A stretch of 64,000 bases of DNA from Planomicrobium okeanokoites (lineage in GTDB: Bacteria; Bacillota; Bacilli; Bacillales_A; Planococcaceae): positions 372,001 to 436,000 of the forward strand of contig NZ_QQRS01000002.1 in the NCBI RefSeq assembly GCF_003428875.1, given 5' to 3'. The translations under genes and the position numbers were made by a program. The notes beneath the pieces were generated by a model. The model worked only from the letters and a program-made list of their open reading frames with translations, searched no databases and had not been told where the DNA came from. Positions 1 through 64,000 of the stretch are shown one piece after another. Numbering within the stretch: position 1 is the stretch's first letter; each line of letters starts with the position of its first letter.

Positions 1-330
1 ATGGTCCAATTGACTGCAAAGCCAGGCGACAGTCGCCCCGACACTGAATCCGACAATATGTATTTCATCGTAATCTTTTGCCTCTTCAGCAAGCAGCTTT
101 TTTACCTGTTCAAAAGCAGAGTCGAATCCGACAGCATCCATAAAGTTTCGATAGGCCCTTTCGCTTTGATCATATGAAAACGGCGGATTTCTGTCAATTA
201 GATCGGGTACTAAAACATCGAACCCTTGCTCCGCGAATGAAGCCGCAGCCAATTCCATGTGATCATTTATTCCATAGATTTCATGCAGGACAAGCACAAG
301 CGCCCGGTTTCCATGTTTTATTGCCAGCAA
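1..330 (-). CDS. Alpha/beta hydrolase of the dienelactone hydrolase type (partial, 3' end outside window)
   Basis: Reading leftwards, the first 110 codons show an early strand followed by HEIYGIN, the oxyanion-side region of dienelactone-hydrolase-like proteins, and near the window edge a nucleophile elbow GFSVGA with serine in place of the cysteine of true dienelactone hydrolases. I chose the TTG at 330 because AAGGAG lies 8 nt upstream; a GTG three codons earlier overlaps that ribosome binding site. It starts 12 bp after copD on the same strand, so it may be the last gene of the cop operon. The catalytic Asp and His lie beyond the window. Substrate is unknown; the fold is fairly sure. Confidence 0.7.
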   Translation of the reverse strand, partial: MLAIKHGNRALVLVLHEIYGINDHMELAAASFAEQGFDVLVPDLIDRNPPFSYDQSERAYRNFMDAVGFDSAFEQVKKLLAEEAKDYDEIHIVGFSVGATVAWLCSQLDH

Positions 331-342
331 TTTCCCCACTCC

Positions 343-1404
343 TTAAAAATTCATATTCAACATTAAGCCCAGATACACGCTTACGATAAAACCGAATCCA
401 AAGATGAATGACAGCCATAAAGGCATCTTTTTAAAGAAGCTCATGATCATCAGGCCGATTGCCAGCGCACCGATCAATAACAGCAGGATGCCGTTAAGCG
501 AGAAGACAAATTCCGGTGTGATCGGCAAGTATTGTTCACCGATCAGGCTTTCGAGCAGCGGAGCCGTCCCTTCTGTCAAAAATGTGTTGTTGACGTTATG
601 CGGCGGCGCCAGCTTGCTCATGACAGCGGTAGAAAGAAAAACCAGCCCCAGCATGAAAGTTTCGAGCTTCAAGAGATTGTGCGAAGGTTCCTTCGCTTTA
701 TTGCCAAAGCCGTTAAGGAAAGCCGCCACCAATAAAGGCAGGATGCTCAAGTGCTTCAAGAGCAGCATCTGGCCATAAGGCAGCACCCAGGAAGCCGCAT
801 AGTCAGCGGGTTTTGAAAACAGCAGCCAGACAACGAAACCACTCACCAGGATAATGGCCATCAAGCTGAATGCGAACGGTGTAAACCATTTCAGGAAGCT
901 GCGCCAATTCGTAAGTGCCGGTGCACCCCAGGCAACCAGGATCAACACTCCTGCCCATAGCGTCAGCGATAAAAAATGGATGGTGTGGCTGAACAGGCCG
1001 GGCAGAAAATCGAGTGATGCGGCATGGCTGCCGAATCCCATATTGAGGACGGACAACAGGAACCAGAATGCCTGAATGTATTTCGAGCTATTGACGGCTG
1101 TTGCGCCGAACCAGAAAAATGAAAGAAAAATGCTGAACGCGAAACTTTGGCCGACCTGGAATTCGGTGATAGATGTCCAGACTGCGGAACCGAAACTGGC
1201 ATTATTCAGCAACAAGCCGAGCAATTGGATTGCCGGAGCCGCCGACAAAAAAGGAATGGATGCAATCCCCAGCAGGACCGCTGAGTTTCTAATCGAAATT
1301 TTCGGCTTCAGGTGCTCGGGAACAAATTGCAGAACCAGCACACCAGCCAAAAATGACATGACCAGGTAAAGCAGAAAATCAGAAAGGATGGTAAACAGGA
1401 TCAT
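343..1404 (-). CDS. copD: CopD-domain copper resistance/transport membrane protein
   Basis: A 353-residue, almost wholly hydrophobic protein with about eight or nine membrane segments and a CopD-like core (SHTIHFLSLTLWAGVL region and a late LLLKHLSILPLLV segment). CopD proteins work with CopC in moving copper across or into the membrane. The ATG at 1404 overlaps the copC stop codon as ATGA, which supports translational coupling and decides the start; a longer frame upstream lies inside copC. In Bacillus subtilis the two domains are fused in YcnJ; here they are two genes. Conserved histidines are present, but metal specificity is inferred. Confidence 0.8.
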   Translation of the reverse strand: MILFTILSDFLLYLVMSFLAGVLVLQFVPEHLKPKISIRNSAVLLGIASIPFLSAAPAIQLLGLLLNNASFGSAVWTSITEFQVGQSFAFSIFLSFFWFGATAVNSSKYIQAFWFLLSVLNMGFGSHAASLDFLPGLFSHTIHFLSLTLWAGVLILVAWGAPALTNWRSFLKWFTPFAFSLMAIILVSGFVVWLLFSKPADYAASWVLPYGQMLLLKHLSILPLLVAAFLNGFGNKAKEPSHNLLKLETFMLGLVFLSTAVMSKLAPPHNVNNTFLTEGTAPLLESLIGEQYLPITPEFVFSLNGILLLLIGALAIGLMIMSFFKKMPLWLSFIFGFGFIVSVYLGLMLNMNF

Positions 1405-1988
1405 TTTCTTCTGGCCATCACGAAGAATGCAGCTGCCGCGATTGCCAAAATGGCGATGATCAGAATGGTCACCCAAGGCGTTTCCGCTTTTGCAGGCTCA
1501 ACAGCTGATGCAGAATCTTCCTCGGCTGACTGCTCCTCCGAAGCAACGTCTGTTGTTTCAGTTGCTTCTGTTGCTTCTTCTGAAGCCGGCTCTTCTGCAG
1601 CTTCTTCAGTTGTTGTTTCTTCTTCAGCCGCTACTTCCGTTTCTTCCGCTGCGATATTAAATGTTAAAGTCCCTGTAATTTCATGGCTGTCCTGGCTGAT
1701 TACACTCCAATCGACTGTGTAGGCACCGTTCGGAAGTTCGTCCGCCAATTGGCCAGTCAATTCCATTTCAGAAAAGCTGATGTCGGCAACTTCAATCGTA
1801 TTGCCCGCTTCATCTTTTATTATCATATCCCCTTGCTGGATAGGCGACTCGAAAAGGAATTGGATTTCTTCCGGCGATCCTTCAAGTGTCGCGCCTTCCG
1901 CTGGTGTGGAAGAAGATAAACCTGAATGTGCGTGTGCCGTGACCGGCAAGAATAATAATAGAAATGCGATTGCTATAAATTTTTTCAT
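1401..1988 (-). CDS. copC: CopC-domain copper-binding surface protein with C-terminal anchor
   Basis: The 195-residue product has a signal peptide ending in AHA and a mature N-terminus beginning with His (HSGLSSSTPAEG), the typical copper ligand start of CopC. The CopC beta-sandwich covers about residues 21-112 and includes a second His in the SQDSHEITG segment. A Glu/Thr/Ala-rich low-complexity linker (about 112-165) leads to a membrane helix (170-190) with a basic tail, so the domain is tethered outside the cell. It is the first gene of a copC-copD pair that overlaps by 4 bp. Function in copper uptake or tolerance is from family knowledge. Confidence 0.85.
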   Translation of the reverse strand: MKKFIAIAFLLLFLPVTAHAHSGLSSSTPAEGATLEGSPEEIQFLFESPIQQGDMIIKDEAGNTIEVADISFSEMELTGQLADELPNGAYTVDWSVISQDSHEITGTLTFNIAAEETEVAAEEETTTEEAAEEPASEEATEATETTDVASEEQSAEEDSASAVEPAKAETPWVTILIIAILAIAAAAFFVMARRK

Positions 1989-2116
1989 GATGTGCTCCCT
2001 CTATCCGTTTAGACTTTTGAATTTTACTGACCTTCTAATAGTATGTGATATTGCTGCGTCACATTTGTTCATGATGTTAAATTTGTGTGAATAAAACCAT
2101 AAGTGACGGCTGCGAA

Positions 2117-2347
2117 CTACCGTATCAGCAACGAAATGCCGTATGCGCCGAATATCAGGGAAGTCACCAGCGCGAGATAGCCATCCACGCTTTTCCAGCT
2201 TTTTGATAGTTCTTCATAAGTCGTAAGAAACGCAGAAGCCGATGCCGCCAGCATCACATATGGAAGGAACCGCTCGCTGCCGGTCCACAGCCAGTAAATG
2301 ACTCCTGCCAATAAAATGATGATCAGGATAATTCGAATTGTCTTCAT
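2117..2347 (-). CDS. Small two- or three-helix membrane protein, function unknown
   Basis: A 76-residue protein with an N-terminal hydrophobic helix (about 3-21), a second at about 28-42 and a third at the C-terminus, separated by a polar KSWKSVDGY stretch. The ATG at 2347 has GAGGAGG 6 nt upstream; an in-frame ATG five codons earlier has no such site. I do not recognise the family. It stands alone between copC and a repeat array. Confidence 0.55.
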   Translation of the reverse strand: MKTIRIILIIILLAGVIYWLWTGSERFLPYVMLAASASAFLTTYEELSKSWKSVDGYLALVTSLIFGAYGISLLIR

Positions 2348-2404
2348 TTGCTGCCTCCTCATCTGCTGAAGCCGCTGGAATGCGGTGATTTGTGTGGAGC
2401 GAAT

Positions 2405-2525
2405 GCTGAACGTTGATATAATTTTTTGAACGGAGATATAATTTTCTGAACGTCGATATAATCTCCTGAACGTCGATATAATCGCTGGAGCGTTGATATA
2501 TTTTCCTGAACGTTGATATAATTTC
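2405..2525. repeat. Spaced repeat array 1: six units, GAACGTYGATATAAT core, period exactly 20
   Basis: The core CGTYGATATA starts at 2411, 2431, 2451, 2471, 2491 and 2511, so every step is 20 bp. The second unit is changed to CGGAGATATA and the fifth has GGAGCG for GAACG. Bases between cores vary but are T/C rich. A perfect 9-bp-arm hairpin lies 75 bp beyond the right end. The period is not a multiple of three, and long reading frames crossing the array repeat a short peptide in shifted frames; I treat these as non-coding. Nothing else is evident in the gene-free stretch from 2348 to 2933. Confidence 0.85.
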
Positions 2526-2595
2526 CAACACTCCAGTCTGAAAGAAAAAACACTTCCTCCTCCTCTAACATTAAAAGAAAACGGCTTGAACTGAT

Positions 2596-2615
2596 GCTTT
2601 TCGCAGGCGAAAAGC
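2596..2615. repeat. Dispersed CTTTTCGC/GCGAAAAG hairpin, copy a
   Basis: Perfect inverted repeat GCTTTTCGC / GCGAAAAGC with a 2-nt loop. It is one of five such hairpins in the window, each beside a spaced repeat array. There is no run of T after either arm, so it is not a standard terminator. Confidence 0.75.
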
Positions 2616-2933
2616 GATTAAAAACCTTAAAACCTGTTGATTTTACTGCTATCAGCCTTCTTTTCTCCAAATGCATTCGAACGGACCGTTAAGATTCAGA
2701 GTCGCTTACAAGAAATCCGGCTTCTTCCTCGATCATAGCTATATAACGTTGTTTAGTGAAAGGTTGGATCACTTTTTTTATCTTATTCAAGCAACCTGCC
2801 GACTTTACTGCGTTGCGGGGACCCCGTCTGCTAGCCGGCTTGCGAAAACTCTTCTATAGAAACTTCTTTTTATTTACTGCAGCTCCCCATCGTTATATTT
2901 CCTGCATTCTAACATAAATGGAAATGTGCTTGT

Positions 2934-3629
2934 TTAGTTGCTGGGTTTTATTCCAAGTTCCGCTTGGTGCTCTAACCCCTGAACAATCCCTGGAATTTCA
3001 TCCAGAGCGTCGATGGTAAAATGAGCTTTCGCATTTTCCCACTGAGCATTCCGCTTCCAGACACTTATCATCCCAGCACCCGCGGACGCTGCCACATCGT
3101 TCGCCGGATGGTCGCCGACAAAGATTGCCTCCTCCGCTTCTGCGCCAAGATGTTCCAGCGCTCTTTCAAATATCCGTTTATCCGGTTTCCGCAAGCCTTC
3201 CTTTTCAGAAATCAAAATCACATCAAAGTATTCCTCTATGCCGAGAGCCTCGATATTGCCTGCCTGAAATTCCGTATAACCATTCGTGATCATGCCGATT
3301 TGAAGCTGTTGTGCCTTCAGTTTCTCAAGCATCTGGATGAGATGCGGAAAAGGAACACAATGCGCGGCAAAATGAGCCAAATAATCTTCCAGCAGCTGCT
3401 CCTGAGAAATCTCTGTGATATTGAATTCTTCAACTAACTGCTGGTAGACCTTATCTTTCCAGACATATCCGTAATCATCCAGTTGGATGAAGCGCTGCAT
3501 ATAATCCGTCTGATCAATATGACCCAGCACCTCAATTAATCGCCTATATTGATTTGAAACGAACTTTTCCACTGATTTATCGCGGTCCAGCAAGGTTCCG
3601 TCCAAATCGAAGATGACTGCTTTTATCAT
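2934..3629 (-). CDS. HAD-superfamily phosphatase (YjjG/YfnB-like)
   Basis: This 231-residue protein carries all four HAD motifs: DLDGT near the N-terminus (nucleophile and acid/base Asp), TNGY in the middle, a Lys in GLRKPDKRIF and GDHPANDVAAS at the end. A helical C1-type cap lies between motifs I and II. The layout fits phosphatases of nucleotides or small phosphorylated metabolites. I start at 3629 because GGAGG lies upstream (11 nt spacing) and the motif-I strand begins at once; an ATG 27 bp further upstream lacks a binding site. It appears to be a single-gene unit. Confidence 0.85.
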   Translation of the reverse strand: MIKAVIFDLDGTLLDRDKSVEKFVSNQYRRLIEVLGHIDQTDYMQRFIQLDDYGYVWKDKVYQQLVEEFNITEISQEQLLEDYLAHFAAHCVPFPHLIQMLEKLKAQQLQIGMITNGYTEFQAGNIEALGIEEYFDVILISEKEGLRKPDKRIFERALEHLGAEAEEAIFVGDHPANDVAASAGAGMISVWKRNAQWENAKAHFTIDALDEIPGIVQGLEHQAELGIKPSN

Positions 3630-3789
3630 GTTTTTAAAGACCTCCGTTTCCCCCATTACTTCACATTGGTATAAATAATACAGTATTTTGGAACTTTTTT
3701 GAAATAAAGGTCTTTGTGCCTATATAACCTTCAAGATTTCCCTATTATAATTTTCTGGATATCACAATTTTGTTAGATGGGGGAAAGAG

Positions 3790-5157
3790 ATGAAAAAATT
3801 ATTGGTTTTATTGATGGCAGTATTATTGGTGGTTTCCGCTTTACCTGCTTCAACGTTCGCGATTGCGAAAGATGATCCTGAGTTTGAAAAATTCCTTGAA
3901 GAAATCAACTGGTCCAAAAAGAGTTATATAAATTACCTGATGGAAAAAAACTGGTCCCTGGATGATTTCGGTGATGTATCTGAGCTCGGAACCCCATTGT
4001 CTGAAGAAGGCGTTCAGACTGTCATGGAAGACTTCGAACTGACTCGTGAAGAATTGAACGAGTTGCTGGTGGAGTTTGGTGATATCGAAGAAGGCGAAGA
4101 CGTTCTGGATGGAACTTACCTCATCTTCAACGAAGAATTGTATTTCTTTACAGAATATTATTTGACTGCAGACTTCGGAATGATTGATGAAGACGGCGAA
4201 GAATTCACTGCATTCCTGGAAAGCATCAACTGGACTAAAGAAGATTACCTGGCTTACCTTGACAGCAAAGACTGGGGCCTTGAATATTTCTCTGACGTCT
4301 CGGAATTAGGGACGCCATTGTCTGAAGAAGGCGTTCAGAAAGTAATGAAAGATTTCGATTTGACGCGTGAAGAACTGAATGCATTGCTTGTCGAATACGG
4401 TGATATTGAAGAAGGCCAGGATGTATTGGACAGCAATATGTATATCATATTCAATGAAGATCTTTATTTCTATGTGGAATGGTACTTGGATGATGAAAAC
4501 TATATCGACCTGAATGATTTGGACATCTTTACAGAAGTCGGTCTTACTGAAGAAGAATTGGACCGCCTGTTTGAACATTTTATTACATTGAACTTTGAAG
4601 ATGAAACATTTTTAGATCAATTAGATGCTCTATTGCAGCGTTTGGATGCTGTACCTTACTTTGAAAGCGCAGATGACCTGGACGCTGAAGAAATCGCGAT
4701 CCTATTGGATATCTTCGATGACATGATGAACTTGTTCGAAGTTGAAACAAAGTACTACCTGACTGACGGCACAGAAAAAACAGCACTTACATTGACTGCA
4801 TTGCTGGCTTTGGAAACGACAAACGGTAAAGATTTGCTGATTGAAATCTTCGATCGTGAAGGCACTTTCCTTGCTGACATCGTCTTGACAGCTGAAATGT
4901 TCGGATCTGAGATCATTGAAGAAACTGGCAAAGACCTTGAAGTCGTTGAAGAAGTGATTGCAGCTCCTGTAAAAGAAACTAAAGAAGTGAAAAAAGAAGT
5001 GAAGTCCGTGAAAAAAGATACAAAAGCTGTACAAACAACCAAAGGCGGAAAACTTCCGAAAACCGCTACTGATTATGTAAGCAACACATTAGTCGGATTT
5101 GCGTTCGTATTGATCGGATTCCTTTTGTTCCGCCGCATGAAAACTGTGAGCAACTGA
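3790..5157 (+). CDS. Processed acidic surface protein with LPKTA sorting signal
   Basis: A 455-residue, very acidic exported protein. Residues 1-25 are a signal peptide. Residues of about 28-118 and 137-230 are a tandem duplication; each copy has an INW-K--Y--YL motif, a VSELGTPLSEEGVQ block, LTREELN and GDIEEG. The C-terminus has LPKTA (422-426), a hydrophobic helix and FRRMK, i.e. a cell-wall sorting signal of the LPXTA type used by class D sortases. The next gene is such a sortase. The family matches what is known as processed acidic surface protein; its biological role is unknown. GGGGGAAAGAG precedes the ATG. Confidence 0.88.
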   Translation: MKKLLVLLMAVLLVVSALPASTFAIAKDDPEFEKFLEEINWSKKSYINYLMEKNWSLDDFGDVSELGTPLSEEGVQTVMEDFELTREELNELLVEFGDIEEGEDVLDGTYLIFNEELYFFTEYYLTADFGMIDEDGEEFTAFLESINWTKEDYLAYLDSKDWGLEYFSDVSELGTPLSEEGVQKVMKDFDLTREELNALLVEYGDIEEGQDVLDSNMYIIFNEDLYFYVEWYLDDENYIDLNDLDIFTEVGLTEEELDRLFEHFITLNFEDETFLDQLDALLQRLDAVPYFESADDLDAEEIAILLDIFDDMMNLFEVETKYYLTDGTEKTALTLTALLALETTNGKDLLIEIFDREGTFLADIVLTAEMFGSEIIEETGKDLEVVEEVIAAPVKETKEVKKEVKSVKKDTKAVQTTKGGKLPKTATDYVSNTLVGFAFVLIGFLLFRRMKTVSN

Positions 5158-5160
5158 TTG

Positions 5161-5817
5161 ATGAGAACTAAAAGCAACAAAGGGGCCGGCCGCAAAAAAA
5201 TGATTTTGTCGGTCCTGGCTTTATCAATGATTGCATTCGGTCTTTGGTTCAGCGGCACAAATGCCGCCACTTTCCTGAAGGGCTATCTGCTTTTTAAAAC
5301 CGGCCAGGTCAATGAAACGGAAGTCAGTGCCAAGACGGCGACTTCCACGGAAGCGATCAGCCTGCCGGAAGAAGATGAAGAAGAAGATGAAGTCCTTTAT
5401 CCGGTGCGTCCCGTAATAGGCGAAAATATCGGTGATTTGAAGATTCCCGTAATCGGCGCGACATTGCCGATTTTTCACGGCACCGATGAAGATGAGCTGC
5501 TGAAAGGCGTCGGCCATTTTGCGGACAGTGTCTTGCCCGGGGAAAAGGACAATACGGTTCTTTCCGGTCATATGGACACCGTGTTCCGCGAATTGGGTGA
5601 AGTCGGCAAAGGCGACTTGCTGATTGTCGAAACATCCGCCGGGAAATTCACCTATAAGGTGAGAAAAACCCGGATTGTGGACGCAGATGACCGCACGGTG
5701 ATCGTGCCGAAACCCAAAGCTACGCTGACGGTTTCGACATGCTACCCGTTTGATTTCATCGGTTCTGATGCACCCGAACGCTTTATCCTGATTGCTGATT
5801 TGATTTCGAAGGAATAA
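5161..5817 (+). CDS. srtD: Class D sortase
   Basis: About 218 residues with an N-terminal membrane anchor (about 15-32), an acidic linker (EEDEEEDE) and a sortase beta-barrel. Counting from a possible TTG at 5158, the catalytic triad is His138 (SGHMD), Cys195 (STCYP) and Arg208 (APERF). It directly follows the acidic protein with the LPKTA signal, so that protein is the likely substrate, cleaved between Thr and Ala and joined to peptidoglycan. TTG at 5158 or ATG at 5161 could start it; neither has a strong ribosome binding site, which suggests coupling to the upstream stop codon. Confidence 0.9.
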   Translation: MRTKSNKGAGRKKMILSVLALSMIAFGLWFSGTNAATFLKGYLLFKTGQVNETEVSAKTATSTEAISLPEEDEEEDEVLYPVRPVIGENIGDLKIPVIGATLPIFHGTDEDELLKGVGHFADSVLPGEKDNTVLSGHMDTVFRELGEVGKGDLLIVETSAGKFTYKVRKTRIVDADDRTVIVPKPKATLTVSTCYPFDFIGSDAPERFILIADLISKE

Positions 5818-5834
5818 AAAATTGCGGTGTCGGA

Positions 5835-5940
5835 TTTATCAGCGATTTTTGATGGTTTATCGGCGATTTTTGATGGTTTATCGGCGATTTTTCGAGGTTT
5901 ATCGGCGATTTTTTGGAGTTTATCAGCGATTCTCCCATTT
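5835..5940. repeat. Spaced repeat array 2: five units of TTTATCRGCGATTTTT, period exactly 21
   Basis: Units start at 5835, 5856, 5877, 5898 and 5919. The first and last units read ATCAGCG while the three internal ones read ATCGGCG; the last eight bases of the units vary. The array lies between the convergent sortase and DinB genes and is followed by a bidirectional terminator. Because 21 is a multiple of three, the minus strand shows a reading frame with a KIADKP peptide repeat, which I regard as spurious. Confidence 0.85.
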
Positions 5941-5947
5941 CTAAGGC

Positions 5948-5987
5948 AAAAGCGCCTCACTCTAATTGTAGAGTGAGGCGCTTTTTT
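5948..5987. terminator. Bidirectional Rho-independent terminator
   Basis: Perfect stem AAAGCGCCTCACTCTA with its complement around an ATTG loop, A-run on the left and T-run on the right. It serves both the sortase operon (plus) and the convergent DinB gene (minus). Confidence 0.9.
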
Positions 5988-5993
5988 ATTAAT

Positions 5994-6524
5994 TCACTTT
6001 TCCGCTTTCAAAACACTCAAATATTGCTCCCACGGACCGACATCCTGCCGGTATCTTTCGGCCATGACGCGCGTGATTTGTGAAATATGCGTCAGGTCAT
6101 GCACGACCCAGGTAGAGAGCAACTCCCTTAAAGTGACGGAGCCGAATTCGGGATGCATCCCCCGCAAATCCAGATCTTCCTCAGGATCCACCAATTCTTT
6201 CAGCTTCTCCAGATTGGTCATGCGTATTTCCTTGAATGCGGCCAGTTTCCGTTCAATCGTGGTATCGGCTGTGGTATCCAAATGAGCGAACCGGTCAAAC
6301 GGCGGAAAAGTTTGGCTTTCCCCTTGCTGGAGCAACGTCTCAATACGCGGAATCCAGTTGCTTAGCTCCGCTTCAATCAGGTGGGCGATCACTTCTTCCG
6401 CATTCCAGGTTCCTTCGCCTTCATTGCAGTGGATCCATCCCTCCGGCAAGCCGGAAAGAAACGCCTCCAAGCTGGCCGGTGTCCGCGCCAGCAATTGTAT
6501 AGCTTCGTCAAAGCGAAAATTCAT
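5994..6524 (-). CDS. DinB-like putative metal-dependent hydrolase/transferase
   Basis: A 176-residue four-helix-bundle protein of the DinB_2 type. The three expected metal-ligand histidines are visible in WNAEEVIAHLIEAE and in VVHDLTHISQI. Family members are often thiol-dependent transferases or of unknown function. AGAGGTG lies 6 nt before the ATG at 6524; the longer upstream frame is rejected. It is convergent with the sortase operon and probably monocistronic. Confidence 0.8.
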   Translation of the reverse strand: MNFRFDEAIQLLARTPASLEAFLSGLPEGWIHCNEGEGTWNAEEVIAHLIEAELSNWIPRIETLLQQGESQTFPPFDRFAHLDTTADTTIERKLAAFKEIRMTNLEKLKELVDPEEDLDLRGMHPEFGSVTLRELLSTWVVHDLTHISQITRVMAERYRQDVGPWEQYLSVLKAEK

Positions 6525-6633
6525 ACAGGCACCTCTTTTCGATGGTTTTACTTTCTTCCTGTATAGAATTCGCTTTGTTTCGCTGTTCTCCTTCCAACAT
6601 CCGGTCATCGAAGACAGTACACAACTCTTTATT

Positions 6634-7656
6634 TTATTGCCGCAGGATTTCGTCCATCACTTCAAGATTCTTCTGCATCAATGAAAAATAAGTTTCGCCT
6701 GCATCGATTTCACCTTGCGTCAGTACGCTCAAATTGTGTAATTGAACGGCTTCCGCTCCAATCTCATTTTGAATCACTTCAGTCAGCCGCGAAGATACAT
6801 TCTGTTCAAAAGCGATGTGATCGATGTTCAGCTCTTCCGCCTGCTTCACGATCTCAACAAGCTCCTGTTGAGACGGCTCGTCCTGGCTGTTCAATCCCGC
6901 GACAGCCACTTGCTCGAGACCATACGTATCTGCCCAATAACCAAACGCGGAATGGGATACGAAGAATGTTTTCTGTTCAGCTGCAGCTGCCATCTGTTCA
7001 AACGACTGGTCCAGCTTCTTCAGTTCTTCAACCAATTGCTCATAGTTAGCTTCGTACTCTTCGGCATTTTCGCCGTCGCGCTCAACCAATTCATCTTTGA
7101 CGGCTTCCGCAATCTGCTGGCTGAGCACTGGAGAAATCCAGACATGCGGATCTACTTCATGCCCGTGGTCGTGTTCTTCTTCCGTTCCTTCTTCGTGCGC
7201 GTGGTCGTGCTCTTCTTCCGTTCCTTCTTCGTGTCCTTGTTCGTGCTCTTCTTCATCCGAATGGCCTTCGCCAAGATCCGCTTCCGGAATCGATTCTGCT
7301 GTCGCCACAAATTCAACATTTTCATTGCTTAAAGTCTTTTGGGCACTGTCAATAAAACCTTCAAGACCCAATCCGATATAAAACACGGCGTCCGCGTCAG
7401 CAAGCGCAATCATGTCCTGTTGCGTCGGTTCAAATGTATGCTCATTCGAACCAGCCGGATAGATCGACTGTACATTCACGTGCTCACCGCCTATGCGTTC
7501 CATAAAATATGTAAGAGGGTAAACGGTCGTGTAGATGTTCAACTTTTCTTCTGTTGCTGCATTTTCAGTATCAGCCGTTGTTTGGGCTTCTTCGGTATTT
7601 CCACAGGCACTTGCTATGAAAATGAATAATAGCAGGGGCAAAAGTAATTTTTTCAT
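6634..7656 (-). CDS. znuA: Zinc ABC transporter substrate-binding lipoprotein (ZnuA/AdcA type)
   Basis: A 340-residue protein with a lipobox (ASAC) and the cluster A-I/SBP_bac_9 fold. A His/Glu/Asp-rich loop at about 130-175, with a duplicated HEEGTEEEHDH block, is typical of zinc-specific binding proteins. Further conserved histidines appear in NEHTFEP, VDPHVWISP and VSHSAFGYW. It follows rpsN by 36 bp with no terminator seen between, so it probably belongs to the Zur-controlled rpmG-rpsN transcript. No permease or ATPase gene is adjacent; these must be elsewhere. Confidence 0.92.
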   Translation of the reverse strand: MKKLLLPLLLFIFIASACGNTEEAQTTADTENAATEEKLNIYTTVYPLTYFMERIGGEHVNVQSIYPAGSNEHTFEPTQQDMIALADADAVFYIGLGLEGFIDSAQKTLSNENVEFVATAESIPEADLGEGHSDEEEHEQGHEEGTEEEHDHAHEEGTEEEHDHGHEVDPHVWISPVLSQQIAEAVKDELVERDGENAEEYEANYEQLVEELKKLDQSFEQMAAAAEQKTFFVSHSAFGYWADTYGLEQVAVAGLNSQDEPSQQELVEIVKQAEELNIDHIAFEQNVSSRLTEVIQNEIGAEAVQLHNLSVLTQGEIDAGETYFSLMQKNLEVMDEILRQ

Positions 7657-7692
7657 CTGTCATTCCTCAATTCGTTTTAAATTTTGTGCTCG

Positions 7693-7962
7693 TCACCAGC
7701 TTGCTTTTCTGACTCCTGGAATCTGTCCTTTATGAGCCAGTTCACGGAACGCGATGCGCGACATGCCAAATTTGCGCATATAACCTCTTGGTCTCCCCGT
7801 CACCATGCAGCGATTTTTTAATCTTACCGGCGAAGAATCTTTCGGCAGCTTGTTCAATTCCTCATATTCTCTGTTTGATTTCAGCTCTCTCCGATAATCG
7901 ATATAGCGCTCCACCATCTGCTCCTGCTTTCTGGCTTTAGCCACTTTAGATTTTTTAGCCAC
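7693..7962 (-). CDS. rpsN: Zinc-independent ribosomal protein S14 paralogue
   Basis: The 89-residue form of S14 (RpsNB/YhzA type), about 28 residues longer than the zinc-binding S14 of Bacillales and lacking its CxxC pairs; the C-terminal part ([16 protein letters not shown]) is conserved. Under zinc limitation this form replaces the zinc-containing S14 in the 30S subunit. The start is GTG at 7962 with AAGGAGG 8 nt upstream. A Zur box lies about 25 bp upstream of the start, and rpmG precedes it. Confidence 0.95.
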
Positions 7963-7986
7963 CTTCTCAACCTCCTTAACCCTTAT

Positions 7987-8001
7987 TAGTAATCATTACG
8001 A
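7987..8001 (-). promoter_or_regulatory. Zur box upstream of rpsN
   Basis: On the minus strand the site reads TCGTAATGATTACTA, one change away from the Bacillus Zur palindrome TCGTAATNATTACGA. It sits between rpmG and rpsN, so a second zinc-repressed promoter may lie there. Confidence 0.8.
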
Positions 8002-8022
8002 TTTATAAAACCGTAAAATTTT

Positions 8023-8172
8023 TTATTTTGTTTCCCTGTGCAAAGTGACTTTGCGAAGACGCGGACAATATTTCTTCAATTCGATCCGTTCTGGATTATT
8101 GCGCTTGTTCTTCACCGTCGAATAATTGCGGTCCCCTGTCTCGGTGCATGCCAACGTGATGTTCACTCTCAT
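8023..8172 (-). CDS. rpmG: Zinc-independent ribosomal protein L33
   Basis: A 49-residue L33 (begins [17 protein letters not shown], ends KVTLHRETK). Only two cysteines remain (Cys9, Cys36), so the four-cysteine zinc site is missing; this corresponds to the zinc-independent L33 type of Bacillus. AGGAGG stands 6 nt before the ATG at 8172. A promoter and a Zur box lie directly upstream, which fits induction when zinc is short, together with rpsN and znuA. Confidence 0.93.
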
Positions 8173-8205
8173 ATTTATCCTCCTAAATTATGATTTATTC
8201 GTAAA

Positions 8206-8220
8206 TAGTAATTATTACGT
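8206..8220 (-). promoter_or_regulatory. Zur box upstream of rpmG
   Basis: TAGTAATTATTACGT, a close match to the palindromic Zur consensus TCGTAATNATTACGA. It lies just downstream of the -10 hexamer, where bound Zur would block transcription. Confidence 0.85.
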
Positions 8221-8225
8221 TTTAC

Positions 8226-8254
8226 ATCATATAATGAAATGCCTGGTTCTGCAA
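8226..8254 (-). promoter_or_regulatory. SigA-type promoter of the rpmG-rpsN-znuA operon
   Basis: On the minus strand, -35 TTGCAG (8249-8254), 17-bp spacer, -10 TATGAT (8226-8231). The Zur box begins 5 bp downstream of the -10. Confidence 0.65.
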
Positions 8255-8299
8255 GCAGTTTCTCACCAGCGTTCAAAATTGATAAGAATTCTTGTGGCA

Positions 8300-8331
8300 A
8301 AAAAAAGAAAAAGCCGCACCAGGCAGCTTTC
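8300..8331 (-). terminator. Rho-independent terminator of the DUF5996 gene
   Basis: On the minus strand AAAGCTGCC-loop-GCGGCTTT followed by TTCTTTTTTTT, 70 bp after the stop codon. Confidence 0.75.
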
Positions 8332-8399
8332 CCACTTTCTATTATAATGCCCATACATAACTGTATTCGGGATGCTTTTCAAACTGAATGACCCTCATG

Positions 8400-9317
8400 T
8401 TAATTTTCAGTTACCTGCTCTTTCATTTTCAATGGAGTGAAATAATAATCGCAGCCTTGCCAGCCCAGTTCAGCAGCCAAAGTATCAAAAGTGGAACGGA
8501 AGAACTGTTGTATATCTTCACTTGGATTTTCCTTCGCGGCAACCGCATCCAAAAGGAGAAAATATTCACTTTTCGTTTCGTCGTAAAACGCTTCAACAGG
8601 TTTTATCGAAGGCGAATTCAAATCCTTGTACTGGAATGGATAAGGAAGAACGAAAAAAGCGGGTATATCTGTTTGCTCATCGCCCAGCCAAAAACCATAT
8701 TCGATCATCTGCTCATCAAAAGCGGCTTTTTCGATAACCCGGTCTTCCGGAAACGGTTCCATGATGCCGGGCAATATCAGCAGTGACACATCAAATGTCC
8801 CCCAAAATAAAGCGGGCTTCATTTTTCGGCAGCGCATCGGCGCGATAAATTTCCTTTGCTCCAATAACGCAAATTGAAAAAGCCTGAATCCTTTCATGGC
8901 CTTCTGCTGATCGAATTCGAGCGGCGCATCGTCTTCATTCAAAGGCGTAGTATAAGCCATTTCCTGCGGTTTCGGATTGATTTTCAAATCAATTCCACGG
9001 GATGACAGTGCGCTGAAAATTTCATCATAATACCATTTGATCGATCTGGACGGCTCGAGGCCAATGCTTTGCGTGTCTCCATCTGTATTTACCAGAATGC
9101 GGCTGTTCTGAATATCAACGTCTACCTGGAAAACATGATTATGTGTGAATAACAATCCAGTGCTAAAACCATCAGCTGTAACGTCTAATGCCACATGTGC
9201 CCATTGAGGTTCCTGCTGTGCTGTTTCCAATTTGATCTTCCCGAGGATCTGCGAAAGCAAATGCAGAGTGAATTTGGTTCCTGCCCATTCCGAATGTTTG
9301 ATCATGTCAATCTTCAA
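8400..9317 (-). CDS. DUF5996 family protein
   Basis: About 305 residues. The N-terminal W-GT--TLHLLSQILGKIKL block, the mid-protein IGLEPSRSIKWYYDEI segment and FWGTFDVSLL match the DUF5996 pattern. No catalytic motif is known for this family and I assign no function. A TTG at 9317 has GGAGGAG about 6 nt upstream; an ATG four codons later (9305) is the alternative. It appears to be transcribed alone, after the flotillin terminator. Confidence 0.75.
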   Translation of the reverse strand: MKIDMIKHSEWAGTKFTLHLLSQILGKIKLETAQQEPQWAHVALDVTADGFSTGLLFTHNHVFQVDVDIQNSRILVNTDGDTQSIGLEPSRSIKWYYDEIFSALSSRGIDLKINPKPQEMAYTTPLNEDDAPLEFDQQKAMKGFRLFQFALLEQRKFIAPMRCRKMKPALFWGTFDVSLLILPGIMEPFPEDRVIEKAAFDEQMIEYGFWLGDEQTDIPAFFVLPYPFQYKDLNSPSIKPVEAFYDETKSEYFLLLDAVAAKENPSEDIQQFFRSTFDTLAAELGWQGCDYYFTPLKMKEQVTEN

Positions 9318-9378
9318 TCCATTCTCCTCCTGTCGCAAAATGGAACAGCAGACAGACACGCCTGAATTCCACTTTTAC

Positions 9379-9446
9379 TTATCCACAGTGGATATTCGAC
9401 ATAAAAAAGAATATCCCTTTATCCACAGATTTATTTCTGTGGATAA
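9379..9446. promoter_or_regulatory. Three perfect DnaA boxes
   Basis: TTATCCACA occurs at 9379-9387 and 9419-9427 on the plus strand and at 9438-9446 on the minus strand. The last two are the opposed arms of the flotillin terminator. There is no dnaA/dnaN context, so this is not an origin. It could titrate DnaA, or the second pair could simply reflect the hairpin. Confidence 0.5.
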
Positions 9447-9454
9447 AGGGATAT
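9402..9454 (-). terminator. Rho-independent terminator of floT with 19-bp perfect stem
   Basis: Arms 9411-9429 and 9436-9454 are exact complements with a 6-nt loop; on the minus strand the stem is followed by TTCTTTTTTATG. Confidence 0.9.
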
Positions 9455-9461
9455 AAGAGGA

Positions 9462-10961
9462 TTACTGATCATCTGCTTCCGGATCTGATTGCTCTTCAGT
9501 TGGCAAATCATTGTCCGCGTCGTTTCGAGACTGCGGAGCCGGAGCAGTCTGCACGACTTGGTTCGGCGTTTTGCCGACATAGGATTTCAATAGTTCCCCG
9601 ATATCGATTCCTGTCATTTCCTTCAGGGGCTCCTGCATATCGACCATCGTTTTGGTGACACTGCGGCCGAATGAAGGGATTCCTTGGCCGTTGCCGGAAT
9701 CGATGATTTTCACTGAATCGATATTGTTCAATGGTGCAGCGACTTTTTCCGCAAATATCGGCAGCATATCGATCAATTTCTCGGTGATGATGACATCGCC
9801 GTGCTGTTCCATCGCCTCAGCAAGCAATTTACGTGATTCAGCTTCCGCTTTTCCTCGTTCACGGATAACTTCCGCTTCGGCGGCACCTTCGTCGCGGCGG
9901 ATCTTCGCTTTCGCTTCCCCGCTGATAACCGACTTGCGGGCTTCCGCTTCCGCTGCACGGGTGGTTTCGTAATATGTAGCATCCGCTTTGGTTTTCCGTA
10001 CTTTACTTTCTTCTTCTTCCAATGTAACGGCGCGTTCCCGCTCCATGAATTTCAGGTTCAGTTCTTCGTCCTGAATTTCTTTCGCGAGCTTCACTTTTTC
10101 AAGCTCATACGATTGTTCGGATTTCGCCCGGGCCCGTTCAGTTTCTTCCTTGAACGCAGCGTCTTTGATGTCTTTCTCTTTACGCGATTCGGCAATTGCA
10201 ATCTGGCGTTTGTATTCTTCTTCTTTCGCTTCCTGGTCTGTACGCGCGCGCTGAATCCGCGTTTCACGGTCAGTCTCCGCCTCTGCGATTTCAGCCTGTT
10301 TGCGGACTTCAGCGATTCGCGGCCGCCCCAGGTTTTCGAGATAGCCGTTCTGCTCATCTGCATCGCGCAAATCGGTCAGCCCAAGAGAAGTGATTTTGAA
10401 GCCCATCAAATCCAGCTGCTTTTGCGCAACTTCCTGGACGTCCTGATTGAATTTTTCGCGGTCTCCGTTAATGTCTTCGACCGTCATCTTAGACAAGATC
10501 GCACGCAAGTTACTGCCCAGCACTTCGATGATTTCCGTTTCGATCTCGCTCTGTTCTTTGCCGAGGAATTGCTCGGCGTAATTGGCGATGCCGTTCAGTG
10601 TATCGGCGACTTTCACCATGGCTACCGCATCCGCCACAATCGGCACTCCGGCAATCGTGTAGACGCGCGGTGTCGAAAGCTTTAATTGGAATGAAGTCAG
10701 ATTGACCGGTGTGGAAGTCTGGAAACGGCGCAGCCGGTAACCGCCGCCCCGGATGATCTTCATGGACCTTCCTTCTTCATCGGTAAATATATTCGTATCT
10801 TTTTCAGGATCCCCCAGTTTCGGTCCTGTAATGATCAATGCCTCATTTGATTTGGCTGTGCGGTAACGGAATCTTACCCAGAAAAAGTATCCGATACCCG
10901 CCAGAACTGCGACAATCAGCACCGCAATCCCCAGCGTGGCATATCCGATTGATTCCAACAT
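9462..10961 (-). CDS. floT: Flotillin-like protein FloT
   Basis: A 499-residue protein with an N-terminal membrane helix (about 9-31), an SPFH/band-7 domain (about 40-200) and a long Glu/Ala/Lys/Arg-rich coiled coil (about 205-400), then a flexible acidic tail. It matches Bacillus FloT (YuaG), which organises membrane microdomains. In B. subtilis it sits behind the NfeD-like yuaF; here the upstream neighbour is a phosphotransferase gene and no NfeD gene is seen. AAAGGGGAG lies 8 nt before the ATG. A strong terminator follows at once. Confidence 0.95.
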   Translation of the reverse strand: MLESIGYATLGIAVLIVAVLAGIGYFFWVRFRYRTAKSNEALIITGPKLGDPEKDTNIFTDEEGRSMKIIRGGGYRLRRFQTSTPVNLTSFQLKLSTPRVYTIAGVPIVADAVAMVKVADTLNGIANYAEQFLGKEQSEIETEIIEVLGSNLRAILSKMTVEDINGDREKFNQDVQEVAQKQLDLMGFKITSLGLTDLRDADEQNGYLENLGRPRIAEVRKQAEIAEAETDRETRIQRARTDQEAKEEEYKRQIAIAESRKEKDIKDAAFKEETERARAKSEQSYELEKVKLAKEIQDEELNLKFMERERAVTLEEEESKVRKTKADATYYETTRAAEAEARKSVISGEAKAKIRRDEGAAEAEVIRERGKAEAESRKLLAEAMEQHGDVIITEKLIDMLPIFAEKVAAPLNNIDSVKIIDSGNGQGIPSFGRSVTKTMVDMQEPLKEMTGIDIGELLKSYVGKTPNQVVQTAPAPQSRNDADNDLPTEEQSDPEADDQ

Positions 10962-11074
10962 TTGTCCATCTCCCCTTTAAACAGATTTTTATTTATATCG
11001 CTCACTATTTAATACGGGGAGAATTGCAAAACGTTTCAGTTTATTTGTGAATTAATCCTTAATTGTTAATCTTC

Positions 11075-11947
11075 TTAAGATCCATTCTCCCTCTCCACTA
11101 TCTTCAGCCAGTCGGACCATGCCTCCATGTAATACGTTAAATCTTCAGGATGATGTTTGCCGCACAATGTGATTCGGAGATATAAGCCGATCAGCACGAG
11201 GTCATAGTTAGCGGACGGCCTTACTCTCAGAAAGCGAGCTGCGTAATCGAAAGTCTCTTTTGTTAAATCATCAGGTGTTGAACAAAATGCATATACAAAG
11301 TCATAGACCGGGATACCGATGACTGGAGCAGGATCAATAACGCCTGTCAGCTGCCCTTCATTGAATATGAAATTATGGAAACCGCAGTCTCCGTGCAACA
11401 GATACGCTTCGGTCTTCACACCAACCTTTTCGACGAGGCCGGCAATAAATTGATGATCAGCTGGTCCAAGCGAAGATCCGATAGCTTCCTTCGCATGGCT
11501 CACTTCGTTCCCTAGAAACTCCTGCCAGGAAGTCGACGGCGAATCCACCCAGCCCCATCCTGATTCAGGCGCAACTTTTTCATACTGATTGATAAGACCT
11601 TCAGCCAGCTCTTTCAACACCTTTTTCTTGTTACTCCCGTTGTAATCAGTCGATCCACTTATAAATGAATAAACGATAAAAGTTTTCGATGGATCAAGAT
11701 AATGGAGCTTCGGCAGCATCCCCACCTCTTTATATGTATCCAGGAATAATGCTTCAGGCCCGGTGACTTCCGGCCCGTTCAACTTCAGCACATACTCTGA
11801 GTCATCCACTTTCAAAAGATAGAGCTCACTGACGGTTCCGCCGCTCAGTTTTTTACATCTTGATGGCTCTGTAGCTATCACGTTTTGTTTAATAAGTTCT
11901 GCTATTATTTTTTTAATCCGTGTATCCATCTCTGCTATCATCCTCAC
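11075..11947 (-). CDS. Aminoglycoside phosphotransferase (APH)-family kinase
   Basis: A 290-residue APH-fold protein: a short N-lobe with a nucleotide-loop region (LSGGTVSELYLL), the Brenner motif HGDCGFHNFIF and the metal-binding IDPAPV. Family members phosphorylate aminoglycosides, choline, homoserine or other small molecules; nothing here identifies the substrate, so a resistance role is not claimed. GTG at 11947, ATG at 11941 and ATG at 11929 are all possible starts; GAGTGAGG lies among them. It begins 3 bp after the GNAT stop codon, so the two form an operon. Confidence 0.75.
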   Translation of the reverse strand: MRMIAEMDTRIKKIIAELIKQNVIATEPSRCKKLSGGTVSELYLLKVDDSEYVLKLNGPEVTGPEALFLDTYKEVGMLPKLHYLDPSKTFIVYSFISGSTDYNGSNKKKVLKELAEGLINQYEKVAPESGWGWVDSPSTSWQEFLGNEVSHAKEAIGSSLGPADHQFIAGLVEKVGVKTEAYLLHGDCGFHNFIFNEGQLTGVIDPAPVIGIPVYDFVYAFCSTPDDLTKETFDYAARFLRVRPSANYDLVLIGLYLRITLCGKHHPEDLTYYMEAWSDWLKIVERENGS

Positions 11948-11950
11948 TCT

Positions 11951-12490
11951 TCAAAGAGCTTTTTCGCCTGCCAATATACTGAACAGATCCGAGTCGCGCC
12001 AGCCGTCTTTCAACAGAATATGATCCCGCATCCTGCCTTCAAAACGCATGCCCAGCTTTTCAAGCACTTTGCGTGAACCTTCATTTCCAGGAGCGCAAGT
12101 AGCGTAAATCCGGTGAAGCTCCAGCTCTTTGAAACCAAAGCCGATCATCATGGACGCAGCTTCTGTGGCTATGCCTTTGCCCCAATGATCAGGATTGACG
12201 ATATAGCCGATTTCACCTGATTTATTGGCGACGCTCCTGATCGTTATTTCCACCGCACCTATCAATTCGTTATGTTCTTTTAAAACGATTGCAAAGAGGT
12301 AGCGGGTTCTCGGCGCATTTTTTGTATCCTTCAAAGCTTCCTCCACAAATGCCTTCGTTTCTTCTATAGTATTTGGCCCCCATGGCTGATTTCTGCTGAC
12401 GTGTTCCAGCGATGCATACTTATGGACGGCGCTCCAATCTTCTTTTTTGAATTCACGCAAATAAAGCCGGTCAGTCTCCAGTTTCTCCAT
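11951..12490 (-). CDS. GNAT N-acetyltransferase (RimJ/RimL type)
   Basis: A 179-residue protein starting with METERLYLRE-like LETDRLYLREFKKED and carrying the acetyl-CoA loop GKGIATEAA and the C-terminal N-GSRKVLEKLGM block of the Acetyltransf_3 family. AAGGGG is 8 nt before the ATG at 12490; the GTG at 12499 lies within this site and is rejected. Substrate could be an N-terminal amine or a small molecule. It is followed directly by the APH-family gene. Confidence 0.85.
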   Translation of the reverse strand: MEKLETDRLYLREFKKEDWSAVHKYASLEHVSRNQPWGPNTIEETKAFVEEALKDTKNAPRTRYLFAIVLKEHNELIGAVEITIRSVANKSGEIGYIVNPDHWGKGIATEAASMMIGFGFKELELHRIYATCAPGNEGSRKVLEKLGMRFEGRMRDHILLKDGWRDSDLFSILAGEKAL

Positions 12491-12524
12491 TAAAGTCACC
12501 CCTTATGCATCGATTTAAATGTAT

Positions 12525-13376
12525 TCAAAGTTGAGCTAAACAGCTTCGGATACTCTTATGGAGTTCTGACAACTCCGTTGAATCTTCAATTTGGATGTAG
12601 AAACTTTTTAGGAAACTCTTGGCATTGGCAATTAAAAACCAGTAATTCTCTTCTTCCAACTGCGCTTTTCGCATTTCCATATCAGCAGGCACTTTCTGCA
12701 GCAAGCTCTCAACAACTTGAAAGTCCAGTCCCTTTTTCAGCATTTCCACAATCGGGTTAAGTATACGTTCTTCTTCATCATGGATATAGACTCCAGCCGA
12801 AACAAAAGCCTTTTTCCATAGCGGACTCAAAAGTTCTGTAAACATTTCTGCGTTTGCGAAGCGATTTTTAGCCAACTCATCGAAAACATCCGCTGCGTGA
12901 GCAATGCTGTGTGCCCAGCCTTTCCCAGCGACAAACCCTCTCAAATCCTTTTCAGTATTGATATAGCTAACCATTTTATTTTTCACTTCGTTTATTTTAT
13001 CTTCTGACAGAAAGCTTGATTCATTATCTCTGTAAAGTACAACAGCAATCAACAAGGTTGTAAAAGACCTCGTAAGCACCGAATCCGTTCCTGCTTCCCC
13101 AATTCCTTTGAACAGCATATCGTCCGTTAAGCAAGTATCGAGCAAAGCACTCAGCAAGCTGTCGTCCAGTTTCTTGTCCATCGCCAATTTACAGAATGTC
13201 CCGTATATATATGCGTCTCGCAGCGTGCTGTCTGTTGAACCCATATGCTCAAGCATCGATGTGATGAGCATATCTCCATCTTCTTCGTTCCATACCCTTT
13301 TTCCAGTTTGAATCTGCTTCAGTACTTCTTTCAATTCTGATGCTGTCAACAAAGCAGGATGTTCCGTTTTATTCAT
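12525..13376 (-). CDS. DUF2785 domain protein
   Basis: A 283-residue, mostly helical soluble protein with the DUF2785 signature GKGWAHSIAHAADVFDELAKN. No enzymatic function is known to me. The start at 13376 is preceded by AGAGGG. It ends 34 bp before the GNAT gene and begins 24 bp after the TetR gene stop, so the four minus-strand genes could be read through. Confidence 0.8.
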   Translation of the reverse strand: MNKTEHPALLTASELKEVLKQIQTGKRVWNEEDGDMLITSMLEHMGSTDSTLRDAYIYGTFCKLAMDKKLDDSLLSALLDTCLTDDMLFKGIGEAGTDSVLTRSFTTLLIAVVLYRDNESSFLSEDKINEVKNKMVSYINTEKDLRGFVAGKGWAHSIAHAADVFDELAKNRFANAEMFTELLSPLWKKAFVSAGVYIHDEEERILNPIVEMLKKGLDFQVVESLLQKVPADMEMRKAQLEEENYWFLIANAKSFLKSFYIQIEDSTELSELHKSIRSCLAQL

Positions 13377-13400
13377 GTAAACCCTCTTTTCCTAATACGA

Positions 13401-13958
13401 TTAAATACTTAAAATCCTGACCAGCAGCCGGTTCATGTCTTCTGCGCTTTGCTTGAAATCCTGTCGATGCCACTCGATGGCAAGCCCTAGGATGGCGTTT
13501 GCCTGATAGGCGCTGACCATCGAGATATCAATATCGAGCCTATCGAGATAATGTTCACTTACATCATCCCTGATCAACGTCTGGATATGGTCGAAGAGCA
13601 GGTAATAATAAGACAGCGGCACGGTTTTCGAGAAAACGATCCGATAGAATGTCTCGTACTTCTCGATATGGTGAAAGATGCGGATCGTAGCCGGATTGAC
13701 GTCTTTCGACAGCAGGTTCCGAACATGCTTATACGGCTCCTGATAGGAATCCGCCAAGTCTTTCATGATTGTTTTGAAGTATTCCTCGAACAGATTTTCA
13801 ACTTGGCCATAATGCGCGTAAAACGTCCCCCGGTTCACCTTCGCCAGCTGGCACAATTCAGTGACGGAAATCGAGTTCAGGCCCTTTTGCTTCAATAAAT
13901 GCATTAAGGCTCCCCGCAAAGCATCTTTTGTTTTGGAGATCCGCAAATCCGTTTTCAT
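13401..13958 (-). CDS. TetR/AcrR-family regulator
   Basis: 185 residues. The N-terminal helix-turn-helix (about 10-55) has the family pattern ISVTELCQLAKVNRGTFYAHYG; the C-terminal part resembles the TetR_C domain of DhaS/YcnC-like regulators. AAGGAG precedes the ATG at 13958. It is divergent from an SDR dehydrogenase gene with a 141-bp shared control region, which makes that gene the likely target. The ligand is unknown. Confidence 0.88.
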   Translation of the reverse strand: MKTDLRISKTKDALRGALMHLLKQKGLNSISVTELCQLAKVNRGTFYAHYGQVENLFEEYFKTIMKDLADSYQEPYKHVRNLLSKDVNPATIRIFHHIEKYETFYRIVFSKTVPLSYYYLLFDHIQTLIRDDVSEHYLDRLDIDISMVSAYQANAILGLAIEWHRQDFKQSAEDMNRLLVRILSI

Positions 13959-14003
13959 ATTTTCACTCCTTAGCGAACAGAATCCCTCTTTTTGTTTAAT
14001 ACT

Positions 14004-14037
14004 GAACATTATCATCTTTTTTGTTTATTGAATGTTC
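14004..14037. promoter_or_regulatory. Possible TetR operator between the divergent genes
   Basis: Inverted repeat GAACATT (14004-14010) and AATGTTC (14031-14037), 20 bp apart. The right arm overlaps the -35 of the SDR promoter, as expected for repression. The wide spacing lowers confidence. Confidence 0.4.
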
Positions 14038-14057
14038 TTGCTTCTTGGGAATATAAT
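14028..14057 (+). promoter_or_regulatory. SigA-type promoter of the SDR gene
   Basis: -35 TTGAAT at 14028-14033, 18-bp spacer, -10 TATAAT at 14052-14057, 43 bp before the start codon. Confidence 0.65.
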
Positions 14058-14099
14058 TTTATTGTACACTTGTTCATTAAATATGAGGAGGTTTTATTG

Positions 14100-14861
14100 A
14101 TGAGATTAGAAGGTAAAGTTGCGGTAGTTACTGGGGCAGCATCCGGAATGGGCAAGGCGATTGCGGAATTGTATGCGGCAGAAGGCGCGAAAGTGGTCGT
14201 TGCGGATATGAATTTCGACGGCGCTGAAGCGGTAGTGCAAGGCATTTCATCGAACGGCGGAACAGCCAAAGCGGTGAAAGTGAACGTCACGAGCCAGGAA
14301 GACATCGACAACATGATTGATACAGCAGTGAACGAATACGGAACGTTGGACATCCTGGTCAATAACGCTGGCATCATGGATGGTTTTGAGCCAGCCGGCG
14401 AGATCACGGACGAAAAATGGGACCTGATTTTTGATGTAAACACGAAAGGCGTCATGCGCGCCACGCGTAAAGCGATTCCGATCTTCCTTGAAAAAGGCAA
14501 AGGCGTCATCGTCAACACTGCTTCAACAGGCGGATTGAACGGTGCTCACGCCGGTGCTGCGTACGGCGCGTCAAAACATGCCGTTGTCGGCTTCACTAAA
14601 AACACCGGCTATATGTATGCCAACTCAGGCATCCGCTGCAACGCGATTGCACCGGGCGGCGTCGAAACCAATATCGCATCCACCATGTCGAATGTCAGCC
14701 AATTCGGCGCGGGCCGCCTGCAAGCGGTACAAGGCGTCATCCCCCGCATCGGCAAGCCGGAAGAAATTGCCCAAGTGGCGGTATTCCTTGGTTCAGACGA
14801 GTCAAGCTTCGTGAATGGCACAGTGATTGTGGCAGATGCGGGATGGACTTCTGCGTTTTAA
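14100..14861 (+). CDS. Short-chain dehydrogenase/reductase
   Basis: 253 residues with the classical SDR motifs: TGAASGMG cofactor loop near residue 12, NNAG at about 85, catalytic Ser (NTASTG) and YGASK (Tyr-x-x-x-Lys), and an IAPGGV stretch. The Asp at the end of the second strand (VVADMN) favours NAD(H). Substrate unknown. AGGAGG lies 8 nt before the ATG at 14100. Likely controlled by the divergent TetR regulator and ended by a strong terminator. Confidence 0.9.
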   Translation: MRLEGKVAVVTGAASGMGKAIAELYAAEGAKVVVADMNFDGAEAVVQGISSNGGTAKAVKVNVTSQEDIDNMIDTAVNEYGTLDILVNNAGIMDGFEPAGEITDEKWDLIFDVNTKGVMRATRKAIPIFLEKGKGVIVNTASTGGLNGAHAGAAYGASKHAVVGFTKNTGYMYANSGIRCNAIAPGGVETNIASTMSNVSQFGAGRLQAVQGVIPRIGKPEEIAQVAVFLGSDESSFVNGTVIVADAGWTSAF

Positions 14862-14875
14862 TCAGATTGAATGTT

Positions 14876-14913
14876 AAATGCCAGTCCCGCTTGAGTGCGG
14901 GACTGGCATTTTT
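14876..14913 (+). terminator. Rho-independent terminator of the SDR gene
   Basis: AAATGCCAGTCCCGC and its exact complement around TTGAGT, followed by TTTTT. Confidence 0.92.
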
Positions 14914-14930
14914 ATGGCGTTTCCGGCTTC

Positions 14931-15003
14931 CGGACAGTATTTTTCGAATGCGGACAGTATTTTCATTTTCCGGACAGTATTTAGCCTGTTACGGACAGTA
15001 TAT
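14931..15003. repeat. Spaced repeat array 3: four CGGACAGTAT units, periods 20, 20, 21
   Basis: The exact 10-mer CGGACAGTAT starts at 14931, 14951, 14971 and 14992, with unrelated bases between. It begins 18 bp past the SDR terminator. A family hairpin (15103-15123) and a terminator-like palindrome follow in the same direction. The gene-free stretch 14862-15281 holds nothing else I can name. Confidence 0.85.
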
Positions 15004-15087
15004 CCATTTTTCTGGAAAAAACACACGAAGCATTCCGTCAAACCAGGCAACAGAATGATAAATCAATCGCCTTCTCGTCTGGTTCAA

Positions 15088-15130
15088 AGAGCAACAGCGG
15101 ATGTTTTTCGCTGGGCGAAAAACTCCAATG
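15088..15130. repeat. Dispersed hairpin module, copy b
   Basis: GTTTTTCGC (15103-15111), TGG loop, GCGAAAAAC (15115-15123). With its flanks (GCAACAGCGG before, CTCCAAT after) it matches the reverse complement of 63209-63251 at 38 of 43 positions by my count. Confidence 0.8.
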
Positions 15131-15139
15131 GTTTAAAGG

Positions 15140-15166
15140 AAGCCTTAGCGGCCGCTAAGGCTTTTT
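15140..15166 (+). terminator. Terminator-like palindrome after array 3 and hairpin b
   Basis: A perfect 22-nt palindrome centred on GCGGCCGC followed by TTTTT. No gene ends here, so either it stops read-through from the SDR gene or it ends a transcript that contains the array and hairpin. Confidence 0.65.
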
Positions 15167-15281
15167 CATATTATGGGTTTTTCATTCCACAGAGACAAAC
15201 GTCATCCTTTTTCTGGGAACTGCATCAAATTCTGCGGTAGAATATAGTAACAGGATTGCTTATTTACACAAAGGAGCTAAA

Positions 15282-16247
15282 ATGATGACAAAACACGAAA
15301 CGATCGAACTCAAACCGGAAGCGGTTTGGCAAGACGAACTGGCTGGCTACACACTTCGAAACGCATCACTCGGCTCCAATGACGAAATCTGCCTGCTGTT
15401 GGCAAATTCGGTTCCTGAACTGATTGATGGAAGCTTTCCACAAAGCAAAACCACAGAATTCATCGATTACAAAGTTATTCTGTTCTCTGACGGGGTAAAA
15501 ACAATAATTCCCATCCCTCGACAACCATGGAATTATCACTATATCCAACTCTTAGGCGAAGATCAGCTCCTTCTGGTTTGTGCGAGAGCCATTAAATATG
15601 AAAATGGAGAAGTGGACGAAAACGCAAGAATCTTCGATACGAAAGGGAATTTTGTCCGTTCATTTTGCTTAGGGGATGGCATTGAACAGATTTCTGCATC
15701 GGCAGACAAGAAGATTTGGACTGGATATTTTGACGAAGGGGTTTTCGGCAATTATGGCTGGGATGACCCCATCGGGAAACATGGACTGATCAACTGGACT
15801 GAATTTGGGGAAGTCATCTACACTTACGAACAGCCAGACAAGCATTTTATTATGGATTGCTTTGCTCTGAATGTACTGTCAAATAAAGAAATCTGGTTTA
15901 CCTGCGGGCTATGGGATTCTCAGATAGGTAATAGAAGAAATGGCAAAACGACTTATTACATGAACGAAGAAGTCCCAAACTACCTTTCCGCTTTTGCCGT
16001 AGCTGGCGATTATCTGTTGTCTGATGATAAGGCGCGAAACGACGGGGTTTTTCATTTAGCTGAACGGACAGATGCAGCGTACCATAAAGTGAATGAACTC
16101 AAGTTTATAAATTCGGCAGGGAATCAAATATGCCCGGTCTTTGTCAGTGGCCGTGGCTCAAAACTCTTGCTGCAGAGTGAATATGAAAGTTACTCCTTTG
16201 ATTTGGCGGTGTATAAAAATAAACAATTGCCGATTGAGGATAGTTGA
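15282..16247 (+). CDS. Hypothetical soluble protein, possibly beta-propeller
   Basis: 321 residues with no signal peptide or membrane segment. Alternating short strands with W, Y and G residues and repeated aspartate-rich turns (FDTKGNFVRSF, SADKKIWTGYFDEG) suggest a propeller-like fold; this is a weak inference. I do not recognise the family. AAGGAG lies 5 nt before the ATG at 15282 (a second ATG follows immediately). Confidence 0.6.
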   Translation: MMTKHETIELKPEAVWQDELAGYTLRNASLGSNDEICLLLANSVPELIDGSFPQSKTTEFIDYKVILFSDGVKTIIPIPRQPWNYHYIQLLGEDQLLLVCARAIKYENGEVDENARIFDTKGNFVRSFCLGDGIEQISASADKKIWTGYFDEGVFGNYGWDDPIGKHGLINWTEFGEVIYTYEQPDKHFIMDCFALNVLSNKEIWFTCGLWDSQIGNRRNGKTTYYMNEEVPNYLSAFAVAGDYLLSDDKARNDGVFHLAERTDAAYHKVNELKFINSAGNQICPVFVSGRGSKLLLQSEYESYSFDLAVYKNKQLPIEDS

Positions 16248-16398
16248 ATTGACTAATTGTAAGAAAAATACTTCCTATTGTCCGGATTTACATTCCCCCC
16301 ATAAATCCTTCCCATTCTTAACCAAAATCCGTAAATACAAGAAACTACTCCATCCCTGAGCCGTCCTATAAAATTAATAGCAAAGGAGCGTCTAAAAG

Positions 16399-16968
16399 AT
16401 GAAAAAGAAAATCCACCTGGCAATCCTGCTTTTCACTTCTGTTTATTTTCTCATGAGGTTGACCATGTTGTATGCAATGGCCAATAAGAATCACCTTTTT
16501 ATCTATAAGGATATTGATCTCGATTTACTGCTGCCTAGTGCCGATATCATATCGACAATGTTGTTCTTTTTCAGTTTGTACCATTTCTTTAAATCTAATC
16601 GTCCCATAAAATACATTTCAATTGCTTTGATGGCTTTCTTTATTCCATTTACGATTCTTGCATCCTTTTTATATATAACTATGAATGCCGACGACGAGCA
16701 CAGCAGACATCGTTTCAATTCTGCCGATGACAATAAAAAATTTCTGGTTGTCATCGGACATATGAAAGGCCTGCACCCGGATAACAGTGACCCGCGGGAT
16801 ATCTACCTCTATGAAAAAACAGCGCCTTTCATATACGAAAAACTTGGGCAGAGCCGAATTGAGTTAGATGCTGAAGATTTGAAGGTGTTATCTGATATGA
16901 AGGTGAATGTCGAAGAACTTTCCGTGGAAATCAATGAAAGAATGGTATTTTTTGAGAAGAATAAATGA
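16399..16968 (+). CDS. Hypothetical membrane protein
   Basis: 189 residues. Three hydrophobic helices occupy about residues 7-27, 47-63 and 70-94; the remaining hydrophilic part contains HPDNSDPRDIYLYE and a mixed helical tail and is probably cytoplasmic or extracellular depending on topology. AAAGGAG precedes the ATG by 9 nt. Unknown function; ends 36 bp before a convergent small membrane protein gene. Confidence 0.6.
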   Translation: MKKKIHLAILLFTSVYFLMRLTMLYAMANKNHLFIYKDIDLDLLLPSADIISTMLFFFSLYHFFKSNRPIKYISIALMAFFIPFTILASFLYITMNADDEHSRHRFNSADDNKKFLVVIGHMKGLHPDNSDPRDIYLYEKTAPFIYEKLGQSRIELDAEDLKVLSDMKVNVEELSVEINERMVFFEKNK

Positions 16969-17003
16969 GGCAGAAACCATAGAAAGTTTGCCTTACAAAG
17001 GAT

Positions 17004-17288
17004 TCAAGGCGGTGATCGGAGAAGATCGTCCATAACTTCCATGAGGATCGCGTAGCCGAAGAGCATGCTCGGCGCAAAATTGACGATCAGCGAAAAAATT
17101 CGTATCGCCAGATTTTCTCTGCTGAACATGGAAACGACACTTAATGGAATGCCAAATACAGTAGCTAATAAAAGGAACACAGTCAGGCCATTTAATGTGA
17201 ACAAAATTGAGATTGGCAAAAGAAAAACTACAGCGAGTGCTATATAAAATGAAATTTGGGTAAACATCTTCAGGTTTTTTCTCTTCAT
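17004..17288 (-). CDS. Small hypothetical membrane protein
   Basis: 94 residues with three predicted membrane helices and a basic N-terminus (MKRKNLKM). GAGGTGAG lies about 6 nt before the ATG at 17288. No family recognised. Confidence 0.5.
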   Translation of the reverse strand: MKRKNLKMFTQISFYIALAVVFLLPISILFTLNGLTVFLLLATVFGIPLSVVSMFSRENLAIRIFSLIVNFAPSMLFGYAILMEVMDDLLRSPP

Positions 17289-17410
17289 TACGCTCACCTC
17301 GTTTCATTCACATTATAATACTTTACAGCTTCTATAGCGGCTGCTTTTATATATTGAAACAAAGAGTCGACCAAATTAAAAACACCCTCTACCAGCGGTG
17401 CCTTTTTCCC

Positions 17411-17641
17411 TTACTCAGCTTCCTTCAACTTCTCCTCAACCACGACGAGCCGGTCATTCAGCTCATTGATGCGCTTTTGCAGCATGACTGCATTTTCTTT
17501 TTCCAGTCCCAGTCGCTCATTCGCTCTTTCTTTATCGCGCTTGAAAGCTTTAATGATGAAAAAAATGAGGATTGTCGGAATGCCGAGTATTAGAATCGTC
17601 GCGACAATATCCCCGAAATTTAAGTAAACTGCATCATTCAT
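17411..17641 (-). CDS. Single-pass membrane protein with coiled-coil tail
   Basis: 76 residues: an N-terminal hydrophobic helix (about 9-30), a basic stretch (KAFKRDKER) and a heptad-like C-terminal helix ending KRINELNDRLVVVEEKLKEAE in two parts. AAAGGGG is 6 nt before the ATG. The layout suggests a small membrane-anchored oligomeric protein; function unknown. The 600-bp gene-free stretch to its right holds only array 4 and a hairpin. Confidence 0.6.
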   Translation of the reverse strand: MNDAVYLNFGDIVATILILGIPTILIFFIIKAFKRDKERANERLGLEKENAVMLQKRINELNDRLVVVEEKLKEAE

Positions 17642-17986
17642 TTTCTTTTCCCCTTTGGTTTTATTGTCCTAACTCCAGGAAGAATACCCTTGCTACTTCA
17701 AAATTGTCAGCAAAACGCAATTCCTGATACATTTCAAGTGAATTTTCAGGCGTCAGAAACTAGAAATAGTAGGATGCTTTTTTCTTTGCATTCTTCACTC
17801 AGTTTTCTCTATCACCTTCATGACGAACTAATACATCTGTCAAAGCAGTTAATAAATTCCATCTAATCTTTTACATTATACCAATAATACTCAGATTTTC
17901 TTTTACCTTTTCGGGCTCTTCATAATTGTTTACTTGAAATAAATCAGGAAAGGCTTGGTTGCTCGACTTTTTATGCTGAAATTTGT

Positions 17987-18100
17987 TGATCGCACATATT
18001 CCAGTCTAATCGCCCGCATTTTATTTTAAACGCCCGCAAAATTTTTTAATCGCCCGCAAACGGATTTAATCGCCCGCATTCTGATCTAATCGCCCGCACA
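17987..18100. repeat. Spaced repeat array 4: TAATCGCCCGCA, five units plus one degenerate, period 20
   Basis: CGCCCGCA starts at 18011, 18031, 18051, 18071 and 18091; a degenerate CGCACATA stands exactly one period earlier at 17991. Spacer bases are AT rich. A family hairpin follows 54 bp to the right. Array 5 has a related core (AATCGCACGCA when read in the same array-to-hairpin direction). Confidence 0.88.
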
Positions 18101-18117
18101 TTAACACACTGCTATTT

Positions 18118-18174
18118 CCGTCACGCCCCAAAGCCACCGAAAATCAAAAAGAAGCTTTCCGCTGAGCGAAAAGC
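18118..18174. repeat. Dispersed hairpin module, copy c
   Basis: GCTTTCCGC / GCGAAAAGC (18154-18162, 18166-18174) with one mismatch and a TGA loop. The 35 bp before it contain CCAAAGCC and CAAAAAG blocks in the same order as the complement of 28902-28960. Confidence 0.72.
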
Positions 18175-18246
18175 CTCTGATTCATTTAAAACCTCGAGAT
18201 TTATCTTTATTTTTATCCAAAACAGTTAAATAACAAGTCCATTCCG

Positions 18247-19098
18247 TTACCTCTGCTCCGCCATCTCCAAATTCTTATGGATGTTCACCTGATGCGGGAA
18301 TGGAATTTCGATGCCGTTTGCATCCAGCGCTTCCTTGATGGCTTGGCGTAATTGGCGTTCGACTCCCCATTGTTCGCCGCTCTTCGCTTTGGCGATGATG
18401 CGCAGCGTTACGTCGGATGCGCCGAAAGCTTGGACGCCGATGACATCCGGCCCTTCAACAATCGTTTCGTTGTCGGCCGCAACTCTGTCGCAAGCCGACT
18501 GAATCACTGCAACGGCCTTGTCGATATCCGCATCATACGATACGCCGATGTCCACCAATGCGCGCATATTGCCGCGTGAATGGTTGCTGACCGTGGTGAT
18601 GTCGCGGTTTGGAATATAATTCAACGTTCCATCAAAGCTGCGGATCTGCGTTGTGCGCAATCCGACTGCCTCGACAATACCGTCTATGCTTCCCACCGTC
18701 ACATAATCATTGACGTCAATTTGTTTCTCCAATAGTAAAAAGAATCCGGTGACCACGTCGCTGACAAGCCCTTGAGCCCCGAACCCGATTGCCAGGCCGA
18801 CAATCCCCGCTCCAGCAATCAGACTCGCGACCGACAACCCGAATATGCTGAAGATCGTCGCTACCAGGATAAAGATCAGCACATAGCCAAAAACGTTCTC
18901 CGATAAGCTTTGAAGCGTCAAGGCGCGGCCTTTAGTAACGTCGCCTTTTTTCAGCAGTTTATTGAAAAAGCGGCCGATCACTTTATTGCCGATGGCCCGT
19001 ACAATAAAGAATGCTATCAGGATGCCGATAATCTGAGCTGCAATTACGCCAGCCTCAATGAGCAGCACTTCCCAGTCAATATTCTTATAATCAAACAC
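18247..19098 (-). CDS. Small-conductance mechanosensitive channel (MscS family)
   Basis: About 283 residues: three membrane helices, a Gly/Ala-rich pore helix (SLIAGAGIVGLAIGFGAQGLVSD, here given in parts: SLIAGAG, IGFGAQGLVSDVVTG) and the beta domain (VTVGSIDGIVEAVGLRTTQIR). It opens on membrane tension to release solutes during osmotic downshock. I favour the GTG at 19098 (AAAGG 9 nt upstream, giving MFDYKNIDW); ATGs at 19128 and 19170 are alternatives with poorer sites. Single gene. Confidence 0.9.
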   Translation of the reverse strand: MFDYKNIDWEVLLIEAGVIAAQIIGILIAFFIVRAIGNKVIGRFFNKLLKKGDVTKGRALTLQSLSENVFGYVLIFILVATIFSIFGLSVASLIAGAGIVGLAIGFGAQGLVSDVVTGFFLLLEKQIDVNDYVTVGSIDGIVEAVGLRTTQIRSFDGTLNYIPNRDITTVSNHSRGNMRALVDIGVSYDADIDKAVAVIQSACDRVAADNETIVEGPDVIGVQAFGASDVTLRIIAKAKSGEQWGVERQLRQAIKEALDANGIEIPFPHQVNIHKNLEMAEQR

Positions 19099-19265
19099 AA
19101 AATCAATCCTTTCATTCCTTTTAGACATTACCGTAAACAAAGTTTTGTCAGGTACCTCTATTAGTTCCATGTTCCTTTATAACATAAATCGTTGATGTAT
19201 TTCATTCTAAATGAAAGATCAAAAGCGTATGTTCATTAGAATGGATCACAGTTTTCAAATACAAT

Positions 19266-19312
19266 AAAACCGCCCCAATCGATTCAGCACAGAATCAGAG
19301 GGAGCGGTTTTA
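19266..19312 (-). terminator. Terminator of the ydbS-ydbT operon
   Basis: AAAACCGC / GCGGTTTT outer stem with an inner GATTC/GAATC stem, with T-rich sequence on both sides; it could also act on plus-strand transcripts. Confidence 0.75.
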
Positions 19313-19323
19313 TCTTTACTTTC

Positions 19324-20817
19324 CTATTCCAATTTAACTTTACGCTGGACGAACCATTGCTTAAAGTCGTTGCCCAGTCCATCCGGCACGTCCTGGATCG
19401 AACTGACGTGAATCGGCTTTGCGCGATTGGTGAATCCGAGGCTTCGAACGCCGAAAGCACGCTGCAGCTTGGACTGGCTTACTTCAATTTCCTGAATCCG
19501 CTCGCGGCGGGTGACGAAAGTCGTCGTCGTGAAACCGCCCGTCCGGATCTGGATCGAATCGCCTTCGAGCGCGTAACGCGTAAACAGGTAATCGAATAAG
19601 CGGCTGACGAGGCTGATCGCGAAAAGCACTCCTGCCACCCATAAGAGCGACGGCCTGAAAAACCATAGAGCGACGCCGGCGAAGACCGTCACGTAATACG
19701 GACGCAGCAGCTTCAGCCAAATCGTATTGCGGGGCAGGCGGTTTAAATTGTCCTGCACTGTGTACTGCGGCAGCAACTCCCCAAGCAACGCATAAGCTTC
19801 TTTTGTCTTCATGAATGGATACAGCGAATTGGTTGCGAGTTCATCACCGATACTGAGAGCTTCTGCGCTGATCAGTTTGACTTCGACGATGCCCCAGATG
19901 CGCTTCATGAATGGCTGCTCGATTTGAATCGCCTGGACTTTATTGCGCTGGATGGAAAATGTATGGACCTGCCCGACACCGCGCGTAATGTAAATGCGCT
20001 CACGATCCGCTTCAATCCGGTAATTACCGTAGCGGATCGTAGTGATGATATAACCGATGACCGAAGAAATAAGGATGGCGACAATGAACAGCGGAGCGAG
20101 CAGCCAAAAATGGTCCGCGAAATAAAGGACCGCATTTTCCGCATCGTCTTCAATCGAGAAAAAATCATCGATCTGAAAATACAGAGTCAGCAGAATCGGA
20201 AAGATGGCCAGAAAGCTCAGCGATGTGAATGCGGCGCGCAATGTATCCTTGTTCGTTGAACGAAAGTATTCCAGGCGCTGCGACTTCTCGGACCTTACCG
20301 GCAATGAAGCATCCGTTTCCCCTTCTTCTGATTCAACCGAGGAAGTTTCCGCAGCCGCCCCTTTATCGATGGTTTCTACTATCGCATCGGCTTCCTGTCT
20401 TTTCAAAACCGGAAAGCGCACTGAGGCCTCGTCGTTGGACGTGCCGGTTTCAAGGGTCAGAGACGTCAACTTGAACCAATTATGTATGAAGGAAGTCGAA
20501 GTCTTTTTATTCTGGACGCGGTCGAACGCGATGGTCCGCACTTTCTTTACGAATATACCCTCACGTAAGGTGATGGATTTCCGGTCGAATTCATAGGTAT
20601 GAAGCCGCCAGGACAAAAAGATTTTCCCGATTGTAAATGCGGCTGCTGCGAGAAACGCAATCTTCGCCCAGAAAATCCACCCTGTCGTAACGTCAAAATT
20701 GAAGATGAACAGGAATAAAATAAAGAAAAAACTATTGCGCAGGAATTCAAACAGTTCCACAAGCAGATAGGCCGGATGATAGCGTTTGGCTTCCTGTGTA
20801 TTATTCAAAAGAATCAT
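19324..20817 (-). CDS. ydbT: Bacterial PH-domain membrane protein YdbT
   Basis: 497 residues with three YdbT-type (bPH2) domains, each following a pair of membrane helices: first around FDRKSITLREGIFVKKVRTIAFDRVQNKK (cited in parts: TLREGIFVKK, FDRVQNKK), second around RIYITRGVGQVHTFSIQRNKVQ (TRGVGQ, RNKVQAIQ) and third around IQIRTGGFTTTTFVTRRERIQ (IRTGGF, RRERIQEIE). The first two are linked by an acidic, Ser-rich loop. Its start overlaps the end of ydbS by 17 bp. Known with YdbS; in B. subtilis they affect resistance to some bacteriocins; the molecular role is unclear. Confidence 0.85.
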   Translation of the reverse strand: MILLNNTQEAKRYHPAYLLVELFEFLRNSFFFILFLFIFNFDVTTGWIFWAKIAFLAAAAFTIGKIFLSWRLHTYEFDRKSITLREGIFVKKVRTIAFDRVQNKKTSTSFIHNWFKLTSLTLETGTSNDEASVRFPVLKRQEADAIVETIDKGAAAETSSVESEEGETDASLPVRSEKSQRLEYFRSTNKDTLRAAFTSLSFLAIFPILLTLYFQIDDFFSIEDDAENAVLYFADHFWLLAPLFIVAILISSVIGYIITTIRYGNYRIEADRERIYITRGVGQVHTFSIQRNKVQAIQIEQPFMKRIWGIVEVKLISAEALSIGDELATNSLYPFMKTKEAYALLGELLPQYTVQDNLNRLPRNTIWLKLLRPYYVTVFAGVALWFFRPSLLWVAGVLFAISLVSRLFDYLFTRYALEGDSIQIRTGGFTTTTFVTRRERIQEIEVSQSKLQRAFGVRSLGFTNRAKPIHVSSIQDVPDGLGNDFKQWFVQRKVKLE

Positions 20818-21304
20818 CTTCCTTCACATTGGCATACGAAGCGATCAGTGAACGCAGCTTCAGCGCTTCCTTTTCCGGGATGGCAGGAATCTTATGGCTC
20901 GAAGCAGTCGTTCCGATGTTCAGTGAATATAAGCCTGCTTTTCGCAAAAAAGGTCCCTGGTCAGTCGTGACATATTCGATTTTCGCCATCGGAATGATTT
21001 TATGTTCGACGTTCCAGCGGCCGTGCTTCAGCTGGATGAAATTCTCATCCACATCATAGCGCCAAGTGCGCTGGATAAAAACCGGCTCGATCAAGATACT
21101 GAAAATCGCCGACAGCACCGTGATGCCGATCAGCACATACAGCGTGATATTGACCCAGTTATACCAGTCCCAGTAATGGCTTGCTGTAAGCAGCGCAACA
21201 AATCCCAATAAAAAAGATCCATGGCCGATTGTATTCGTCGTTCGCCAGATCTGGATGATTTTTGTGGAAATCTGCCTTTCTGGCTCCTTCAATATATATT
21301 CCAT
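20801..21304 (-). CDS. ydbS: Bacterial PH-domain protein YdbS
   Basis: 167 residues: two membrane helices (about 30-75) followed by one bPH2 domain (LKHGRWNVEHKIIPMAKIEYV region) ending with a hydrophilic tail. The ATG at 21304 has GAGGTG 5 nt upstream; the GTG inside that site is rejected. It is the first gene of the ydbS-ydbT pair, and the overlap indicates co-translation and probably a complex. Confidence 0.85.
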   Translation of the reverse strand: MEYILKEPERQISTKIIQIWRTTNTIGHGSFLLGFVALLTASHYWDWYNWVNITLYVLIGITVLSAIFSILIEPVFIQRTWRYDVDENFIQLKHGRWNVEHKIIPMAKIEYVTTDQGPFLRKAGLYSLNIGTTASSHKIPAIPEKEALKLRSLIASYANVKEDDSFE

Positions 21305-21389
21305 CTTTTTCACCTCATCTTTATTACGGTTCTGAAGTCGTTAAGTTTCGGAAAATCAAGAGCCTCCGAAGCTCGGACTGACGGTCTCA

Positions 21390-22145
21390 TTATTGGTCTG
21401 CGATAAATAGTTCCCCTCTATGTTCTGCAGCATCCACGACAATCGTTTCACCGTTCTGCAATTGCACTTCTGCAGTATTTCCTGTGTATGCCTCATCAAT
21501 AAAGATAAACACACGTCCACCGGCTTCAGCTGACACGAAATCTCCGTTTTTGGATTCCTGTAAATCATTCCAGCTATACCCTGCCTGTGAATATTCGTAG
21601 ACAGCGATTGATGGATTGCCGTCTATCAGCAAGGCGAAAACCGTCAGCTCACCAACGATCCATTCGTCCTGTTTTGTGATTTCGACCCTTTTACTGTCGA
21701 GTGAGTATTCCTCATGGTAGCTAAAAGCGAGCTTCTTCCATAAGTCCTGCTGTGATGGAAAGCCGCCATCTTCCCAGTAGCTTGTCTGGACGACATTACC
21801 GTCATCTTCCACATGTAATGTAACACCGAAGTCAGGCGTTAATTTATCATTAATGTCAAATGTACCAACATAATAGCCGGGTTCATACCGCTCCGGCCTG
21901 ACAGTAAATTGTCGGTCCGGATAATTGCTGTCCAAGTATTCCATGATTTGCTCATATTTCACGGCATGGGTGTCCGCTTTTAAAGTTGGAAGGTAGAAAT
22001 AATAGCCCATATATCCGGTGATCAACACAGCAGTTATGAGCATCGCCCATTTTTTCCTCTTTCTGAATATGTACCAGGCGGCTGCGATTACAAACAGCAA
22101 TACTAAGCCGAGTAGAAGGGAGTCTATGGATTCTTTCAGTTGCAT
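21390..22145 (-). CDS. Hypothetical membrane-anchored protein
   Basis: 251 residues with two N-terminal membrane helices (about 8-25 and 33-52) and a large extracytoplasmic domain rich in Tyr, Asp and Glu (DFGVTLHVEDDGNVV, SYWEDGGFPS). The arrangement resembles sensor or PepSY-like accessory proteins, but I cannot name the family. AGGGGGA precedes the ATG by 7 nt. Monocistronic, 76 bp before ydbS. Confidence 0.6.
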   Translation of the reverse strand: MQLKESIDSLLLGLVLLFVIAAAWYIFRKRKKWAMLITAVLITGYMGYYFYLPTLKADTHAVKYEQIMEYLDSNYPDRQFTVRPERYEPGYYVGTFDINDKLTPDFGVTLHVEDDGNVVQTSYWEDGGFPSQQDLWKKLAFSYHEEYSLDSKRVEITKQDEWIVGELTVFALLIDGNPSIAVYEYSQAGYSWNDLQESKNGDFVSAEAGGRVFIFIDEAYTGNTAEVQLQNGETIVVDAAEHRGELFIADQ

Positions 22146-22298
22146 GGAAGGTCCCCCTTCAATCCAATTTTATGTAAACGGTCTTTCTTCGATGATACGC
22201 TAAACAGAACTTTCTTAATAGGCGATGTGATAAAGTAAAAATAATCTTGTTATCAGGATCGTTTCTGCTGCATATCAACTAATGAATGGACGGATCAT

Positions 22299-22631
22299 AT
22301 GAAAAAGAGATCATTTCAAAAACCAGTTCTAATCCTCACTTACCTCCTGGGAATACTCATCAGTCTCAGCAGCTCTGTTTCGCCGTTCACTGGCAATACA
22401 GGCCTCAACACCCAAAAGATTGATAAGAACGTAGAGAAACTGAAGGAGTCTTCCTGGTTTGTTAATTTGTATGAAGATGAAAGGTATAGGCGCTCTTTCT
22501 TTGCCAATAAAAAAATTCGTTCGTATCTGCAAAGTTCATTGAGAGTGAATCACTTAATCAAGAACGAAAAAGCCCAAAAAAGTTTTATCTCCCTATTGGA
22601 AAAGCAGGCGCAGCTGCGGGAAAAAAGTTGA
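22299..22631 (+). CDS. Hypothetical small exported or membrane-anchored protein
   Basis: 110 residues with an N-terminal hydrophobic segment (about 8-28, LILTYLLGILISLSSSV) and a basic, helical remainder. The upstream GGACGGATCAT is a weak ribosome binding site. No family recognised; supported mainly by the signal-like N-terminus and lack of a competing gene. Confidence 0.4.
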   Translation: MKKRSFQKPVLILTYLLGILISLSSSVSPFTGNTGLNTQKIDKNVEKLKESSWFVNLYEDERYRRSFFANKKIRSYLQSSLRVNHLIKNEKAQKSFISLLEKQAQLREKS

Positions 22632-22686
22632 TTTACCAGGATGGATTCCCTGTTTACTCACCGTCATACGTACATAATATAAAGCT

Positions 22687-23709
22687 TTATTCATTCCGCG
22701 CCTTTAATAATTGAAAAGATGTAAGATGTGTCAGCGAAACATCTTCTTCTTTCACAGCCTTTTCCATCTGTACCGGCTGCTCCGATGCCAACAGGTGCTC
22801 CAGACTGTCGAGCATCCCTTTCGCTGCTAAAATTAGCAGCGTAATCAATCCGATCGGTATAAAAGCGATCCACGGATAAGAGGTCCAAAGATAATCCCAC
22901 CACATGCCCAGCGTGCCCGCCCATTCGCTGGACAGCGAAACGGCAGCTCGATTGCCAAACAGGTTCTCCTTAAAAACAACTCCGCCGATAAAGATGCTCA
23001 ATATGCCAAGATGTGACATGAGGATCAGGCTCTGGATAAACTCGCGGATTAGAATAATCCACAGCTGCGGAACCAGAAACGGACGGATGTGTTTTGTAAT
23101 GATGCGCCATTTTCCTGCTCCTAATGTACGCGAGCAAGCGATAAACTCTTTGTTATAGATCAATTCCACTTCATTCGCGATGAGCACTGAATTTATTGGT
23201 ATAAAAATCAGCGACAGCACTGCGACATAAATAATGATTTGAATACCAGAAGGCGGCGCACCTTCTTCAAAAAGAATCCCTCTCAAACTCACCCAGTTCA
23301 ATAAAAGAAATGCCAATAGCGTAATCGGAAAATAAGTCAGAGAATCAGCGATTGATTTCAATGGACGTTTTATTCCTTTCAAATAAAGCTGGATAAAGAC
23401 TCCGATGAAAATTGCGGGCACAACACGCAATAACGAAATCAGAAAAGCGGCCCCGATTGTATACTTGGCACCAACCAGCATGACTGCCGCAATGTCCCGC
23501 CCAAATTCATCGGTTCCTAAAGGCGGATAAACAATTCCGCTGTAAGGGGCATGCAGCGGCCGGCCATTGTCATCATAAAGTAAGGGAGATGACGGGATCT
23601 GGTCATTGAAAAAGATGAAATAGAACAAACTTGCCAGGAAAGTGCCGCCGATCAACACTGCCCCGAACAAAAATAATTTGTATTTGATTAATTGCCTGAT
23701 CATTGCCAT
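22687..23709 (-). CDS. ABC transporter permease, OppC/DppC-like
   Basis: 340 residues with an N-terminal helix, a large outer loop containing GTDEFGRD (typical of OppC/DppC permeases) and a transmembrane domain with an EAA-like loop (ACSRTLGAGKWRIITKHIRPFL, in parts: SRTLGAGKWRI). It starts 4 bp after the OppB-like permease gene and ends without ATPase or binding-protein genes nearby. Substrate, presumably a peptide or metal chelate, cannot be told. Confidence 0.78.
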   Translation of the reverse strand: MAMIRQLIKYKLFLFGAVLIGGTFLASLFYFIFFNDQIPSSPLLYDDNGRPLHAPYSGIVYPPLGTDEFGRDIAAVMLVGAKYTIGAAFLISLLRVVPAIFIGVFIQLYLKGIKRPLKSIADSLTYFPITLLAFLLLNWVSLRGILFEEGAPPSGIQIIIYVAVLSLIFIPINSVLIANEVELIYNKEFIACSRTLGAGKWRIITKHIRPFLVPQLWIILIREFIQSLILMSHLGILSIFIGGVVFKENLFGNRAAVSLSSEWAGTLGMWWDYLWTSYPWIAFIPIGLITLLILAAKGMLDSLEHLLASEQPVQMEKAVKEEDVSLTHLTSFQLLKARNE

Positions 23710-23713
23710 GCCT

Positions 23714-24580
23714 TCACCACTCCAATCTCTGGCCAGTTGTTTTCCCGATTAACAGCGTGACTAGGGCATACAGCAGAAAAATCGGCAGATAAAACAGGAT
23801 GAGCGTGAACGCGATGACATTCGGCTCGGGGTACGTAATGATAAAAGTAAAGATGCCGTTGATATTGAAAATCTGTTCGAAAATGACCATTGAAGACAAC
23901 AACAGCAATAGAATGGACTTGCTGTGGCTGAAGATGCTGGGTATGATATTCCGCAAGATATGGCGAAAAAAGAGCATGGACTTCGAAATTCCTTTGCCTT
24001 TTGCCAGATTCACATACGGTTTTTCCAATTCATCTTTGACCAGGAAAAGGATCACTTTATAAACCATTAATGATGGAATCAGCGCCAATGCCAAAACAGG
24101 CAGCATATAGGATTTATTCTGCCCGGTCGATGCAACCGGAAACAGCAATGTCCCCGTCTGCTTAAAATAGAAAAGAACCGCAAACTGAATGACGATGATA
24201 ATAAACAAATCCGGCAGCGCCTCTAAAAGAGAAACGGTTTTCGAAACGGAATTAAACCGGTTTTCAGGAAGAAATGCAGTAATATAAGCCAACAAGATGC
24301 CTGCCCCTAAGGCAAGCAGGAATGCTGAAAGAAAAATCATCAAAGAATAGAAGTAATGATCCCAGAATTGCAGGAATATCGTATATTCCTTGCCATTCGG
24401 CCCGATTATGGAAAGCTCATCCGGCGATACAAATGATTCAAGAATGCCTATGACATTAGACACGAAAAGTCCGATATCCAAGTGAAATCCGTCAGTAAAT
24501 AACCCAACGAACGCGCTTAAGAAAATCAATCCGAGCGCAACATAAAAAAACCTTAAAAATATGTCAAAACTTGCCGCCAT
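23714..24580 (-). CDS. ABC transporter permease, OppB-like
   Basis: 288 residues with about six membrane helices and an EAA-type cytoplasmic loop (NLAKGKGISKSMLFFRHILRN, in parts: AKGKGISKSMLFFRHI). Similar in layout to OppB/DppB but diverged. It is the first gene of a two-permease operon; AGGGGGGTGG precedes the ATG. The missing ATPase and solute-binding protein must be supplied from elsewhere. Confidence 0.72.
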   Translation of the reverse strand: MAASFDIFLRFFYVALGLIFLSAFVGLFTDGFHLDIGLFVSNVIGILESFVSPDELSIIGPNGKEYTIFLQFWDHYFYSLMIFLSAFLLALGAGILLAYITAFLPENRFNSVSKTVSLLEALPDLFIIIVIQFAVLFYFKQTGTLLFPVASTGQNKSYMLPVLALALIPSLMVYKVILFLVKDELEKPYVNLAKGKGISKSMLFFRHILRNIIPSIFSHSKSILLLLLSSMVIFEQIFNINGIFTFIITYPEPNVIAFTLILFYLPIFLLYALVTLLIGKTTGQRLEW

Positions 24581-24703
24581 CTTTCCACCCCCTTAAAGCT
24601 ATATAAAGTTTTAGAATAGTTAACTAAATTATATACTAAAAATTGGTAAATAAACCGGCTTTTGCAAAACTTTGAAACCAATAATTCAATGGCATAAAAA
24701 AGA

Positions 24704-24727
24704 AGCATTGATTGTGCCTTCAATGCT
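24704..24727 (-). terminator. Terminator overlapping the end of the 24720-25184 gene
   Basis: AGCATTGA / TCAATGCT stem; on the minus strand followed by TCTTTTTT. Confidence 0.75.
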
Positions 24728-25184
24728 CCATTTTTTCATTGGCAAGGATTATATCCGATAACTTCTTCTTAATATCCGGTGTAACCGCATAAACCGTGTG
24801 GGTGGCTTTCGAATCCATCAGCGAAGCCATTTCCCCTTCGCCGCCAAGCCACATATTCAAATAATGCTTCTCTCCATCTTTCATGACCAGTGTCAGATAG
24901 AAGTCCGGGTCGCTCATATTCACAAGACCAGGTTCTTTTTCAGCACTTGAAAACAGATTGCGAAAAAGCTCCAGCTCAACCGCTTCAACATAAACAACAG
25001 GCTCGAACCCTTTTACTTCAGACAGTTCGACTTGTGCGATTTCGCCCTCTGCCAATAATCCTTCCCTTTCAACTTCAGTCTTATTCTCCACTTCTCCAGC
25101 CATTACCGTTTCTTGTTCAGGCTGGCGTCCGAAGAGAACGATTGCTGTCAACGCGAATAAAAATAAGATTACAGCTCTTTTCAT
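24720..25184 (-). CDS. Hypothetical exported protein, possibly YhfM-like
   Basis: 154 residues with an N-terminal hydrophobic signal (MKRAVILFLFALTAIVLFG) without a lipobox Cys, then a compact domain with DPDFYLTLVMKDGEKHYLNMW, shown in parts as DPDFYLTL and KHYLNMWLG. The pattern recalls small YhfM-type domains of Bacillales, but I am not certain. GGAGG lies before the ATG. Monocistronic with its own terminator. Confidence 0.6.
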   Translation of the reverse strand: MKRAVILFLFALTAIVLFGRQPEQETVMAGEVENKTEVEREGLLAEGEIAQVELSEVKGFEPVVYVEAVELELFRNLFSSAEKEPGLVNMSDPDFYLTLVMKDGEKHYLNMWLGGEGEMASLMDSKATHTVYAVTPDIKKKLSDIILANEKMEH

Positions 25185-25265
25185 TTATGCCGCCTCCATT
25201 ATTTCTTATTATTCCCAGTAGACGGAAGTTTCGGTCTAAAGTTACACCAGCACATCAATTCAAAA

Positions 25266-25309
25266 ACACCCGACAACGGAGGTTACAAAACCTTTCGAAG
25301 TCGGGTGTG
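25266..25309 (-). terminator. Terminator after the first sigma/anti-sigma operon
   Basis: CACCCGAC / GTCGGGTG stem with an inner AGGTT/AACCT pairing and T-rich tail on the minus strand. Confidence 0.75.
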
Positions 25310-25312
25310 ATT

Positions 25313-26728
25313 TTATTTTTCCGTTAAATCGATTTTAATAGGGGCCATCTCAATCGGCTGGTTCGAACTCAATGTGCCGAATGGGACCATCAACGAATAA
25401 TCACCCGGATTGAAGTTTTCAGGGACAGTGAAAGTAGTTTGATAACGATACGGTTCATCACTCGCTTGTTTCGTCGCCACTCCTTGAATCCTGTTTTCCA
25501 TCAATTGGCCAAAATCTCTTTCTCCTGCTTCATCCAATACTGCATCGCCGCTCCTCACAAGCACAATAAAGTCCGCAAAGTTCTGGATTAAATCTTCCCG
25601 CAGCTTGCCGTCTTCGAGATTTTGAATCGTGTAATCGAGGATGACCTGATCACCCTCCTGCTTGACGTTATCGACTGAAAGGCTGTAATCAAATCGTTCG
25701 CTTTCCACTGTGAACGGCGCAGCCAGTCCATCAAGAGTGTGGATCATCTCTTCTTCGTATCTGACCACTTCCGGCTGAATCAGCAGATATTTCGCTTCGT
25801 CGTCAATTTTGCTGCTGAACAGTTCCCGGACATTCTGCTGGATTACAGTTCCATTTTCATTTTCGGTAAGCACATCTGCATGACTTTTCGACAGACGGTT
25901 TCCAAGGTCATCAAACACAGTGAGCCTGATTTCATCCCCTTCTCCATCCAGCGGCAAGTTTGTTTCGTAATTCAAATGAGTGGTACCTTCACCTTTCTCT
26001 ACAGATTTCATTTTAAGCGCGTATTCTGTGCCTACAAGCTGACTTTCCGCATCCGTCATGATTGTTTCCGCTGATATCTGCTCGAACGGAATATCAAATT
26101 TCCACTCGCCCTGCACGCCACCCATTGAATTGAAAGTCAGAGGCAAATTGAAATCAGCAGGCAAATCCGCTTCCGGATTATAGAATTCCATCGCGGCTGT
26201 ATAACCTCCTTCTGTTTCTTCCAGTTGGGTCATCGATGACGCCCATTGATTTTGCTCAACACCGTCAAACAGATGGAAACTATAGCCGGATTCCGGGCCA
26301 TTATCTTTATATGGATCAAACGTAAGCTCATCCCCTTCCGCCGTAAAAGTGATCCCCACCACATTGCCATCGTAATAAGCACTCGTGACAGTGACATCAA
26401 CTCCGTTGCTGGATGCTGCCTGATTGAGTTGCGTGATCAAGCCGCTTTCTTCCAACTCAGCCCCGATCTGCAATCCGAATTTCTCATAGATGGAGCCGAT
26501 GACCGGAACTGCGGCCAGCACATTTGAAACAGGTGCGAATAGTAAGCCGGATGCCAGAAAAGCAGATGCCGCCACAGATGTTACCGCTCCAATGGTCTTC
26601 GCATTGAATCTTTTGTTTTCTCTTTTCGCTTTTCTTCCATTTTTTATTCCTTTATCAATAGCTTGGAGCACTTCGAATTGCGGAACTTCGATTTCACCGA
26701 TTTCCTTTTCAAACTGTTTTTCGTCCAT
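25313..26728 (-). CDS. DUF4179-domain membrane protein, probable anti-sigma factor
   Basis: 471 residues. A short cytoplasmic N-terminus with basic residues (KNGRKAKRENKRF) precedes one membrane helix (about 45-73); the extracytoplasmic part begins with the DUF4179 region (PVIGSIYEKFGLQIG) and continues as beta-rich domains. Its 5' end overlaps the ECF sigma gene by 20 bp. DUF4179 proteins paired with ECF factors are taken as anti-sigma regulators that hold the sigma at the membrane; this is inferred from context. Confidence 0.8.
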   Translation of the reverse strand: MDEKQFEKEIGEIEVPQFEVLQAIDKGIKNGRKAKRENKRFNAKTIGAVTSVAASAFLASGLLFAPVSNVLAAVPVIGSIYEKFGLQIGAELEESGLITQLNQAASSNGVDVTVTSAYYDGNVVGITFTAEGDELTFDPYKDNGPESGYSFHLFDGVEQNQWASSMTQLEETEGGYTAAMEFYNPEADLPADFNLPLTFNSMGGVQGEWKFDIPFEQISAETIMTDAESQLVGTEYALKMKSVEKGEGTTHLNYETNLPLDGEGDEIRLTVFDDLGNRLSKSHADVLTENENGTVIQQNVRELFSSKIDDEAKYLLIQPEVVRYEEEMIHTLDGLAAPFTVESERFDYSLSVDNVKQEGDQVILDYTIQNLEDGKLREDLIQNFADFIVLVRSGDAVLDEAGERDFGQLMENRIQGVATKQASDEPYRYQTTFTVPENFNPGDYSLMVPFGTLSSNQPIEMAPIKIDLTEK

Positions 26729-27245
26729 TGATCTCCACTCCCCCGATGATCATTTTCAGTTCCATTTTTGCCCGCCTCAGATACGTTTTCACCGTATTTT
26801 CCGGCTTTTCCAACACTTTTGAAATATCACGTATCGACAGACTTTGGTAGTAAAACAGGATGATGACCGTCCGGTACCGTTCATCCAATTTATGTATCGC
26901 GTTCACCAGATCCATCTTATTCTCGATATCTTTCCCGCTCGTATCGGGCATTTCACGAATAAAATCTTCATCCAGCACCAGCCGTTTCCGCTTTCTCAAG
27001 AGGTCATAAGCCGTATTGATCAAAATCCGCGTCAGCCAGGTGCTGAAATATTCCGGCTGCTTCACTTGATCGATCGTCGTGAACGCCTTGCAAATCGTTT
27101 CCTGCAGCACATCAAGCGCATCTTCTTTGTTGCGGACGTATAAATAAGCCGTCTTATACAATTTCTCACTTTCACTTTTCACCAGCTTCTCAAAAGCTGC
27201 TTCATTTCCTTTAATCGCTTTCTTCACCAAGGCCAAATCTTCCAC
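26709..27245 (-). CDS. ECF RNA polymerase sigma factor
   Basis: 178 residues with region 2 (AAFEKLVKSESEKLYKTAYLYV, in parts: KLYKTAYLYVRNKEDALDVL) and region 4 (SIRDISKVLEKPENTVKTYL, helix-turn-helix). Starts at GTG 27245 with GGAGGG 6 nt upstream. Overlaps its DUF4179 partner. A TGAAAC hexamer at 27291-27296 upstream suggests autoregulation, but I cannot place a clear -10. Target genes unknown. Confidence 0.9.
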   Translation of the reverse strand: MEDLALVKKAIKGNEAAFEKLVKSESEKLYKTAYLYVRNKEDALDVLQETICKAFTTIDQVKQPEYFSTWLTRILINTAYDLLRKRKRLVLDEDFIREMPDTSGKDIENKMDLVNAIHKLDERYRTVIILFYYQSLSIRDISKVLEKPENTVKTYLRRAKMELKMIIGGVEINGRKTV

Positions 27246-27330
27246 GTTTCACCCTCCTTTCAACCGTTAGAGCATTTGGGGTCTGGAAAAGTTTCAGCGC
27301 AATAAAATAACTTAATTTTCTTCATTAAAA

Positions 27331-27354
27331 AAGCCATCTGGAATCAGATGGCTT
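27331..27354 (-). terminator. Terminator of the second sigma/anti-sigma operon
   Basis: AAGCCATCTG / CAGATGGCTT with GAAT loop, followed on the minus strand by TTTTTT. It separates the two ECF modules. Confidence 0.85.
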
Positions 27355-27393
27355 GGAGCGACTCACCGAATCTTATTGGAAATATGGGTTTTA

Positions 27394-28197
27394 TTATTGC
27401 AAGGCCATGAAACCGACTTGCCAGACGCCGTCTTCGTTTTGGCGCATTTGGAAACCTCTCGTAGCTTCCGGGTCTCTGGCTTCGGTCGGATAATAACGGA
27501 TGTAGCCTCTATGTTCTTCTCTCTGGATGAACTCCCCGTCTTCTATATTATTAAATACTTTAAAAACTTCATCAGGAGAAGATTTATCCTCTGCTGGAAT
27601 AGCCAAATGTTCTTCTTTGCTCCACATGATGGATTCCTCACGATCCGTCAGCAATTCATATTCCACTTCATAATTTTGATTATACCCTGCCCAAACGTAT
27701 AACTTCGCCACACTGACGGGATCGAGATCTTTCAAGTGAGCAGTATCGAAATCCGCACTGAAATTTTCGTAGGCCGCCATTTCCTCCGGCGTCAATTCGA
27801 ATACGCCGTCGTCAGCTGTCTCGTTTTCTTCTTCATTTGGTGTATTTTCTTCTTCTTTTGCCGCATCCTCTTTTTCTTTATTTGCTTCTGAATCCTCGGG
27901 CACTGGCGGCACCAGCGATTCAATCGGCTCCTGCGGCGGCGTTTGCGGCTGCTCCGCTCCATCCGGATTGCCCTGCTGTACCGGAGTTTTGTCCAGAACA
28001 GTATTCAGTAAGTAAGCTACCGCGATAATCAGAACGAGTGAAAATACGACACTTAATGATCGCGGCACCCAATCCACTTTTCGCTCTTCCTTCGTAATCC
28101 GGTTGAGCACTTGCCGTTTATGCTGCTCCGTGAACTTTTCACCCTCAAACACGCTGTCATCCATCAACCTGCGGACATCGGTCAGTTTAGATTTCAT
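27394..28197 (-). CDS. Probable membrane anti-sigma factor of the second ECF module
   Basis: 267 residues: a cytoplasmic N-terminus of about 45 residues (KLTDVRRLMDDSVF), a membrane helix (about 48-66), a Pro/Glu-rich linker (PEDSEANKEKEDAAKEEEN, in parts: EDSEANKEKED) and an extracytoplasmic domain ending FQMRQNEDGVWQVGFMALQ (in parts: DGVWQVGF). The ATG at 28197 has AGAGGTG 6 nt upstream and the gene overlaps the sigma gene by 11 bp. No known domain; the role rests on gene order and topology. Confidence 0.7.
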   Translation of the reverse strand: MKSKLTDVRRLMDDSVFEGEKFTEQHKRQVLNRITKEERKVDWVPRSLSVVFSLVLIIAVAYLLNTVLDKTPVQQGNPDGAEQPQTPPQEPIESLVPPVPEDSEANKEKEDAAKEEENTPNEEENETADDGVFELTPEEMAAYENFSADFDTAHLKDLDPVSVAKLYVWAGYNQNYEVEYELLTDREESIMWSKEEHLAIPAEDKSSPDEVFKVFNNIEDGEFIQREEHRGYIRYYPTEARDPEATRGFQMRQNEDGVWQVGFMALQ

Positions 28198-28741
28198 CAA
28201 AATCACCTCTTTCCAATGTATCGCCCAGCATTTCCCGCCCGCGCTTCAAGCGCGTTTTGACGGTATTGGCTTTCATTTTCAATAAATCACTGATTTCCTG
28301 TATGCTCAGCTCTTCATAATAATAAAGAAGAATCGTTTCCCGATATTTCAGCGGGAGGGACAGGATGTTTTCGACGAGTTCGTTATTGGCTTGCTGGCGG
28401 ACGGATTCCTGCTCCGGTGTCCGCTCCTGCGCATTGAGAAACTGGAATAAAGAATTATTGACGACCACCCGCTTAACCCAGGCAGTCCTCAGCACATCTT
28501 TGCACCGGTTGATCGTAATCTGATAGATCCACGCCTTGAAATAACCTATCTCCTCATAACTTCCACGTTTTTTATAACAAGTCAAAAAAACATCCTGAAC
28601 CACTTCCTGCGCCGTGCCCCAATCCCTGACGTAACTGTAGGCTAGCTTCGTCAGCCGGTCACCGTATGTATCCATGATCTCCACCAGCCACTGTTCGGCA
28701 TCCGCCATTTCATACGTCCGCGTTTCCACATTCACCGACAC
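28187..28741 (-). CDS. ECF RNA polymerase sigma factor
   Basis: 184 residues with region 2 (LAYSYVRDWGTAQEVVQDVF) and region 4 (SIQEISDLLKMKANTVKTRL). GTG start at 28741 with GGGGGGAG upstream. A good ECF-type promoter lies 40-70 bp upstream, so the operon probably feeds back on itself. The adjacent gene encodes its likely anti-sigma. The signal sensed is unknown. Confidence 0.9.
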   Translation of the reverse strand: MSVNVETRTYEMADAEQWLVEIMDTYGDRLTKLAYSYVRDWGTAQEVVQDVFLTCYKKRGSYEEIGYFKAWIYQITINRCKDVLRTAWVKRVVVNNSLFQFLNAQERTPEQESVRQQANNELVENILSLPLKYRETILLYYYEELSIQEISDLLKMKANTVKTRLKRGREMLGDTLERGDFDEI

Positions 28742-28783
28742 CCGTCTCCCCCCTTTTTTGTTTTTTTCTATTTAAGTATCCTT

Positions 28784-28812
28784 GTAACGTAAGTGAGAAA
28801 GTTTTGGTTTCA
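28784..28812 (-). promoter_or_regulatory. ECF-type autoregulatory promoter
   Basis: On the minus strand -35 TGAAAC (28807-28812), 17-bp spacer, -10 CGTTAC (28784-28789), as in SigW/SigM-like promoters. It lies directly upstream of the second ECF gene. Confidence 0.6.
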
Positions 28813-28901
28813 AATCAGCGTAATTTTCTCTGGATTCTCATCAACATTTGGTTAAAAGATGTGCATTCCCACTTTAAGCCGTATTTTTTGCTTAAATAAA
28901 A

Positions 28902-28960
28902 GCTTTTCGCTGGGCGAAAAGCTTCCTTTTTGGTTTTTGGGGCTTTGGTAAAGGTGGAAA
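28902..28960. repeat. Dispersed hairpin module, copy d
   Basis: GCTTTTCGC (28902-28910), TGG loop, GCGAAAAGC (28914-28922). On the minus strand the stem is preceded by CCAAAGCC and CCAAAAAGG blocks, as in copy c, and followed by TTTTATTT, so here it could act as a terminator. Confidence 0.75.
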
Positions 28961-28976
28961 TTGGATGCCGGAAGGA

Positions 28977-29132
28977 TTTGCGTGCGATTAAATCGATTTG
29001 CGTGCGATCCGGGTCTGCTTGCGTGCGATTATTTTCATTTGCGTGCGATTAAATTTTTTTATGCGCGGTCAGAAAAATTTGCGCGCGATTAGAAGTTTTT
29101 ATGCGCGATTAAAAAAAGTTATGCGCGTTCAG
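28977..29132. repeat. Spaced repeat array 5: eight TGCGTGCGATT-type units, period 20 (one 21)
   Basis: The GCGAT core starts at 28984, 29004, 29025, 29045, 29065, 29085, 29105 and 29125. The first four units read GCGTGCGAT; the rest drift to GCGCG forms, and units 5 and 8 are mutated (GCGGT, GCGTT). The array fills most of the 410-bp gap between the Nudix gene and the second ECF gene. Confidence 0.85.
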
Positions 29133-29151
29133 CACGTCTTCCTGCCATAAC

Positions 29152-29592
29152 TTAAAACTCCACGTAAAACGGATGCTCTTTTTCATTTAAACAAAACTCG
29201 ATTCTTTCCCGGAAGTTTTTCCATGTCACCATCTCCAGCCCTTCGCTTAGCGGAAAAAATCCCACTTCCAGACTTTCAGATGACGTTGTCGGTGTACCTC
29301 CAACTGGCTTCGCCAAAAACAGCATGTTGCAGATGGATCCTTCGACATTTTGAAATACACCACAGAACTTCACAATTTCAACATCGATGCCCGACTCTTC
29401 CTTCGTTTCCCGGATTGCCGCGTCTTTCAGCGATTCCCCTTCCTCCACTTGTCCGCCCGGCATCTCCCAGCCTCTGCGTGGACCTTTGATCAACAAGATT
29501 TCACCTTTCTCATTCAGCACAATTGTAGCTGCCGAAACGATATGCTTCGGTGGTGTATAAAGTGTTTGCGTGCTTTGTTCTTTAGATATCAT
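29152..29592 (-). CDS. Nudix hydrolase
   Basis: 146 residues. The Nudix box is complete: GGQVEEGESLKDAAIRETKEESGI read as G-x5-E-x7-RE-x2-EE-x-G-I (key parts GQVEEGE and RETKEESG). These enzymes cleave nucleoside diphosphates linked to another moiety; substrate not predictable. GGGGGAA is 6 nt before the ATG at 29592; the longer frame lacks a site. It ends 20 bp before array 5. Confidence 0.88.
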   Translation of the reverse strand: MISKEQSTQTLYTPPKHIVSAATIVLNEKGEILLIKGPRRGWEMPGGQVEEGESLKDAAIRETKEESGIDVEIVKFCGVFQNVEGSICNMLFLAKPVGGTPTTSSESLEVGFFPLSEGLEMVTWKNFRERIEFCLNEKEHPFYVEF

Positions 29593-29734
29593 GGCATTTC
29601 CCCCGTTCGAATTATCTCTATAGTTTATTGACTTCAAATATCCCTTATATACTAGTTCCAGCCTGGAAACTTCTCATTAGACACTAACCGCCGATTCAAA
29701 CACCCTGAAGATTTCAGCGTTTCTTCAATTTCAA

Positions 29735-30238
29735 CTAGTTTTCAAATGGCACAGTTGTTGATATGCCGCTTTGGACAATCACTAAATTCTCCAGCCCGCT
29801 GGATTTTTCTTTATTAACTTCAATAACGAACGTTCTTGGAGTGGCATCAGCAGTACAGGGCTGATCCGGTTCTATTAATGGTACCTGCATAACAATATCA
29901 TTGAACCATTCAATATCTCCTACCTCTAAAGCACATGTGCCCGATTCATGAACTCCGATGAAAAGGACATCTTTTCCGTCAAAATCCACATCTGGCTTCT
30001 CTCCCTTAAATCCATACATATCCCAAGTTTGCTCAAACTGTGACTGATCCACAGCTCTTCTAGCCATGAATTGAAAAAGTGGAGCTGTTTCTCTTTCGAA
30101 CGCACCCTCGTAGAACTCAGAAGGTAATGTCTTCTCACTCGCTATGACACGTTCAGTATTACTTGCGCCAGTACTGCACCCGCCTAAAACTAATAACATG
30201 AGCAATAGACTTATAAGAAATGATTTGCAGACTTTCAT
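29735..30238 (-). CDS. Hypothetical lipoprotein
   Basis: 167 residues with a lipobox (VLGGCS, Cys at 21). The mature part has two cysteines (GTCALEVGD and DQPCTAD) that could form a disulfide, and ends in a beta-rich segment. No family recognised. GAGGTATAGCTGTCCG precedes the ATG. Confidence 0.65.
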   Translation of the reverse strand: MKVCKSFLISLLLMLLVLGGCSTGASNTERVIASEKTLPSEFYEGAFERETAPLFQFMARRAVDQSQFEQTWDMYGFKGEKPDVDFDGKDVLFIGVHESGTCALEVGDIEWFNDIVMQVPLIEPDQPCTADATPRTFVIEVNKEKSSGLENLVIVQSGISTTVPFEN

Positions 30239-30283
30239 CGGACAGCTATACCTCCTCTTAAATCGTCTATTCTCTTTCTACTT

Positions 30284-31108
30284 TCACGTTTCAAAAAGCT
30301 CACCATTCAACGCATCCACATATCTTTTCGCCGACCGCTGCACCGCCGCGCCTGCATCTTCCTGCACAATCCGATGAAATGCATCGTAGATCCTGTTGAA
30401 CTTAATTTTCTCCAACTGATTTGCCATTCTCTCAACAACCGATGCCGGCAGCGGAATGAAATTAGGATAACTGTACATGAACGTCACCCACTCGCGGTCC
30501 GCCACTACCCGGATGATATCTCCCGTAAGCAAGACACCTTTGCCGTCATTCCCAGTTTTCCAATGTGCTGCAGCGGCGCCTTTGAAATGCCCGCCTACAC
30601 GATGCAAAACGATGTCTTCCGCCAATTCGAGCGATTCACCTGACCAAAAAATAATTCTGTCACTCGGTCTCGTCACCCATTCCTTATCGTCTTCATGAAT
30701 GTAAATCGACGCATCGAATGCTTCCGCCCATTCCACTTGTGCCGAATAATAATGCGGATGCGACAGCGCGATGGCGTCGATGCCGCCAAGCTTTTTTATT
30801 TCTCCGATCGTCTTCGGATCGAGGTACGTAATGCAGTCCCACAATAAATTAATGTTCTTCTCCTGCACCAGATACGCCGTCTGCCCGATGGCAAAACTCG
30901 GTGAAGTGGAAATGGTATAGAGCCCTTCTTCTGCCGGCACAATCTCATTTTTATATTTCTCCGCCTGAATCATCTCTTCCAATGTAGTCCAGGTTTGGCC
31001 ATTCGGACTTACGTATTGCCGCTCCTCGTTACAAATCATGCATTCTTTCGGCTCTTTTGCCGACTTCTCCGCTTGTACCCCGCAAGTCGTGCAGATGAAA
31101 TTTTTCAT
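30284..31108 (-). CDS. MBL-fold metallo-hydrolase with N-terminal zinc ribbon
   Basis: 274 residues. The N-terminus has two Cys pairs (CTTCG and CMIC), a likely zinc ribbon. The MBL domain carries SHPHYYSAQ, where canonical HxHxDH is degenerate (HPHYYS), GGHFKGAAAAHW and a TGDII segment. Loss of the usual metal ligands raises doubt about classical hydrolase activity. ATG at 31108 with GAGAGG upstream; a GTG three codons earlier is the alternative. Confidence 0.75.
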   Translation of the reverse strand: MKNFICTTCGVQAEKSAKEPKECMICNEERQYVSPNGQTWTTLEEMIQAEKYKNEIVPAEEGLYTISTSPSFAIGQTAYLVQEKNINLLWDCITYLDPKTIGEIKKLGGIDAIALSHPHYYSAQVEWAEAFDASIYIHEDDKEWVTRPSDRIIFWSGESLELAEDIVLHRVGGHFKGAAAAHWKTGNDGKGVLLTGDIIRVVADREWVTFMYSYPNFIPLPASVVERMANQLEKIKFNRIYDAFHRIVQEDAGAAVQRSAKRYVDALNGELFET

Positions 31109-31273
31109 CTCCTCCACCCTCTCATCTCTATGTGTATGAAAATTTTTAATTTTAAATCAGTTAGACTTCTCAATAACCAGTATATCCTAAATATCCCAAA
31201 TTGAATTCACTCTTTAGCCAGATTGTTCACAAACAGAAAATTTCCGCGGAAATTCTGGTCGAAATAAAGCCGC

Positions 31274-31326
31274 GTGATCATAGAATCCGATAAGTGATCA
31301 TAGAACCTCCAAAAGTGCTCATAGAA
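31274..31326. repeat. Spaced repeat array 6: three GTGATCATAGAA units, periods 20, 21
   Basis: Units start at 31274, 31294 and 31315; the last one reads GTGCTCATAGAA. The flank to the left (GGTCGAAATAAAGCCG) and to the right (ATAAAAAGAAGAAACCC) closely resembles the flanks of array 7. The downstream hairpin is also the terminator of the methyltransferase gene. Confidence 0.8.
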
Positions 31327-31347
31327 ATCTCCCGCAGACAATAAAAA

Positions 31348-31375
31348 GAAGAAACCCAGCCATCGGGTCTCTTCT
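31348..31375 (-). terminator. Terminator of the methyltransferase gene
   Basis: AGAAGA-AACCC / GGGT-TCTTCT stem; on the minus strand followed by TCTTTTTATT. Confidence 0.75.
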
Positions 31376-32094
31376 CAGCGTGATCCTATCTGTTTTTTTC
31401 TGAATAAAGCCGTCCACAAGCCCGATACACCGAATACTTCTTCTGCTTCTTCAGCTTTTCTCATCTTTCTGATTTCAACCGCCTCAAAGCTTCCAAAAAT
31501 ATCGCGCAGTTTTTCTTCAGTAAATCCCAACCCGCCGTTCAAACTCCGCTCCCGATACACGTCCCAGTCCGTCATATCCGAACCGCCCAATTCTCCGCCT
31601 TCAATAAAACACGTAATTGCAAAATGGCCTCCCGGCTTTAAAGCATTTTCCACCAGTTCTATATAATTGTTGCGTCTGTGAGGAGCGATATGGTGAAAAC
31701 AGCCTGAATCATAAACAATATCGTATGTCCCATCGTCAATCTGCACATCGAAGATATTATTTTGGATGAAGTTAATCTCCAAGTTTCGCTCTTCAGCTCT
31801 TTCTTTCGCCCAGTCAATCGATTCTTTTGAAAGGTCCACGGCATCCACCCTGCATCCTTGCTCAGCGAAATAAACCGCGTTCCTTCCGGGGCCGCTTCCT
31901 AACTCCAATACATTCCCTGGCTTCAAAACGCCTTTATTGAAATAAGCTACCAGGTTTTCATCCGGTTTATTCACAAAAAAAGGAATTCGTTTCAAGCGAT
32001 TGGCATAAAATTCATTCCAAAATCCAGCTGGCTCCCTTAACAATGAATCGAGCATATCCAATAAATCTTCGTGGCTGCGAATCGTTTCTTTCAT
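31375..32094 (-). CDS. Class I SAM-dependent methyltransferase
   Basis: 239 residues with motif I VLELGSGPGRNAVYFA, an acidic end of strand 2 (VDAVDLS) and YDIVYDSGCFHHI. The Cys/His after motif IV resembles thiopurine- or tellurite-type methyltransferases (TehB-like), but substrate is uncertain. AAAGG lies about 8 nt before the ATG. Monocistronic. Confidence 0.85.
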   Translation of the reverse strand: MKETIRSHEDLLDMLDSLLREPAGFWNEFYANRLKRIPFFVNKPDENLVAYFNKGVLKPGNVLELGSGPGRNAVYFAEQGCRVDAVDLSKESIDWAKERAEERNLEINFIQNNIFDVQIDDGTYDIVYDSGCFHHIAPHRRNNYIELVENALKPGGHFAITCFIEGGELGGSDMTDWDVYRERSLNGGLGFTEEKLRDIFGSFEAVEIRKMRKAEEAEEVFGVSGLWTALFRKKQIGSR

Positions 32095-32231
32095 CGGCGG
32101 ACCTTCTTTCTTCAGATTTTATCAAGTCACCATCTGATCAGAGCGTTTATTCTCAGCAGATTGCCTGCGCTTTCTGCTGACACTCCACAAAACACCTGCA
32201 ATATAACAAAGCAAAATTTTTAAAATAAAAG

Positions 32232-32696
32232 TCATCGGATTGAAGTCTGTTGACGCGATAGTAAATCTTCAAAGAAGTCTGCGTGGTCCTGAAACAAATT
32301 ATCAGGCAGCTCCGTTAGACTATAGAATTTATTGCTCAATGATTCCTCATTTTGTTCAACTAATTGCCCTTCAAAATTCCGGCAGGTGAACAATATCTGA
32401 ACCATGGCAACCTGATCTCCATTTTGTAAGGTTTTGTCGTATTTCGGTCCCGAATAGATGCCGAAAAACTCCAGCTCTTTCAATTGCAGGCCGGTTTCTT
32501 CAAACACTTCTCTGCGCGCTGTGTCCTGGACACTTTCATCCAACTCCATGAATCCTCCCGGCAATCCCCATTCACCGGTGTCGGAGCGCTGCTGCAAAAG
32601 CAGCCGATTGGCGGCATCGAATACGAAAGCTCCGGCGATTACCATAATCACTTTTTCATGCCCTACCATCGACCTCAAATTTTTTATGTAATCCAT
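32232..32696 (-). CDS. Nudix hydrolase
   Basis: 154 residues with Nudix box elements GGFMELDESVQDTARREVFEETGL (key parts GGFMELDES and REVFEETGL). The N-terminal strand VIMVIAGAFVFD and the LLLQQRSDTGEWGLPGG lead-in are typical of ADP-ribose or mutT-like pyrophosphatases. AAGGAG precedes the ATG. Confidence 0.88.
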   Translation of the reverse strand: MDYIKNLRSMVGHEKVIMVIAGAFVFDAANRLLLQQRSDTGEWGLPGGFMELDESVQDTARREVFEETGLQLKELEFFGIYSGPKYDKTLQNGDQVAMVQILFTCRNFEGQLVEQNEESLSNKFYSLTELPDNLFQDHADFFEDLLSRQQTSIR

Positions 32697-32896
32697 CTGA
32701 GTTGTTCTCCTTCATCTTCTTAATTTAATCGGTCTACTATAACAATAAATGCAGAAATTTCCGTCACTTTGTTCTATACTGATTATACCATTTAATAACA
32801 ATTATTCTTTACATTCCTGAGTTTTTTATCGGATAAAGATATGCATGTACCTGGCTATATAAATCGTCTTTTCCAGCAAAAGAAGGAGGTATTTTA

Positions 32897-33175
32897 ATGG
32901 ATATTCTGATTTTCATTTCTTATATAATCCTGCTATGTTACGGCGTCAGTAAATTCGCTGGAAATGAACGGCACAGGTGGATTAATGCCGGATATGTAAC
33001 AGCTTTCTTACTGCCTGTGATCGTTTTCTTTCTCGGCATTAGAATAGTTGGGGCGCTGACGGGGGATGGCATTGCAGGAGGAGTGGCCGGTTTTGGATAT
33101 GCCATTGTCACCTGCGTGATCGGATTCATATTTTTGTTCATCGGTTACACTTCGAAGAATGTTCGGAGTGATTGA
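32897..33175 (+). CDS. Small hypothetical membrane protein
   Basis: 92 residues with three hydrophobic helices (about 2-18, 31-50 and 65-85) and a Gly-rich loop between the second and third. AAGGAGG lies 9 nt before the ATG. Family not recognised. Confidence 0.55.
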   Translation: MDILIFISYIILLCYGVSKFAGNERHRWINAGYVTAFLLPVIVFFLGIRIVGALTGDGIAGGVAGFGYAIVTCVIGFIFLFIGYTSKNVRSD

Positions 33176-33188
33176 GTGTACTCGGAGT

Positions 33189-33491
33189 TTAATTGAAATT
33201 GAAGTAAAGGTACCAAAATAAATAAACTATTCCCATCATAAGGAAAGAGATCAAGATTGCTACTATCCTGAATACAACCAGTTGGTATCTTTGTGGAAAT
33301 ACTCTTTCACTAACCCATAAAATGAATTCAAAAAATAATCCTATGAAAGCAAAAATCCCGTCACCATAAGAGAAAGCTTCATTAAACTCGTTTTTTTCCC
33401 CTTTTTTATAATGTTTCAGACCTGCGTACAAGCTGGTTAATGCAAAATAGCCGAACAAAATCGTACCGAGCCAAGCAATCCACAGTTCCAA
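33189..33491 (-). CDS. Small hypothetical membrane protein
   Basis: 100 residues with an N-terminal helix (LWIAWLGTILFGYFALTSLY), a polar loop (KKGEKNEFNEAFSYGDG in parts) and two further helices. GGAGGGG precedes the ATG. Convergent with the previous small membrane protein gene. Function unknown. Confidence 0.5.
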   Translation of the reverse strand: MELWIAWLGTILFGYFALTSLYAGLKHYKKGEKNEFNEAFSYGDGIFAFIGLFFEFILWVSERVFPQRYQLVVFRIVAILISFLMMGIVYLFWYLYFNFN

Positions 33492-33686
33492 TAAATCCCC
33501 TCCGTTTAAGTAATAAAAATATTTCTTAAGGCTTTTTTATATTGATTGTACGATTTAATGACAATTCTATTTTATGTTTTATAAGAGCAATATTTGCGAG
33601 GAGAGATTTTCTAAAACATTATATACTGGGCACGATTTGTTCATGAGCGGTGAGATTCCACAAAATATCGGCCGAAATAAGGCCGA

Positions 33687-33781
33687 GTGATCATAGAATG
33701 CTGAAAAGTGATCATAGAACCCCGATAAGTGATCATAGAATCAAATAAGTGATCATAGAACCCCGAAAACTGCTCATAGAA
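33687..33781. repeat. Spaced repeat array 7: five GTGATCATAGAA units, periods 21, 21, 20, 21
   Basis: Units start at 33687, 33708, 33729, 33749 and 33770; the last reads CTGCTCATAGAA, sharing the ATC-to-CTC change with the end units of arrays 6 and 8. Flanks are similar to those of array 6 (CGAAATAAGGCCGA on the left, ATAAAAAGAAGAAAT on the right). It occupies the gene-free stretch 33492-34048 with the terminator that follows. Confidence 0.85.
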
Positions 33782-33802
33782 ATCCGTCGCACATAATAAA
33801 AA

Positions 33803-33829
33803 GAAGAAATCCGGCATTCGGGTTTCTTC
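33803..33829 (-). terminator. Terminator-like hairpin beside array 7
   Basis: GAAGAAA-CCGG/CGGGTTTCTTC stem; T-rich on the minus strand, so it may end the tag-GNAT transcript 220 bp after the stop codon. Confidence 0.65.
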
Positions 33830-34048
33830 GCGACTCCTTCCGAATCAAGAAAGCATTTCAAATGAGTGATAATCATCATTTCCGCAAAGAGATGATTCCA
33901 TTTATAGATAAAATCGAATCCAGCCCCACCCATTCTCACGAATAAAGTGAATTTCCTCCTGATTATGTTCCAAATGTCCTTCAGTCATCATTTTCTTCAC
34001 TATTATGCCCTTCCATCCAAAGCCCCCATACGTCCTAACCCTTACTCG

Positions 34049-34564
34049 CTATCTTCCATCACTTATCCACAAATACCGCACAAATCTCATTTTCTCACCA
34101 TTCATTTCAAATTCATCATCACTTATCCCCATGTGGATAAATCCATTCTTCTCCAGAACTCGTTGAGAAGACTTATTCACAGTCGTCGTTTTTGCCTGAA
34201 TCTGTTTCAAGTCGGATTCCGTGGATAAAAGGAGGGACAAAGCCTTGCTTCCGATTCCCTTGCCGCCATAATTTTCTCCCAGCCGAAAACCGACTTCCGC
34301 CGTGCCGGCAGCCTCATCAATATCAACCAAGTTAATCCGCCCAGCGATATTTCCGTCAGGATCTATTATTAAATAAAACCGGCAAACGCCTCGCTCCTGC
34401 TCCTCTAAAAGCTCTCGATGCCTCTCCCAAAAAATCTCCCACTGGTAATAGTCGTCGCCTCGGCCTGGCACCATCTTTTCAAAAAAAATTCGATTTACCT
34501 TTTCAAATTCGAATAATACTTCTGCATCATCCTCCTGCAGCAAGCTCAGTGAAATCTCCATCAC
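34049..34564 (-). CDS. GNAT N-acetyltransferase
   Basis: 171 residues with the acetyl-CoA loop GENYGGKGIGSKAL and the C-terminal VNKSSQRVLEKNGF block of RimJ-like acetyltransferases. The GTG at 34564 (or ATG at 34561) comes right after the tag stop codon, with AAGGAG inside the end of tag, so the two genes are translationally linked. The 3' third of the gene contains several DnaA-box sequences. Confidence 0.82.
   Translation of the reverse strand: MMEISLSLLQEDDAEVLFEFEKVNRIFFEKMVPGRGDDYYQWEIFWERHRELLEEQERGVCRFYLIIDPDGNIAGRINLVDIDEAAGTAEVGFRLGENYGGKGIGSKALSLLLSTESDLKQIQAKTTTVNKSSQRVLEKNGFIHMGISDDEFEMNGEKMRFVRYLWISDGR
34063..34228. promoter_or_regulatory. Cluster of DnaA-box sequences inside a GNAT gene
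   Basis: Perfect boxes at 34063-34071 (plus, TTATCCACA) and 34132-34140 (minus, TGTGGATAA); single-mismatch boxes at 34123-34131, 34173-34181 and 34220-34228. Five in 166 bp is dense for a coding region. Confidence 0.4.
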
Positions 34565-35137
34565 TTATAAGCTCCTTTTTCGATTCGAAGTATGAAAATC
34601 ACAGGTTTTCACATGATCATCCACCATGCCGATCGCCTGCAGAAACGAATAAGTTGTAACCGGTCCGACGAATTTAAAGCCGCGCTTTTTCAGTTCTTTG
34701 CTGATTTGCACGGACAAAGGAGACTCAGCAGGCATTTGCGCACTGTCTTCCCACTGATTGATGACCGGTTCGCCTTCTGTAAAGCTCCACAGGAATTCAG
34801 CCAAACTGCCGAATTCCTCTTGCACTTTCAAAGTTGCCTGCGCATTGCTGCGGACCGATTGCAGTTTCGCAAAATGTTTGATGACATTGTAATTCTCTTT
34901 TATTGACTCCAGATCTGAATCGCTCAACCCTGCGCAATACGCGATGTCGAAGTTTTTAAAAGCCGCCTGGTATGCGTCCCGTTTTGCCAATACGATGCTC
35001 CACGACAACCCCGCCTGTGCGCCTTCCAAATTCAGCAATTCAAAAATATAGCGGTCGTCCCGGGTCGGCCTGCACCATTCCTCATCGTGATATGCCTGCA
35101 TCATTTCGCTGCTGCCCGGCCATGAACATTGAGCCAT
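34565..35137 (-). CDS. tag: DNA-3-methyladenine glycosylase I
   Basis: 190 residues, the usual length for Tag. It shows CSWPG, YHDEEWCRP, the catalytic-region LEGAQAGLSW and the C-terminal HVKTCDFH; Cys4, His and the C-terminal His/Cys are the expected zinc ligands. It removes 3-methyladenine from alkylated DNA. The ATG at 35137 has GAGGTG upstream. It lies about 4 kb from the adaA-alkA-ogt operon. Confidence 0.93.
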   Translation of the reverse strand: MAQCSWPGSSEMMQAYHDEEWCRPTRDDRYIFELLNLEGAQAGLSWSIVLAKRDAYQAAFKNFDIAYCAGLSDSDLESIKENYNVIKHFAKLQSVRSNAQATLKVQEEFGSLAEFLWSFTEGEPVINQWEDSAQMPAESPLSVQISKELKKRGFKFVGPVTTYSFLQAIGMVDDHVKTCDFHTSNRKRSL

Positions 35138-35269
35138 CTTCACCACACCTCTTTCATCCTATTGAAATCACTTTACCATTTTTCCCAGAACTTCTGTGCA
35201 CTCCCATGAAAATAAAAGAAGGGCTGGTGATAACTTTTCTAAATCGTTGAAATAAAAGTTTTCCACAGA

Positions 35270-35306
35270 AAAAAGGAAGAAACTTATCCAAAGTTCCTTC
35301 CTTTTT
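35270..35306 (-). terminator. Terminator of the potassium channel gene
   Basis: AAGGAAG-AACTT / AAGTT-CTTCCTT stem with T-run on the minus strand. Confidence 0.8.
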
Positions 35307-35351
35307 AGACTGTCTTGCAGTAAATTCATTCCTAAAAAGATACTACATTTA

Positions 35352-36368
35352 TTACTCCAATTTTAAATTTTCATACGTCTCTTGATTACAGATTATATAA
35401 AGGCGGGCATCTTTTTCAATTTTATCTCCCGTTCTGCGGATAATACTGAAATCATGTCCATCGGCAATTAAGTTTGCCCCTTGCTGTCTAAGGTCTTCGA
35501 ATGCATCTGCATAAGTTCTCCAAGAGGGTGCAGGGCTGATTTCCCAAATATTCTCTCCATATACATGATTCAATAATTGCATGAATAAACGACTTGAACC
35601 ATGATGTAACAATGATTTTGTCATTAACTGGGGAAACGATTCACTGGAAAGTACAAATTCATTTACTCCTGCATGTTCGAACATGCGGATATGGTCATTG
35701 TGCTGTATCTCCACTACTGTATAAATATTTTCATTTCGATCGGCAGCGTACCTTTCAATAGCTGAAGCGATGAGCAGGGTCTTTCCGTCCGCTTGGACCT
35801 CATAATCACTTTCAGAAGCAAATATTGCCACCGAATCTGCTTCGTCAATATTTGCCTTTTGTAAAATTTCTGTATCTGTCGGATTCCCCCTGATATAGTG
35901 GAACCGGTCATGCTTAAAAGGAGCTTCTTCGACATGATCTATTAAAACTACATCTTTCTTGATATCTTTGCTTAGCAGTATTTCTTCGATTGTTTTTTTA
36001 ACGCTATCAGACCAGCCGATGATCAAGAAATGTCCTTTCCCTTTATAACTCAATTCCCCACCCATTTTAAGCCTCCCATAATAAGTATATGAATCCACCA
36101 CTTTCCCCAATATGATACCGATAAGTCCGATACCGAAAAGGTAGAGGAAGATTCCAAATAGCATACCTGGCACTGTAACAGGCGAGTAATCCCCAAAACC
36201 CACCGTAGTCACGGTAGTCATTACCCACCAAAAGCCGATAAAAGGGTTTTGAAAAGTCTCCGGCTCAAGAAAGTAGATAATGAACGCACTTGCGATATAA
36301 AAAATACTGGCAAACATGATTAATTTCGCGGTATTCACTTTCACAATTCGTTTCATCAGTTCGAACAT
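35352..36368 (-). CDS. Potassium channel with RCK (TrkA-N/TrkA-C) domains, YugO-like
   Basis: 338 residues: two membrane helices flanking a pore loop with selectivity filter TVGFGD, then a cytoplasmic RCK domain with a Rossmann start (GHFLIIGWSDSVKKT) and a TrkA-C-like end. In B. subtilis YugO mediates potassium efflux, including electrical signalling in biofilms. Here it lies downstream of ktrB/D and ktrA/C on the same strand, with its own terminator. Confidence 0.9.
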   Translation of the reverse strand: MFELMKRIVKVNTAKLIMFASIFYIASAFIIYFLEPETFQNPFIGFWWVMTTVTTVGFGDYSPVTVPGMLFGIFLYLFGIGLIGIILGKVVDSYTYYGRLKMGGELSYKGKGHFLIIGWSDSVKKTIEEILLSKDIKKDVVLIDHVEEAPFKHDRFHYIRGNPTDTEILQKANIDEADSVAIFASESDYEVQADGKTLLIASAIERYAADRNENIYTVVEIQHNDHIRMFEHAGVNEFVLSSESFPQLMTKSLLHHGSSRLFMQLLNHVYGENIWEISPAPSWRTYADAFEDLRQQGANLIADGHDFSIIRRTGDKIEKDARLYIICNQETYENLKLE

Positions 36369-36450
36369 GTCTCAACCTCCACCTGGAAGTGTTATTCTGC
36401 ACTTCAATTTGATAGCCAGTTTTTAAGTGGATAAACAATTACCAGCAAAC

Positions 36451-37815
36451 TTATCCGATAATCACTTTTTCTTTGGGATAATGATAGCTGTCTTTCGTAA
36501 CCTTTCCTCGAATCAGGAAGAGGAAAGAAAAAATACCGATGCGGCCGATGAACATCAAAGCAATGATAATCACTTTCCCCGGTGTACTCAGGTCTCCCGT
36601 GATGCCCATTGATAAACCGGTGGTTCCAAAGGCAGATGAAACCTCAAATACAATTGGCAAAATCGGGAACGGCTCCAGATAGGCCAAAGCGATTACAGCT
36701 GCCGTACAGAGCATGGAAGCAGTTGTGATAACGATGAACGAACGGATAACATCGTCAGTATCCAGTTCCCGTCCAAATACCTTAATTCCGGATCTCCCTT
36801 TCGCAAAATTATAGATTGCCAACAGCATGATTGCAAAAGTTGTTGTCCGTATTCCGCCGCCGACACTACTCGGAGAAGCGCCGATAAACATCAGCGCACA
36901 AAAAAGGATTAAAGTCGGATCTGATAATTCGCTGACATCCATTGTAGCCAACCCGCCGTTCCGCGTAGTTACCGATTGAAAAAGAGAAAAAAACAGTTGC
37001 TCATGCCAGGTTTTATCAGCCAAAAACTTTCCCTGTTCCAAAATGAGCATGAAAACAGCTCCAACTGCAATCAGCGCGAAGAATGTCGTCACCGTCAGTT
37101 TGGTGAAAAGAGAAAAACTGTTTGAACGTTTCCCACGGCTCTGATCACCCCACAAAAAGTCCTGAAGTTCAATCAAGACAGGAAATCCGATCGCCCCCAA
37201 AATCAATAAGGTCATATTGACTGTCTGAACAAAATAATCACCCGCAAACGGTACCAGCGAGGTGCCTGTTATATCAAATCCAGCATTGGTAGTAGCACTT
37301 ATAGCCCCAAAATAGCCTTGAAGCAGCGCTTCCTGCCATGTATCAAAAAAGTCCAAAAAATAAATGCTTAATATGATGGTTCCAATCAATTCGATAAACA
37401 AGATGGTTTTCAGTATTTTTAACATAAGCTTTACTAAACCTGCTAAGGAAGATTGGTTCTGGTCAATTTGAATCAATTGCCGTTCACGCAAACCAATCTT
37501 TCTGCGGAAAATGATCCAAATAAAAGTGCTGAGTGTCATGATGCCAATTCCGCCAAATTGCAGCACGAAAGTCAATGCGATGATACCGGGGGTATTGAAA
37601 GTATCGGTTGTCGACACAACACCCAATCCCGTAACACTGATGGCACTGACTGTTGTAAATAAAAGATCGATAAAAGATAATTCAACTCCTTCATCATGAA
37701 AGAACGGAAGGCCTAACAGGATGAAGGAGAATATAACAGCCAATGCATAATAAAACACAATTAGCCTGATTGCGGACAACTGTGTCCACTTTGAAAACAA
37801 GGCGAAAATTCGCAT
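36451..37815 (-). CDS. ktrB: KtrB/KtrD-type potassium uptake subunit
   Basis: 454 residues of the TrkH/KtrB family with four M-P-M repeats; filter-like turns occur at SVTGLGVV, TTNAGFD, TRNGGL and FGTTGLS. It moves K+ (Na+-coupled) with the cytoplasmic KtrA/C ring. The ATG at 37815 has GGAG 7 nt upstream; an ATG ten codons earlier lacks a site. Whether it is the KtrB or KtrD orthologue cannot be decided from sequence alone; the pairing with an adjacent RCK gene favours KtrAB. Confidence 0.88.
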   Translation of the reverse strand: MRIFALFSKWTQLSAIRLIVFYYALAVIFSFILLGLPFFHDEGVELSFIDLLFTTVSAISVTGLGVVSTTDTFNTPGIIALTFVLQFGGIGIMTLSTFIWIIFRRKIGLRERQLIQIDQNQSSLAGLVKLMLKILKTILFIELIGTIILSIYFLDFFDTWQEALLQGYFGAISATTNAGFDITGTSLVPFAGDYFVQTVNMTLLILGAIGFPVLIELQDFLWGDQSRGKRSNSFSLFTKLTVTTFFALIAVGAVFMLILEQGKFLADKTWHEQLFFSLFQSVTTRNGGLATMDVSELSDPTLILFCALMFIGASPSSVGGGIRTTTFAIMLLAIYNFAKGRSGIKVFGRELDTDDVIRSFIVITTASMLCTAAVIALAYLEPFPILPIVFEVSSAFGTTGLSMGITGDLSTPGKVIIIALMFIGRIGIFSFLFLIRGKVTKDSYHYPKEKVIIG

Positions 37816-37880
37816 ACTAAAACTCCAGTCTGTAAATATCTTCAAAACCCTTATTGCTTATGCTTTCAATCGTTTATTGC

Positions 37881-38537
37881 TTAAATTCCTTTTTCCTCAA
37901 AACGCTTTAAATCGCTGCGGTGTCCCATCACGACCAGGATATCGGCTTGTTGGACCAAGTCCTCCGGCATAGGAGCGACATTCACTTGTTCATTCCGTTT
38001 TATCGCCAAAATCATACAATTGTATTTTGCGCGGATGTTCAGTTCAAGTAAGGTCTGATTTGCTATCTTTTGGGAAGCGACCAATTCAACAATGCTGTAG
38101 TCTTCGGAAAGGTCGATATAGTCAACTACTTTTTCTGAGTCCATGTGGTGTGCAACCCTTATCCCCATTTCATTTTCGGGTTGAATCACTTTGTCAGCCC
38201 CCACTTTTTCCAGAATCATCTGGTGCTGCAGGTCCCTTGCTTTGACCCAGACCACCGGTACCCCGAGTTCTTTCAGCATAAGCGTGCAAAGAACACTTGT
38301 CTGCATATTATCACCAATAGCTACAACGGCATGTTCAAAATTGCGGACACCGAGCGCTTTCAGATTTTCTTCATCCGCAGCATTGGCGATGGCTGTATGG
38401 GAAGCAAAATCCCGTATCGATTCCACTCGCTCCGGCACCGAATCTATCGCGAGCACTTCATGCCCTAATTTATACAGTTCTTTACAAATACTGCTTCCGA
38501 ACCTTCCCAATCCGATGACAACAAACTGCTTTTTCAC
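37881..38537 (-). CDS. ktrA: KtrA/KtrC-type potassium uptake regulatory subunit
   Basis: 218 residues: an RCK_N Rossmann domain (VVIGLGRFGSSIC, then an acidic end VLAIDSV) and an RCK_C domain (about 135-218), which in Bacillales binds c-di-AMP. Forms the octameric ring that gates KtrB. GTG start at 38537 with GGGGAG 5 nt upstream. First gene of the unit; a c-di-AMP riboswitch and terminator lie directly upstream. Confidence 0.92.
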   Translation of the reverse strand: MKKQFVVIGLGRFGSSICKELYKLGHEVLAIDSVPERVESIRDFASHTAIANAADEENLKALGVRNFEHAVVAIGDNMQTSVLCTLMLKELGVPVVWVKARDLQHQMILEKVGADKVIQPENEMGIRVAHHMDSEKVVDYIDLSEDYSIVELVASQKIANQTLLELNIRAKYNCMILAIKRNEQVNVAPMPEDLVQQADILVVMGHRSDLKRFEEKGI

Positions 38538-38567
38538 GTGTACTCCCCTTCCCTTTTCTGTTGCCAA

Positions 38568-38598
38568 TAAAAAAAGACCACATCAAAGAACGTGGTCT
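38568..38598 (-). terminator. Expression-platform terminator of the ktr riboswitch
   Basis: AGACCACRT / ACGTGGTCT stem followed by TTTTTT on the minus strand, 30 bp before the ktrA start. Confidence 0.88.
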
Positions 38599-38604
38599 CA
38601 GGCT

Positions 38605-38765
38605 ACTGCGCGGACCCTTCTCTCCAATTGCATTTCAACGCTTACGAGGTTAGCTGTCGGATTCGGGACTGAGAGTGCCCCTTCTTACCAAGGTAAGATT
38701 CACCCCAAGACAATAACATCTATTGCCGTTAGTGGTTCCCCCGTTCATTTCTGATTCAGCGATTA
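38605..38765 (-). ncRNA. c-di-AMP riboswitch (ydaO/yuaA leader)
   Basis: On the minus strand the leader carries the conserved ydaO-yuaA blocks in order: CGGGGGAACC, TTGGGGTGAATC, GGGGCACTCTCAGTCCGAATCC-like text (here GGCACTCTCAGTCC then GAATCCGACAGCTAACCTCG in parts) and a closing G/A-rich strand. It precedes ktrA and a terminator, the classic arrangement in which c-di-AMP binding turns off potassium uptake. Confidence 0.95.
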
Positions 38766-38861
38766 AAAGGTTCTTGCAATTCATTTAATAGAATAAAATC
38801 TACGCTTCCTATTGTGTAATGTCAATACTTTTCAACAGAACTTTTCTATTGCCCTATTTTT

Positions 38862-39362
38862 CTATTTTTCCACACTCATTAATTTATTTTTCATCGCCTG
38901 CTCATGCTTCAAAAGCCATTCTTTTCTCGTCAAAGTTCCTGCATAACCCGTCAGTTTCCCGTTCGTGCCGATGACCCGGTGGCACGGCACAATGATGGTC
39001 AGCTTGTTTTTGCTGTTGGCGTTGCCCACTGCCCGCACGGCTTTTTCACTTCCGACTTTCACCGCGATATCCCGGTAGGAAGCGGTTTCCGCATAGCCGA
39101 CAGTCGTCAGGGCTGACCATACTTTGCCTTGGAATTCCGTTCCTTCCGAAATATAAGGAACGGTGAAGTCCATGCGCTCACCTTTGAAATATTCGTCCAA
39201 CTCCCGCAGACAATCGTTTAAAACCTGCGGCGTGTCTGACTGCGGCTGTTCAAGTATCTCGTCTCGTTCCGTGAATAAAACCGACAGGATCCCTTCTTCT
39301 GTACCCACTACTTCCATGACGCCGATCGGTGATTGATAATCCACTTGATATAAATTACTCAT
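38862..39362 (-). CDS. ogt: Methylated-DNA-protein-cysteine S-methyltransferase
   Basis: 166 residues with the active-site motif PCHRV (Cys127) and an upstream Arg-finger helix (GSEKAVRAVGNANSKN in parts). Transfers O6-methyl from guanine to itself. GGAGGAG lies 5 nt before the ATG at 39362, and the gene overlaps the end of alkA by 8 bp. Corresponds in role to AdaB/Ogt in the adaptive response operon. Confidence 0.95.
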   Translation of the reverse strand: MSNLYQVDYQSPIGVMEVVGTEEGILSVLFTERDEILEQPQSDTPQVLNDCLRELDEYFKGERMDFTVPYISEGTEFQGKVWSALTTVGYAETASYRDIAVKVGSEKAVRAVGNANSKNKLTIIVPCHRVIGTNGKLTGYAGTLTRKEWLLKHEQAMKNKLMSVEK

Positions 39363-40263
39363 ATAAACTCCTCCAAAGATAGAAAGTGGCGTACGCTTCC
39401 CACCCTTTCCAGTTTTCTGCATAGCTTTCGATTTCCGCTATCGACGGTTTCTTCTCCAGCTCCAGTTGATATTTCAACGCGTTGTGCAAACCGACGTCGG
39501 CAATCGGAAAAGCCGAGGTGAAGCCAAGGCATTTCATCATGACATAATTAGCGGACCAGGGGCCGATTCCTCTTATCGCAACCAGTTCTTTTTCCACAGT
39601 CTGCGCATCTTTTCCATCTGTGAAATTTTCCTTCACCAGATTTCCTTTCGCCATTTCAGCTGCAATGCCGATGATGTATTCCACTTTTCGCACCGAATAC
39701 TGCATAGGCGTCAAATCACTTACCTTAAGCTCCGAAATTTCTTCGCAGGAAGGGAACGTCCAGTAAATTTCGCCTTCGTAAACTAATGATTTTCCGTAAG
39801 CTTCGACAAACCGTTTTTTCAAGGTATAGGCGAAAGTCAGATTAATCTGCTGGCCCGTGATTGCCCAAGCCATCGCTTCAAATAAATCGGGAAAACCCAT
39901 AACCCGCAAACCGAAATGACGCTTAACAATCGGCTGTAAAATCGGATCATCCGCCGCCATCCCGTAAAATGGCACCAAATCCGTCTTTAAGTCAAACCAG
40001 GCCCAAACATATTCAGCAGCTGCCCGCTGCCCTGCTTCAGAAGGTTTGCCGTTTAAAAATTCAACCCGCAAATGCTGCTCCGCATGCGTAACGCCAATTA
40101 ATATCAGTTCTCCCTGATGGTCGATGAGCTTTATGATTTGATCATTCTGTATTCGGTGAAGGTTTTCCTGGAGCGACCGATTGAGAAAGACTAAGCATTC
40201 ATCGAAACTAAACTCAACGGGCGTAGGAACTCTCACGTAACTGCTGTTTGTATTCGGAATCAT
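39355..40263 (-). CDS. alkA: DNA-3-methyladenine glycosylase II
   Basis: 302 residues: an N-terminal AlkA_N-like beta domain and an HhH-GPD domain with the hairpin VAIRGIGPWSANYVMM and the catalytic Asp in FPIADVGL. Removes several alkylated bases. GAAGGAG with a good spacing precedes the ATG at 40263, which lies 50 bp inside adaA; this is a genuine long overlap. Middle gene of adaA-alkA-ogt. Confidence 0.93.
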   Translation of the reverse strand: MIPNTNSSYVRVPTPVEFSFDECLVFLNRSLQENLHRIQNDQIIKLIDHQGELILIGVTHAEQHLRVEFLNGKPSEAGQRAAAEYVWAWFDLKTDLVPFYGMAADDPILQPIVKRHFGLRVMGFPDLFEAMAWAITGQQINLTFAYTLKKRFVEAYGKSLVYEGEIYWTFPSCEEISELKVSDLTPMQYSVRKVEYIIGIAAEMAKGNLVKENFTDGKDAQTVEKELVAIRGIGPWSANYVMMKCLGFTSAFPIADVGLHNALKYQLELEKKPSIAEIESYAENWKGWEAYATFYLWRSLYE

Positions 40264-40831
40264 TTCCCAGCTCCTTCGTCATTTTCCGGTAATCGCTTGG
40301 CGAAAGGTTTTTAGAGCGCCGGAATGCTTTGTAAAAATGCGATGTACTCTGGAAACCTGCTGCGTAGCAAATCTCCAGATTCGTATTTTGAGTATGCTTC
40401 AGCAAATGTGCCGCTTTGTCCACGCGGATTTTCTCCAGGAACGATCGGGGTGTCTCTCCTGTTTCCTGCTTAAAAATGCGGTCCAGATACGAAGGACTCA
40501 AGCCGGCATGTGCAGCGATTTCTTCAAGGTTCAATTTGCGATTATGATAAGCCAAAAGCAAGTCGATCACTCTCCGCACTACTTCAACGTTAGGTGAGTG
40601 TTCCGTTTCCGGCTGACATCTTTTGCACGCCCGGTACCCACGGCTCTCCGCTTCCTGAATCGTTGTATAGAATTCCACATTCACCTTCTTCGGCTTTCTG
40701 GAACGGCACGAAGGTCTGCAATAGATCTTCGTTGTTTTCACCGCTGTATAGAACAGCCCATCGTATTTCCGGTCGCAGGCCATGATTTTCTCCCACATTT
40801 CTTCAAACGTAAAATTTATTTCGGCAGTCAT
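40214..40831 (-). CDS. adaA: Bifunctional transcriptional activator and methylphosphotriester-DNA methyltransferase AdaA
   Basis: 205 residues. The N-terminal Ada zinc domain has Cys38, Cys42, Cys69 and Cys72 (IYCRPSC and CKRC); Cys38 accepts the methyl group. The C-terminal AraC domain (about 85-185) has two helix-turn-helix units. After methylation it activates its own operon, here adaA-alkA-ogt. ATG at 40831 with GGAG 8 nt upstream. Confidence 0.95.
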   Translation of the reverse strand: MTAEINFTFEEMWEKIMACDRKYDGLFYTAVKTTKIYCRPSCRSRKPKKVNVEFYTTIQEAESRGYRACKRCQPETEHSPNVEVVRRVIDLLLAYHNRKLNLEEIAAHAGLSPSYLDRIFKQETGETPRSFLEKIRVDKAAHLLKHTQNTNLEICYAAGFQSTSHFYKAFRRSKNLSPSDYRKMTKELGNDSEYKQQLRESSYAR

Positions 40832-40879
40832 CCTCCACACTCCCTTCCCACGAATTTTCCGCTCTTAAATCTTATCTCC

Positions 40880-40959
40880 ATTGTAACCAATTACCGGCAA
40901 TACTTCTGCTTTCATTTTACCAATCACAGCCCGAAATTTTCGTCCTCGATTTTGCGCTT
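40880..40959 (-). promoter_or_regulatory. Possible Ada-controlled promoter region
   Basis: A -10-like TACAAT (40880-40885, minus strand) has no good -35, as for activator-dependent promoters. AAAGCAGAA (40904-40912) and AAGCGCAA (40952-40959), both on the minus strand, resemble Ada boxes (AAAGCGCA). Tentative. Confidence 0.3.
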
Positions 40960-41066
40960 ATGGTCGCTCCAGCAGAATGATTCATTCGCATAAAAAAACC
41001 TCAGAAAGTATTTCTCAAAATTAAAGCCGTGCCGTTTATTCCAATGTATAATTAGGTCAATCAATC

Positions 41067-41636
41067 ATGTTGAACTTTTCACCGGAGGAGGCGAATCCTA
41101 TTCTTACTCAAATTCCCATCATTGATTTTCTTCTGTTGCTGCTGTTGAATTTGGGGATCGGCGCGATAGGATTTTTTCCAAGCTTCCTGGTGACCGGCCT
41201 TAATATCAGTTCTTTCGGCATTGCGCTCGGTACAGTGCTTTCGCTGTCCGGCGAAATTTTCGGGGCGATTGCCGGATTTTATCTTTACCGTTTCGGATTC
41301 AAAAAAATGGATCCCGGATGGCTGAAGCACCGGTTCTGGACACGGATTCAAAAGTCTTCATCCAGCCAGGTGTTTTGGACGGTTATTCTGCTTCGCCTCA
41401 TTCCATTTGTTCCTTCTGGACTGGTGACCGCAGGCGCTTCGTTAACACCGATTTCCGCTCCGCTGTTTATGGCTGCCAGCACAATCGGAAAGATTCCGGC
41501 AGTCTTTATTGAAGTGGCCATCATGTATGGCGTGATCCACACCATTCCCGTCCGTTATCAGTACAGCTTAGCCGCTCTGACTCTCGTGGTACTGCTGCTG
41601 ATCTGGAATAAAAACAGAAGAAAAGTTCAGATGTAA
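41067..41636 (+). CDS. VTT/SNARE-associated (TVP38/TMEM64, YqeD-like) membrane protein
   Basis: 189 residues with five or six membrane helices and the VTT pattern: FPSFLVTGLN, SLSGEIFGAIAGFYLYRFG and LRLIPFVPSGLVTAGASLT in parts (RLIPFVPSGLV). VTT proteins are lipid scramblases or transporters. A TATAAT lies about 20 bp upstream of the ATG, so the leader is very short; the ribosome binding site (AGGTCAATC) is weak. Confidence 0.8.
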   Translation: MLNFSPEEANPILTQIPIIDFLLLLLLNLGIGAIGFFPSFLVTGLNISSFGIALGTVLSLSGEIFGAIAGFYLYRFGFKKMDPGWLKHRFWTRIQKSSSSQVFWTVILLRLIPFVPSGLVTAGASLTPISAPLFMAASTIGKIPAVFIEVAIMYGVIHTIPVRYQYSLAALTLVVLLLIWNKNRRKVQM

Positions 41637-41669
41637 TATTTCAACTTACCCCATAATGGAGCTGTTACC

Positions 41670-42701
41670 TTGAAGACATCCCATAAACTTATAAGATTCG
41701 GAGCCTTTTTTGCGCTGTCCTTTTTCATTGTCGGATTCAGCCCATCGTCGCTTGGAACTTCATTCAAAAAAATCATGGCTGATGGCTTTGCCATTGAATC
41801 ACCTGATCAAAATGTATCTTCAGAGGCTTTTTTGCTGACAAATTCCAGAAACGGACAGCCGCTTGAAAACTATCTGCTATACCTCATTGATACCAGCACC
41901 AGCACATTGGTCGATGTAATAAAATCCGATGAAGCCGGTGAAATGGAAGCAGATGCATTGGTCGACGGAAAAGAATACCGGATTCGAATTGTGCGCGCAG
42001 ATACAGATTCAGGCGCCGTAAAATTGGCGGAAGAAAAAATGTATCTTCATCAGCCGGACGACTTGCCGACCACGATTGAAACCTATGTTGAACGTGAAGC
42101 AACTCATATAAATGTACCGATTCTGATGCAGGACCCCGAACTGCCGAATGGCTGTGAAATTACGACATTGACATCTGCTCTCAATCATTATCGCCTCAAA
42201 GTTTCCAAAACGACCATGGCTGATGATTATTTGCCAAAATCGTCTTTCACCTTCAAAAACGGCAAACGTTTCGGACCAGATCCTCATCAGGCATATGCCG
42301 GCGATCCCAGAAAGGAAAACGGAGGCTGGTATGTATTTGCAGAACCGATCGTCGAAGCATCCAAAGGAATCATCGATTCCAAAAGCAGCCGGCTGATCGC
42401 CGAAAATGTCAGCGGCAGCACCCAGGAGGAAATCCTTTCCTATACCGATCGAAATATTCCGGTCATTGTCTGGGTCACACTGGATTTGTCGCCACCGGTC
42501 ACTTCCGGCGGCTGGTACATCGAAGAAACTGGCGATTTCCATCCTTCTTACAGCAATTTGCACAGCGTGGTGCTGGACGGCTGGGAAGACGGCAACGTCT
42601 ATGTAATGGACCCCCTTAAAGGTCGTGTAAGCTATCCTGAAAAAATGTTTTTTGATAGCTATCAAGCAATGGGAAGCCAGGCTGTCATTGTGAGAAGATA
42701 G
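41670..42701 (+). CDS. Exported C39-family (peptidase_C39_2) protein
   Basis: 343 residues with an N-terminal signal/anchor (about 8-28), a domain of about 100 residues with a Thr/Ser-rich beta pattern, and a papain-like C39_2 domain starting IMQDPELPNGCEITTL (Cys in NGCE as nucleophile), with His in NLHSVVLDGW and Asp in VMDPLKG completing the site. TTG start at 41670 with GGAG upstream. It follows the VTT gene by 33 bp, probably co-transcribed. Substrate unknown. Confidence 0.82.
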   Translation: MKTSHKLIRFGAFFALSFFIVGFSPSSLGTSFKKIMADGFAIESPDQNVSSEAFLLTNSRNGQPLENYLLYLIDTSTSTLVDVIKSDEAGEMEADALVDGKEYRIRIVRADTDSGAVKLAEEKMYLHQPDDLPTTIETYVEREATHINVPILMQDPELPNGCEITTLTSALNHYRLKVSKTTMADDYLPKSSFTFKNGKRFGPDPHQAYAGDPRKENGGWYVFAEPIVEASKGIIDSKSSRLIAENVSGSTQEEILSYTDRNIPVIVWVTLDLSPPVTSGGWYIEETGDFHPSYSNLHSVVLDGWEDGNVYVMDPLKGRVSYPEKMFFDSYQAMGSQAVIVRR

Positions 42702-42777
42702 GTTGAGCTTGTGGGGATGCCGGGAAGTTGTCGGGCAATCATGAATGCAGGATTTAAAAAAAATAAAATGAAAACTG

Positions 42778-42806
42778 TTGACTTTTGTTTCGAACGCCAC
42801 TAAAGT
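42778..42806 (+). promoter_or_regulatory. SigA-type promoter of the met operon
   Basis: -35 TTGACT (42778-42783), 17-bp spacer, -10 TAAAGT (42801-42806), about 30 bp before the S-box. Confidence 0.65.
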
Positions 42807-42837
42807 TGTCATTACAAATCAAATACGTACATCACTT

Positions 42838-42956
42838 TCTTATCCAGAGAAACCGAGGGACAGGCCCTATGACGTTTCGGCAGCGGATTCGCTTCATGCG
42901 AAAACTGTGCTAATTCCTGCAAATGCGATCCTTGCATTTGGAAGATGAGAACGAGA
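42838..42956 (+). ncRNA. SAM-I riboswitch (S-box)
   Basis: Conserved S-box blocks appear in order: CTTATCCAGAGAAACCGAGG, GACAGGCCCTATGA, CGGCAGC, GTGCTAATTCCTGC and GGAAGATGAGA. An intrinsic terminator follows. SAM binding would end transcription before metNIQ. Confidence 0.96.
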
Positions 42957-42970
42957 TGGTTTCATTCAGG

Positions 42971-43018
42971 AGCCCTCTTTTTTTCTTATGGATTAAGAAA
43001 AAAAGAGGGCTTTTTTTC
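42971..43018 (+). terminator. S-box terminator
   Basis: AGCCCTCTTTTTTTCTTA pairs with its complement across GGAT, then a long T-run; 72 bp before metN. Confidence 0.93.
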
Positions 43019-43090
43019 GTTCATTTTTGGAAAGTTAGATCTGTACGCACACGATTTGCAAAATTATTTACAGCTGAAGGAGGCGTACTA

Positions 43091-44122
43091 ATGATTCAAT
43101 TTGAGGGGGTTACAAAAACCTATCAGTCAGGGAAACAGGAAATTCATGCATTGAACGGCATCGATCTCACTGTCGAAACTGGAGAGATCTTCGGAGTGAT
43201 CGGCTTTAGCGGAGCCGGCAAAAGCTCCCTCATCCGCACAGTCAATCTGCTGGAGCGTCCCAGCAGCGGGCATGTCCGGATAGATGGCAAAGACATTTCC
43301 ACGCTATCGGCAAAGGAAATCCGGAAAACGCGGAAAGACATCGGCATGATTTTCCAGCATTTCAACTTGCTGAATTCGAAAACGGTTTTCCACAATGTCG
43401 CGATGCCTCTTATTCTAGCCAACACGCCGAAAAACAAGATTAAGGAGCAGGTAAAAGAGCTGCTCGATTTTGTCGGCCTTTCCGATCAGGCAACGAAATA
43501 TCCCGATCAGCTGTCGGGCGGCCAGAAACAACGCATCGGCATTGCACGCGCTTTGGCCACCAATCCCTCGGTGCTCTTATGCGATGAAGCGACATCAGCG
43601 CTGGACCCGCAGACGACACAGGCGATTCTGGAATTGCTGCGCCGCATCAACCGTGAATACAACATCACCATTCTGCTGATTACCCACGAGATGGGTGTCA
43701 TCCGCGAAATCTGCGATAAAGTGGCTGTGCTCGAAGCAGGTAAAGTCATTGAACAAGGAACGGTGTTCGAAGTGTTTACGAATCCGCAGCAGCCGACTAC
43801 GCAAAGGTTTGTCCGCTCAGTTATGAACGATGAACTGCCGGAATCACTGCTGAAGCAGATACAAAACCCAAGCCGTAAAAATTCCATCTACCGGATTCAA
43901 TTTACAGGCACATCGGTCGGCCAGCCGCTGATGTCCCGTATCTCGCGTAAATACCAATTGGATCTGAACGTCCTGTTCGGGAACATCACCGAGTTACAGG
44001 GCGCGCCGTACGGCAATCTCATCGTTGAATTCACCGGTCCTGCCGAAGAGATCAAAAAAGCGCTGGCAGATATCCGGGAAGGCAATGTCCATGTCGAGGA
44101 GGTCCTGAACTATGCTAGTTGA
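43091..44122 (+). CDS. metN: Methionine ABC transporter ATP-binding protein
   Basis: 343 residues. Walker A GFSGAGKSS near residue 40, signature LSGGQKQR, Walker B LLCDEATSALD, then the C-terminal NIL (ACT-like) regulatory domain (about 265-343) that senses methionine. GAAGGAGG lies before the ATG at 43091. First gene of metN-metI-metQ, directly behind the S-box. A longer upstream frame runs through the terminator and is rejected. Confidence 0.97.
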   Translation: MIQFEGVTKTYQSGKQEIHALNGIDLTVETGEIFGVIGFSGAGKSSLIRTVNLLERPSSGHVRIDGKDISTLSAKEIRKTRKDIGMIFQHFNLLNSKTVFHNVAMPLILANTPKNKIKEQVKELLDFVGLSDQATKYPDQLSGGQKQRIGIARALATNPSVLLCDEATSALDPQTTQAILELLRRINREYNITILLITHEMGVIREICDKVAVLEAGKVIEQGTVFEVFTNPQQPTTQRFVRSVMNDELPESLLKQIQNPSRKNSIYRIQFTGTSVGQPLMSRISRKYQLDLNVLFGNITELQGAPYGNLIVEFTGPAEEIKKALADIREGNVHVEEVLNYAS

Positions 44123-44762
44123 CAACGAACAGATCCTGGAAGCCTTATGGGAAACAATCTATATGACAGGAGTCGCGTTTCTGTTCTCCGTGATCATCGG
44201 TTTTATACTGGGGCTCTTGCTCGTCGTTACACGGAAAGGCCATCTACTGGAAAACGAACCGGTTTCAAAAGTTCTGAATGCCATCATCAATATTTTCCGG
44301 TCCGTCCCTTTCATCATCCTAATGGTCGCCATCATTCCGTTGACTCGCATCATCGTCGGCACATCCATCGGCACAGCGGCTGCGATTGTCCCACTCGTTT
44401 TTTACGCTGGCCCTTACATCGCAAGGCTGATTGAAAACTCGCTCCTTGAAGTTGATAAAGGAGTGATCGAAGCGGCACAGGCAATGGGCGCATCTCCATT
44501 CCAGATTGTTTTCCGTTTTCTGATACCGGAAGCCTTAAGCTCACTTGTGCTGGCTTTGACAATCGCCATCGTCGGCTTGATCGGTGCATCCGCCATGGCC
44601 GGTGCCATTGGAGGCGGAGGCCTCGGCGACTTGGCCATCACTTATGGTTATCAGCGTTTCGACACACTCGTCATGGTCGTCACCGTAGCAATCCTGGTCG
44701 TACTTGTCCAAGGCGTCCAGTCCGGCGGCAACCTGTTATCGCGGCGCGTCCGTCGTCGTTAA
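44112..44762 (+). CDS. metI: Methionine ABC transporter permease
   Basis: 216 residues, five membrane helices, with the EAA loop IEAAQAMGASPFQIVF. Overlaps the end of metN by 11 bp. Forms the channel with a second copy of itself. Confidence 0.96.
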   Translation: MLVDNEQILEALWETIYMTGVAFLFSVIIGFILGLLLVVTRKGHLLENEPVSKVLNAIINIFRSVPFIILMVAIIPLTRIIVGTSIGTAAAIVPLVFYAGPYIARLIENSLLEVDKGVIEAAQAMGASPFQIVFRFLIPEALSSLVLALTIAIVGLIGASAMAGAIGGGGLGDLAITYGYQRFDTLVMVVTVAILVVLVQGVQSGGNLLSRRVRRR

Positions 44763-44798
44763 GTTTTTCATTCTAATAAAACACTGGAGGAATCAACC

Positions 44799-45638
44799 AT
44801 GAAAAAAATAACAACTCTTTTCTTATTGTCTCTATTGGCTTTGACACTTGCAGCATGCGGCAGTGAAACAGAAGGTGCTGGAGACGGCAACCGTAAAATA
44901 ACACTCGGCATCAGCGGCTCGGATACGACAATCTGGGATTACATCGCAGATAAAGCGGAAAAAGAAGGCATCGACCTTGAAATCGTCACGTTCTCTGATT
45001 ACGTGGCACCGAACATCGCCTTGGCTGAAGGCGAGCTCGATTTGAATGCATTCCAGACAATCTCTTATTTTGACGAATTTGTCGAAGAGCATAACATCGA
45101 CATCGTGCCAATCGGCTCTACAGTCATCGCTCCAATGGGCCTCTACTCTGAAAAATACGATTCAATCGATGAACTTCCGGAAGGTTCACAAATTGCGGTA
45201 CCGAACGAAGCCACCAATATGGGCCGTGCGCTCTTGCTGCTTCAGGAAGCCGGTTTGATCAAATTGTCGGACGATGCCGGTTTGACCGGTACAGCTGACC
45301 ACATCATTGAAAATCCGAAAAATCTTAAAATCGTACCGATGGTTGCCGCACAAACGCCGCGTGCAATGGCGGATGTCGCTGCCTCAATCGTTAACAACGG
45401 GATTGCAGTGGATGCAGGCCTGAATCCGACTGACGATCCGATTGCCCGTGAAAGCGATACGGCCACCCCTTACATCAACTTGATCGCGGCAAGTGCAGAG
45501 AATGCAGACGACGAAGATTACTTGAAAATCGTAGAACTTTATCAGCAGGAAGACACAGCTGACTTTATCGTCGAGCATACAAAAGGTGCGCAAATTCCGA
45601 CGTTCATTCCTGTAGAAGAATTGGTCGATTACAAATAA
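44799..45638 (+). CDS. metQ: Methionine-binding lipoprotein
   Basis: 279 residues with a lipobox (LAAC) and the NlpA/MetQ fold (GISGSDTTIWDYI, VPNEATNMGRAL, an ATPYINLIAA end strand). AGGAG lies before the ATG. Binds methionine or its sulfoxide/derivatives and delivers it to MetNI. Confidence 0.95.
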   Translation: MKKITTLFLLSLLALTLAACGSETEGAGDGNRKITLGISGSDTTIWDYIADKAEKEGIDLEIVTFSDYVAPNIALAEGELDLNAFQTISYFDEFVEEHNIDIVPIGSTVIAPMGLYSEKYDSIDELPEGSQIAVPNEATNMGRALLLLQEAGLIKLSDDAGLTGTADHIIENPKNLKIVPMVAAQTPRAMADVAASIVNNGIAVDAGLNPTDDPIARESDTATPYINLIAASAENADDEDYLKIVELYQQEDTADFIVEHTKGAQIPTFIPVEELVDYK

Positions 45639-45658
45639 AATTCGAGGAGGAATTCTGA

Positions 45659-46858
45659 ATGACAGCTATTAAGGAAGCAAACACAACTATTTCACAGTCC
45701 ATCGATTCAAGACGGGAGCAGTATATTGCAACCAGCCAGGCAATCCATGCCAAACCGGAGATCGGCAACCAGGAAGCTTTTGCAAGCGCGACTCTCATTA
45801 CATTGCTGAAAGAAGCCGGTTTCTCGGTTGAAGCCGGCGTCGCTGGTCATGACACCGCTTTTTATGCCAGCAAGGAAAGTTCATTGCCTGGCCCGACAAT
45901 TGCCTATCTTGCGGAATATGATGCCCTGCCTGGCATCGGACATGCCTGCGGTCATAATATTATCGGCACGACAAGCGTCGCTGCTGCAATTGCGCTGTCG
46001 GAGACTTTCGCCACTACCGGCGGACGTGTTGTCGTGCTTGGGACTCCAGCTGAAGAAGGCGGTCCGAACGGCAGCGCAAAAGGGAGTTTCGTGAAACACG
46101 GTTTGCTTGAAGGCATCGATGCTGCAATGATGATCCATCCATCGGGCAGATCTTCGACAACCACGCCTTCACTTGCTGTTGATCCGCTTGAATTTCATTT
46201 TTACGGAAAGCCTGCCCATGCGGCAGGGTCACCGGAAGAAGGCATCAATGCACTCGATGCCGTGCTCCAGCTATTCAACAGTATCAACGCACTTCGTCAG
46301 CAATTGCCATCTGACGCCCGTGTACACGGCATCATCACGCACGGCGGCGACGCACCGAACATCATTCCGGAATACGCTGCAGCCCGCTTCTACATACGCG
46401 GTGATTCCTGGAAAAAAGCTTCGGAAACTGCAACGAAGATACGCGCCATTGCAGAAGGCACGGCACTGGCCACCGGCGCAAGTGTCAAAATCGTCCGTTT
46501 CCAAAATGAAGTGAAAGATCTCGTCCTCACTTCCCCTTTGGACGCAATTGTCCGTGAAGAATTGGAAGCTGTCGGCGAAACAGTCGCAACTTCCCGCAAC
46601 ACCGGAATCGGTTCGACAGACGCCGGCAATATCAGCCACGTCGTCCCGACCGCCCATCCTTATATCAAAATTGGGCCGGATGATTTGATCGGGCACACGG
46701 TTGAGTTCCGGGAAGCAGCCAAATCCCTGCAAGGCGATGAAGCTTTGATCCGCGGAGCAAAAGCTTTGGCGAATACCGGCTATCGCCTTTTGACTGAAGC
46801 CGCTCTGCTCGAGGAAATAAAGCAGGCACATGCCAAGTCATTGGCTGCTAAAAGATGA
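45659..46858 (+). CDS. M20-family amidohydrolase/peptidase
   Basis: 399 residues of the ACY1L2/AbgB-like M20 subfamily: zinc-site HACGHN, the catalytic Glu pair in TPAEEGG, MIHPSGR, and a dimerisation lid domain. GAGGAGG lies before the ATG, 20 bp after metQ, so it shares SAM control. It probably removes an acyl or amino-acyl group from imported methionine derivatives; this is inferred from the operon. Confidence 0.85.
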   Translation: MTAIKEANTTISQSIDSRREQYIATSQAIHAKPEIGNQEAFASATLITLLKEAGFSVEAGVAGHDTAFYASKESSLPGPTIAYLAEYDALPGIGHACGHNIIGTTSVAAAIALSETFATTGGRVVVLGTPAEEGGPNGSAKGSFVKHGLLEGIDAAMMIHPSGRSSTTTPSLAVDPLEFHFYGKPAHAAGSPEEGINALDAVLQLFNSINALRQQLPSDARVHGIITHGGDAPNIIPEYAAARFYIRGDSWKKASETATKIRAIAEGTALATGASVKIVRFQNEVKDLVLTSPLDAIVREELEAVGETVATSRNTGIGSTDAGNISHVVPTAHPYIKIGPDDLIGHTVEFREAAKSLQGDEALIRGAKALANTGYRLLTEAALLEEIKQAHAKSLAAKR

Positions 46859-46902
46859 TTTTCAGTTTACTAATGTGCCAATAAGATATAAGCCATGAAA
46901 AT

Positions 46903-46953
46903 ACCCCGAATGAAAGACAGGATTCTTCACGTCTTTCATTCGGGGTTTCTTTT
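46903..46953 (+). terminator. Terminator of the met operon
   Basis: 16-bp perfect stem starting ACCCCGAATGAAAGAC with a 12-nt loop and TTCTTTT tail. Confidence 0.93.
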
Positions 46954-46962
46954 GCCGGCAAA

Positions 46963-47430
46963 CTATTTCCAAATCACCAACAGCTCAACCACTTTCTTAT
47001 TTTCACAGCCTTCCAGCTGATAATCGATTCTTTCATCTGTTTCACTCTTCGATATCCCAGAACAGGCCACCTCACTTACACCACCCGAACCGTAAGAATC
47101 CCTCGAACTGTTTACGATGGATTTGAATTCTGAGCCATCAAATTGCACATCACGGGAAATCGGATGCCCTTCGCTGGTGAATTGGATTAGCTGGATGTGA
47201 TCCGGTTCTTGTTCATTCACTCGTTACAAGAATGTTTGGAACCGATCCCTATTCTTTATTTCGCCTGAGCTGGCAACCTCGATCACATCTATTTGCGGCA
47301 ACGGGGAAAATGCACTTCTGTCCAGCTCCTGTCCAGTATTCGGCTGAATATCCGCTGTCTCCTCTTGAATATCCTGGCAGCCAGTGAGCAACCATCCACC
47401 TGTTAAAATCAATATCGCCAACCATTTCAA
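46963..47430 (-). pseudogene. DUF4362 lipoprotein gene interrupted by one in-frame stop codon
   Basis: The 5' part (from TTG 47430, AAAGGGG 8 nt upstream) encodes a lipoprotein signal (LLTGC) and the DUF4362 opening DVIEVASSGEIKNRDRFQTFL. A TAA at 47224-47226 follows; the same frame then continues R-VNEQEPDHIQLIQFTSEGHPI (in parts), SRDSYGSGG, and ends with the paired cysteines (VACSG, LEGC) and ELLVIW typical of the domain. No frameshift is needed: a single GAA- or CAA-to-TAA change explains it. Translation could restart at GTG 47220, but that fragment would lack the signal peptide. Either a recent pseudogene or a sequencing error. Confidence 0.75.
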
Positions 47431-47602
47431 ATCACTCATCCCCTTTATCGTGATGAGACCGGGTTTTGGGATGCAAAGTTACAAATAAAAAACACGCTTG
47501 CAATGTAGATGCAGCGAGTATCGAATGGTGCCATTATTGTTTTATTTTTTCTAATGGAAACGTTGTACCAAAACAACGCCTGTTCAAATAAGCTTTTCCA
47601 GG

Positions 47603-47815
47603 CTATTTTTGAATTTCTACACCTGAACCGATTAATATATTTTTCAAATCCTCAATTTCCTGAATGGACAGTTCGATATCTTCTTCCAAAACTTCAGTAT
47701 GATAATGCTCTTTCACACTTTCAAAAAACAGCTTGGTTTTTGTCAGGGCAGACTTTTTAAAGGCAAGCAGCTCACGTATCTCCACGGCTTCAAAAAGAGA
47801 CAACATTGGTGACAT
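47603..47815 (-). CDS. Hypothetical small helical protein
   Basis: 70 residues, soluble, probably all-helical with acidic and hydrophobic heptad-like spacing (EDIELSIQEIEDLKNIL). GAGGAG lies 7 nt before the ATG. Family not recognised. The AT-rich stretch to the right (47816-48019) shows no gene. Confidence 0.5.
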   Translation of the reverse strand: MSPMLSLFEAVEIRELLAFKKSALTKTKLFFESVKEHYHTEVLEEDIELSIQEIEDLKNILIGSGVEIQK

Positions 47816-48019
47816 AAAAATTCTCCTCTATTATTTGAAATGATTCACGTCTAATAGTCTACCCCAATACGTAAATTTTAAACATTTTTATTATAGTTGA
47901 TAAAAATTTGATTAATTTAATTGGTTAAATAGAGGATATAAGCTATTCAATTAATTTACTTTTTACTATTACATCCAGTGAATTTATACGTGAATCCCAG
48001 CATTCTTAGCGAGTCAAAT

Positions 48020-48053
48020 AAAGAAAGAAACTTAACTCAAGTTCCTTTCTTTT
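48020..48053 (-). terminator. Terminator of the 48088-48834 gene
   Basis: AAAGAAAG-AACTT / AAGT-CTTTCTTT stem; on the minus strand followed by T-rich sequence. Confidence 0.75.
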
Positions 48054-48087
48054 AGTATAAATATTTCTGGAAATTGCGTCCTTCGCT

Positions 48088-48834
48088 TTATAAGCTATTT
48101 ACCAACATGTAAAGTACGGCAATTACAACTGCTCCGCTTAAAAATGCAAGATAGTTTTTCAGGTTTCCTTCCTTCAGTTCATCTTTGAAGACATTCAAGA
48201 GAATTCCGCCAGCCAAAACAGAGACAGCGATGCCGACAATCACTTCATGAACCTTGAAAATCACACCTATCAGCCAGCCGACAAATATTGCAGCGACTAA
48301 AAACCACCTGCCATATTTATCATAATCTTTTTTATGGATTTCTTTTAATGTATGATCCGTTGCAATAAAATGTGCTGCCAATGCCAAAAAATAAAGGGCC
48401 ATGCTCCACTGATTAGAGAACTCCTCTCTAATTAACAAATATCCAATTATCAGGTTATATAAAAAGAAAGATGAAATGTGGACGAGAAACACTTTAGTCG
48501 ACCGCGAACCCGATTCTGCGCCTTTTGACTCTCCCTTCGACTTTGCCCATGAATGCAAACCAAAGTAGCCAAGTAAACCAAACAACGCCAATAAATATGT
48601 GTAGTCGCCAAAAAAAGTTAACCAACTGTCACCTACTGCCTTTTTTATCACTTCCAGATACTTATGCAGTTGAGGCATCAGGTACAGGAAAACATAAGCA
48701 ATTGTTGCTCCGCCAAAAGCAGATAACCAAGGACTCCTAGGGTTATCTATAGAGAGTTTCCAATATTTCGCACTAAAATGCACCACAATAAATCCGATTA
48801 TGAATAACAAACTTAACCAGTTAACGCCCGACAT
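48088..48834 (-). CDS. Multi-pass membrane protein, weakly ZIP-like
   Basis: 248 residues with seven or eight membrane helices. A hydrophilic loop (SKGESKGAESGSRSTK in parts) follows the third. His/Asp-containing helices (AHFIATDHTLKEIH and KVHEVIVG) recall metal-site helices of ZIP transporters, but the standard H-x3-E motif is only partial. Function unassigned. GGGGAGTGCTCGT precedes the ATG. Confidence 0.6.
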   Translation of the reverse strand: MSGVNWLSLLFIIGFIVVHFSAKYWKLSIDNPRSPWLSAFGGATIAYVFLYLMPQLHKYLEVIKKAVGDSWLTFFGDYTYLLALFGLLGYFGLHSWAKSKGESKGAESGSRSTKVFLVHISSFFLYNLIIGYLLIREEFSNQWSMALYFLALAAHFIATDHTLKEIHKKDYDKYGRWFLVAAIFVGWLIGVIFKVHEVIVGIAVSVLAGGILLNVFKDELKEGNLKNYLAFLSGAVVIAVLYMLVNSL

Positions 48835-49142
48835 ACGAGCACTCCCCTTCTTGTAGGATATTGTTTCTTCATAAAAATCATTTATGAATGCATAAGCATC
48901 AAAGTATTTAACAGCAATTATTTAATATTCTACTAACAGTGATTTCAGTTGCCAGCTATAAATGATGGATTTCTTTCTTTCCGATCTTACCTGTCCTTTT
49001 TTCTATCATTTCCTTTATACAAAAACTTAAACGCTAAGTAAAAAATGCCCTTCTCTTTTACAGTAACTCTTCCGAGGTAAAGAAGGCTTAAAGCATCAAT
49101 CTTTTCACATCTTCTTACATTTACATTCTTATTTAAACAAAA
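48835..49142. other. Gene-free AT-rich stretch
   Basis: No reading frame with a plausible ribosome binding site, repeat or riboswitch was seen. It should contain the promoter of the gene to its left. Confidence 0.4.
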
Positions 49143-49168
49143 AGAAGAAACATAAAGTTTCTCCCTTT
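49143..49168 (-). terminator. Weak terminator-like hairpin
   Basis: AGAAAC / GTTTCT around a short loop with TTCTTTTTG on the minus strand, 43 bp after the stop of the next gene. Confidence 0.5.
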
Positions 49169-49210
49169 CCGATCATTGATTTATGAGTAGCCGCTATAAA
49201 AATATGAAAG

Positions 49211-49531
49211 TCAGTACACTTCATTCCTCTTGGAAAACTTGATCAATCCGATCAACAGACAAACCATGCTTACAGACCAAATGATTCCGGAGATGCCGAA
49301 CCGAAGCGATATTTCTTCGGAAGCCATGGGATGATCCACATTAAAAGTAATGGCTTTCAGCAAGAAATACAGAGCAATAGACAGAAAGAGAAAATGAGCC
49401 AGGACAGCGGCGTAAGCTGTATTATTGGTGCTGCTTCGGCGCCATAAAAGTAAAGTCGTCAGAACCATTATGCCGAAAACTGATGAAAAGCCGCCAACCA
49501 ATAACCCGAGCGTTTCTTGTTCCATTGGCAT
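49211..49531 (-). CDS. Small hypothetical membrane protein
   Basis: 106 residues with three membrane helices (about 8-28, 40-62, 77-97) and an RRSS loop. AAAGGA lies before the start. It follows a similar-sized membrane protein gene with a 22-bp gap, so the two are likely co-transcribed. No family recognised. Confidence 0.55.
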   Translation of the reverse strand: MPMEQETLGLLVGGFSSVFGIMVLTTLLLWRRSSTNNTAYAAVLAHFLFLSIALYFLLKAITFNVDHPMASEEISLRFGISGIIWSVSMVCLLIGLIKFSKRNEVY

Positions 49532-49553
49532 GAGAAATCGTCCTTTCTTTTAT

Positions 49554-49835
49554 TCATATACTAACCAGAAACAACATAGTCAACAAAGCACTTAAAAAAG
49601 ATGAAACAAACAGGAAAAATTTCATACTCTTTTTGGCTTCTGTAAAATTAGCATTCAAGTTTTCAATTAACATAAAATAAACAAGCATGATGACTAAGAT
49701 AACTATACCTCTGAAAATATCATCAGTTTGCAGGGCAGATAACGTTTCTTGAAAATTAGCATTCAAATAAAATATGAAAAGCGAAAAAGCTGAATGCAAA
49801 AAGAAAAGATGACCGAAATATATAGCATGATGCAT
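49554..49835 (-). CDS. Small hypothetical membrane protein
   Basis: 93 residues with three hydrophobic helices; two NLNANF/YLNANF motifs flank the middle helix, which hints at an internal duplication. The ATG at 49835 has GGAG 8 nt upstream; a GTG two codons earlier is less likely. Function unknown. Confidence 0.5.
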   Translation of the reverse strand: MHHAIYFGHLFFLHSAFSLFIFYLNANFQETLSALQTDDIFRGIVILVIMLVYFMLIENLNANFTEAKKSMKFFLFVSSFLSALLTMLFLVSI

Positions 49836-49886
49836 GCACACGACTCCGTCCTATAATTTCATAAAAATATCAAAGAAATGCACTGA

Positions 49887-50900
49887 CTATAAACAATCAA
49901 CCACCGCATCCCCAAAAGTCCTTACATCTTCCAGATAATCATAGCCGTCCGGAGAGCCAAAACTATTGAAAGCCCTGACAGCCACCAGATCATGTTTTGG
50001 AATTACAAGGAGCGTCACTCCTGTATAACCCAGTATTTGAAATGAACCTTCCGGAACAGAATTGCCAATTTCAGTCTGTTTGGCAGGCCAGTCTTTCACA
50101 AACCACAAAAAGCCGTTCTGCGGTAAATCTGAATCCTGCATTTTCGGACTTTGAACCGAAGCAGCCAGCTCAATGATTTCACTCGGAATAAGCTGTTCAC
50201 CGGCTGCACGGCCTTTGTTCAAATGAAGCTCTCCCCATTTGGCCAGTTCCCTCACCGAAACGTACATATTCCGTTCATTTCCGGAAATGCTCGTGCCATT
50301 GTACCAGCTCGAATCGTCCGGATTTCTTATTACATCCACCAGATTTTCATTCATTTCCGCGTACCAGCCGGTTTCGGTAAAATTCATCTTAGTGAAGACT
50401 TGTTCGGTCAGAATTTCTGCAACGGTCCGTCCAGTCGCATTTTCAATGACTTCGGTTAATGTATTGATGCCGATACCCCGGTATGCCCAACTTTCGCCAG
50501 CCGGAAATTCCCTTTGTATCTCACGGCCGTTGTTCTTTAATCCGTGGGTATGAGTCAACAGATGGCGAATAGTCACTCCCTCGAAAAGTTTAGAATCGAC
50601 AGTCGGGACATATTGGGTCACCAAATCATCAATCGACCGGATCAATCCTTCGTGGACAGCATAAGCCGCAACAAAACCGATATAGCATTTTCTTACTGAA
50701 GCTATATGGAATTGCGTCGTTGCCTGTACTTTTTCCGCATTCTCGCCCTTCGAATGCGTACCCCAATATTCTTCCACTGCAACTTCCCCGTTCTGCATGA
50801 TCAACAGTGCAGAACCCGTGCAGTCTACTGTGTTCGCTGAATTTTTGACGTGCTCAAGTACTGAAGAAAATGATACATTGTTTTTCGTTTCAATATGCAT
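49887..50900 (-). CDS. Serine hydrolase of the beta-lactamase/class C (PBP4*-like) family
   Basis: 337 residues. The S-x-x-K motif is SVRK (in HIASVRKCYIG), the Tyr motif is YRGIGIN (Y-x-x-x-x-N rather than Y-x-N), and HLLTHTHGL is typical of the family; GYTG near the end fits the third motif. No signal peptide, so cytoplasmic. Family members include esterases and D-amino-peptidases; a resistance role is not indicated. Confidence 0.85.
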   Translation of the reverse strand: MHIETKNNVSFSSVLEHVKNSANTVDCTGSALLIMQNGEVAVEEYWGTHSKGENAEKVQATTQFHIASVRKCYIGFVAAYAVHEGLIRSIDDLVTQYVPTVDSKLFEGVTIRHLLTHTHGLKNNGREIQREFPAGESWAYRGIGINTLTEVIENATGRTVAEILTEQVFTKMNFTETGWYAEMNENLVDVIRNPDDSSWYNGTSISGNERNMYVSVRELAKWGELHLNKGRAAGEQLIPSEIIELAASVQSPKMQDSDLPQNGFLWFVKDWPAKQTEIGNSVPEGSFQILGYTGVTLLVIPKHDLVAVRAFNSFGSPDGYDYLEDVRTFGDAVVDCL

Positions 50901-50963
50901 AGTCCACCCATTTCCTGTTGATTTGTTTCTATTTCCTATTAAAAATTCATAATTACTTGCTGC

Positions 50964-51560
50964 CTATGGCTTTGCCCATATCATATAAACATTCCCCGCC
51001 AGATACCGCTCTTCCTTGACGAATTGCAGTTTTGAGCTTTTAACCAGTCCGCTGATATCACGGTTCACGTGGCAGCCCGCCACTTTCACTGCCAGCGGAT
51101 CCAAAGATTTCTGCAGCCACGCCAGTGGTTTATTGGTACTGAGGCCGTGTTCGAGCAGCAAAACCTTTCCATCAGGTCTGCACCATTTTTGAAAATTATT
51201 CAAAACGTCGAGCGGGTTCTGATAGCCGCACAGAGTCCCTGAAGAAACGATTACATCAAAACTGTTCTTGGGAAACTCGATCGTTTCCACATCTTCCTGA
51301 ATAAGTTTGGTTTGGAACGGATATTCTTTTGCGGCCTGTCGGGCTCTTTTCAGCATCTCCTCGCTGAAATCCACGCCCGTGAGATTGACGTCCCGGTTAT
51401 ACAGAGGAAAATTGAGGCCCACTCCAATGCCGACCTCCAATACTTCGCCGTGTATATCTGAGAAAATTTTTTGCCGGTATTTGAAGGTCTTGTCATGCGT
51501 CCGGAGTTTATTGTATTTATTCGCTTGTTTATCGAACTTTTTCGGTAAGGGATTCTGCAT
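50964..51560 (-). CDS. Class I SAM-dependent methyltransferase (UbiE/METTL7-like)
   Basis: 198 residues with motif I VLEVGIGVGLNFPLY, acidic loop VDFSEEM and a late AGCHVNRDISGLV motif seen in phospholipid or METTL7-type methyltransferases. AAAGGAG precedes the ATG at 51560. Substrate uncertain, perhaps a lipid. Confidence 0.82.
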   Translation of the reverse strand: MQNPLPKKFDKQANKYNKLRTHDKTFKYRQKIFSDIHGEVLEVGIGVGLNFPLYNRDVNLTGVDFSEEMLKRARQAAKEYPFQTKLIQEDVETIEFPKNSFDVIVSSGTLCGYQNPLDVLNNFQKWCRPDGKVLLLEHGLSTNKPLAWLQKSLDPLAVKVAGCHVNRDISGLVKSSKLQFVKEERYLAGNVYMIWAKP

Positions 51561-51791
51561 TTTACTCTGCTCCTTTGTATAGAAAAATTCCGTGGCCAAT
51601 AAACGCTGGAAATACCCAGGCAAATACAGTGCTGTCTTATAGACTTCATTATAACTTAAATTTTCAGACTCTTTACAAAAAGATTCCCCTTGTCAGTCTG
51701 CTGCAATTGAGTGATGATGAATGGGACATGTGTCCTTTTCGCCCCAATTCTCCTCCTGTAAATTAGGAGTATAGAAAGGTGCGTGTATTTT

Positions 51792-52217
51792 ATGAAAGGG
51801 ATCTTATTTGCGCTGCTTGGCGGATTCTTCCTGACTTTCCAAAGCGTCGCCAACGCGACGATCAGCAGTCAGATCGGTTCGTGGCAGGCTGCAGCGATGA
51901 CCCAATTGACCGGTTTTGTACTGGCAATCCTCATCGTCATCGTTCTCAGGGACCGCTCTTACCGGCAGTTGACTGAAGTTTCGCCTCTATATGCCTCCGG
52001 CGGCATGCTGGCAGCGATTGTGCTGTTCAGCAATATGACCGCGGTCCATATTATGGGCGTAACGTTAACCATCGCCATCTTCCTGATTGCACAGCTGGTG
52101 CTGGCAATTGTCATCGATGGCAGAGGATGGTTCGACATGGCTCAAAAAAGAATCGGCAAGACACAGATTATCGGTGTGCTGATGATGGTCGCAGGCGTCA
52201 TTATTTTAAAATTGTAG
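51792..52217 (+). CDS. YdcZ-family (DUF606) membrane transporter half, first copy
   Basis: 141 residues, five membrane helices (FALLGGFFLTFQSVANATIS, ALGIF-type GG-F motif near the N-terminus). These half-size members of the drug/metabolite transporter superfamily often occur in pairs and are thought to work as heterodimers. AAAGGTG lies 10 nt before the ATG at 51792. Followed by a CRP-type regulator and a second YdcZ gene. Confidence 0.85.
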   Translation: MKGILFALLGGFFLTFQSVANATISSQIGSWQAAAMTQLTGFVLAILIVIVLRDRSYRQLTEVSPLYASGGMLAAIVLFSNMTAVHIMGVTLTIAIFLIAQLVLAIVIDGRGWFDMAQKRIGKTQIIGVLMMVAGVIILKL

Positions 52218-52229
52218 GAGTGGAGACAG

Positions 52230-52895
52230 ATGGACAGACGTATTTCGGAATATCTTCAGCAATTTGAGCTTTTGGATCTGTTTCCGGATCATGTCCAAGG
52301 AGAGATGTTCGTCGCTACCTACAGCAGCGGTGAACGCTTATTTTCACAGAGTGATGAAGCGAATACGCTTTATCTGCTGGTCAAAGGGAAATTAAAAATT
52401 TCCATGCTGTCACCAGAAGGGAAACGGCTGATTCTCGCATTCAAGACACAGTTCGATATCGTCGGCGATGTTGAATACGTAAGAGAATGTCCGTTCATCA
52501 ACACGGTGGAAGCCGTAACGGATATCGTGGTCATCGGCATCTCATACGATGTGCTGCGCAAACATATGGCGGATAACGCAGCCTGGCTGCAATTTCTGCT
52601 CCAAACTATCACGACGAAATTCGAAACGAAGACGCGGGCAATGAATTTCAACCTGCTTTACACAGTTGATGTCCGTGTGGCGAGTTACCTGCTGTCGATG
52701 ACCCCGACCCAACAGATGCTCGAATCCACTTCGCTCATTGATATGGCGGATTTGATCGGCACCAGCTACCGTCATTTGAACCGTGTCCTCCAGCAATTCG
52801 AACAAGCTGGATGGATTGTGAAGAAACGCGGAAAAATCACATTGCTCGACCGCGATGCCCTTTTGGAGCAGGCGGGACAAAACATTTACGAATAG
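52230..52895 (+). CDS. CRP/FNR-family regulator (YeiL-like)
   Basis: 221 residues: a cyclic-nucleotide-binding-like beta-roll (about 20-130) and a C-terminal winged helix (MADLIGTSYRHLNRVLQQFE). No Cys cluster for FeS, so not an FNR sensor of that type. Lies 12 bp after and 11 bp before the two YdcZ genes; it presumably regulates this transport operon. Ligand unknown. Confidence 0.85.
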   Translation: MDRRISEYLQQFELLDLFPDHVQGEMFVATYSSGERLFSQSDEANTLYLLVKGKLKISMLSPEGKRLILAFKTQFDIVGDVEYVRECPFINTVEAVTDIVVIGISYDVLRKHMADNAAWLQFLLQTITTKFETKTRAMNFNLLYTVDVRVASYLLSMTPTQQMLESTSLIDMADLIGTSYRHLNRVLQQFEQAGWIVKKRGKITLLDRDALLEQAGQNIYE

Positions 52896-52906
52896 GAGGA
52901 ATCCAA

Positions 52907-53395
52907 ATGGCTCTCGGAATCTTTTTGGCAATTATCGGCGGAGCATTTGTCTCCATCCAGAATACATTTAATGCAAACGTGAAAAAGCGCGTCAGTGTCT
53001 GGACGACCACAACACTTGTACTGTTTCTCGGATTTGCAGCTTCGTTCGTGGCTGGCCTTGCCTTTGAAGGAACCGGATTGTTCAGCTTCGATGCTGAACC
53101 CTGGTTCTGGTTCAGCGGCATCGTCGGAGTCGGCGTTGTTGCCTGTGTCACTCAAGGCGTCCAGATTCTTGGACCAAGCCGCGCCATCTCACTCGTCATG
53201 GTGTCGCAGATTTTCTTCGGCTTGATGTGGGACACGCTTGGCTGGTTCGGGCTCGAGCAGGTGCCATTCACCTGGCAATCGCTGCTTGGCGTGCTGATGA
53301 TCAGCGGCGGCGTGCTGCTGTTCCAGCTGGGACCTAAATTGGAACAGAAACCTTTTGTGAAATTGAATGCTGAAACGGTTAAAGTGAATGATTAA
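52907..53395 (+). CDS. YdcZ-family (DUF606) membrane transporter half, second copy
   Basis: 162 residues, five membrane helices with IIGGAFVSIQNTFNANV, homologous to the first copy. AGGAGGA lies 6 nt before the ATG at 52907. With the first copy and the CRP regulator it makes a three-gene operon closed by a terminator. Confidence 0.87.
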   Translation: MALGIFLAIIGGAFVSIQNTFNANVKKRVSVWTTTTLVLFLGFAASFVAGLAFEGTGLFSFDAEPWFWFSGIVGVGVVACVTQGVQILGPSRAISLVMVSQIFFGLMWDTLGWFGLEQVPFTWQSLLGVLMISGGVLLFQLGPKLEQKPFVKLNAETVKVND

Positions 53396-53405
53396 GCTTA
53401 AAATG

Positions 53406-53452
53406 AAAGAACCCGAAGTGCCTGTTAAAACTTGGCACGCCGGGTTCTTTTC
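53406..53452 (+). terminator. Terminator of the YdcZ-CRP-YdcZ operon
   Basis: AAAGAACCCG-TGCC / GGCA-CGGGTTCTTT stem with TTTT tail. Confidence 0.85.
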
Positions 53453-53513
53453 CTGTTTATATCATATTCATTTTCAAGCAGATTCATATCCGATATCTTT
53501 TTCATTTCAGAAA

Positions 53514-54080
53514 TCACTCCACAAACTCCATCTCATCCAACGGCCAAAAAACGAAACTGGCGCTTCCCATAATCTCTTCGATCGGCACCAACCCGATAAT
53601 CCGGCTGTCTGTACTGTGTTCACGGTTGTCTCCCAATACAAAAACATGGCCTTCCGGAATCTCTTCGATTTCAAGCAGCTCTTCCAGTGTAAAATCTGGT
53701 GTCAATCGGCTGTTCCCTTCGCTTTTCTGCTCCTTAAGAGTGGATAAATAAGGTTCTTCCTGCGTTTCTCCGTTAATAAACAGTTCATCATTTTCGTAAG
53801 CTATATGGTCCCCTGGCAATCCGATTATACGCTTCACATAGTCCTCTTCTTCAGAAGCATGGAAAACAACAATATCAAATCGTTCCGGCTCTCCAAGGGT
53901 ATATCCGATTTTGTTTACAATGATCCGTTCGCCGTCTTCGAGGGTCGGCATCATTGATACACCATCGACCATTACCGGTTCAAACAGGAAAAACCGTATG
54001 CCTCCGACTATAATCACAGCGACCAGAATCGCCTTCACCCATTCCCATAGCTCATTTTTCTCTTTTTTGTCTTTTGCCAC
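53514..54080 (-). CDS. Type I signal peptidase
   Basis: 188 residues with one N-terminal membrane helix (about 14-32) and the Ser/Lys dyad: Ser42 in GVSMMPTL and Lys83 in YVKRIIGLPGD; boxes D (GDNREHSTDSR) and E (GLVP) are present. GTG start at 54080. Cleaves signal peptides on the outer face of the membrane. Monocistronic. Confidence 0.95.
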   Translation of the reverse strand: MAKDKKEKNELWEWVKAILVAVIIVGGIRFFLFEPVMVDGVSMMPTLEDGERIIVNKIGYTLGEPERFDIVVFHASEEEDYVKRIIGLPGDHIAYENDELFINGETQEEPYLSTLKEQKSEGNSRLTPDFTLEELLEIEEIPEGHVFVLGDNREHSTDSRIIGLVPIEEIMGSASFVFWPLDEMEFVE

Positions 54081-54203
54081 GCTCCATCACCTACTCTGAA
54101 ATTTACGGATCAATTAAACTGAGTTTCTTACAAACTATAACTATTAAGGTGAAAAATCAAATCTCTTAGCTGCTTTCGAGTAAAAATTAGTTATTCCAGG
54201 CTT

Positions 54204-54710
54204 TTATCCAAGTTCGCCAACGAACCAGATTTCACTCTCATAATACCCATCCTCATCGTCGATTACTTCTTCGAAGCCCCATATATTTAAACCTTCGCGA
54301 ACAGTCAATCCCCATTCAGATTGAATATCTCTATGATCAGATAAAGGAATCCACTTCTGGTAGGCACTATTTCTGTCAAAGAAGCCTTCGAAATACTCAT
54401 CCCCTTTGAAGACGATGAGTTGCGAATTCCATAAGTCCGGTAGATTTATTGCAGCGACTACCCTGTACTTTTCCTTATTGTCAGGCTTTATTGAAATTAA
54501 ATGTGTTACTCTATCCACTAATGTCTGAACACTGAGCCGTTTGATCTTTCCGGGTGTTTTACCACCACTTATAAACCCTTGGCCAACGGGTAAATGCATA
54601 TGCCAGTAACCATTATAGAATTCTGTTGGATACAAAGCAGTATTTTCTTCGATTTGTTTAACCATGCCAATTGTTTTCCTTTTTCTTCCTCGAACTTTTT
54701 TCTCTCTCAT
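54204..54710 (-). CDS. DUF3916 family protein
   Basis: 168 residues with the basic start REKKVRGRKRK, the FYNGYWHMHLPV segment and NLPDLWNSQLIVF of DUF3916 proteins. Soluble, function unknown. TAGGAG lies 6 nt before the ATG. Confidence 0.78.
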   Translation of the reverse strand: MREKKVRGRKRKTIGMVKQIEENTALYPTEFYNGYWHMHLPVGQGFISGGKTPGKIKRLSVQTLVDRVTHLISIKPDNKEKYRVVAAINLPDLWNSQLIVFKGDEYFEGFFDRNSAYQKWIPLSDHRDIQSEWGLTVREGLNIWGFEEVIDDEDGYYESEIWFVGELG

Positions 54711-54756
54711 GTTGATCTCCTAACTTTTAAAATAAAATTAATAATGGCATGAGGCG

Positions 54757-55086
54757 TTATTTTTTATCTTGATACCATTTCCCCACAACTTTTCTTTTAT
54801 CGAGGTCAATATACACAACCAGATTTCCGGAAGCATTGCTGCCTGTGTCGTGAAACACCACTGCATATACCTGCTCTTTATGGTAATCACTGTCGATCAA
54901 TGATTCTATCCCAGGTGTGACATCTTCTTTTGTGACAGTAGAGTCTTTGGGACTGACAGGAATTAAATCCTGTTCCGCTTTTGAAAGGCTATTGTATGCC
55001 ATCATTTCGATAGGCAACACAGAAGCGGATGGACTGCAGCCAGCCAGCAATAAAAACAGGAATGGAAGGAACAGAATTTTTTTCAC
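54757..55086 (-). CDS. Hypothetical lipoprotein
   Basis: 109 residues with a lipobox (LLAGC, Cys at 17). The mature part is a small mixed domain (VYAVVFHDTGSNASGNLVVY in parts) ending in KRKVVGKW. GTG start at 55086 with AAGGGG upstream. Family not recognised. Confidence 0.6.
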   Translation of the reverse strand: MKKILFLPFLFLLLAGCSPSASVLPIEMMAYNSLSKAEQDLIPVSPKDSTVTKEDVTPGIESLIDSDYHKEQVYAVVFHDTGSNASGNLVVYIDLDKRKVVGKWYQDKK

Positions 55087-55212
55087 GTGGGACGCCCCTT
55101 TTCAGCGGATATTATTTCACTCCGACTCGAACAATCAAGCCTCTTCTTTTTTTATTCCACTTATTTCTTTAAAAACCTTTTTCCAAGGAAATTTACATGT
55201 CCAATTATAAAA

Positions 55213-55240
55213 GAGGCAGCATCTGTTAAGATGCCGCCTC
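55213..55240 (-). terminator. Terminator of the EamA transporter gene
   Basis: GAGGC-GCATC / GATGC-GCCTC stem; TCTTTTATAATT follows on the minus strand. Confidence 0.85.
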
Positions 55241-55243
55241 CTG

Positions 55244-56158
55244 CTATTCTTCTGCCAGTTCCTTTGATTCCCCGTCACCGGCAAGCGACAGCCAGGTGAC
55301 GAAGACGAGCATGATTGCCGCCCCGCCAAGCTGGATGGGTTCCAGGAATTGGCCAAACCAAAGGGCTGAGATAATCATCGCCGTCAGCGGCTCAAAAGCT
55401 GATAAGATGCTCGCTTCCACGGGCAGGATGAAGCGCATGCTGCTCAAGAACAGGACGAATGCCAGTGTCCCGATAATGATGACAGCCAAAATTCCCAGGG
55501 AGACGCCCGGTTTAGCCAGAAGCGGCCAATCAGCCGATCTGAAAACAGGATTGACCAGCCCCAGGAAAATGCCGCCGAACAGCATGGACCATCCGACAAT
55601 CAGCAGGACGCCCCACTCTTCCATGAGCCTCCCGGGATAGAGCGTATAGAAAGCGAAAGCCAGTCCGACCATCACTCCCCAGAAGAGCGCTATCCCACTG
55701 ATTGCCAGTTCATCGAGCCGTCCGTTTGTCAGTAAGAGAAATAACCCTGCCATCGTACCGATCATTCCGATCACCTGGTACTTGGGTGGAAACTTCTTAT
55801 GCCGCAGCGAAATAAAGAGAATCAGATAAACCGGCGCCAAAAATTGGAACAAGGTCGCAACCACCGCGTTGCTTGTTTCAATAGAAGAAACAAAACTGAA
55901 TTGGACCCCCAGCATGCCAAGCACAGAGAAAATCAGCAATTGCCGCACCCAGATGCCGCCATGAAAAACAGAGAGGATTTTGACTCGCTTCAATTTCAGA
56001 AAAACCAGCAGCAGAACGCCCGCAATAATCAGCCGAAGAGTCAAAAGAAACGAAACAGATATCCCATAAGCTTCAAAAAGCCATTCCATCAGCGGCCCCG
56101 TTGCGCCCCATAACGCCGCTCCACTCAAAATCATCGCAATGCCTTTTACCCGATTCAT
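55244..56158 (-). CDS. EamA/DMT-family transporter
   Basis: 304 residues with ten membrane helices in two EamA repeats (GAALWGATGPLMEW near the start, a second GLAFAFYTLYPG after the midpoint, and SAFEPLTAMI, typical of the second repeat). Possibly exports amino acids or other small metabolites; substrate unknown. AGGGGGAG precedes the ATG. Confidence 0.88.
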   Translation of the reverse strand: MNRVKGIAMILSGAALWGATGPLMEWLFEAYGISVSFLLTLRLIIAGVLLLVFLKLKRVKILSVFHGGIWVRQLLIFSVLGMLGVQFSFVSSIETSNAVVATLFQFLAPVYLILFISLRHKKFPPKYQVIGMIGTMAGLFLLLTNGRLDELAISGIALFWGVMVGLAFAFYTLYPGRLMEEWGVLLIVGWSMLFGGIFLGLVNPVFRSADWPLLAKPGVSLGILAVIIIGTLAFVLFLSSMRFILPVEASILSAFEPLTAMIISALWFGQFLEPIQLGGAAIMLVFVTWLSLAGDGESKELAEE

Positions 56159-56508
56159 CAGGCTCCCCCTTTCACTGAAATGGTGTCAAATCCTTAAATC
56201 TCATTTAAATATACATATTAACAGATGGCATTGTCTTTTAGAGAAAATTATTTCTTGCTGTAAAATTAATTAAGAAAAAGATTAAAACCAAGAATTCAGT
56301 AATATTCAGATTCATGAAACACTTTCCAAAATTTATAAAAGAAATACTATCTTACACTTGCTCAATCATTTAAACTTTGAATAGATGGAAAATAATAACT
56401 TTATTCATTTTACAAAATATACAATTCGATTTAAAAAATGTCTTTCTACTAAAATTAACATATAGCTGATTTCAGCAGCTTTCTTTATCTGCCAGGAGGG
56501 GAATTAGA
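56159..56508. other. Gene-free AT-rich control region between divergent genes
   Basis: Holds the start regions of the EamA gene (minus) and the GGDEF gene (plus). Very AT rich; I see no riboswitch, repeat or clear operator. Confidence 0.4.
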
Positions 56509-58944
56509 TTGGAGAATTACTATATTGAAAATATAGACCAGGATTTTTTAGTCTCTACTGCTCTATTGGATGTCATTGAAGATCCGGTATTTTTAATGAA
56601 AGAAGAACAGGATTCATTCAAGTATATGTATGCCAATCCAGCAGCTTTATCCGTACTGGATTTAACGGAAATTAAAGGGCTCCAGATCGGTGAGGTCCTG
56701 CCTCCGGAACTTTGCCGGCAATTGATGGTGCATTATCGGATGGTACAGTCCACTCGAAAATCCGTCGAATTTACAGAGCGAATCCAGACTGTGTACGGTG
56801 GATTCATCGGAGAAACAAAACTTAATCCGATTGTATCCAAAGACGGCAGATGTTTGTATGTCCTTGCCATTGTCCGGGATGTAACGGAAAGGGAACGGAA
56901 AAAACAAGAACTGCTGGATACACAGCGAGAGATGGAAATTGAGCGGAAAAGATTGAGTTCGCTGGTGAACAACAATGCAAATCCTGTATTTGAATTTGAC
57001 CAGCACCAAAGATTCACCAGCCTCAATAAGATGGTGGCGGAAGCAACCGGCTTTTCGGAAGAAGAACTGCTGGGATCCTCAATATTATCTTTAGTAGCCG
57101 ATCATTGCTTGGATGAGGCACGATTGAACGTTGAAAAGGCGTTAAAAGGGCAAGCCCTTGATTTCGAAGTGAGCATTTATACAAAAAATCGGCAGATTGA
57201 GGTACTTCACTTGAATACGATTCCGATTATTATTGAAGAAAACGTAATCGGAGTCTATGCCATTGCGAAGGCGATCACCAAGCAAAAGGAAATGGGACGC
57301 CTCCTGCTGGAAAGTGAACAGCGCTACAAGTCGCTGTTTGAAAATCATCCCCACGGAATCATGACTTTTGACAAGGCTGGCAATCTATCGAGTATCAATA
57401 AAAGGATCGAGTCCATTACAGGTCATAACCTGACGGAACTCGGTGGCCAGCAGTACCTTTCAATCATATTGGACGCAGAAGCGGAAAAAGTGCGCAGCAA
57501 CTTTTACAAAACCATTCTTGAACGGCAGCCAGTGCAGTACGAATTGACGTTCCGCCATAAAAAAGGGCACCTGATTGATCTGCAGGTGATCAACATCCCC
57601 ATCATCGCTGACAGCCAATTGGTGGGAATCCATGGCATCATCACCGATATCACTGCGATCAATCAAGCCCAGCAGGCTTTGATTGCTGCTAAAACAGAAC
57701 TTGAAGTCTTCTGGGGAAATTCGACTGATCCTATTTTTTACATAGACACAAAAGGTGACATCCTGAAAGTGAACCCGGCGTTCGAGAAGACATTCGGCTT
57801 TACGGAAGAAGAAATGGTCACCGGCAAAGGCACCATCATCCCTCCGCATATGCGGCACGACCAAATCAATATTGTAGAAAGGCTCCTTACCGGTGAAACC
57901 GTCAATTCCCATGACACCATCCGTCTGACGAAAACCGGTAAAGTGCTGAACATCATTTCTTCGTATTCACCTGTAAGAAATGCGGATAAAGAAATTATTG
58001 GTGCCACCATTATCTATAAAGATGTCACGGAACTTAAAATAGCCGAAAAAGAACTTCTGAAAAGCCAGGAGAAGTACAAAATCATTACAGAAAGCACATT
58101 TGATATCGTTACGATGATCAATTTGAATGGAACGATTGAATATGTATCTCCAGCTTACGAAACGATTTCAGGATATTCCGCCAGCGACTGTATTGGAAAA
58201 CCCCTGATGATGAACATTCATCCGGAAGACGAAGCCGCATTGACAGAAAGCGTAGCTTCCTTGCTTAAAGGCGGCAAACCGGCGACGCTTCAAGCCCGCT
58301 TCAAACACAAGGAAGGCCATTATATCTGGATGGAGGTTTCCCCAACCCCCGTTTTGGAAAATGGGGAATTAAAACAGGTCTTCACCATATCGAGAGATAT
58401 CACAGAGCGAAGAAAGCTTCAGGAAAAAATAGAAAGAATGGCATTCTACGATCATTTGACCGGTATACCTAACCGGCGGACTTTTGACGACCAGTTGGCA
58501 AAGGCGGTTGACCGTTCAAAATCAACCGGAAAAAAAGTGGCTGTCCTCATGCTGGATGGCCATAAATTCAAACAGATAAACGACCAATACGGCCATGATG
58601 CCGGAGATGCCGTCATTATAGAAATGGCGCTGCGGCTGCAATCCTGCGTCCATCCGACGGCGACCGCGGCGCGTTTAGGCGGAGACGAGATGGGCGTGGT
58701 CCTGCCGGCAATCGAGTCTTTGGAAGCGGCCGAAGACATGGCAAAGAAAATACTGAATTCGTTTAATAAACCGTTGCGCTTCAATGGATCCGATATCAAA
58801 ATTGGCGCCAGCATCGGCATCGCGCTCTGCCCCGACCACTCCACAGATGAAAAACAGCTGATCAAATCCGCTGACCTGGCTTTGTATGAAGCGAAGAAAC
58901 TGGGTCGGGATACGTATCAGGTGTTTGTAGCGGAACGCGTGTGA
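56509..58944 (+). CDS. Cytoplasmic five-PAS GGDEF protein (probable diguanylate cyclase)
   Basis: 811 residues, no membrane segment. Five PAS units are visible by their closing strands: RDVTERERKK (about 125), AKAITKQKE (265), TDITAINQA (385), KDVTELKIAEK (510) and RDITERRKLQ (632). The GGDEF domain covers about 640-805 with ...FYDHLTGIPNRRTF at its start. The signature is GGDEM (724-728) instead of GGDEF, and the metal loop reads LDGHKFKQIND where LDxDxFK is usual, so the second Asp is His. No RxxD inhibition site is seen. Activity may be altered. TTG start with AGGAGGGG 7 nt upstream. Confidence 0.9.
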   Translation: MENYYIENIDQDFLVSTALLDVIEDPVFLMKEEQDSFKYMYANPAALSVLDLTEIKGLQIGEVLPPELCRQLMVHYRMVQSTRKSVEFTERIQTVYGGFIGETKLNPIVSKDGRCLYVLAIVRDVTERERKKQELLDTQREMEIERKRLSSLVNNNANPVFEFDQHQRFTSLNKMVAEATGFSEEELLGSSILSLVADHCLDEARLNVEKALKGQALDFEVSIYTKNRQIEVLHLNTIPIIIEENVIGVYAIAKAITKQKEMGRLLLESEQRYKSLFENHPHGIMTFDKAGNLSSINKRIESITGHNLTELGGQQYLSIILDAEAEKVRSNFYKTILERQPVQYELTFRHKKGHLIDLQVINIPIIADSQLVGIHGIITDITAINQAQQALIAAKTELEVFWGNSTDPIFYIDTKGDILKVNPAFEKTFGFTEEEMVTGKGTIIPPHMRHDQINIVERLLTGETVNSHDTIRLTKTGKVLNIISSYSPVRNADKEIIGATIIYKDVTELKIAEKELLKSQEKYKIITESTFDIVTMINLNGTIEYVSPAYETISGYSASDCIGKPLMMNIHPEDEAALTESVASLLKGGKPATLQARFKHKEGHYIWMEVSPTPVLENGELKQVFTISRDITERRKLQEKIERMAFYDHLTGIPNRRTFDDQLAKAVDRSKSTGKKVAVLMLDGHKFKQINDQYGHDAGDAVIIEMALRLQSCVHPTATAARLGGDEMGVVLPAIESLEAAEDMAKKILNSFNKPLRFNGSDIKIGASIGIALCPDHSTDEKQLIKSADLALYEAKKLGRDTYQVFVAERV

Positions 58945-58976
58945 ATTTTTAGGATGAAAATTTTTGGATACAATAT

Positions 58977-59025
58977 GAAAAGCTCGAAAGAAAGCCGTTT
59001 TACGGTTTTCTTTCGAGCTTTTTTG
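58977..59025 (+). terminator. Terminator of the GGDEF gene
   Basis: AAAAGCTCGAAAGAAA-CCG / CGG-TTCTTTCGAGCTTTT stem with T-run. Confidence 0.92.
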
Positions 59026-59132
59026 ATCCATTTGAATTAACCGTATAAATGTATAAAAGCTAAACCAAATGAAATCAACCCCGTCAGAATTCAGCGAAGC
59101 AAAAAAGCATTCAGGGTGGATGCTGCTTTGTT

Positions 59133-60098
59133 TTATTTCATTAACTGCAATACCTGTTCTTTAGTGGGAAGGGCGGAAATGGCTCCTTTCCCGGTAGTAA
59201 CCAGCGCTCCGCTGGCGTTTGCGAAAGCCAGCAGCTCCTGGTGATGTTCACTCAATACAGCTTCCAGATTGTCCTGTCTTGTATCCAGGTTCAGCAATTG
59301 ATACAAAAAGCCGCCGGTGAATGCATCCCCTGCCCCGGTCGTGTCCTCCACTTCCACGGAATATCCCGCGGACGAATATTTATGGTTCCCTGCGTAAAGA
59401 TCCGCACCTTCCGCGCCTTTCGTCAGCACCACTGCCTGAACGTCCCCTTTAAACAAAGACGCAATTGCTTTTGATTCATCCGCTGTACCGGTGATAAATT
59501 CCAGTTCATCATCAGAAATTTTGACAATATGCGCCATCGGAACAAAATCCAGAATGGTCTTTCGGCAGTCCTCAGGATTCTCCCAAAGGGGCAGGCGCAC
59601 ATTCGGATCAAAACTGATGATCCCGCCGCGCGCCTTGACTGCTCCAATCGCTTTAAGGTGAGCATATTTTATCGGACTCTCCACTAAATCCACAGAACAA
59701 AAATGCAAAAAATCGCCTTGTTGGAACCAGTCCTCATCTATTTCCGATTCTTTGAGAAGCAAATCGGCAGAAGGGTTTCTGTAAAATGAAAAGTCACGTT
59801 CACCGTTTTCACGCAAGGATACAAAGGCAAGCCCGGTATTCGCCTCCTTTGTCCTTACGATTTTATCTGTCCTTACGCCGAACTCTGTCATTTGTTCCAA
59901 TAGAAAGGCGCCAAAAGCATCTTCCCCTAATTTAGTGATCAGTGAAGCAGTCCCACCAAATTTCGCAACCGCAGCTGCTACATTTGCAGGAGCGCCTCCA
60001 GGCACCCGCGTAAAAGAAGCCACATCTTTCAAGGCGATTCCTTTTTGGTGGGGGATGAAATCTATCAATATCTCGCCAATAGAAAACAGATTTCCCAT
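59133..60098 (-). CDS. scrK: Fructokinase/PfkB-family sugar kinase
   Basis: 321 residues with both PfkB signatures: GGAPANVAAAVAKFGG near the N-terminus and DTTGAGDAFTGGF (catalytic Asp) near the C-terminus. It starts 29 bp after the sucrose hydrolase gene with GGAGGAG upstream, so fructose released by that enzyme is the probable substrate. Product would be fructose 6-phosphate. Confidence 0.88.
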   Translation of the reverse strand: MGNLFSIGEILIDFIPHQKGIALKDVASFTRVPGGAPANVAAAVAKFGGTASLITKLGEDAFGAFLLEQMTEFGVRTDKIVRTKEANTGLAFVSLRENGERDFSFYRNPSADLLLKESEIDEDWFQQGDFLHFCSVDLVESPIKYAHLKAIGAVKARGGIISFDPNVRLPLWENPEDCRKTILDFVPMAHIVKISDDELEFITGTADESKAIASLFKGDVQAVVLTKGAEGADLYAGNHKYSSAGYSVEVEDTTGAGDAFTGGFLYQLLNLDTRQDNLEAVLSEHHQELLAFANASGALVTTGKGAISALPTKEQVLQLMK

Positions 60099-60127
60099 TC
60101 AGCACATCTCCTCCTTCGGACATTCAC

Positions 60128-61600
60128 CTATAAATAATCCCACTTCACTGCTTTAAACTCCGCAGAACCGCCCATTGCATAGAACCGGATTTCCTGGCTT
60201 CTTATATCCGGGAAAATCCGGGCGGTGAACGTTTCTTCTCCATCGTCCACAAAAATCTCCACTGAGGAAGAATCAACAAATAACTGAAACTTGTGGGAAT
60301 CTCCAGCGATTCGGCATTTTCTTTCCGTTCCATATGTGCTGCCAATCACTTTGCCAGATAATGTGCGGTCCAGAATGATTTTCTTTTGGATCGCATCGTA
60401 TTTGATCACCGTTTTTTCTTCAGCTCCCGCACGGAATTCTATGCCATATTCCAAAGCGTCACCTTGTTCAAACTCACAGACCAGCTCATAGGTGACCCCT
60501 GAGAATCCATCAACCATTTTATTTTCATCCCGAATTATATCTGCTGCTTCGACTTTATTTTTACGGAGTGATTGAAGTTCCGGAACCGGCTTTTGAATCA
60601 GTTTGCCATCGCGCAGCGATAATTCCCTCATGATGGTCAGGCAATTAGCCCAGCCGTTGATGTCGCTGGGATACTCAATTTCAGGCAATCCCATCCAGGC
60701 GACCATCAGCCTTCTGCCTCCTGGATCTTTCATCGTATGCGGAGCATAAAAATCAAATCCGCGATCAAGTTCGATGAAATCTCCGTGAATCAATTCACGC
60801 CGTTGCAGATCGAGCTTTTCTCCCACAACGTACCCCGCCTGGTAAATATTTTGATAAAGATCGCCAACTGGCTCCAGCCCTTGCGGAGAGAAAATCAGGA
60901 TCCCCTTATCGTCCATTTCAAAATAATCCGGGCATTCCCACATAAAACCGAAGTGTTCCAAATTTGTGGCCAGCTCCCCTTCAAACTTCCATTCCAGCAA
61001 GTCAGATGAACTCAACAAACAGACGCCTCCGGTTTTATCAGTTCTTTGCGCGCCTATCACGGCATAAAACTTGTCATCTGCCTTCCATAATTTCGGATCG
61101 CGGAAATGCTCTGTATATCCTTCCGGAACTTTATTGAGAACTGATTTTTTCGATTTGATGATGTTTCCGTCCTCATCCATCACGGCTATGCAAAGATAAG
61201 GATGCCGCACGAGATTCTCATCCCGCGTATTGCCTGTATACAACAAGTACAAGTTTCCGTTATGCTCAACCGCACTTCCTGAATAGGCGCCGTGGCTGTC
61301 AAAATACTCATCGGGTTTAATGGCAATCCCGACATTCGTCCAATTTACCAGGTCTGTTGATTTGGTATGATACCAATACTTCAAGCCATGAAACGGACCT
61401 AACGGATGCCATTGATAATACAAATGATATTCACCGTTGTAGAAGCAGAAACCGTTCGGATCGTTGAGCAGCCCGGAAACCGGCTGGATATGAAACGTTT
61501 GCCGCCAGGTACAGCTATTGACTCTGATAATCAGGTTATCTATATCTTCTTGACTGACCTGATCAAGCCGAATGTAACTTTTCCCCCGTGGTAGTGCCAT
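60128..61600 (-). CDS. scrB: Sucrose-6-phosphate hydrolase / GH32 beta-fructofuranosidase
   Basis: 490 residues: five-blade propeller with nucleophile Asp47 in NDPNG, stabiliser FRDP (Asp168) and acid/base Glu222 in WECP, then a C-terminal beta-sandwich (about 345-490). No signal peptide, so intracellular, as for enzymes acting on imported sucrose or sucrose 6-phosphate. AAAGGGG precedes the ATG at 61600. No PTS or permease gene is present nearby, so whether the substrate is phosphorylated is open. Confidence 0.92.
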   Translation of the reverse strand: MALPRGKSYIRLDQVSQEDIDNLIIRVNSCTWRQTFHIQPVSGLLNDPNGFCFYNGEYHLYYQWHPLGPFHGLKYWYHTKSTDLVNWTNVGIAIKPDEYFDSHGAYSGSAVEHNGNLYLLYTGNTRDENLVRHPYLCIAVMDEDGNIIKSKKSVLNKVPEGYTEHFRDPKLWKADDKFYAVIGAQRTDKTGGVCLLSSSDLLEWKFEGELATNLEHFGFMWECPDYFEMDDKGILIFSPQGLEPVGDLYQNIYQAGYVVGEKLDLQRRELIHGDFIELDRGFDFYAPHTMKDPGGRRLMVAWMGLPEIEYPSDINGWANCLTIMRELSLRDGKLIQKPVPELQSLRKNKVEAADIIRDENKMVDGFSGVTYELVCEFEQGDALEYGIEFRAGAEEKTVIKYDAIQKKIILDRTLSGKVIGSTYGTERKCRIAGDSHKFQLFVDSSSVEIFVDDGEETFTARIFPDIRSQEIRFYAMGGSAEFKAVKWDYL

Positions 61601-61860
61601 TTTGTTTTTCCCCTTTCAGTAAAAATAGAACTTTATTATGAAAAATTTTTCCAAAATAAAATCTTCAAAGAGCCTATTCTTGCCGACTAAAGCCATTCGT
61701 GGAACTCTCTCTATAAATGGCTTTGACACTGCTCTTATGCGGGATTGGGAAGAAATCAGTCTGAACGTAATTATAGAAATTACTTTTTTCTGAAGGGTGT
61801 TAAGGTGGAGATGCCGAGGCATATGACATCACGGACTGCTTTAATTGTGGGTTAAAAAAC

Positions 61861-61886
61861 TGCAACCGGATTTTCCGGTTTTGCAA
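61861..61886 (-). terminator. Terminator-like hairpin inside the scrB leader
   Basis: On the minus strand GCAAAACCGGA / TCCGGTTGC stem followed by AGTTTTTT. It lies about 100 nt downstream of the scr promoter and 260 bp before scrB. Confidence 0.75.
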
Positions 61887-61942
61887 TAGAAGGATGATAG
61901 TTATTCAGGCCATTCCCAGTAAATGCTCTCTTCTGCTTTTTG

Positions 61943-61982
61943 CGGAAACGATTCCATTTCAAGCCAAATGTAACCGCTTTCT
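61943..61982 (-). promoter_or_regulatory. Two cre-like boxes downstream of the scr promoter
   Basis: CGGAAACGATTCCA (61943-61956) and TGTAACCGCTTTCT (61969-61982) each differ from the CcpA consensus TGNAANCGNTNNCA at one fixed position. Their centres are 26 bp apart. A LacI-type sucrose repressor could equally use them. Confidence 0.55.
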
Positions 61983-61989
61983 TATCTGA

Positions 61990-62018
61990 ATTATAATAGT
62001 TTCAGGATTTATTATCAA
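61990..62018 (-). promoter_or_regulatory. SigA promoter of the scr operon
   Basis: On the minus strand -35 TTGATA (62013-62018), 17-bp spacer, -10 TATAAT (61990-61995). The transcript would start near 61983, giving a leader of about 380 nt. No gene is evident in that leader. Confidence 0.7.
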
Positions 62019-62111
62019 TGAAGGATGCTTAAAAATCTGATAATTTAATGTTTTTATGATTGTGGTATTTTTGTCGACATGATGGTGCCCAAGACAACTA
62101 TAAAAATGCCT

Positions 62112-62420
62112 TCAGCCCCACCACATAACCGTTACAAATATCGACCAAATAGCTGCACTTAGTGACACGATAAATAAAAGCACAATAAAAGGTTCGAACC
62201 TTCTAATAGAGGATTTCCGTTTTTTAAACAACCGAAAAATTCCTAATCCTGCCGCCAGATATAGAACGAGCCCTGAAATCGTCAGACCCGTCAAATAATA
62301 GACTGGATAAATCGATATCACCTTTTCACTCAAGAAGTAAGCGATTCCCTGTCCGAAAATACATAAAATGGTCGCCAATAAAAGAATCCCGACTAACCAA
62401 ACATAGATTTTCTTCATCAT
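62112..62420 (-). CDS. Small hypothetical membrane protein
   Basis: 102 residues with three membrane helices (about 5-28, 38-62 and 78-98) separated by a basic loop (FKKRKSSIRRF). GGAGG lies near the start (ATG at 62420 or 62417). No family recognised. Confidence 0.55.
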   Translation of the reverse strand: MMKKIYVWLVGILLLATILCIFGQGIAYFLSEKVISIYPVYYLTGLTISGLVLYLAAGLGIFRLFKKRKSSIRRFEPFIVLLFIVSLSAAIWSIFVTVMWWG

Positions 62421-62530
62421 ATCCTCCTGGTTCTTCCGGCTGCTTCAGCGGATTGTCCTGTTTATTGGAATAGGTGGCCTTTCTCTATGTGATGATCTGT
62501 TTTATTCATAGAATATAGGTGCGGACTGAA

Positions 62531-63028
62531 TCACTGTTCAAAAGACCAGGTTGGCAATGTGTAATGGAAATAAACAGAAAGCACGACGAAAACCGCAAGC
62601 GGCACGATGAAAAGCATTGCAGTGCCTTTGTTCTGCTGCCATCTTTTGAGCATAAATTTATCGATCAATCCATAAAGCATCGCGACGAAGAACCCTTGGA
62701 TAATATCCTCCCAATGTGGTAATATCAGTCCGATTGCTGCCCCGAACACGCCCAGTATTAATATGTATAACCAGTCTGCCTCTTCAAACCATTTCCTCTG
62801 AAAAGACTCGACGATGACAGAGACGATATTGCCATAGATCAGCACAATGATCCCCATAAAGAGAAAATAAATTACCGTCCAGGAAAAAAAATCAGCTGCC
62901 AAATTATTTTCGATATTATCGTCTGTGACAAGCCCCCAACTGCATATAGCCGTGGAAGATATTAAAGTGGAAAGAAATGTGGCGGACAGTTTTCGTGTAA
63001 CTTTTCTATCTCCGCGTCCTTTCATCAT
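62531..63028 (-). CDS. Hypothetical membrane protein
   Basis: 165 residues with a basic N-terminus (GRGDRKVTRK) and four membrane helices; GLILPHWEDIIQGFF lies in the middle. No family recognised. The start is one of two adjacent ATGs (63028 or 63025). Upstream, 63029-63606 holds a hairpin module and array 8 but no gene. Confidence 0.55.
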   Translation of the reverse strand: MMKGRGDRKVTRKLSATFLSTLISSTAICSWGLVTDDNIENNLAADFFSWTVIYFLFMGIIVLIYGNIVSVIVESFQRKWFEEADWLYILILGVFGAAIGLILPHWEDIIQGFFVAMLYGLIDKFMLKRWQQNKGTAMLFIVPLAVFVVLSVYFHYTLPTWSFEQ

Positions 63029-63171
63029 TGAACCCTACTTTCTTAAAGCTCTTTTTTAAATGGTGATCTTTTTTTCAAAAGATCTTCTTTTCACAATTTT
63101 ATCCTTTTCGAGGCTGCAAAAGCACTGAATTTTTCATAAACACCCATTATTTCCTTTTTAAAGCATTGAAA

Positions 63172-63200
63172 TGAAAAAAGCTTCGCGGATGCGAAGCTTT
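63172..63200 (-). terminator. Terminator-like hairpin beside hairpin module e
   Basis: AAAGCTTCGC / GCGAAGCTTT with a 4-nt loop, followed on the minus strand by TTTTTTC. No minus-strand gene lies upstream, so it would end a transcript coming from array 8. Confidence 0.65.
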
Positions 63201-63208
63201 CCTTAGGG

Positions 63209-63251
63209 GATTGGAGTTTTTCGCACGGCGAAAAACACCCGCTGTTGCGCT
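63209..63251. repeat. Dispersed hairpin module, copy e
   Basis: GTTTTTCGC (63216-63224), ACG, GCGAAAAAC (63228-63236). Its reverse complement, with flanks GCAACAGCGG and CTCCAAT, matches 15088-15130. Confidence 0.8.
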
Positions 63252-63366
63252 TGAACTTTAGGTGTGTGGGAAACTGGTATTGGCTTGAAAAACGGTTATT
63301 GCTGATATTATTCCATCATTTTAGCGGAATTTTGCCAGAAACAGGGAGACGAATAGGCTCACGGGG

Positions 63367-63480
63367 TTCTATGAGCACTTTTTGATGTTCTATGATCACT
63401 TATTTCATTCTATGATCACTCATTTGATTCTATGATCACTTATTTCATTCTATGATCACTTTTCGGTGTTCTATGATCAT
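63367..63480. repeat. Spaced repeat array 8: six TTCTATGATCAC units, periods 21, 20, 20, 20, 21
   Basis: Units start at 63367, 63388, 63408, 63428, 63448 and 63469. This is the reverse complement of the GTGATCATAGAA core of arrays 6 and 7. The unit at 63367 reads TATGAGCAC, i.e. the same variant (GTGCTCATAGAA) as the end units of the other two arrays. Confidence 0.87.
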
Positions 63481-63606
63481 TCGGTCGTTCGAATGGATGA
63501 AAAGCAGTTGGAAAATGCCATTTCACTTGAAACTGTATGTATTTCTCCAATTCAATGAGTTACGCTTGGATTACTTATTTAATTCGAATTTCGAGGAGGA
63601 AAGTTC

Positions 63607-64000
63607 GTGATGATGAAGAAGCAAGGAGTGTTAGGCGACCGGCATGGCGTCTCCTATTTGAACGGCAAAGTGCAATTTCAAGGCGTATCATTAAATGTGT
63701 ACAGTTATCTGATTGATGGTGTCCTGATCGATACCGGCGCCCAGTCGCTGCGCAAATTTTTTGAAGCCTTTATTGACCAGAATGATTTCGATCAGGTCCT
63801 GCTTACCCATTATCATGAAGATCATTCCGGATGCGCAGCGTATATTGAAAAGAATAAAGATGTCCCGATTTATTTAAATCAAAAAACAATCGCCTCCTGT
63901 GCCCAGCGTGCGGATTATCCGCTGTACCGGAAACTTTTTTGGGGAAGGAGGAAGCCGTTCCATGCAGTGCCTATGCCTGAAACTTTTCAGTCGCGAACTG
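63607..64000 (+). CDS. MBL-fold metallo-hydrolase (partial, 3' end outside window)
   Basis: The first 131 codons show the MBL start (LIDTGAQS) and the metal motif THYHEDHSG, a full HxHxDH. AGGAGG lies 7 nt before a GTG at 63607; ATG codons at 63610 and 63613 are alternatives. Substrate unknown; glyoxalase II-like and many other members share these features. Confidence 0.85.
   Translation, partial: MMMKKQGVLGDRHGVSYLNGKVQFQGVSLNVYSYLIDGVLIDTGAQSLRKFFEAFIDQNDFDQVLLTHYHEDHSGCAAYIEKNKDVPIYLNQKTIASCAQRADYPLYRKLFWGRRKPFHAVPMPETFQSRT

Follow-up and report, generated by a model that had tools for sequence, protein, structure and literature searches.

The 64,000-nucleotide stretch of the Planomicrobium okeanokoites genome considered here (the window) contains eight intergenic arrays of short direct repeats with nearly constant spacing, which raises the question of what kind of element these arrays represent. 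An initial annotation had reported the eight arrays and 35 steps between their units, all of 20 or 21 bp. A blind de novo scan (9-mers with one mismatch, at least three units, steps of 12-45 bp) recovered every one of them in an output of 12 rows for the window, which also held three coding repeats with periods of 36, 21 and 18 and one match with a period of 16-17, and the array positions given by TRF concur with those of the detector (Table 1). Twenty dinucleotide shuffles yielded a total of four arrays of any period. Due to spurious ORFs, a crude ORF mask classifies arrays 1 and 3 as coding; mechanical ORF lists include such spurious ORFs running across arrays. The 35 steps (5, 4, 3, 5, 7, 2, 4 and 5 in arrays 1 to 8, with the weak last step of 21 bp in array 3 omitted) are indeed all 20 or 21 bp long, a uniformity that is partly built into the detector, which holds steps within one chain to a difference of at most 1 bp.

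Table 1. Arrays of the window and the palindromes or hairpins beside them
Feature	Position	Strand	Source
Array 1, 6 units CTGAACGyyGATATAATTTy, step 20, family F2	2405..2527	+	TRF, detector, sister arrays elsewhere
Palindrome CTTTTCGC-AG-GCGAAAAG, about 74 bp past array 1	2597..2614	.	palindrome scan
Array 2, 5 units TTTATCrGCGATTTTT (other strand, family F8 core AAAATCGCyGATAAA), step 21, family F8, amid convergent genes	5835..5940	-	detector
Terminator-like hairpin adjoining array 2	5948..5985	.	sequence read
Array 3, 4 units CCGGACAGTATTT, steps 20,20,21, family F3	14929..15003	+	detector
Palindrome TTTTCGC-TGG-GCGAAAA, about 101 bp past array 3	15105..15121	.	palindrome scan
Array 4, 6 units TAATCGCCCGCA of which the first deviates, step 20, family F4	17987..18100	+	detector
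Imperfect palindrome copy GCTTTCCGCTGAGCGAAAAGC, about 55 bp past array 4	18154..18174	.	sequence read
Palindrome CTTTTCGC-TGG-GCGAAAAG adjoining array 5	28903..28921	.	palindrome scan
Array 5, 8 units TTTGCGTGCGATTA / TTTATGCGCGATTA, steps 20,21,20,20,20,20,20, family F4	28977..29132	-	detector
Array 6, 3 units GTGATCATAGAA, steps 20,21, family F1	31273..31326	+	
Array 7, 5 units GTGATCATAGAA, steps 21,21,20,21, family F1	33686..33781	+	
Palindromes AAGCTTCGC..GCGAAGCTT and TTTTCGCACGGCGAAAA, the latter some 131 bp away from array 8	63178..63234	.	
Array 8, 6 units TTCTATGATCAC, steps 21,20,20,20,21, family F1	63366..63480	-	detector

The pattern is not confined to the window. An excess over shuffled sequence together with a narrow period had been set beforehand as its test: with periods of 10-60 bp allowed, 32 of the 34 intergenic arrays in 464 kb of this genome (G000; 20 stretches, four of which had been chosen to cover known F1 arrays) have a period of 20-21 bp and two have other periods, and five shuffles of its intergenic DNA gave one array in all and none with this period. 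Across ten core families, 577 of 583 steps were 20 or 21 bp when 19-22 bp were allowed, a count from which F5 had been dropped as noise (a 9-mer with three mismatches) and in which the F8 and F9 patterns overlap. The same period was found in 16/16 arrays at seven named Planococcus/Planomicrobium loci, in 9 of 11 intergenic arrays in 400 kb of a genome of another genus (G062; 10-60 bp allowed) and in 5/8 in G038; further samples of intergenic arrays gave 2/3 for the genus and 0/2 for other genera of the family (300 kb each), 1/5 for other genera of the class and 3/10 for other phyla. At L083 (Psychrobacillus) and L094 (Bacillus) the detector found no arrays at 20-21 bp. A triple-core pattern allowing any gap between 2 and 30 matched in 19 of 398 Bacilli genomes, this one among them, and its reversed control in 3; among the matches listed, steps were 20 or 21 bp in 13 of these 19 genomes, in five families, and of other lengths in the remaining six, and one place in G037 has a step of 11 besides 20-21. 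Since the CGCnGATA triple occurs in only 12/46 genomes of the genus and 20-21 bp arrays are few or absent in the other samples, the arrays cannot be essential.

The cores had been described as unrelated, which is partly incorrect: arrays 6, 7 and 8 have the core GTGATCATAGAA in common (array 8 on the opposite strand), and those of arrays 4 and 5 both vary the sequence TAATCGC(A/C)CGCA. Sister arrays of arrays 1, 2 and 3 were found elsewhere, related arrays are present at the array 7 site in other Planococcus species, and the same cores reappear at unlinked loci. Many core families share an ATAAA-like right half and differ in the left half. The units are direct repeats whose whole core is not palindromic; F1 includes TGATCA, a palindrome of 6 bp, and F8 has a near-palindrome. 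Within 118 arrays of at least four units, core identity is 0.871 and mid-spacer identity 0.375, which is near random. For F2, F4, F8, F9 and F11 (6-10 arrays each), core identity within arrays lies above all 100 permutations, which is not the case for F1, and spacer identity exceeds the permutations only in F1 and, barely, in F9. In addition, eight core patterns occurred 75 times in arrays versus 4 times alone in 464 kb. Cores differ between arrays of the same family within one genome, contrary to what a single strict protein would predict. F2 and F8 contain GCCGATAT/GCCGATAA; tandem sigma-28 promoters were nevertheless rejected because the distance to the TAAA box departs from the consensus spacing of these promoters.

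A strong hairpin to one side of each array, also claimed initially, proved to be a mixture: a recurrent palindrome lies near arrays 1, 3, 5 and 8 and an imperfect one near array 4, but the hairpin at array 2 is terminator-like, and arrays 6 and 7 have different inverted repeats alongside (judged by eye). The accompanying palindrome is a part separate from the direct-repeat units. In this genome, 30 of the 33 copies of CTTTTCGC-n-GCGAAAAG have an array at most 200 bp away and two more have one within 253 bp; in a separate palindrome survey, 4/19 had no array within 131 bp. Copy numbers range from 0 to 69 per genome of the genus (reversed control: 0 to 7), and in G038 and G018, in which the triple core is present, the counts are at control level; the palindrome is thus not universal. 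A single hairpin common to all arrays was rejected, as outside palindrome-rich Planococcus the hairpins near arrays are varied, several resemble terminators, and some arrays lack a hairpin altogether. L077 and L079 carry an F2-type array and its palindrome upstream of the tag gene, which the window, L078 and L081 do not; L080 has a palindrome there with no array detected.

Arrays are located mainly 3' of genes. At tandem genes, 12 of 13 are closer to the upstream stop than to the next start; convergent genes flank 13/31 arrays, and the distinct array-bearing gaps (8 convergent, 12 tandem, 4 divergent) compare with 17, 96 and 43 among all gaps of at least 150 bp.

We propose that the arrays are iteron-like rows of predicted binding sites for one or more sequence-specific DNA-binding proteins, dispersed in a REP-like manner, a reading to which we give an even chance of being right. 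One or several proteins would bind next to one another, each covering two helical turns, the unit consisting of a core of 11-15 bp and of 5-8 bp for which only the right length would be needed. Array length shifts by whole units, probably through tandem duplication or exchange, after which the spacers could drift freely and selection for binding would keep the cores. Several core families coexist, scattered mostly at the 3' sides of genes as REP elements are, and in one Planococcus group the arrays travel with the CTTTTCGC-n-GCGAAAAG palindrome, probably a second part of the same element. The period, the contrast of core and spacer, the families, the association with the palindrome in this genome, the 3' preference and the changes in unit number are observed; the protein, its cooperative packing, the selection behind core conservation and any host benefit are inferred. 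Protein binding or a structural role had been preferred to slippage from the outset; the core/spacer contrast, the few lone cores and the two-turn step agree with this, but slippage or unequal exchange still alters the unit number, and the two readings are therefore not alternatives. Should the cores be bound by protein, the gene ends of array-rich Planococcus genomes would be lined by many protein rows of regular spacing, and constant geometry combined with differing cores would make the arrays a natural series of DNA-binding specificities.

Alternatively, the arrays might be selfish small interspersed repeats without host function, for which the 3' sites would merely be harmless and whose core and palindrome would be conserved because a mobilising enzyme, other than those tested, has to recognise them. 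The very uneven copy numbers among species (F1 pairs vary from 0 to 53, and the palindrome counts are similarly uneven), the tandem copies of whole composites and the clustering of a single family within 24 kb in G043, the patchy occurrence of array and palindrome upstream of the tag gene, and a 3' preference like that of REPs all point in this direction. We nevertheless consider it rather unlikely, as arrays are retained at the same site across species, G000 and G026 have no RAYT-type Y1 transposase, none of eleven stretches surrounding Y1 genes has a 20-21 bp array, and no terminal inverted repeats or target-site duplication typical of MITEs were seen at the one site compared, whose divergence is too great for its borders to be drawn exactly. 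Plain VNTR minisatellites arising from replication slippage with no constraint would share the whole-step variation in unit number, which is seen between species and between tandem composites; they are an extremely unlikely explanation, contradicted by the one dominant period (other periods in only 2/34 intergenic arrays of this genome), by units that are not alike over their whole length, by cores common to unlinked loci, and by a spacer identity of 0.763 in neutral simulated tandem arrays of like core identity (0.80-0.94, same detector) as opposed to the near-random value observed.

The 3' location would also suit arrays that act as RNA, that is, as part of a read-through transcript from the upstream gene that binds a protein or regulates mRNA ends. 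In orientation counts in which orthologous arrays were counted repeatedly and families were assigned automatically and partly wrongly (array 5 under F5; two unassigned), leading-strand reading was observed for 23/24 arrays in a group chosen post hoc (F5, F8, F9 and the CGCAGATAA type) and for 39/53 arrays of all families except F1, and 25/29 arrays at tandem sites run with the genes. However, F1 has no preference (10/21), F7 and one G062 family are oriented the opposite way (0/3 each), some arrays sit past a terminator-like hairpin, and a fixed 20-21 step is not expected of single-stranded RNA, which makes a role as RNA very unlikely; as F1 lacks the strand preference of some other families, a single function for all arrays is not certain. 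An equally small chance is given to polar growth by an enzyme, in which each new unit would join the array on its palindrome side, its core copied and its spacer new, resembling CRISPR without Cas proteins. At the array 5 site, orthologous arrays in six species have 8, 5, 10, 6, 10 and 8 units, the number differs on the side of the palindrome, and the shortest two arrays have no palindrome; the four palindrome-distal units match one-to-one in five species (L080 has five), and palindrome-proximal units have changed cores in common (GTGGGCG in L078, GCGGGCG in L079) with differing spacers. Furthermore, a GCTC variant occupies the last F1 unit in 21/34 arrays versus the first in 1/34, and 14/157 inner units. 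Against polar growth, the array 5 pattern comes from one locus, the additional units of the G043 tandem composites are internal, an array in L074 with 40-bp higher-order repeats is an ordinary duplication, and Cas1 was found in 0/16 Planococcus genomes tested. It is quite unlikely that a new system in several Bacilli families builds and maintains the arrays in a CRISPR-like way, with units of two turns and no Cas protein. Such a system would extend an array next to the palindrome by units with a duplicated core and a new spacer of set length, and each core family would have its own enzyme or binding protein.

The initial annotation had not recognised a named repeat family, and this view is borne out within the range tested: in an Rfam scan of the window nothing at the array positions exceeded the gathering score, the only matches being a c-di-AMP and a SAM riboswitch located elsewhere, and no description of such arrays was found in titles and abstract starts of the open-access literature among the matches listed. 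The arrays fit no repeat family tested, and assigning them to REP/RAYT, CRISPR or plain VNTR fails. Iterons are head-to-tail sites at a spacing of about two turns, and the chromosomal arrays resemble them as direct repeats of this kind but differ in their many loci and many core families. On the viral-collection contig L370, an array of GTACATCGCGGATA (steps 21,22,22,21,21; core ending in CGCGGATA) adjoins a PF10134 replication initiator gene; it is a true iteron set with a geometry like that of the chromosomal arrays. Among the matches listed for the TATCnGCG triple in viral stretches, most arrays are coding with periods that are multiples of 3, and four are non-coding with about 21-22 bp (L319, two in L370, L371); the F1 pair occurs in three viral stretches, where the detector found no array of three units. 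Among 20 proteins neighbouring the arrays of the window, none matched an initiator family and 6 had no NCBIfam match. Rep_3 initiators (PF01051; 18/46 genus genomes, including two small G000 contigs) were rejected as partner since they do not track array-rich genomes, being absent from G005, G007 and G037, and a plasmid or phage origin was rejected as array 8 used as query had no match in plasmid or phage collections. With CRISPR the arrays share similar repeats, unrelated spacers, a deviant terminal unit and, at one site, one-sided length variation, but they have short cores and spacers (11-15 and 5-8 bp), many loci and no Cas1 in this genome; Cas1 (PF01867), found in 3/22 chosen genomes (G062, G056, G285) and in none of the Planococcus genomes including G000, does not follow array-rich genomes. 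A retro-element origin was rejected because the reverse transcriptase PF00078 (5/22 chosen genomes: G000, G037, G043, G008, G062) is missing from array-rich G005, G007 and G026.

In BOX elements the number of boxB modules is variable and module sizes differ from those of the arrays; we know of no helical period in BOX. The likeness lies in intergenic interspersed repeats expanded in one lineage, as the available text of PMC3049150 describes for pneumococcal BOX. REPs are, in the available text of PMC3733652, dispersed, intergenic, and located mostly downstream of genes and between convergent genes. The arrays resemble REP/BIME in having several sequence families with one architecture, an involved palindrome and a location 3' of genes, but they consist of direct repeats at 20-21 bp instead of palindromic units. 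A RAYT link, considered because a Y1 transposase gene lies about 4 kb from the palindrome cluster in G043, was rejected as the eleven Y1 stretches have neither 20-21 bp arrays nor CTTTTCGC palindromes outside called genes. PF01797 (Y1 transposase) is present in 29/46 genus genomes, and one Y1 stretch contains an array of period 42 roughly 2 kb away from its Y1 gene. One Y1 type adjoins a palindrome of its own, TGGGTGACAGTCACCCA, and another comes after an ATPase gene, presumably ComM-like as recognised by eye.

A blind detector for short words that recur at a fixed spacing recovered in place the eight intergenic arrays that the initial annotation had described in the window, again with 20 or 21 bp between units, and its count of 35 such unit-to-unit steps was reproduced. 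Further hits in the window were three coding repeats (periods 36, 21 and 18) and one of period 16-17, and 20 shuffles gave four arrays in total. The steps within one detected chain are constrained to differ by at most 1 bp; in searches with ten core families that allowed 19-22 bp (F5 was dropped, F8 and F9 overlap), 577 of 583 steps measured 20 or 21 bp, and 145 steps from the Planomicrobium okeanokoites genome itself (G000) comprised 70 of 20 bp and 75 of 21 bp. With periods of 10-60 bp allowed, a period of 20-21 bp was found in 32 of the 34 intergenic arrays of the window and the stretches sampled from G000, in all 16 from seven named Planococcus and Planomicrobium loci, in five of eight from 20 stretches of G038 and in nine of 11 from 20 stretches of G062, a genome of another genus. 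Elsewhere the intergenic arrays with this period numbered 2/3 in other stretches of the genus, 0/2 in other genera of the family, 1/5 in other genera of the class and 3/10 in other phyla. By the tag protein, the nearest named loci are those of Planococcus sp. MER TA 32b (93%), Planomicrobium sp. Y74 (91%) and P. halotolerans (90%), and the genus is accordingly understood here as Planococcus in its GTDB sense.

The window spans C12:372001-436000 of the 3.30 Mb draft of G000. Besides it, 20 stretches of 20 kb were fetched from this genome, four of them sited on F1 arrays found earlier (C1:160001, C12:500001, C21:150001 and C21:280001), so that a density from all 20 would be biased. The remaining 16 (320 kb) held ten intergenic arrays, seven of them together in a single stretch, and 13 stretches were free of them; very roughly, this would give G000 some 100 arrays, in marked clusters.

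In 118 distinct arrays of at least four units, mean between-unit identity was 0.871 in the best 11-bp window and 0.375 in the middle of the remainder, and 103 of them lay above the 95th percentile of neutral arrays simulated without conditioning. For simulated neutral arrays that passed the same detector and whose cores were 0.80-0.94 identical, spacer identity was 0.763, and a core-spacer gap of 0.40 was reached by 18 of 1357 neutral arrays, the observed median gap being 0.50. When units were permuted 100 times among arrays (6-10 arrays per family), cores within an array were more alike than in every permutation for F2, F4, F8, F9 and F11 and not for F1; likeness of spacers was raised only in F1 and, slightly, in F9. 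The simplest reading is that units arose by duplication from one another, and that spacers drifted to saturation while cores were held. Eight core patterns searched in 464 kb occurred 75 times in arrays versus four times alone, two patterns being without a match.

Most core families were found again at unlinked places, and in our reading of the list many cores appear to combine an ATAAA- or GTATT-like second half with differing first halves. Pairs of F1 occurred in 10 of 120 genomes including G000, all ten within the 46 of the genus (reversed control pattern, 0), and triples of TATCnGCG with free gaps of 2-30 in 19 of 398 Bacilli genomes including G000 (reversed control, 3). At the places listed, the steps measure 20 or 21 in 13 of these 19, one place in G037 having 11-bp steps as well, and other lengths in six.

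Features, core families and genomes with TATCnGCG triples
Feature	Position	Strand	Sequence or remark
F1 core (arrays 6-8)			GTGATCATAGAA
F2 core (array 1)			TGAACGCnGATATAAT
F3 core (array 3)			CCGGACAGTATTT
F4 core (arrays 4, 5)			TAATCGC(A/C)CGCAAA
F5 core			CGCAAACAA
F6 core			TGTCGTATAG
F7 core			CGTAAGATAGAA
F8 core (array 2)			AAAATCGCnGATAAA
F9 core			GCGCGGATAAAC
F10 core			TAGCCGATCAyAAA
F11 core			AGTTGGGAGTAAA
F12 core			TTGGAAAGTATTT
Triple genomes, steps 20/21, home family			G000, G005, G007, G023, G026, G037, G043, G056, G062
Triple genomes, steps 20/21, four other families			G285, G394, G402, G419
Triple genomes, other step lengths (6/19, places listed)			G064, G142, G155, G169, G204, G445
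One-turn (11-bp) step	G037:C1:105218-105299		within array otherwise of 21-bp steps
ORF crossing array 1, 105 aa	window 2214-2531	-	
Class D sortase	window 5158-5817		LPxTATN-specific model NF058671; adjoins array 2
36-bp tandem repeat	window 7155-7254		within ORF 6634-7656 (-)
ORF crossing array 3, 120 aa	window 14878-15240	+	
c-di-AMP riboswitch	window 38624-38771	-	Rfam
SAM riboswitch	window 42837-42951	+	Rfam
Iteron set, viral contig	L370:3834-4104		GTACATCGCGGATA; 21-22 bp step, beside RPA-type replication initiator
35-36 bp array	G062, L237:7692-7806		CTGCGA..TCGCAG dyad

The palindrome TTTTCGC-n-GCGAAAA has 33 copies in G000 (reversed pattern, 1), of which 30 lie within 200 bp of a 20-21 bp array and two more within 253 bp; the remaining one (locus L204) falls in an open frame by a simple ORF mask, and a codon-scored caller stops the gene just before it. 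An earlier sample that included other species had 15 of 19 palindromes within 131 bp of an array. Counts per genome of the genus range from 0 to 69 (reversed control, 0-7) and are highest in the array-rich G043, G007, G005, G000, G037 and G026. G003 is also high with 25 palindromes, yet has no CGCnGATA triple and no array in the 15 kb viewed, and G038 and G018 have palindromes at control level despite having the triple; none was seen beside arrays in the stretches viewed outside the genus. Whole composites of array, linker and palindrome recur in tandem in G043 and G028, about 190-270 bp apart and with differing unit numbers, and in one 24 kb stretch of G043 composites occupy many gaps among ordinary-looking genes. 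Near composites of G043, an apparent sortase gene (by eye) follows a surface-protein gene.

By our own simple gene calls, 13 of 31 placed G000 arrays lie between convergent genes, five of them in one gap, convergent gaps making up 13% of intergenic bases in gaps of at least 150 bp; the distinct array-bearing gaps are 8 convergent, 12 tandem and 4 divergent, and all gaps of at least 150 bp 17, 96 and 43. On such calls, the upstream stop is closer than the next start for 12 of 13 G000 arrays between tandem genes (5/7 in G062, 2/2 in G038). A leading-strand reading was found in 39 of 53 arrays of all families except F1, in 10 of 21 for F1 and in 23 of 24 for a family group picked post hoc; these orientations also go with the direction of the genes, and the counts include orthologous arrays more than once. 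NCBIfam models were matched by 14 of the 20 proteins neighbouring arrays, among them models for sortase, sigma factor, nudix, DNA glycosylase and sucrose hydrolase; the other six had no match. The ORFs crossing arrays 1 and 3 were judged spurious; such arrays elsewhere may carry annotation as small repetitive hypothetical proteins.

Array 5 is retained in six species, where its flanks can be aligned; it has 8 units in the window and 5, 10, 6, 10 and 8 in the others. At the end remote from the palindrome four units match one-to-one (five in locus L080). The differences in unit number lie towards the palindrome, which the two shortest arrays lack; in loci L078 and L079 adjacent proximal units share an altered core (GTGGGCG, GCGGGCG) and differ in their spacers. 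In F1 arrays a GCTC variant forms the last unit in 21 of 34 and the first in 1 of 34, and it accounts for 14 of 157 inner units. Because of this polarity of array 5 and of the F1 end units, we considered a system that would add units, with copied core and fresh spacer, at the palindrome end in a CRISPR-like manner without a Cas protein, which we regard as improbable. Composites of G043 gained units internally, and one array has higher-order repeats of 40 bp; both speak against polar growth as a general rule. Cas1 was not found in 16 Planococcus genomes, and reverse transcriptase is missing from several array-rich genomes.

The best explanation so far is that the arrays are iteron-like rows of putative protein sites. 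The size of the units, their head-to-tail order and their spacing of two turns are as would be expected for such sites side by side; helical phase as the sole requirement would equally permit steps of 10 or 31 bp. Support for the iteron-like reading comes from L370, a locus from viral contigs, in which six TTCGTACATCGCGGATA-type units with steps of 21-22 stand next to a gene that matches Replication initiator protein A (PF10134, E 6.9e-67), and which we read as a true iteron set with a core resembling that of F9; its contig bears phage-baseplate-like genes and is possibly a phage-plasmid. About equal weight against this reading comes from the palindrome-poor genomes together with the lack of Rep_3 initiators in several array-rich genomes. 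Array 8 as query had no match in plasmid and phage collections, and Rfam matched nothing at the arrays, its two riboswitches lying elsewhere in the window.

Taken most broadly, the arrays belong to the interspersed repeats of intergenic DNA and have the geometry of iterons. We know of no described kind that is defined by a dispersed two-turn array of direct repeats with exchangeable cores, and for this reason we regard them as new in kind, within the open-access literature. Within that same literature, none of the matches listed was a published description of such arrays (cf. PMC3733652 and PMC3049150, on REP and BOX elements). With REP elements they share dispersal and gene-end position (PMC3733652) as well as multiple families. 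Y1 transposase was not found in G000, and the stretches viewed around Y1 transposase genes contained no 20-21 bp arrays.

In several Planococcus genomes (loci L392, L394, L397 and L399-L401) an ATPase gene, which by eye we take to be ComM-like, is immediately followed by a gene for a RAYT-like Y1 transposase, and a second Y1 transposase type (L393, L396) has TGGGTGACAGTCACCCA palindromes on its flanks. A repeat with a 35-36 bp step, TATCTGCGGC with GCGACAGCCGCAA, occurs in G142 (C6, C12 and C30 among the places listed); this and the 35-36 bp array of G062 are described as another repeat type.
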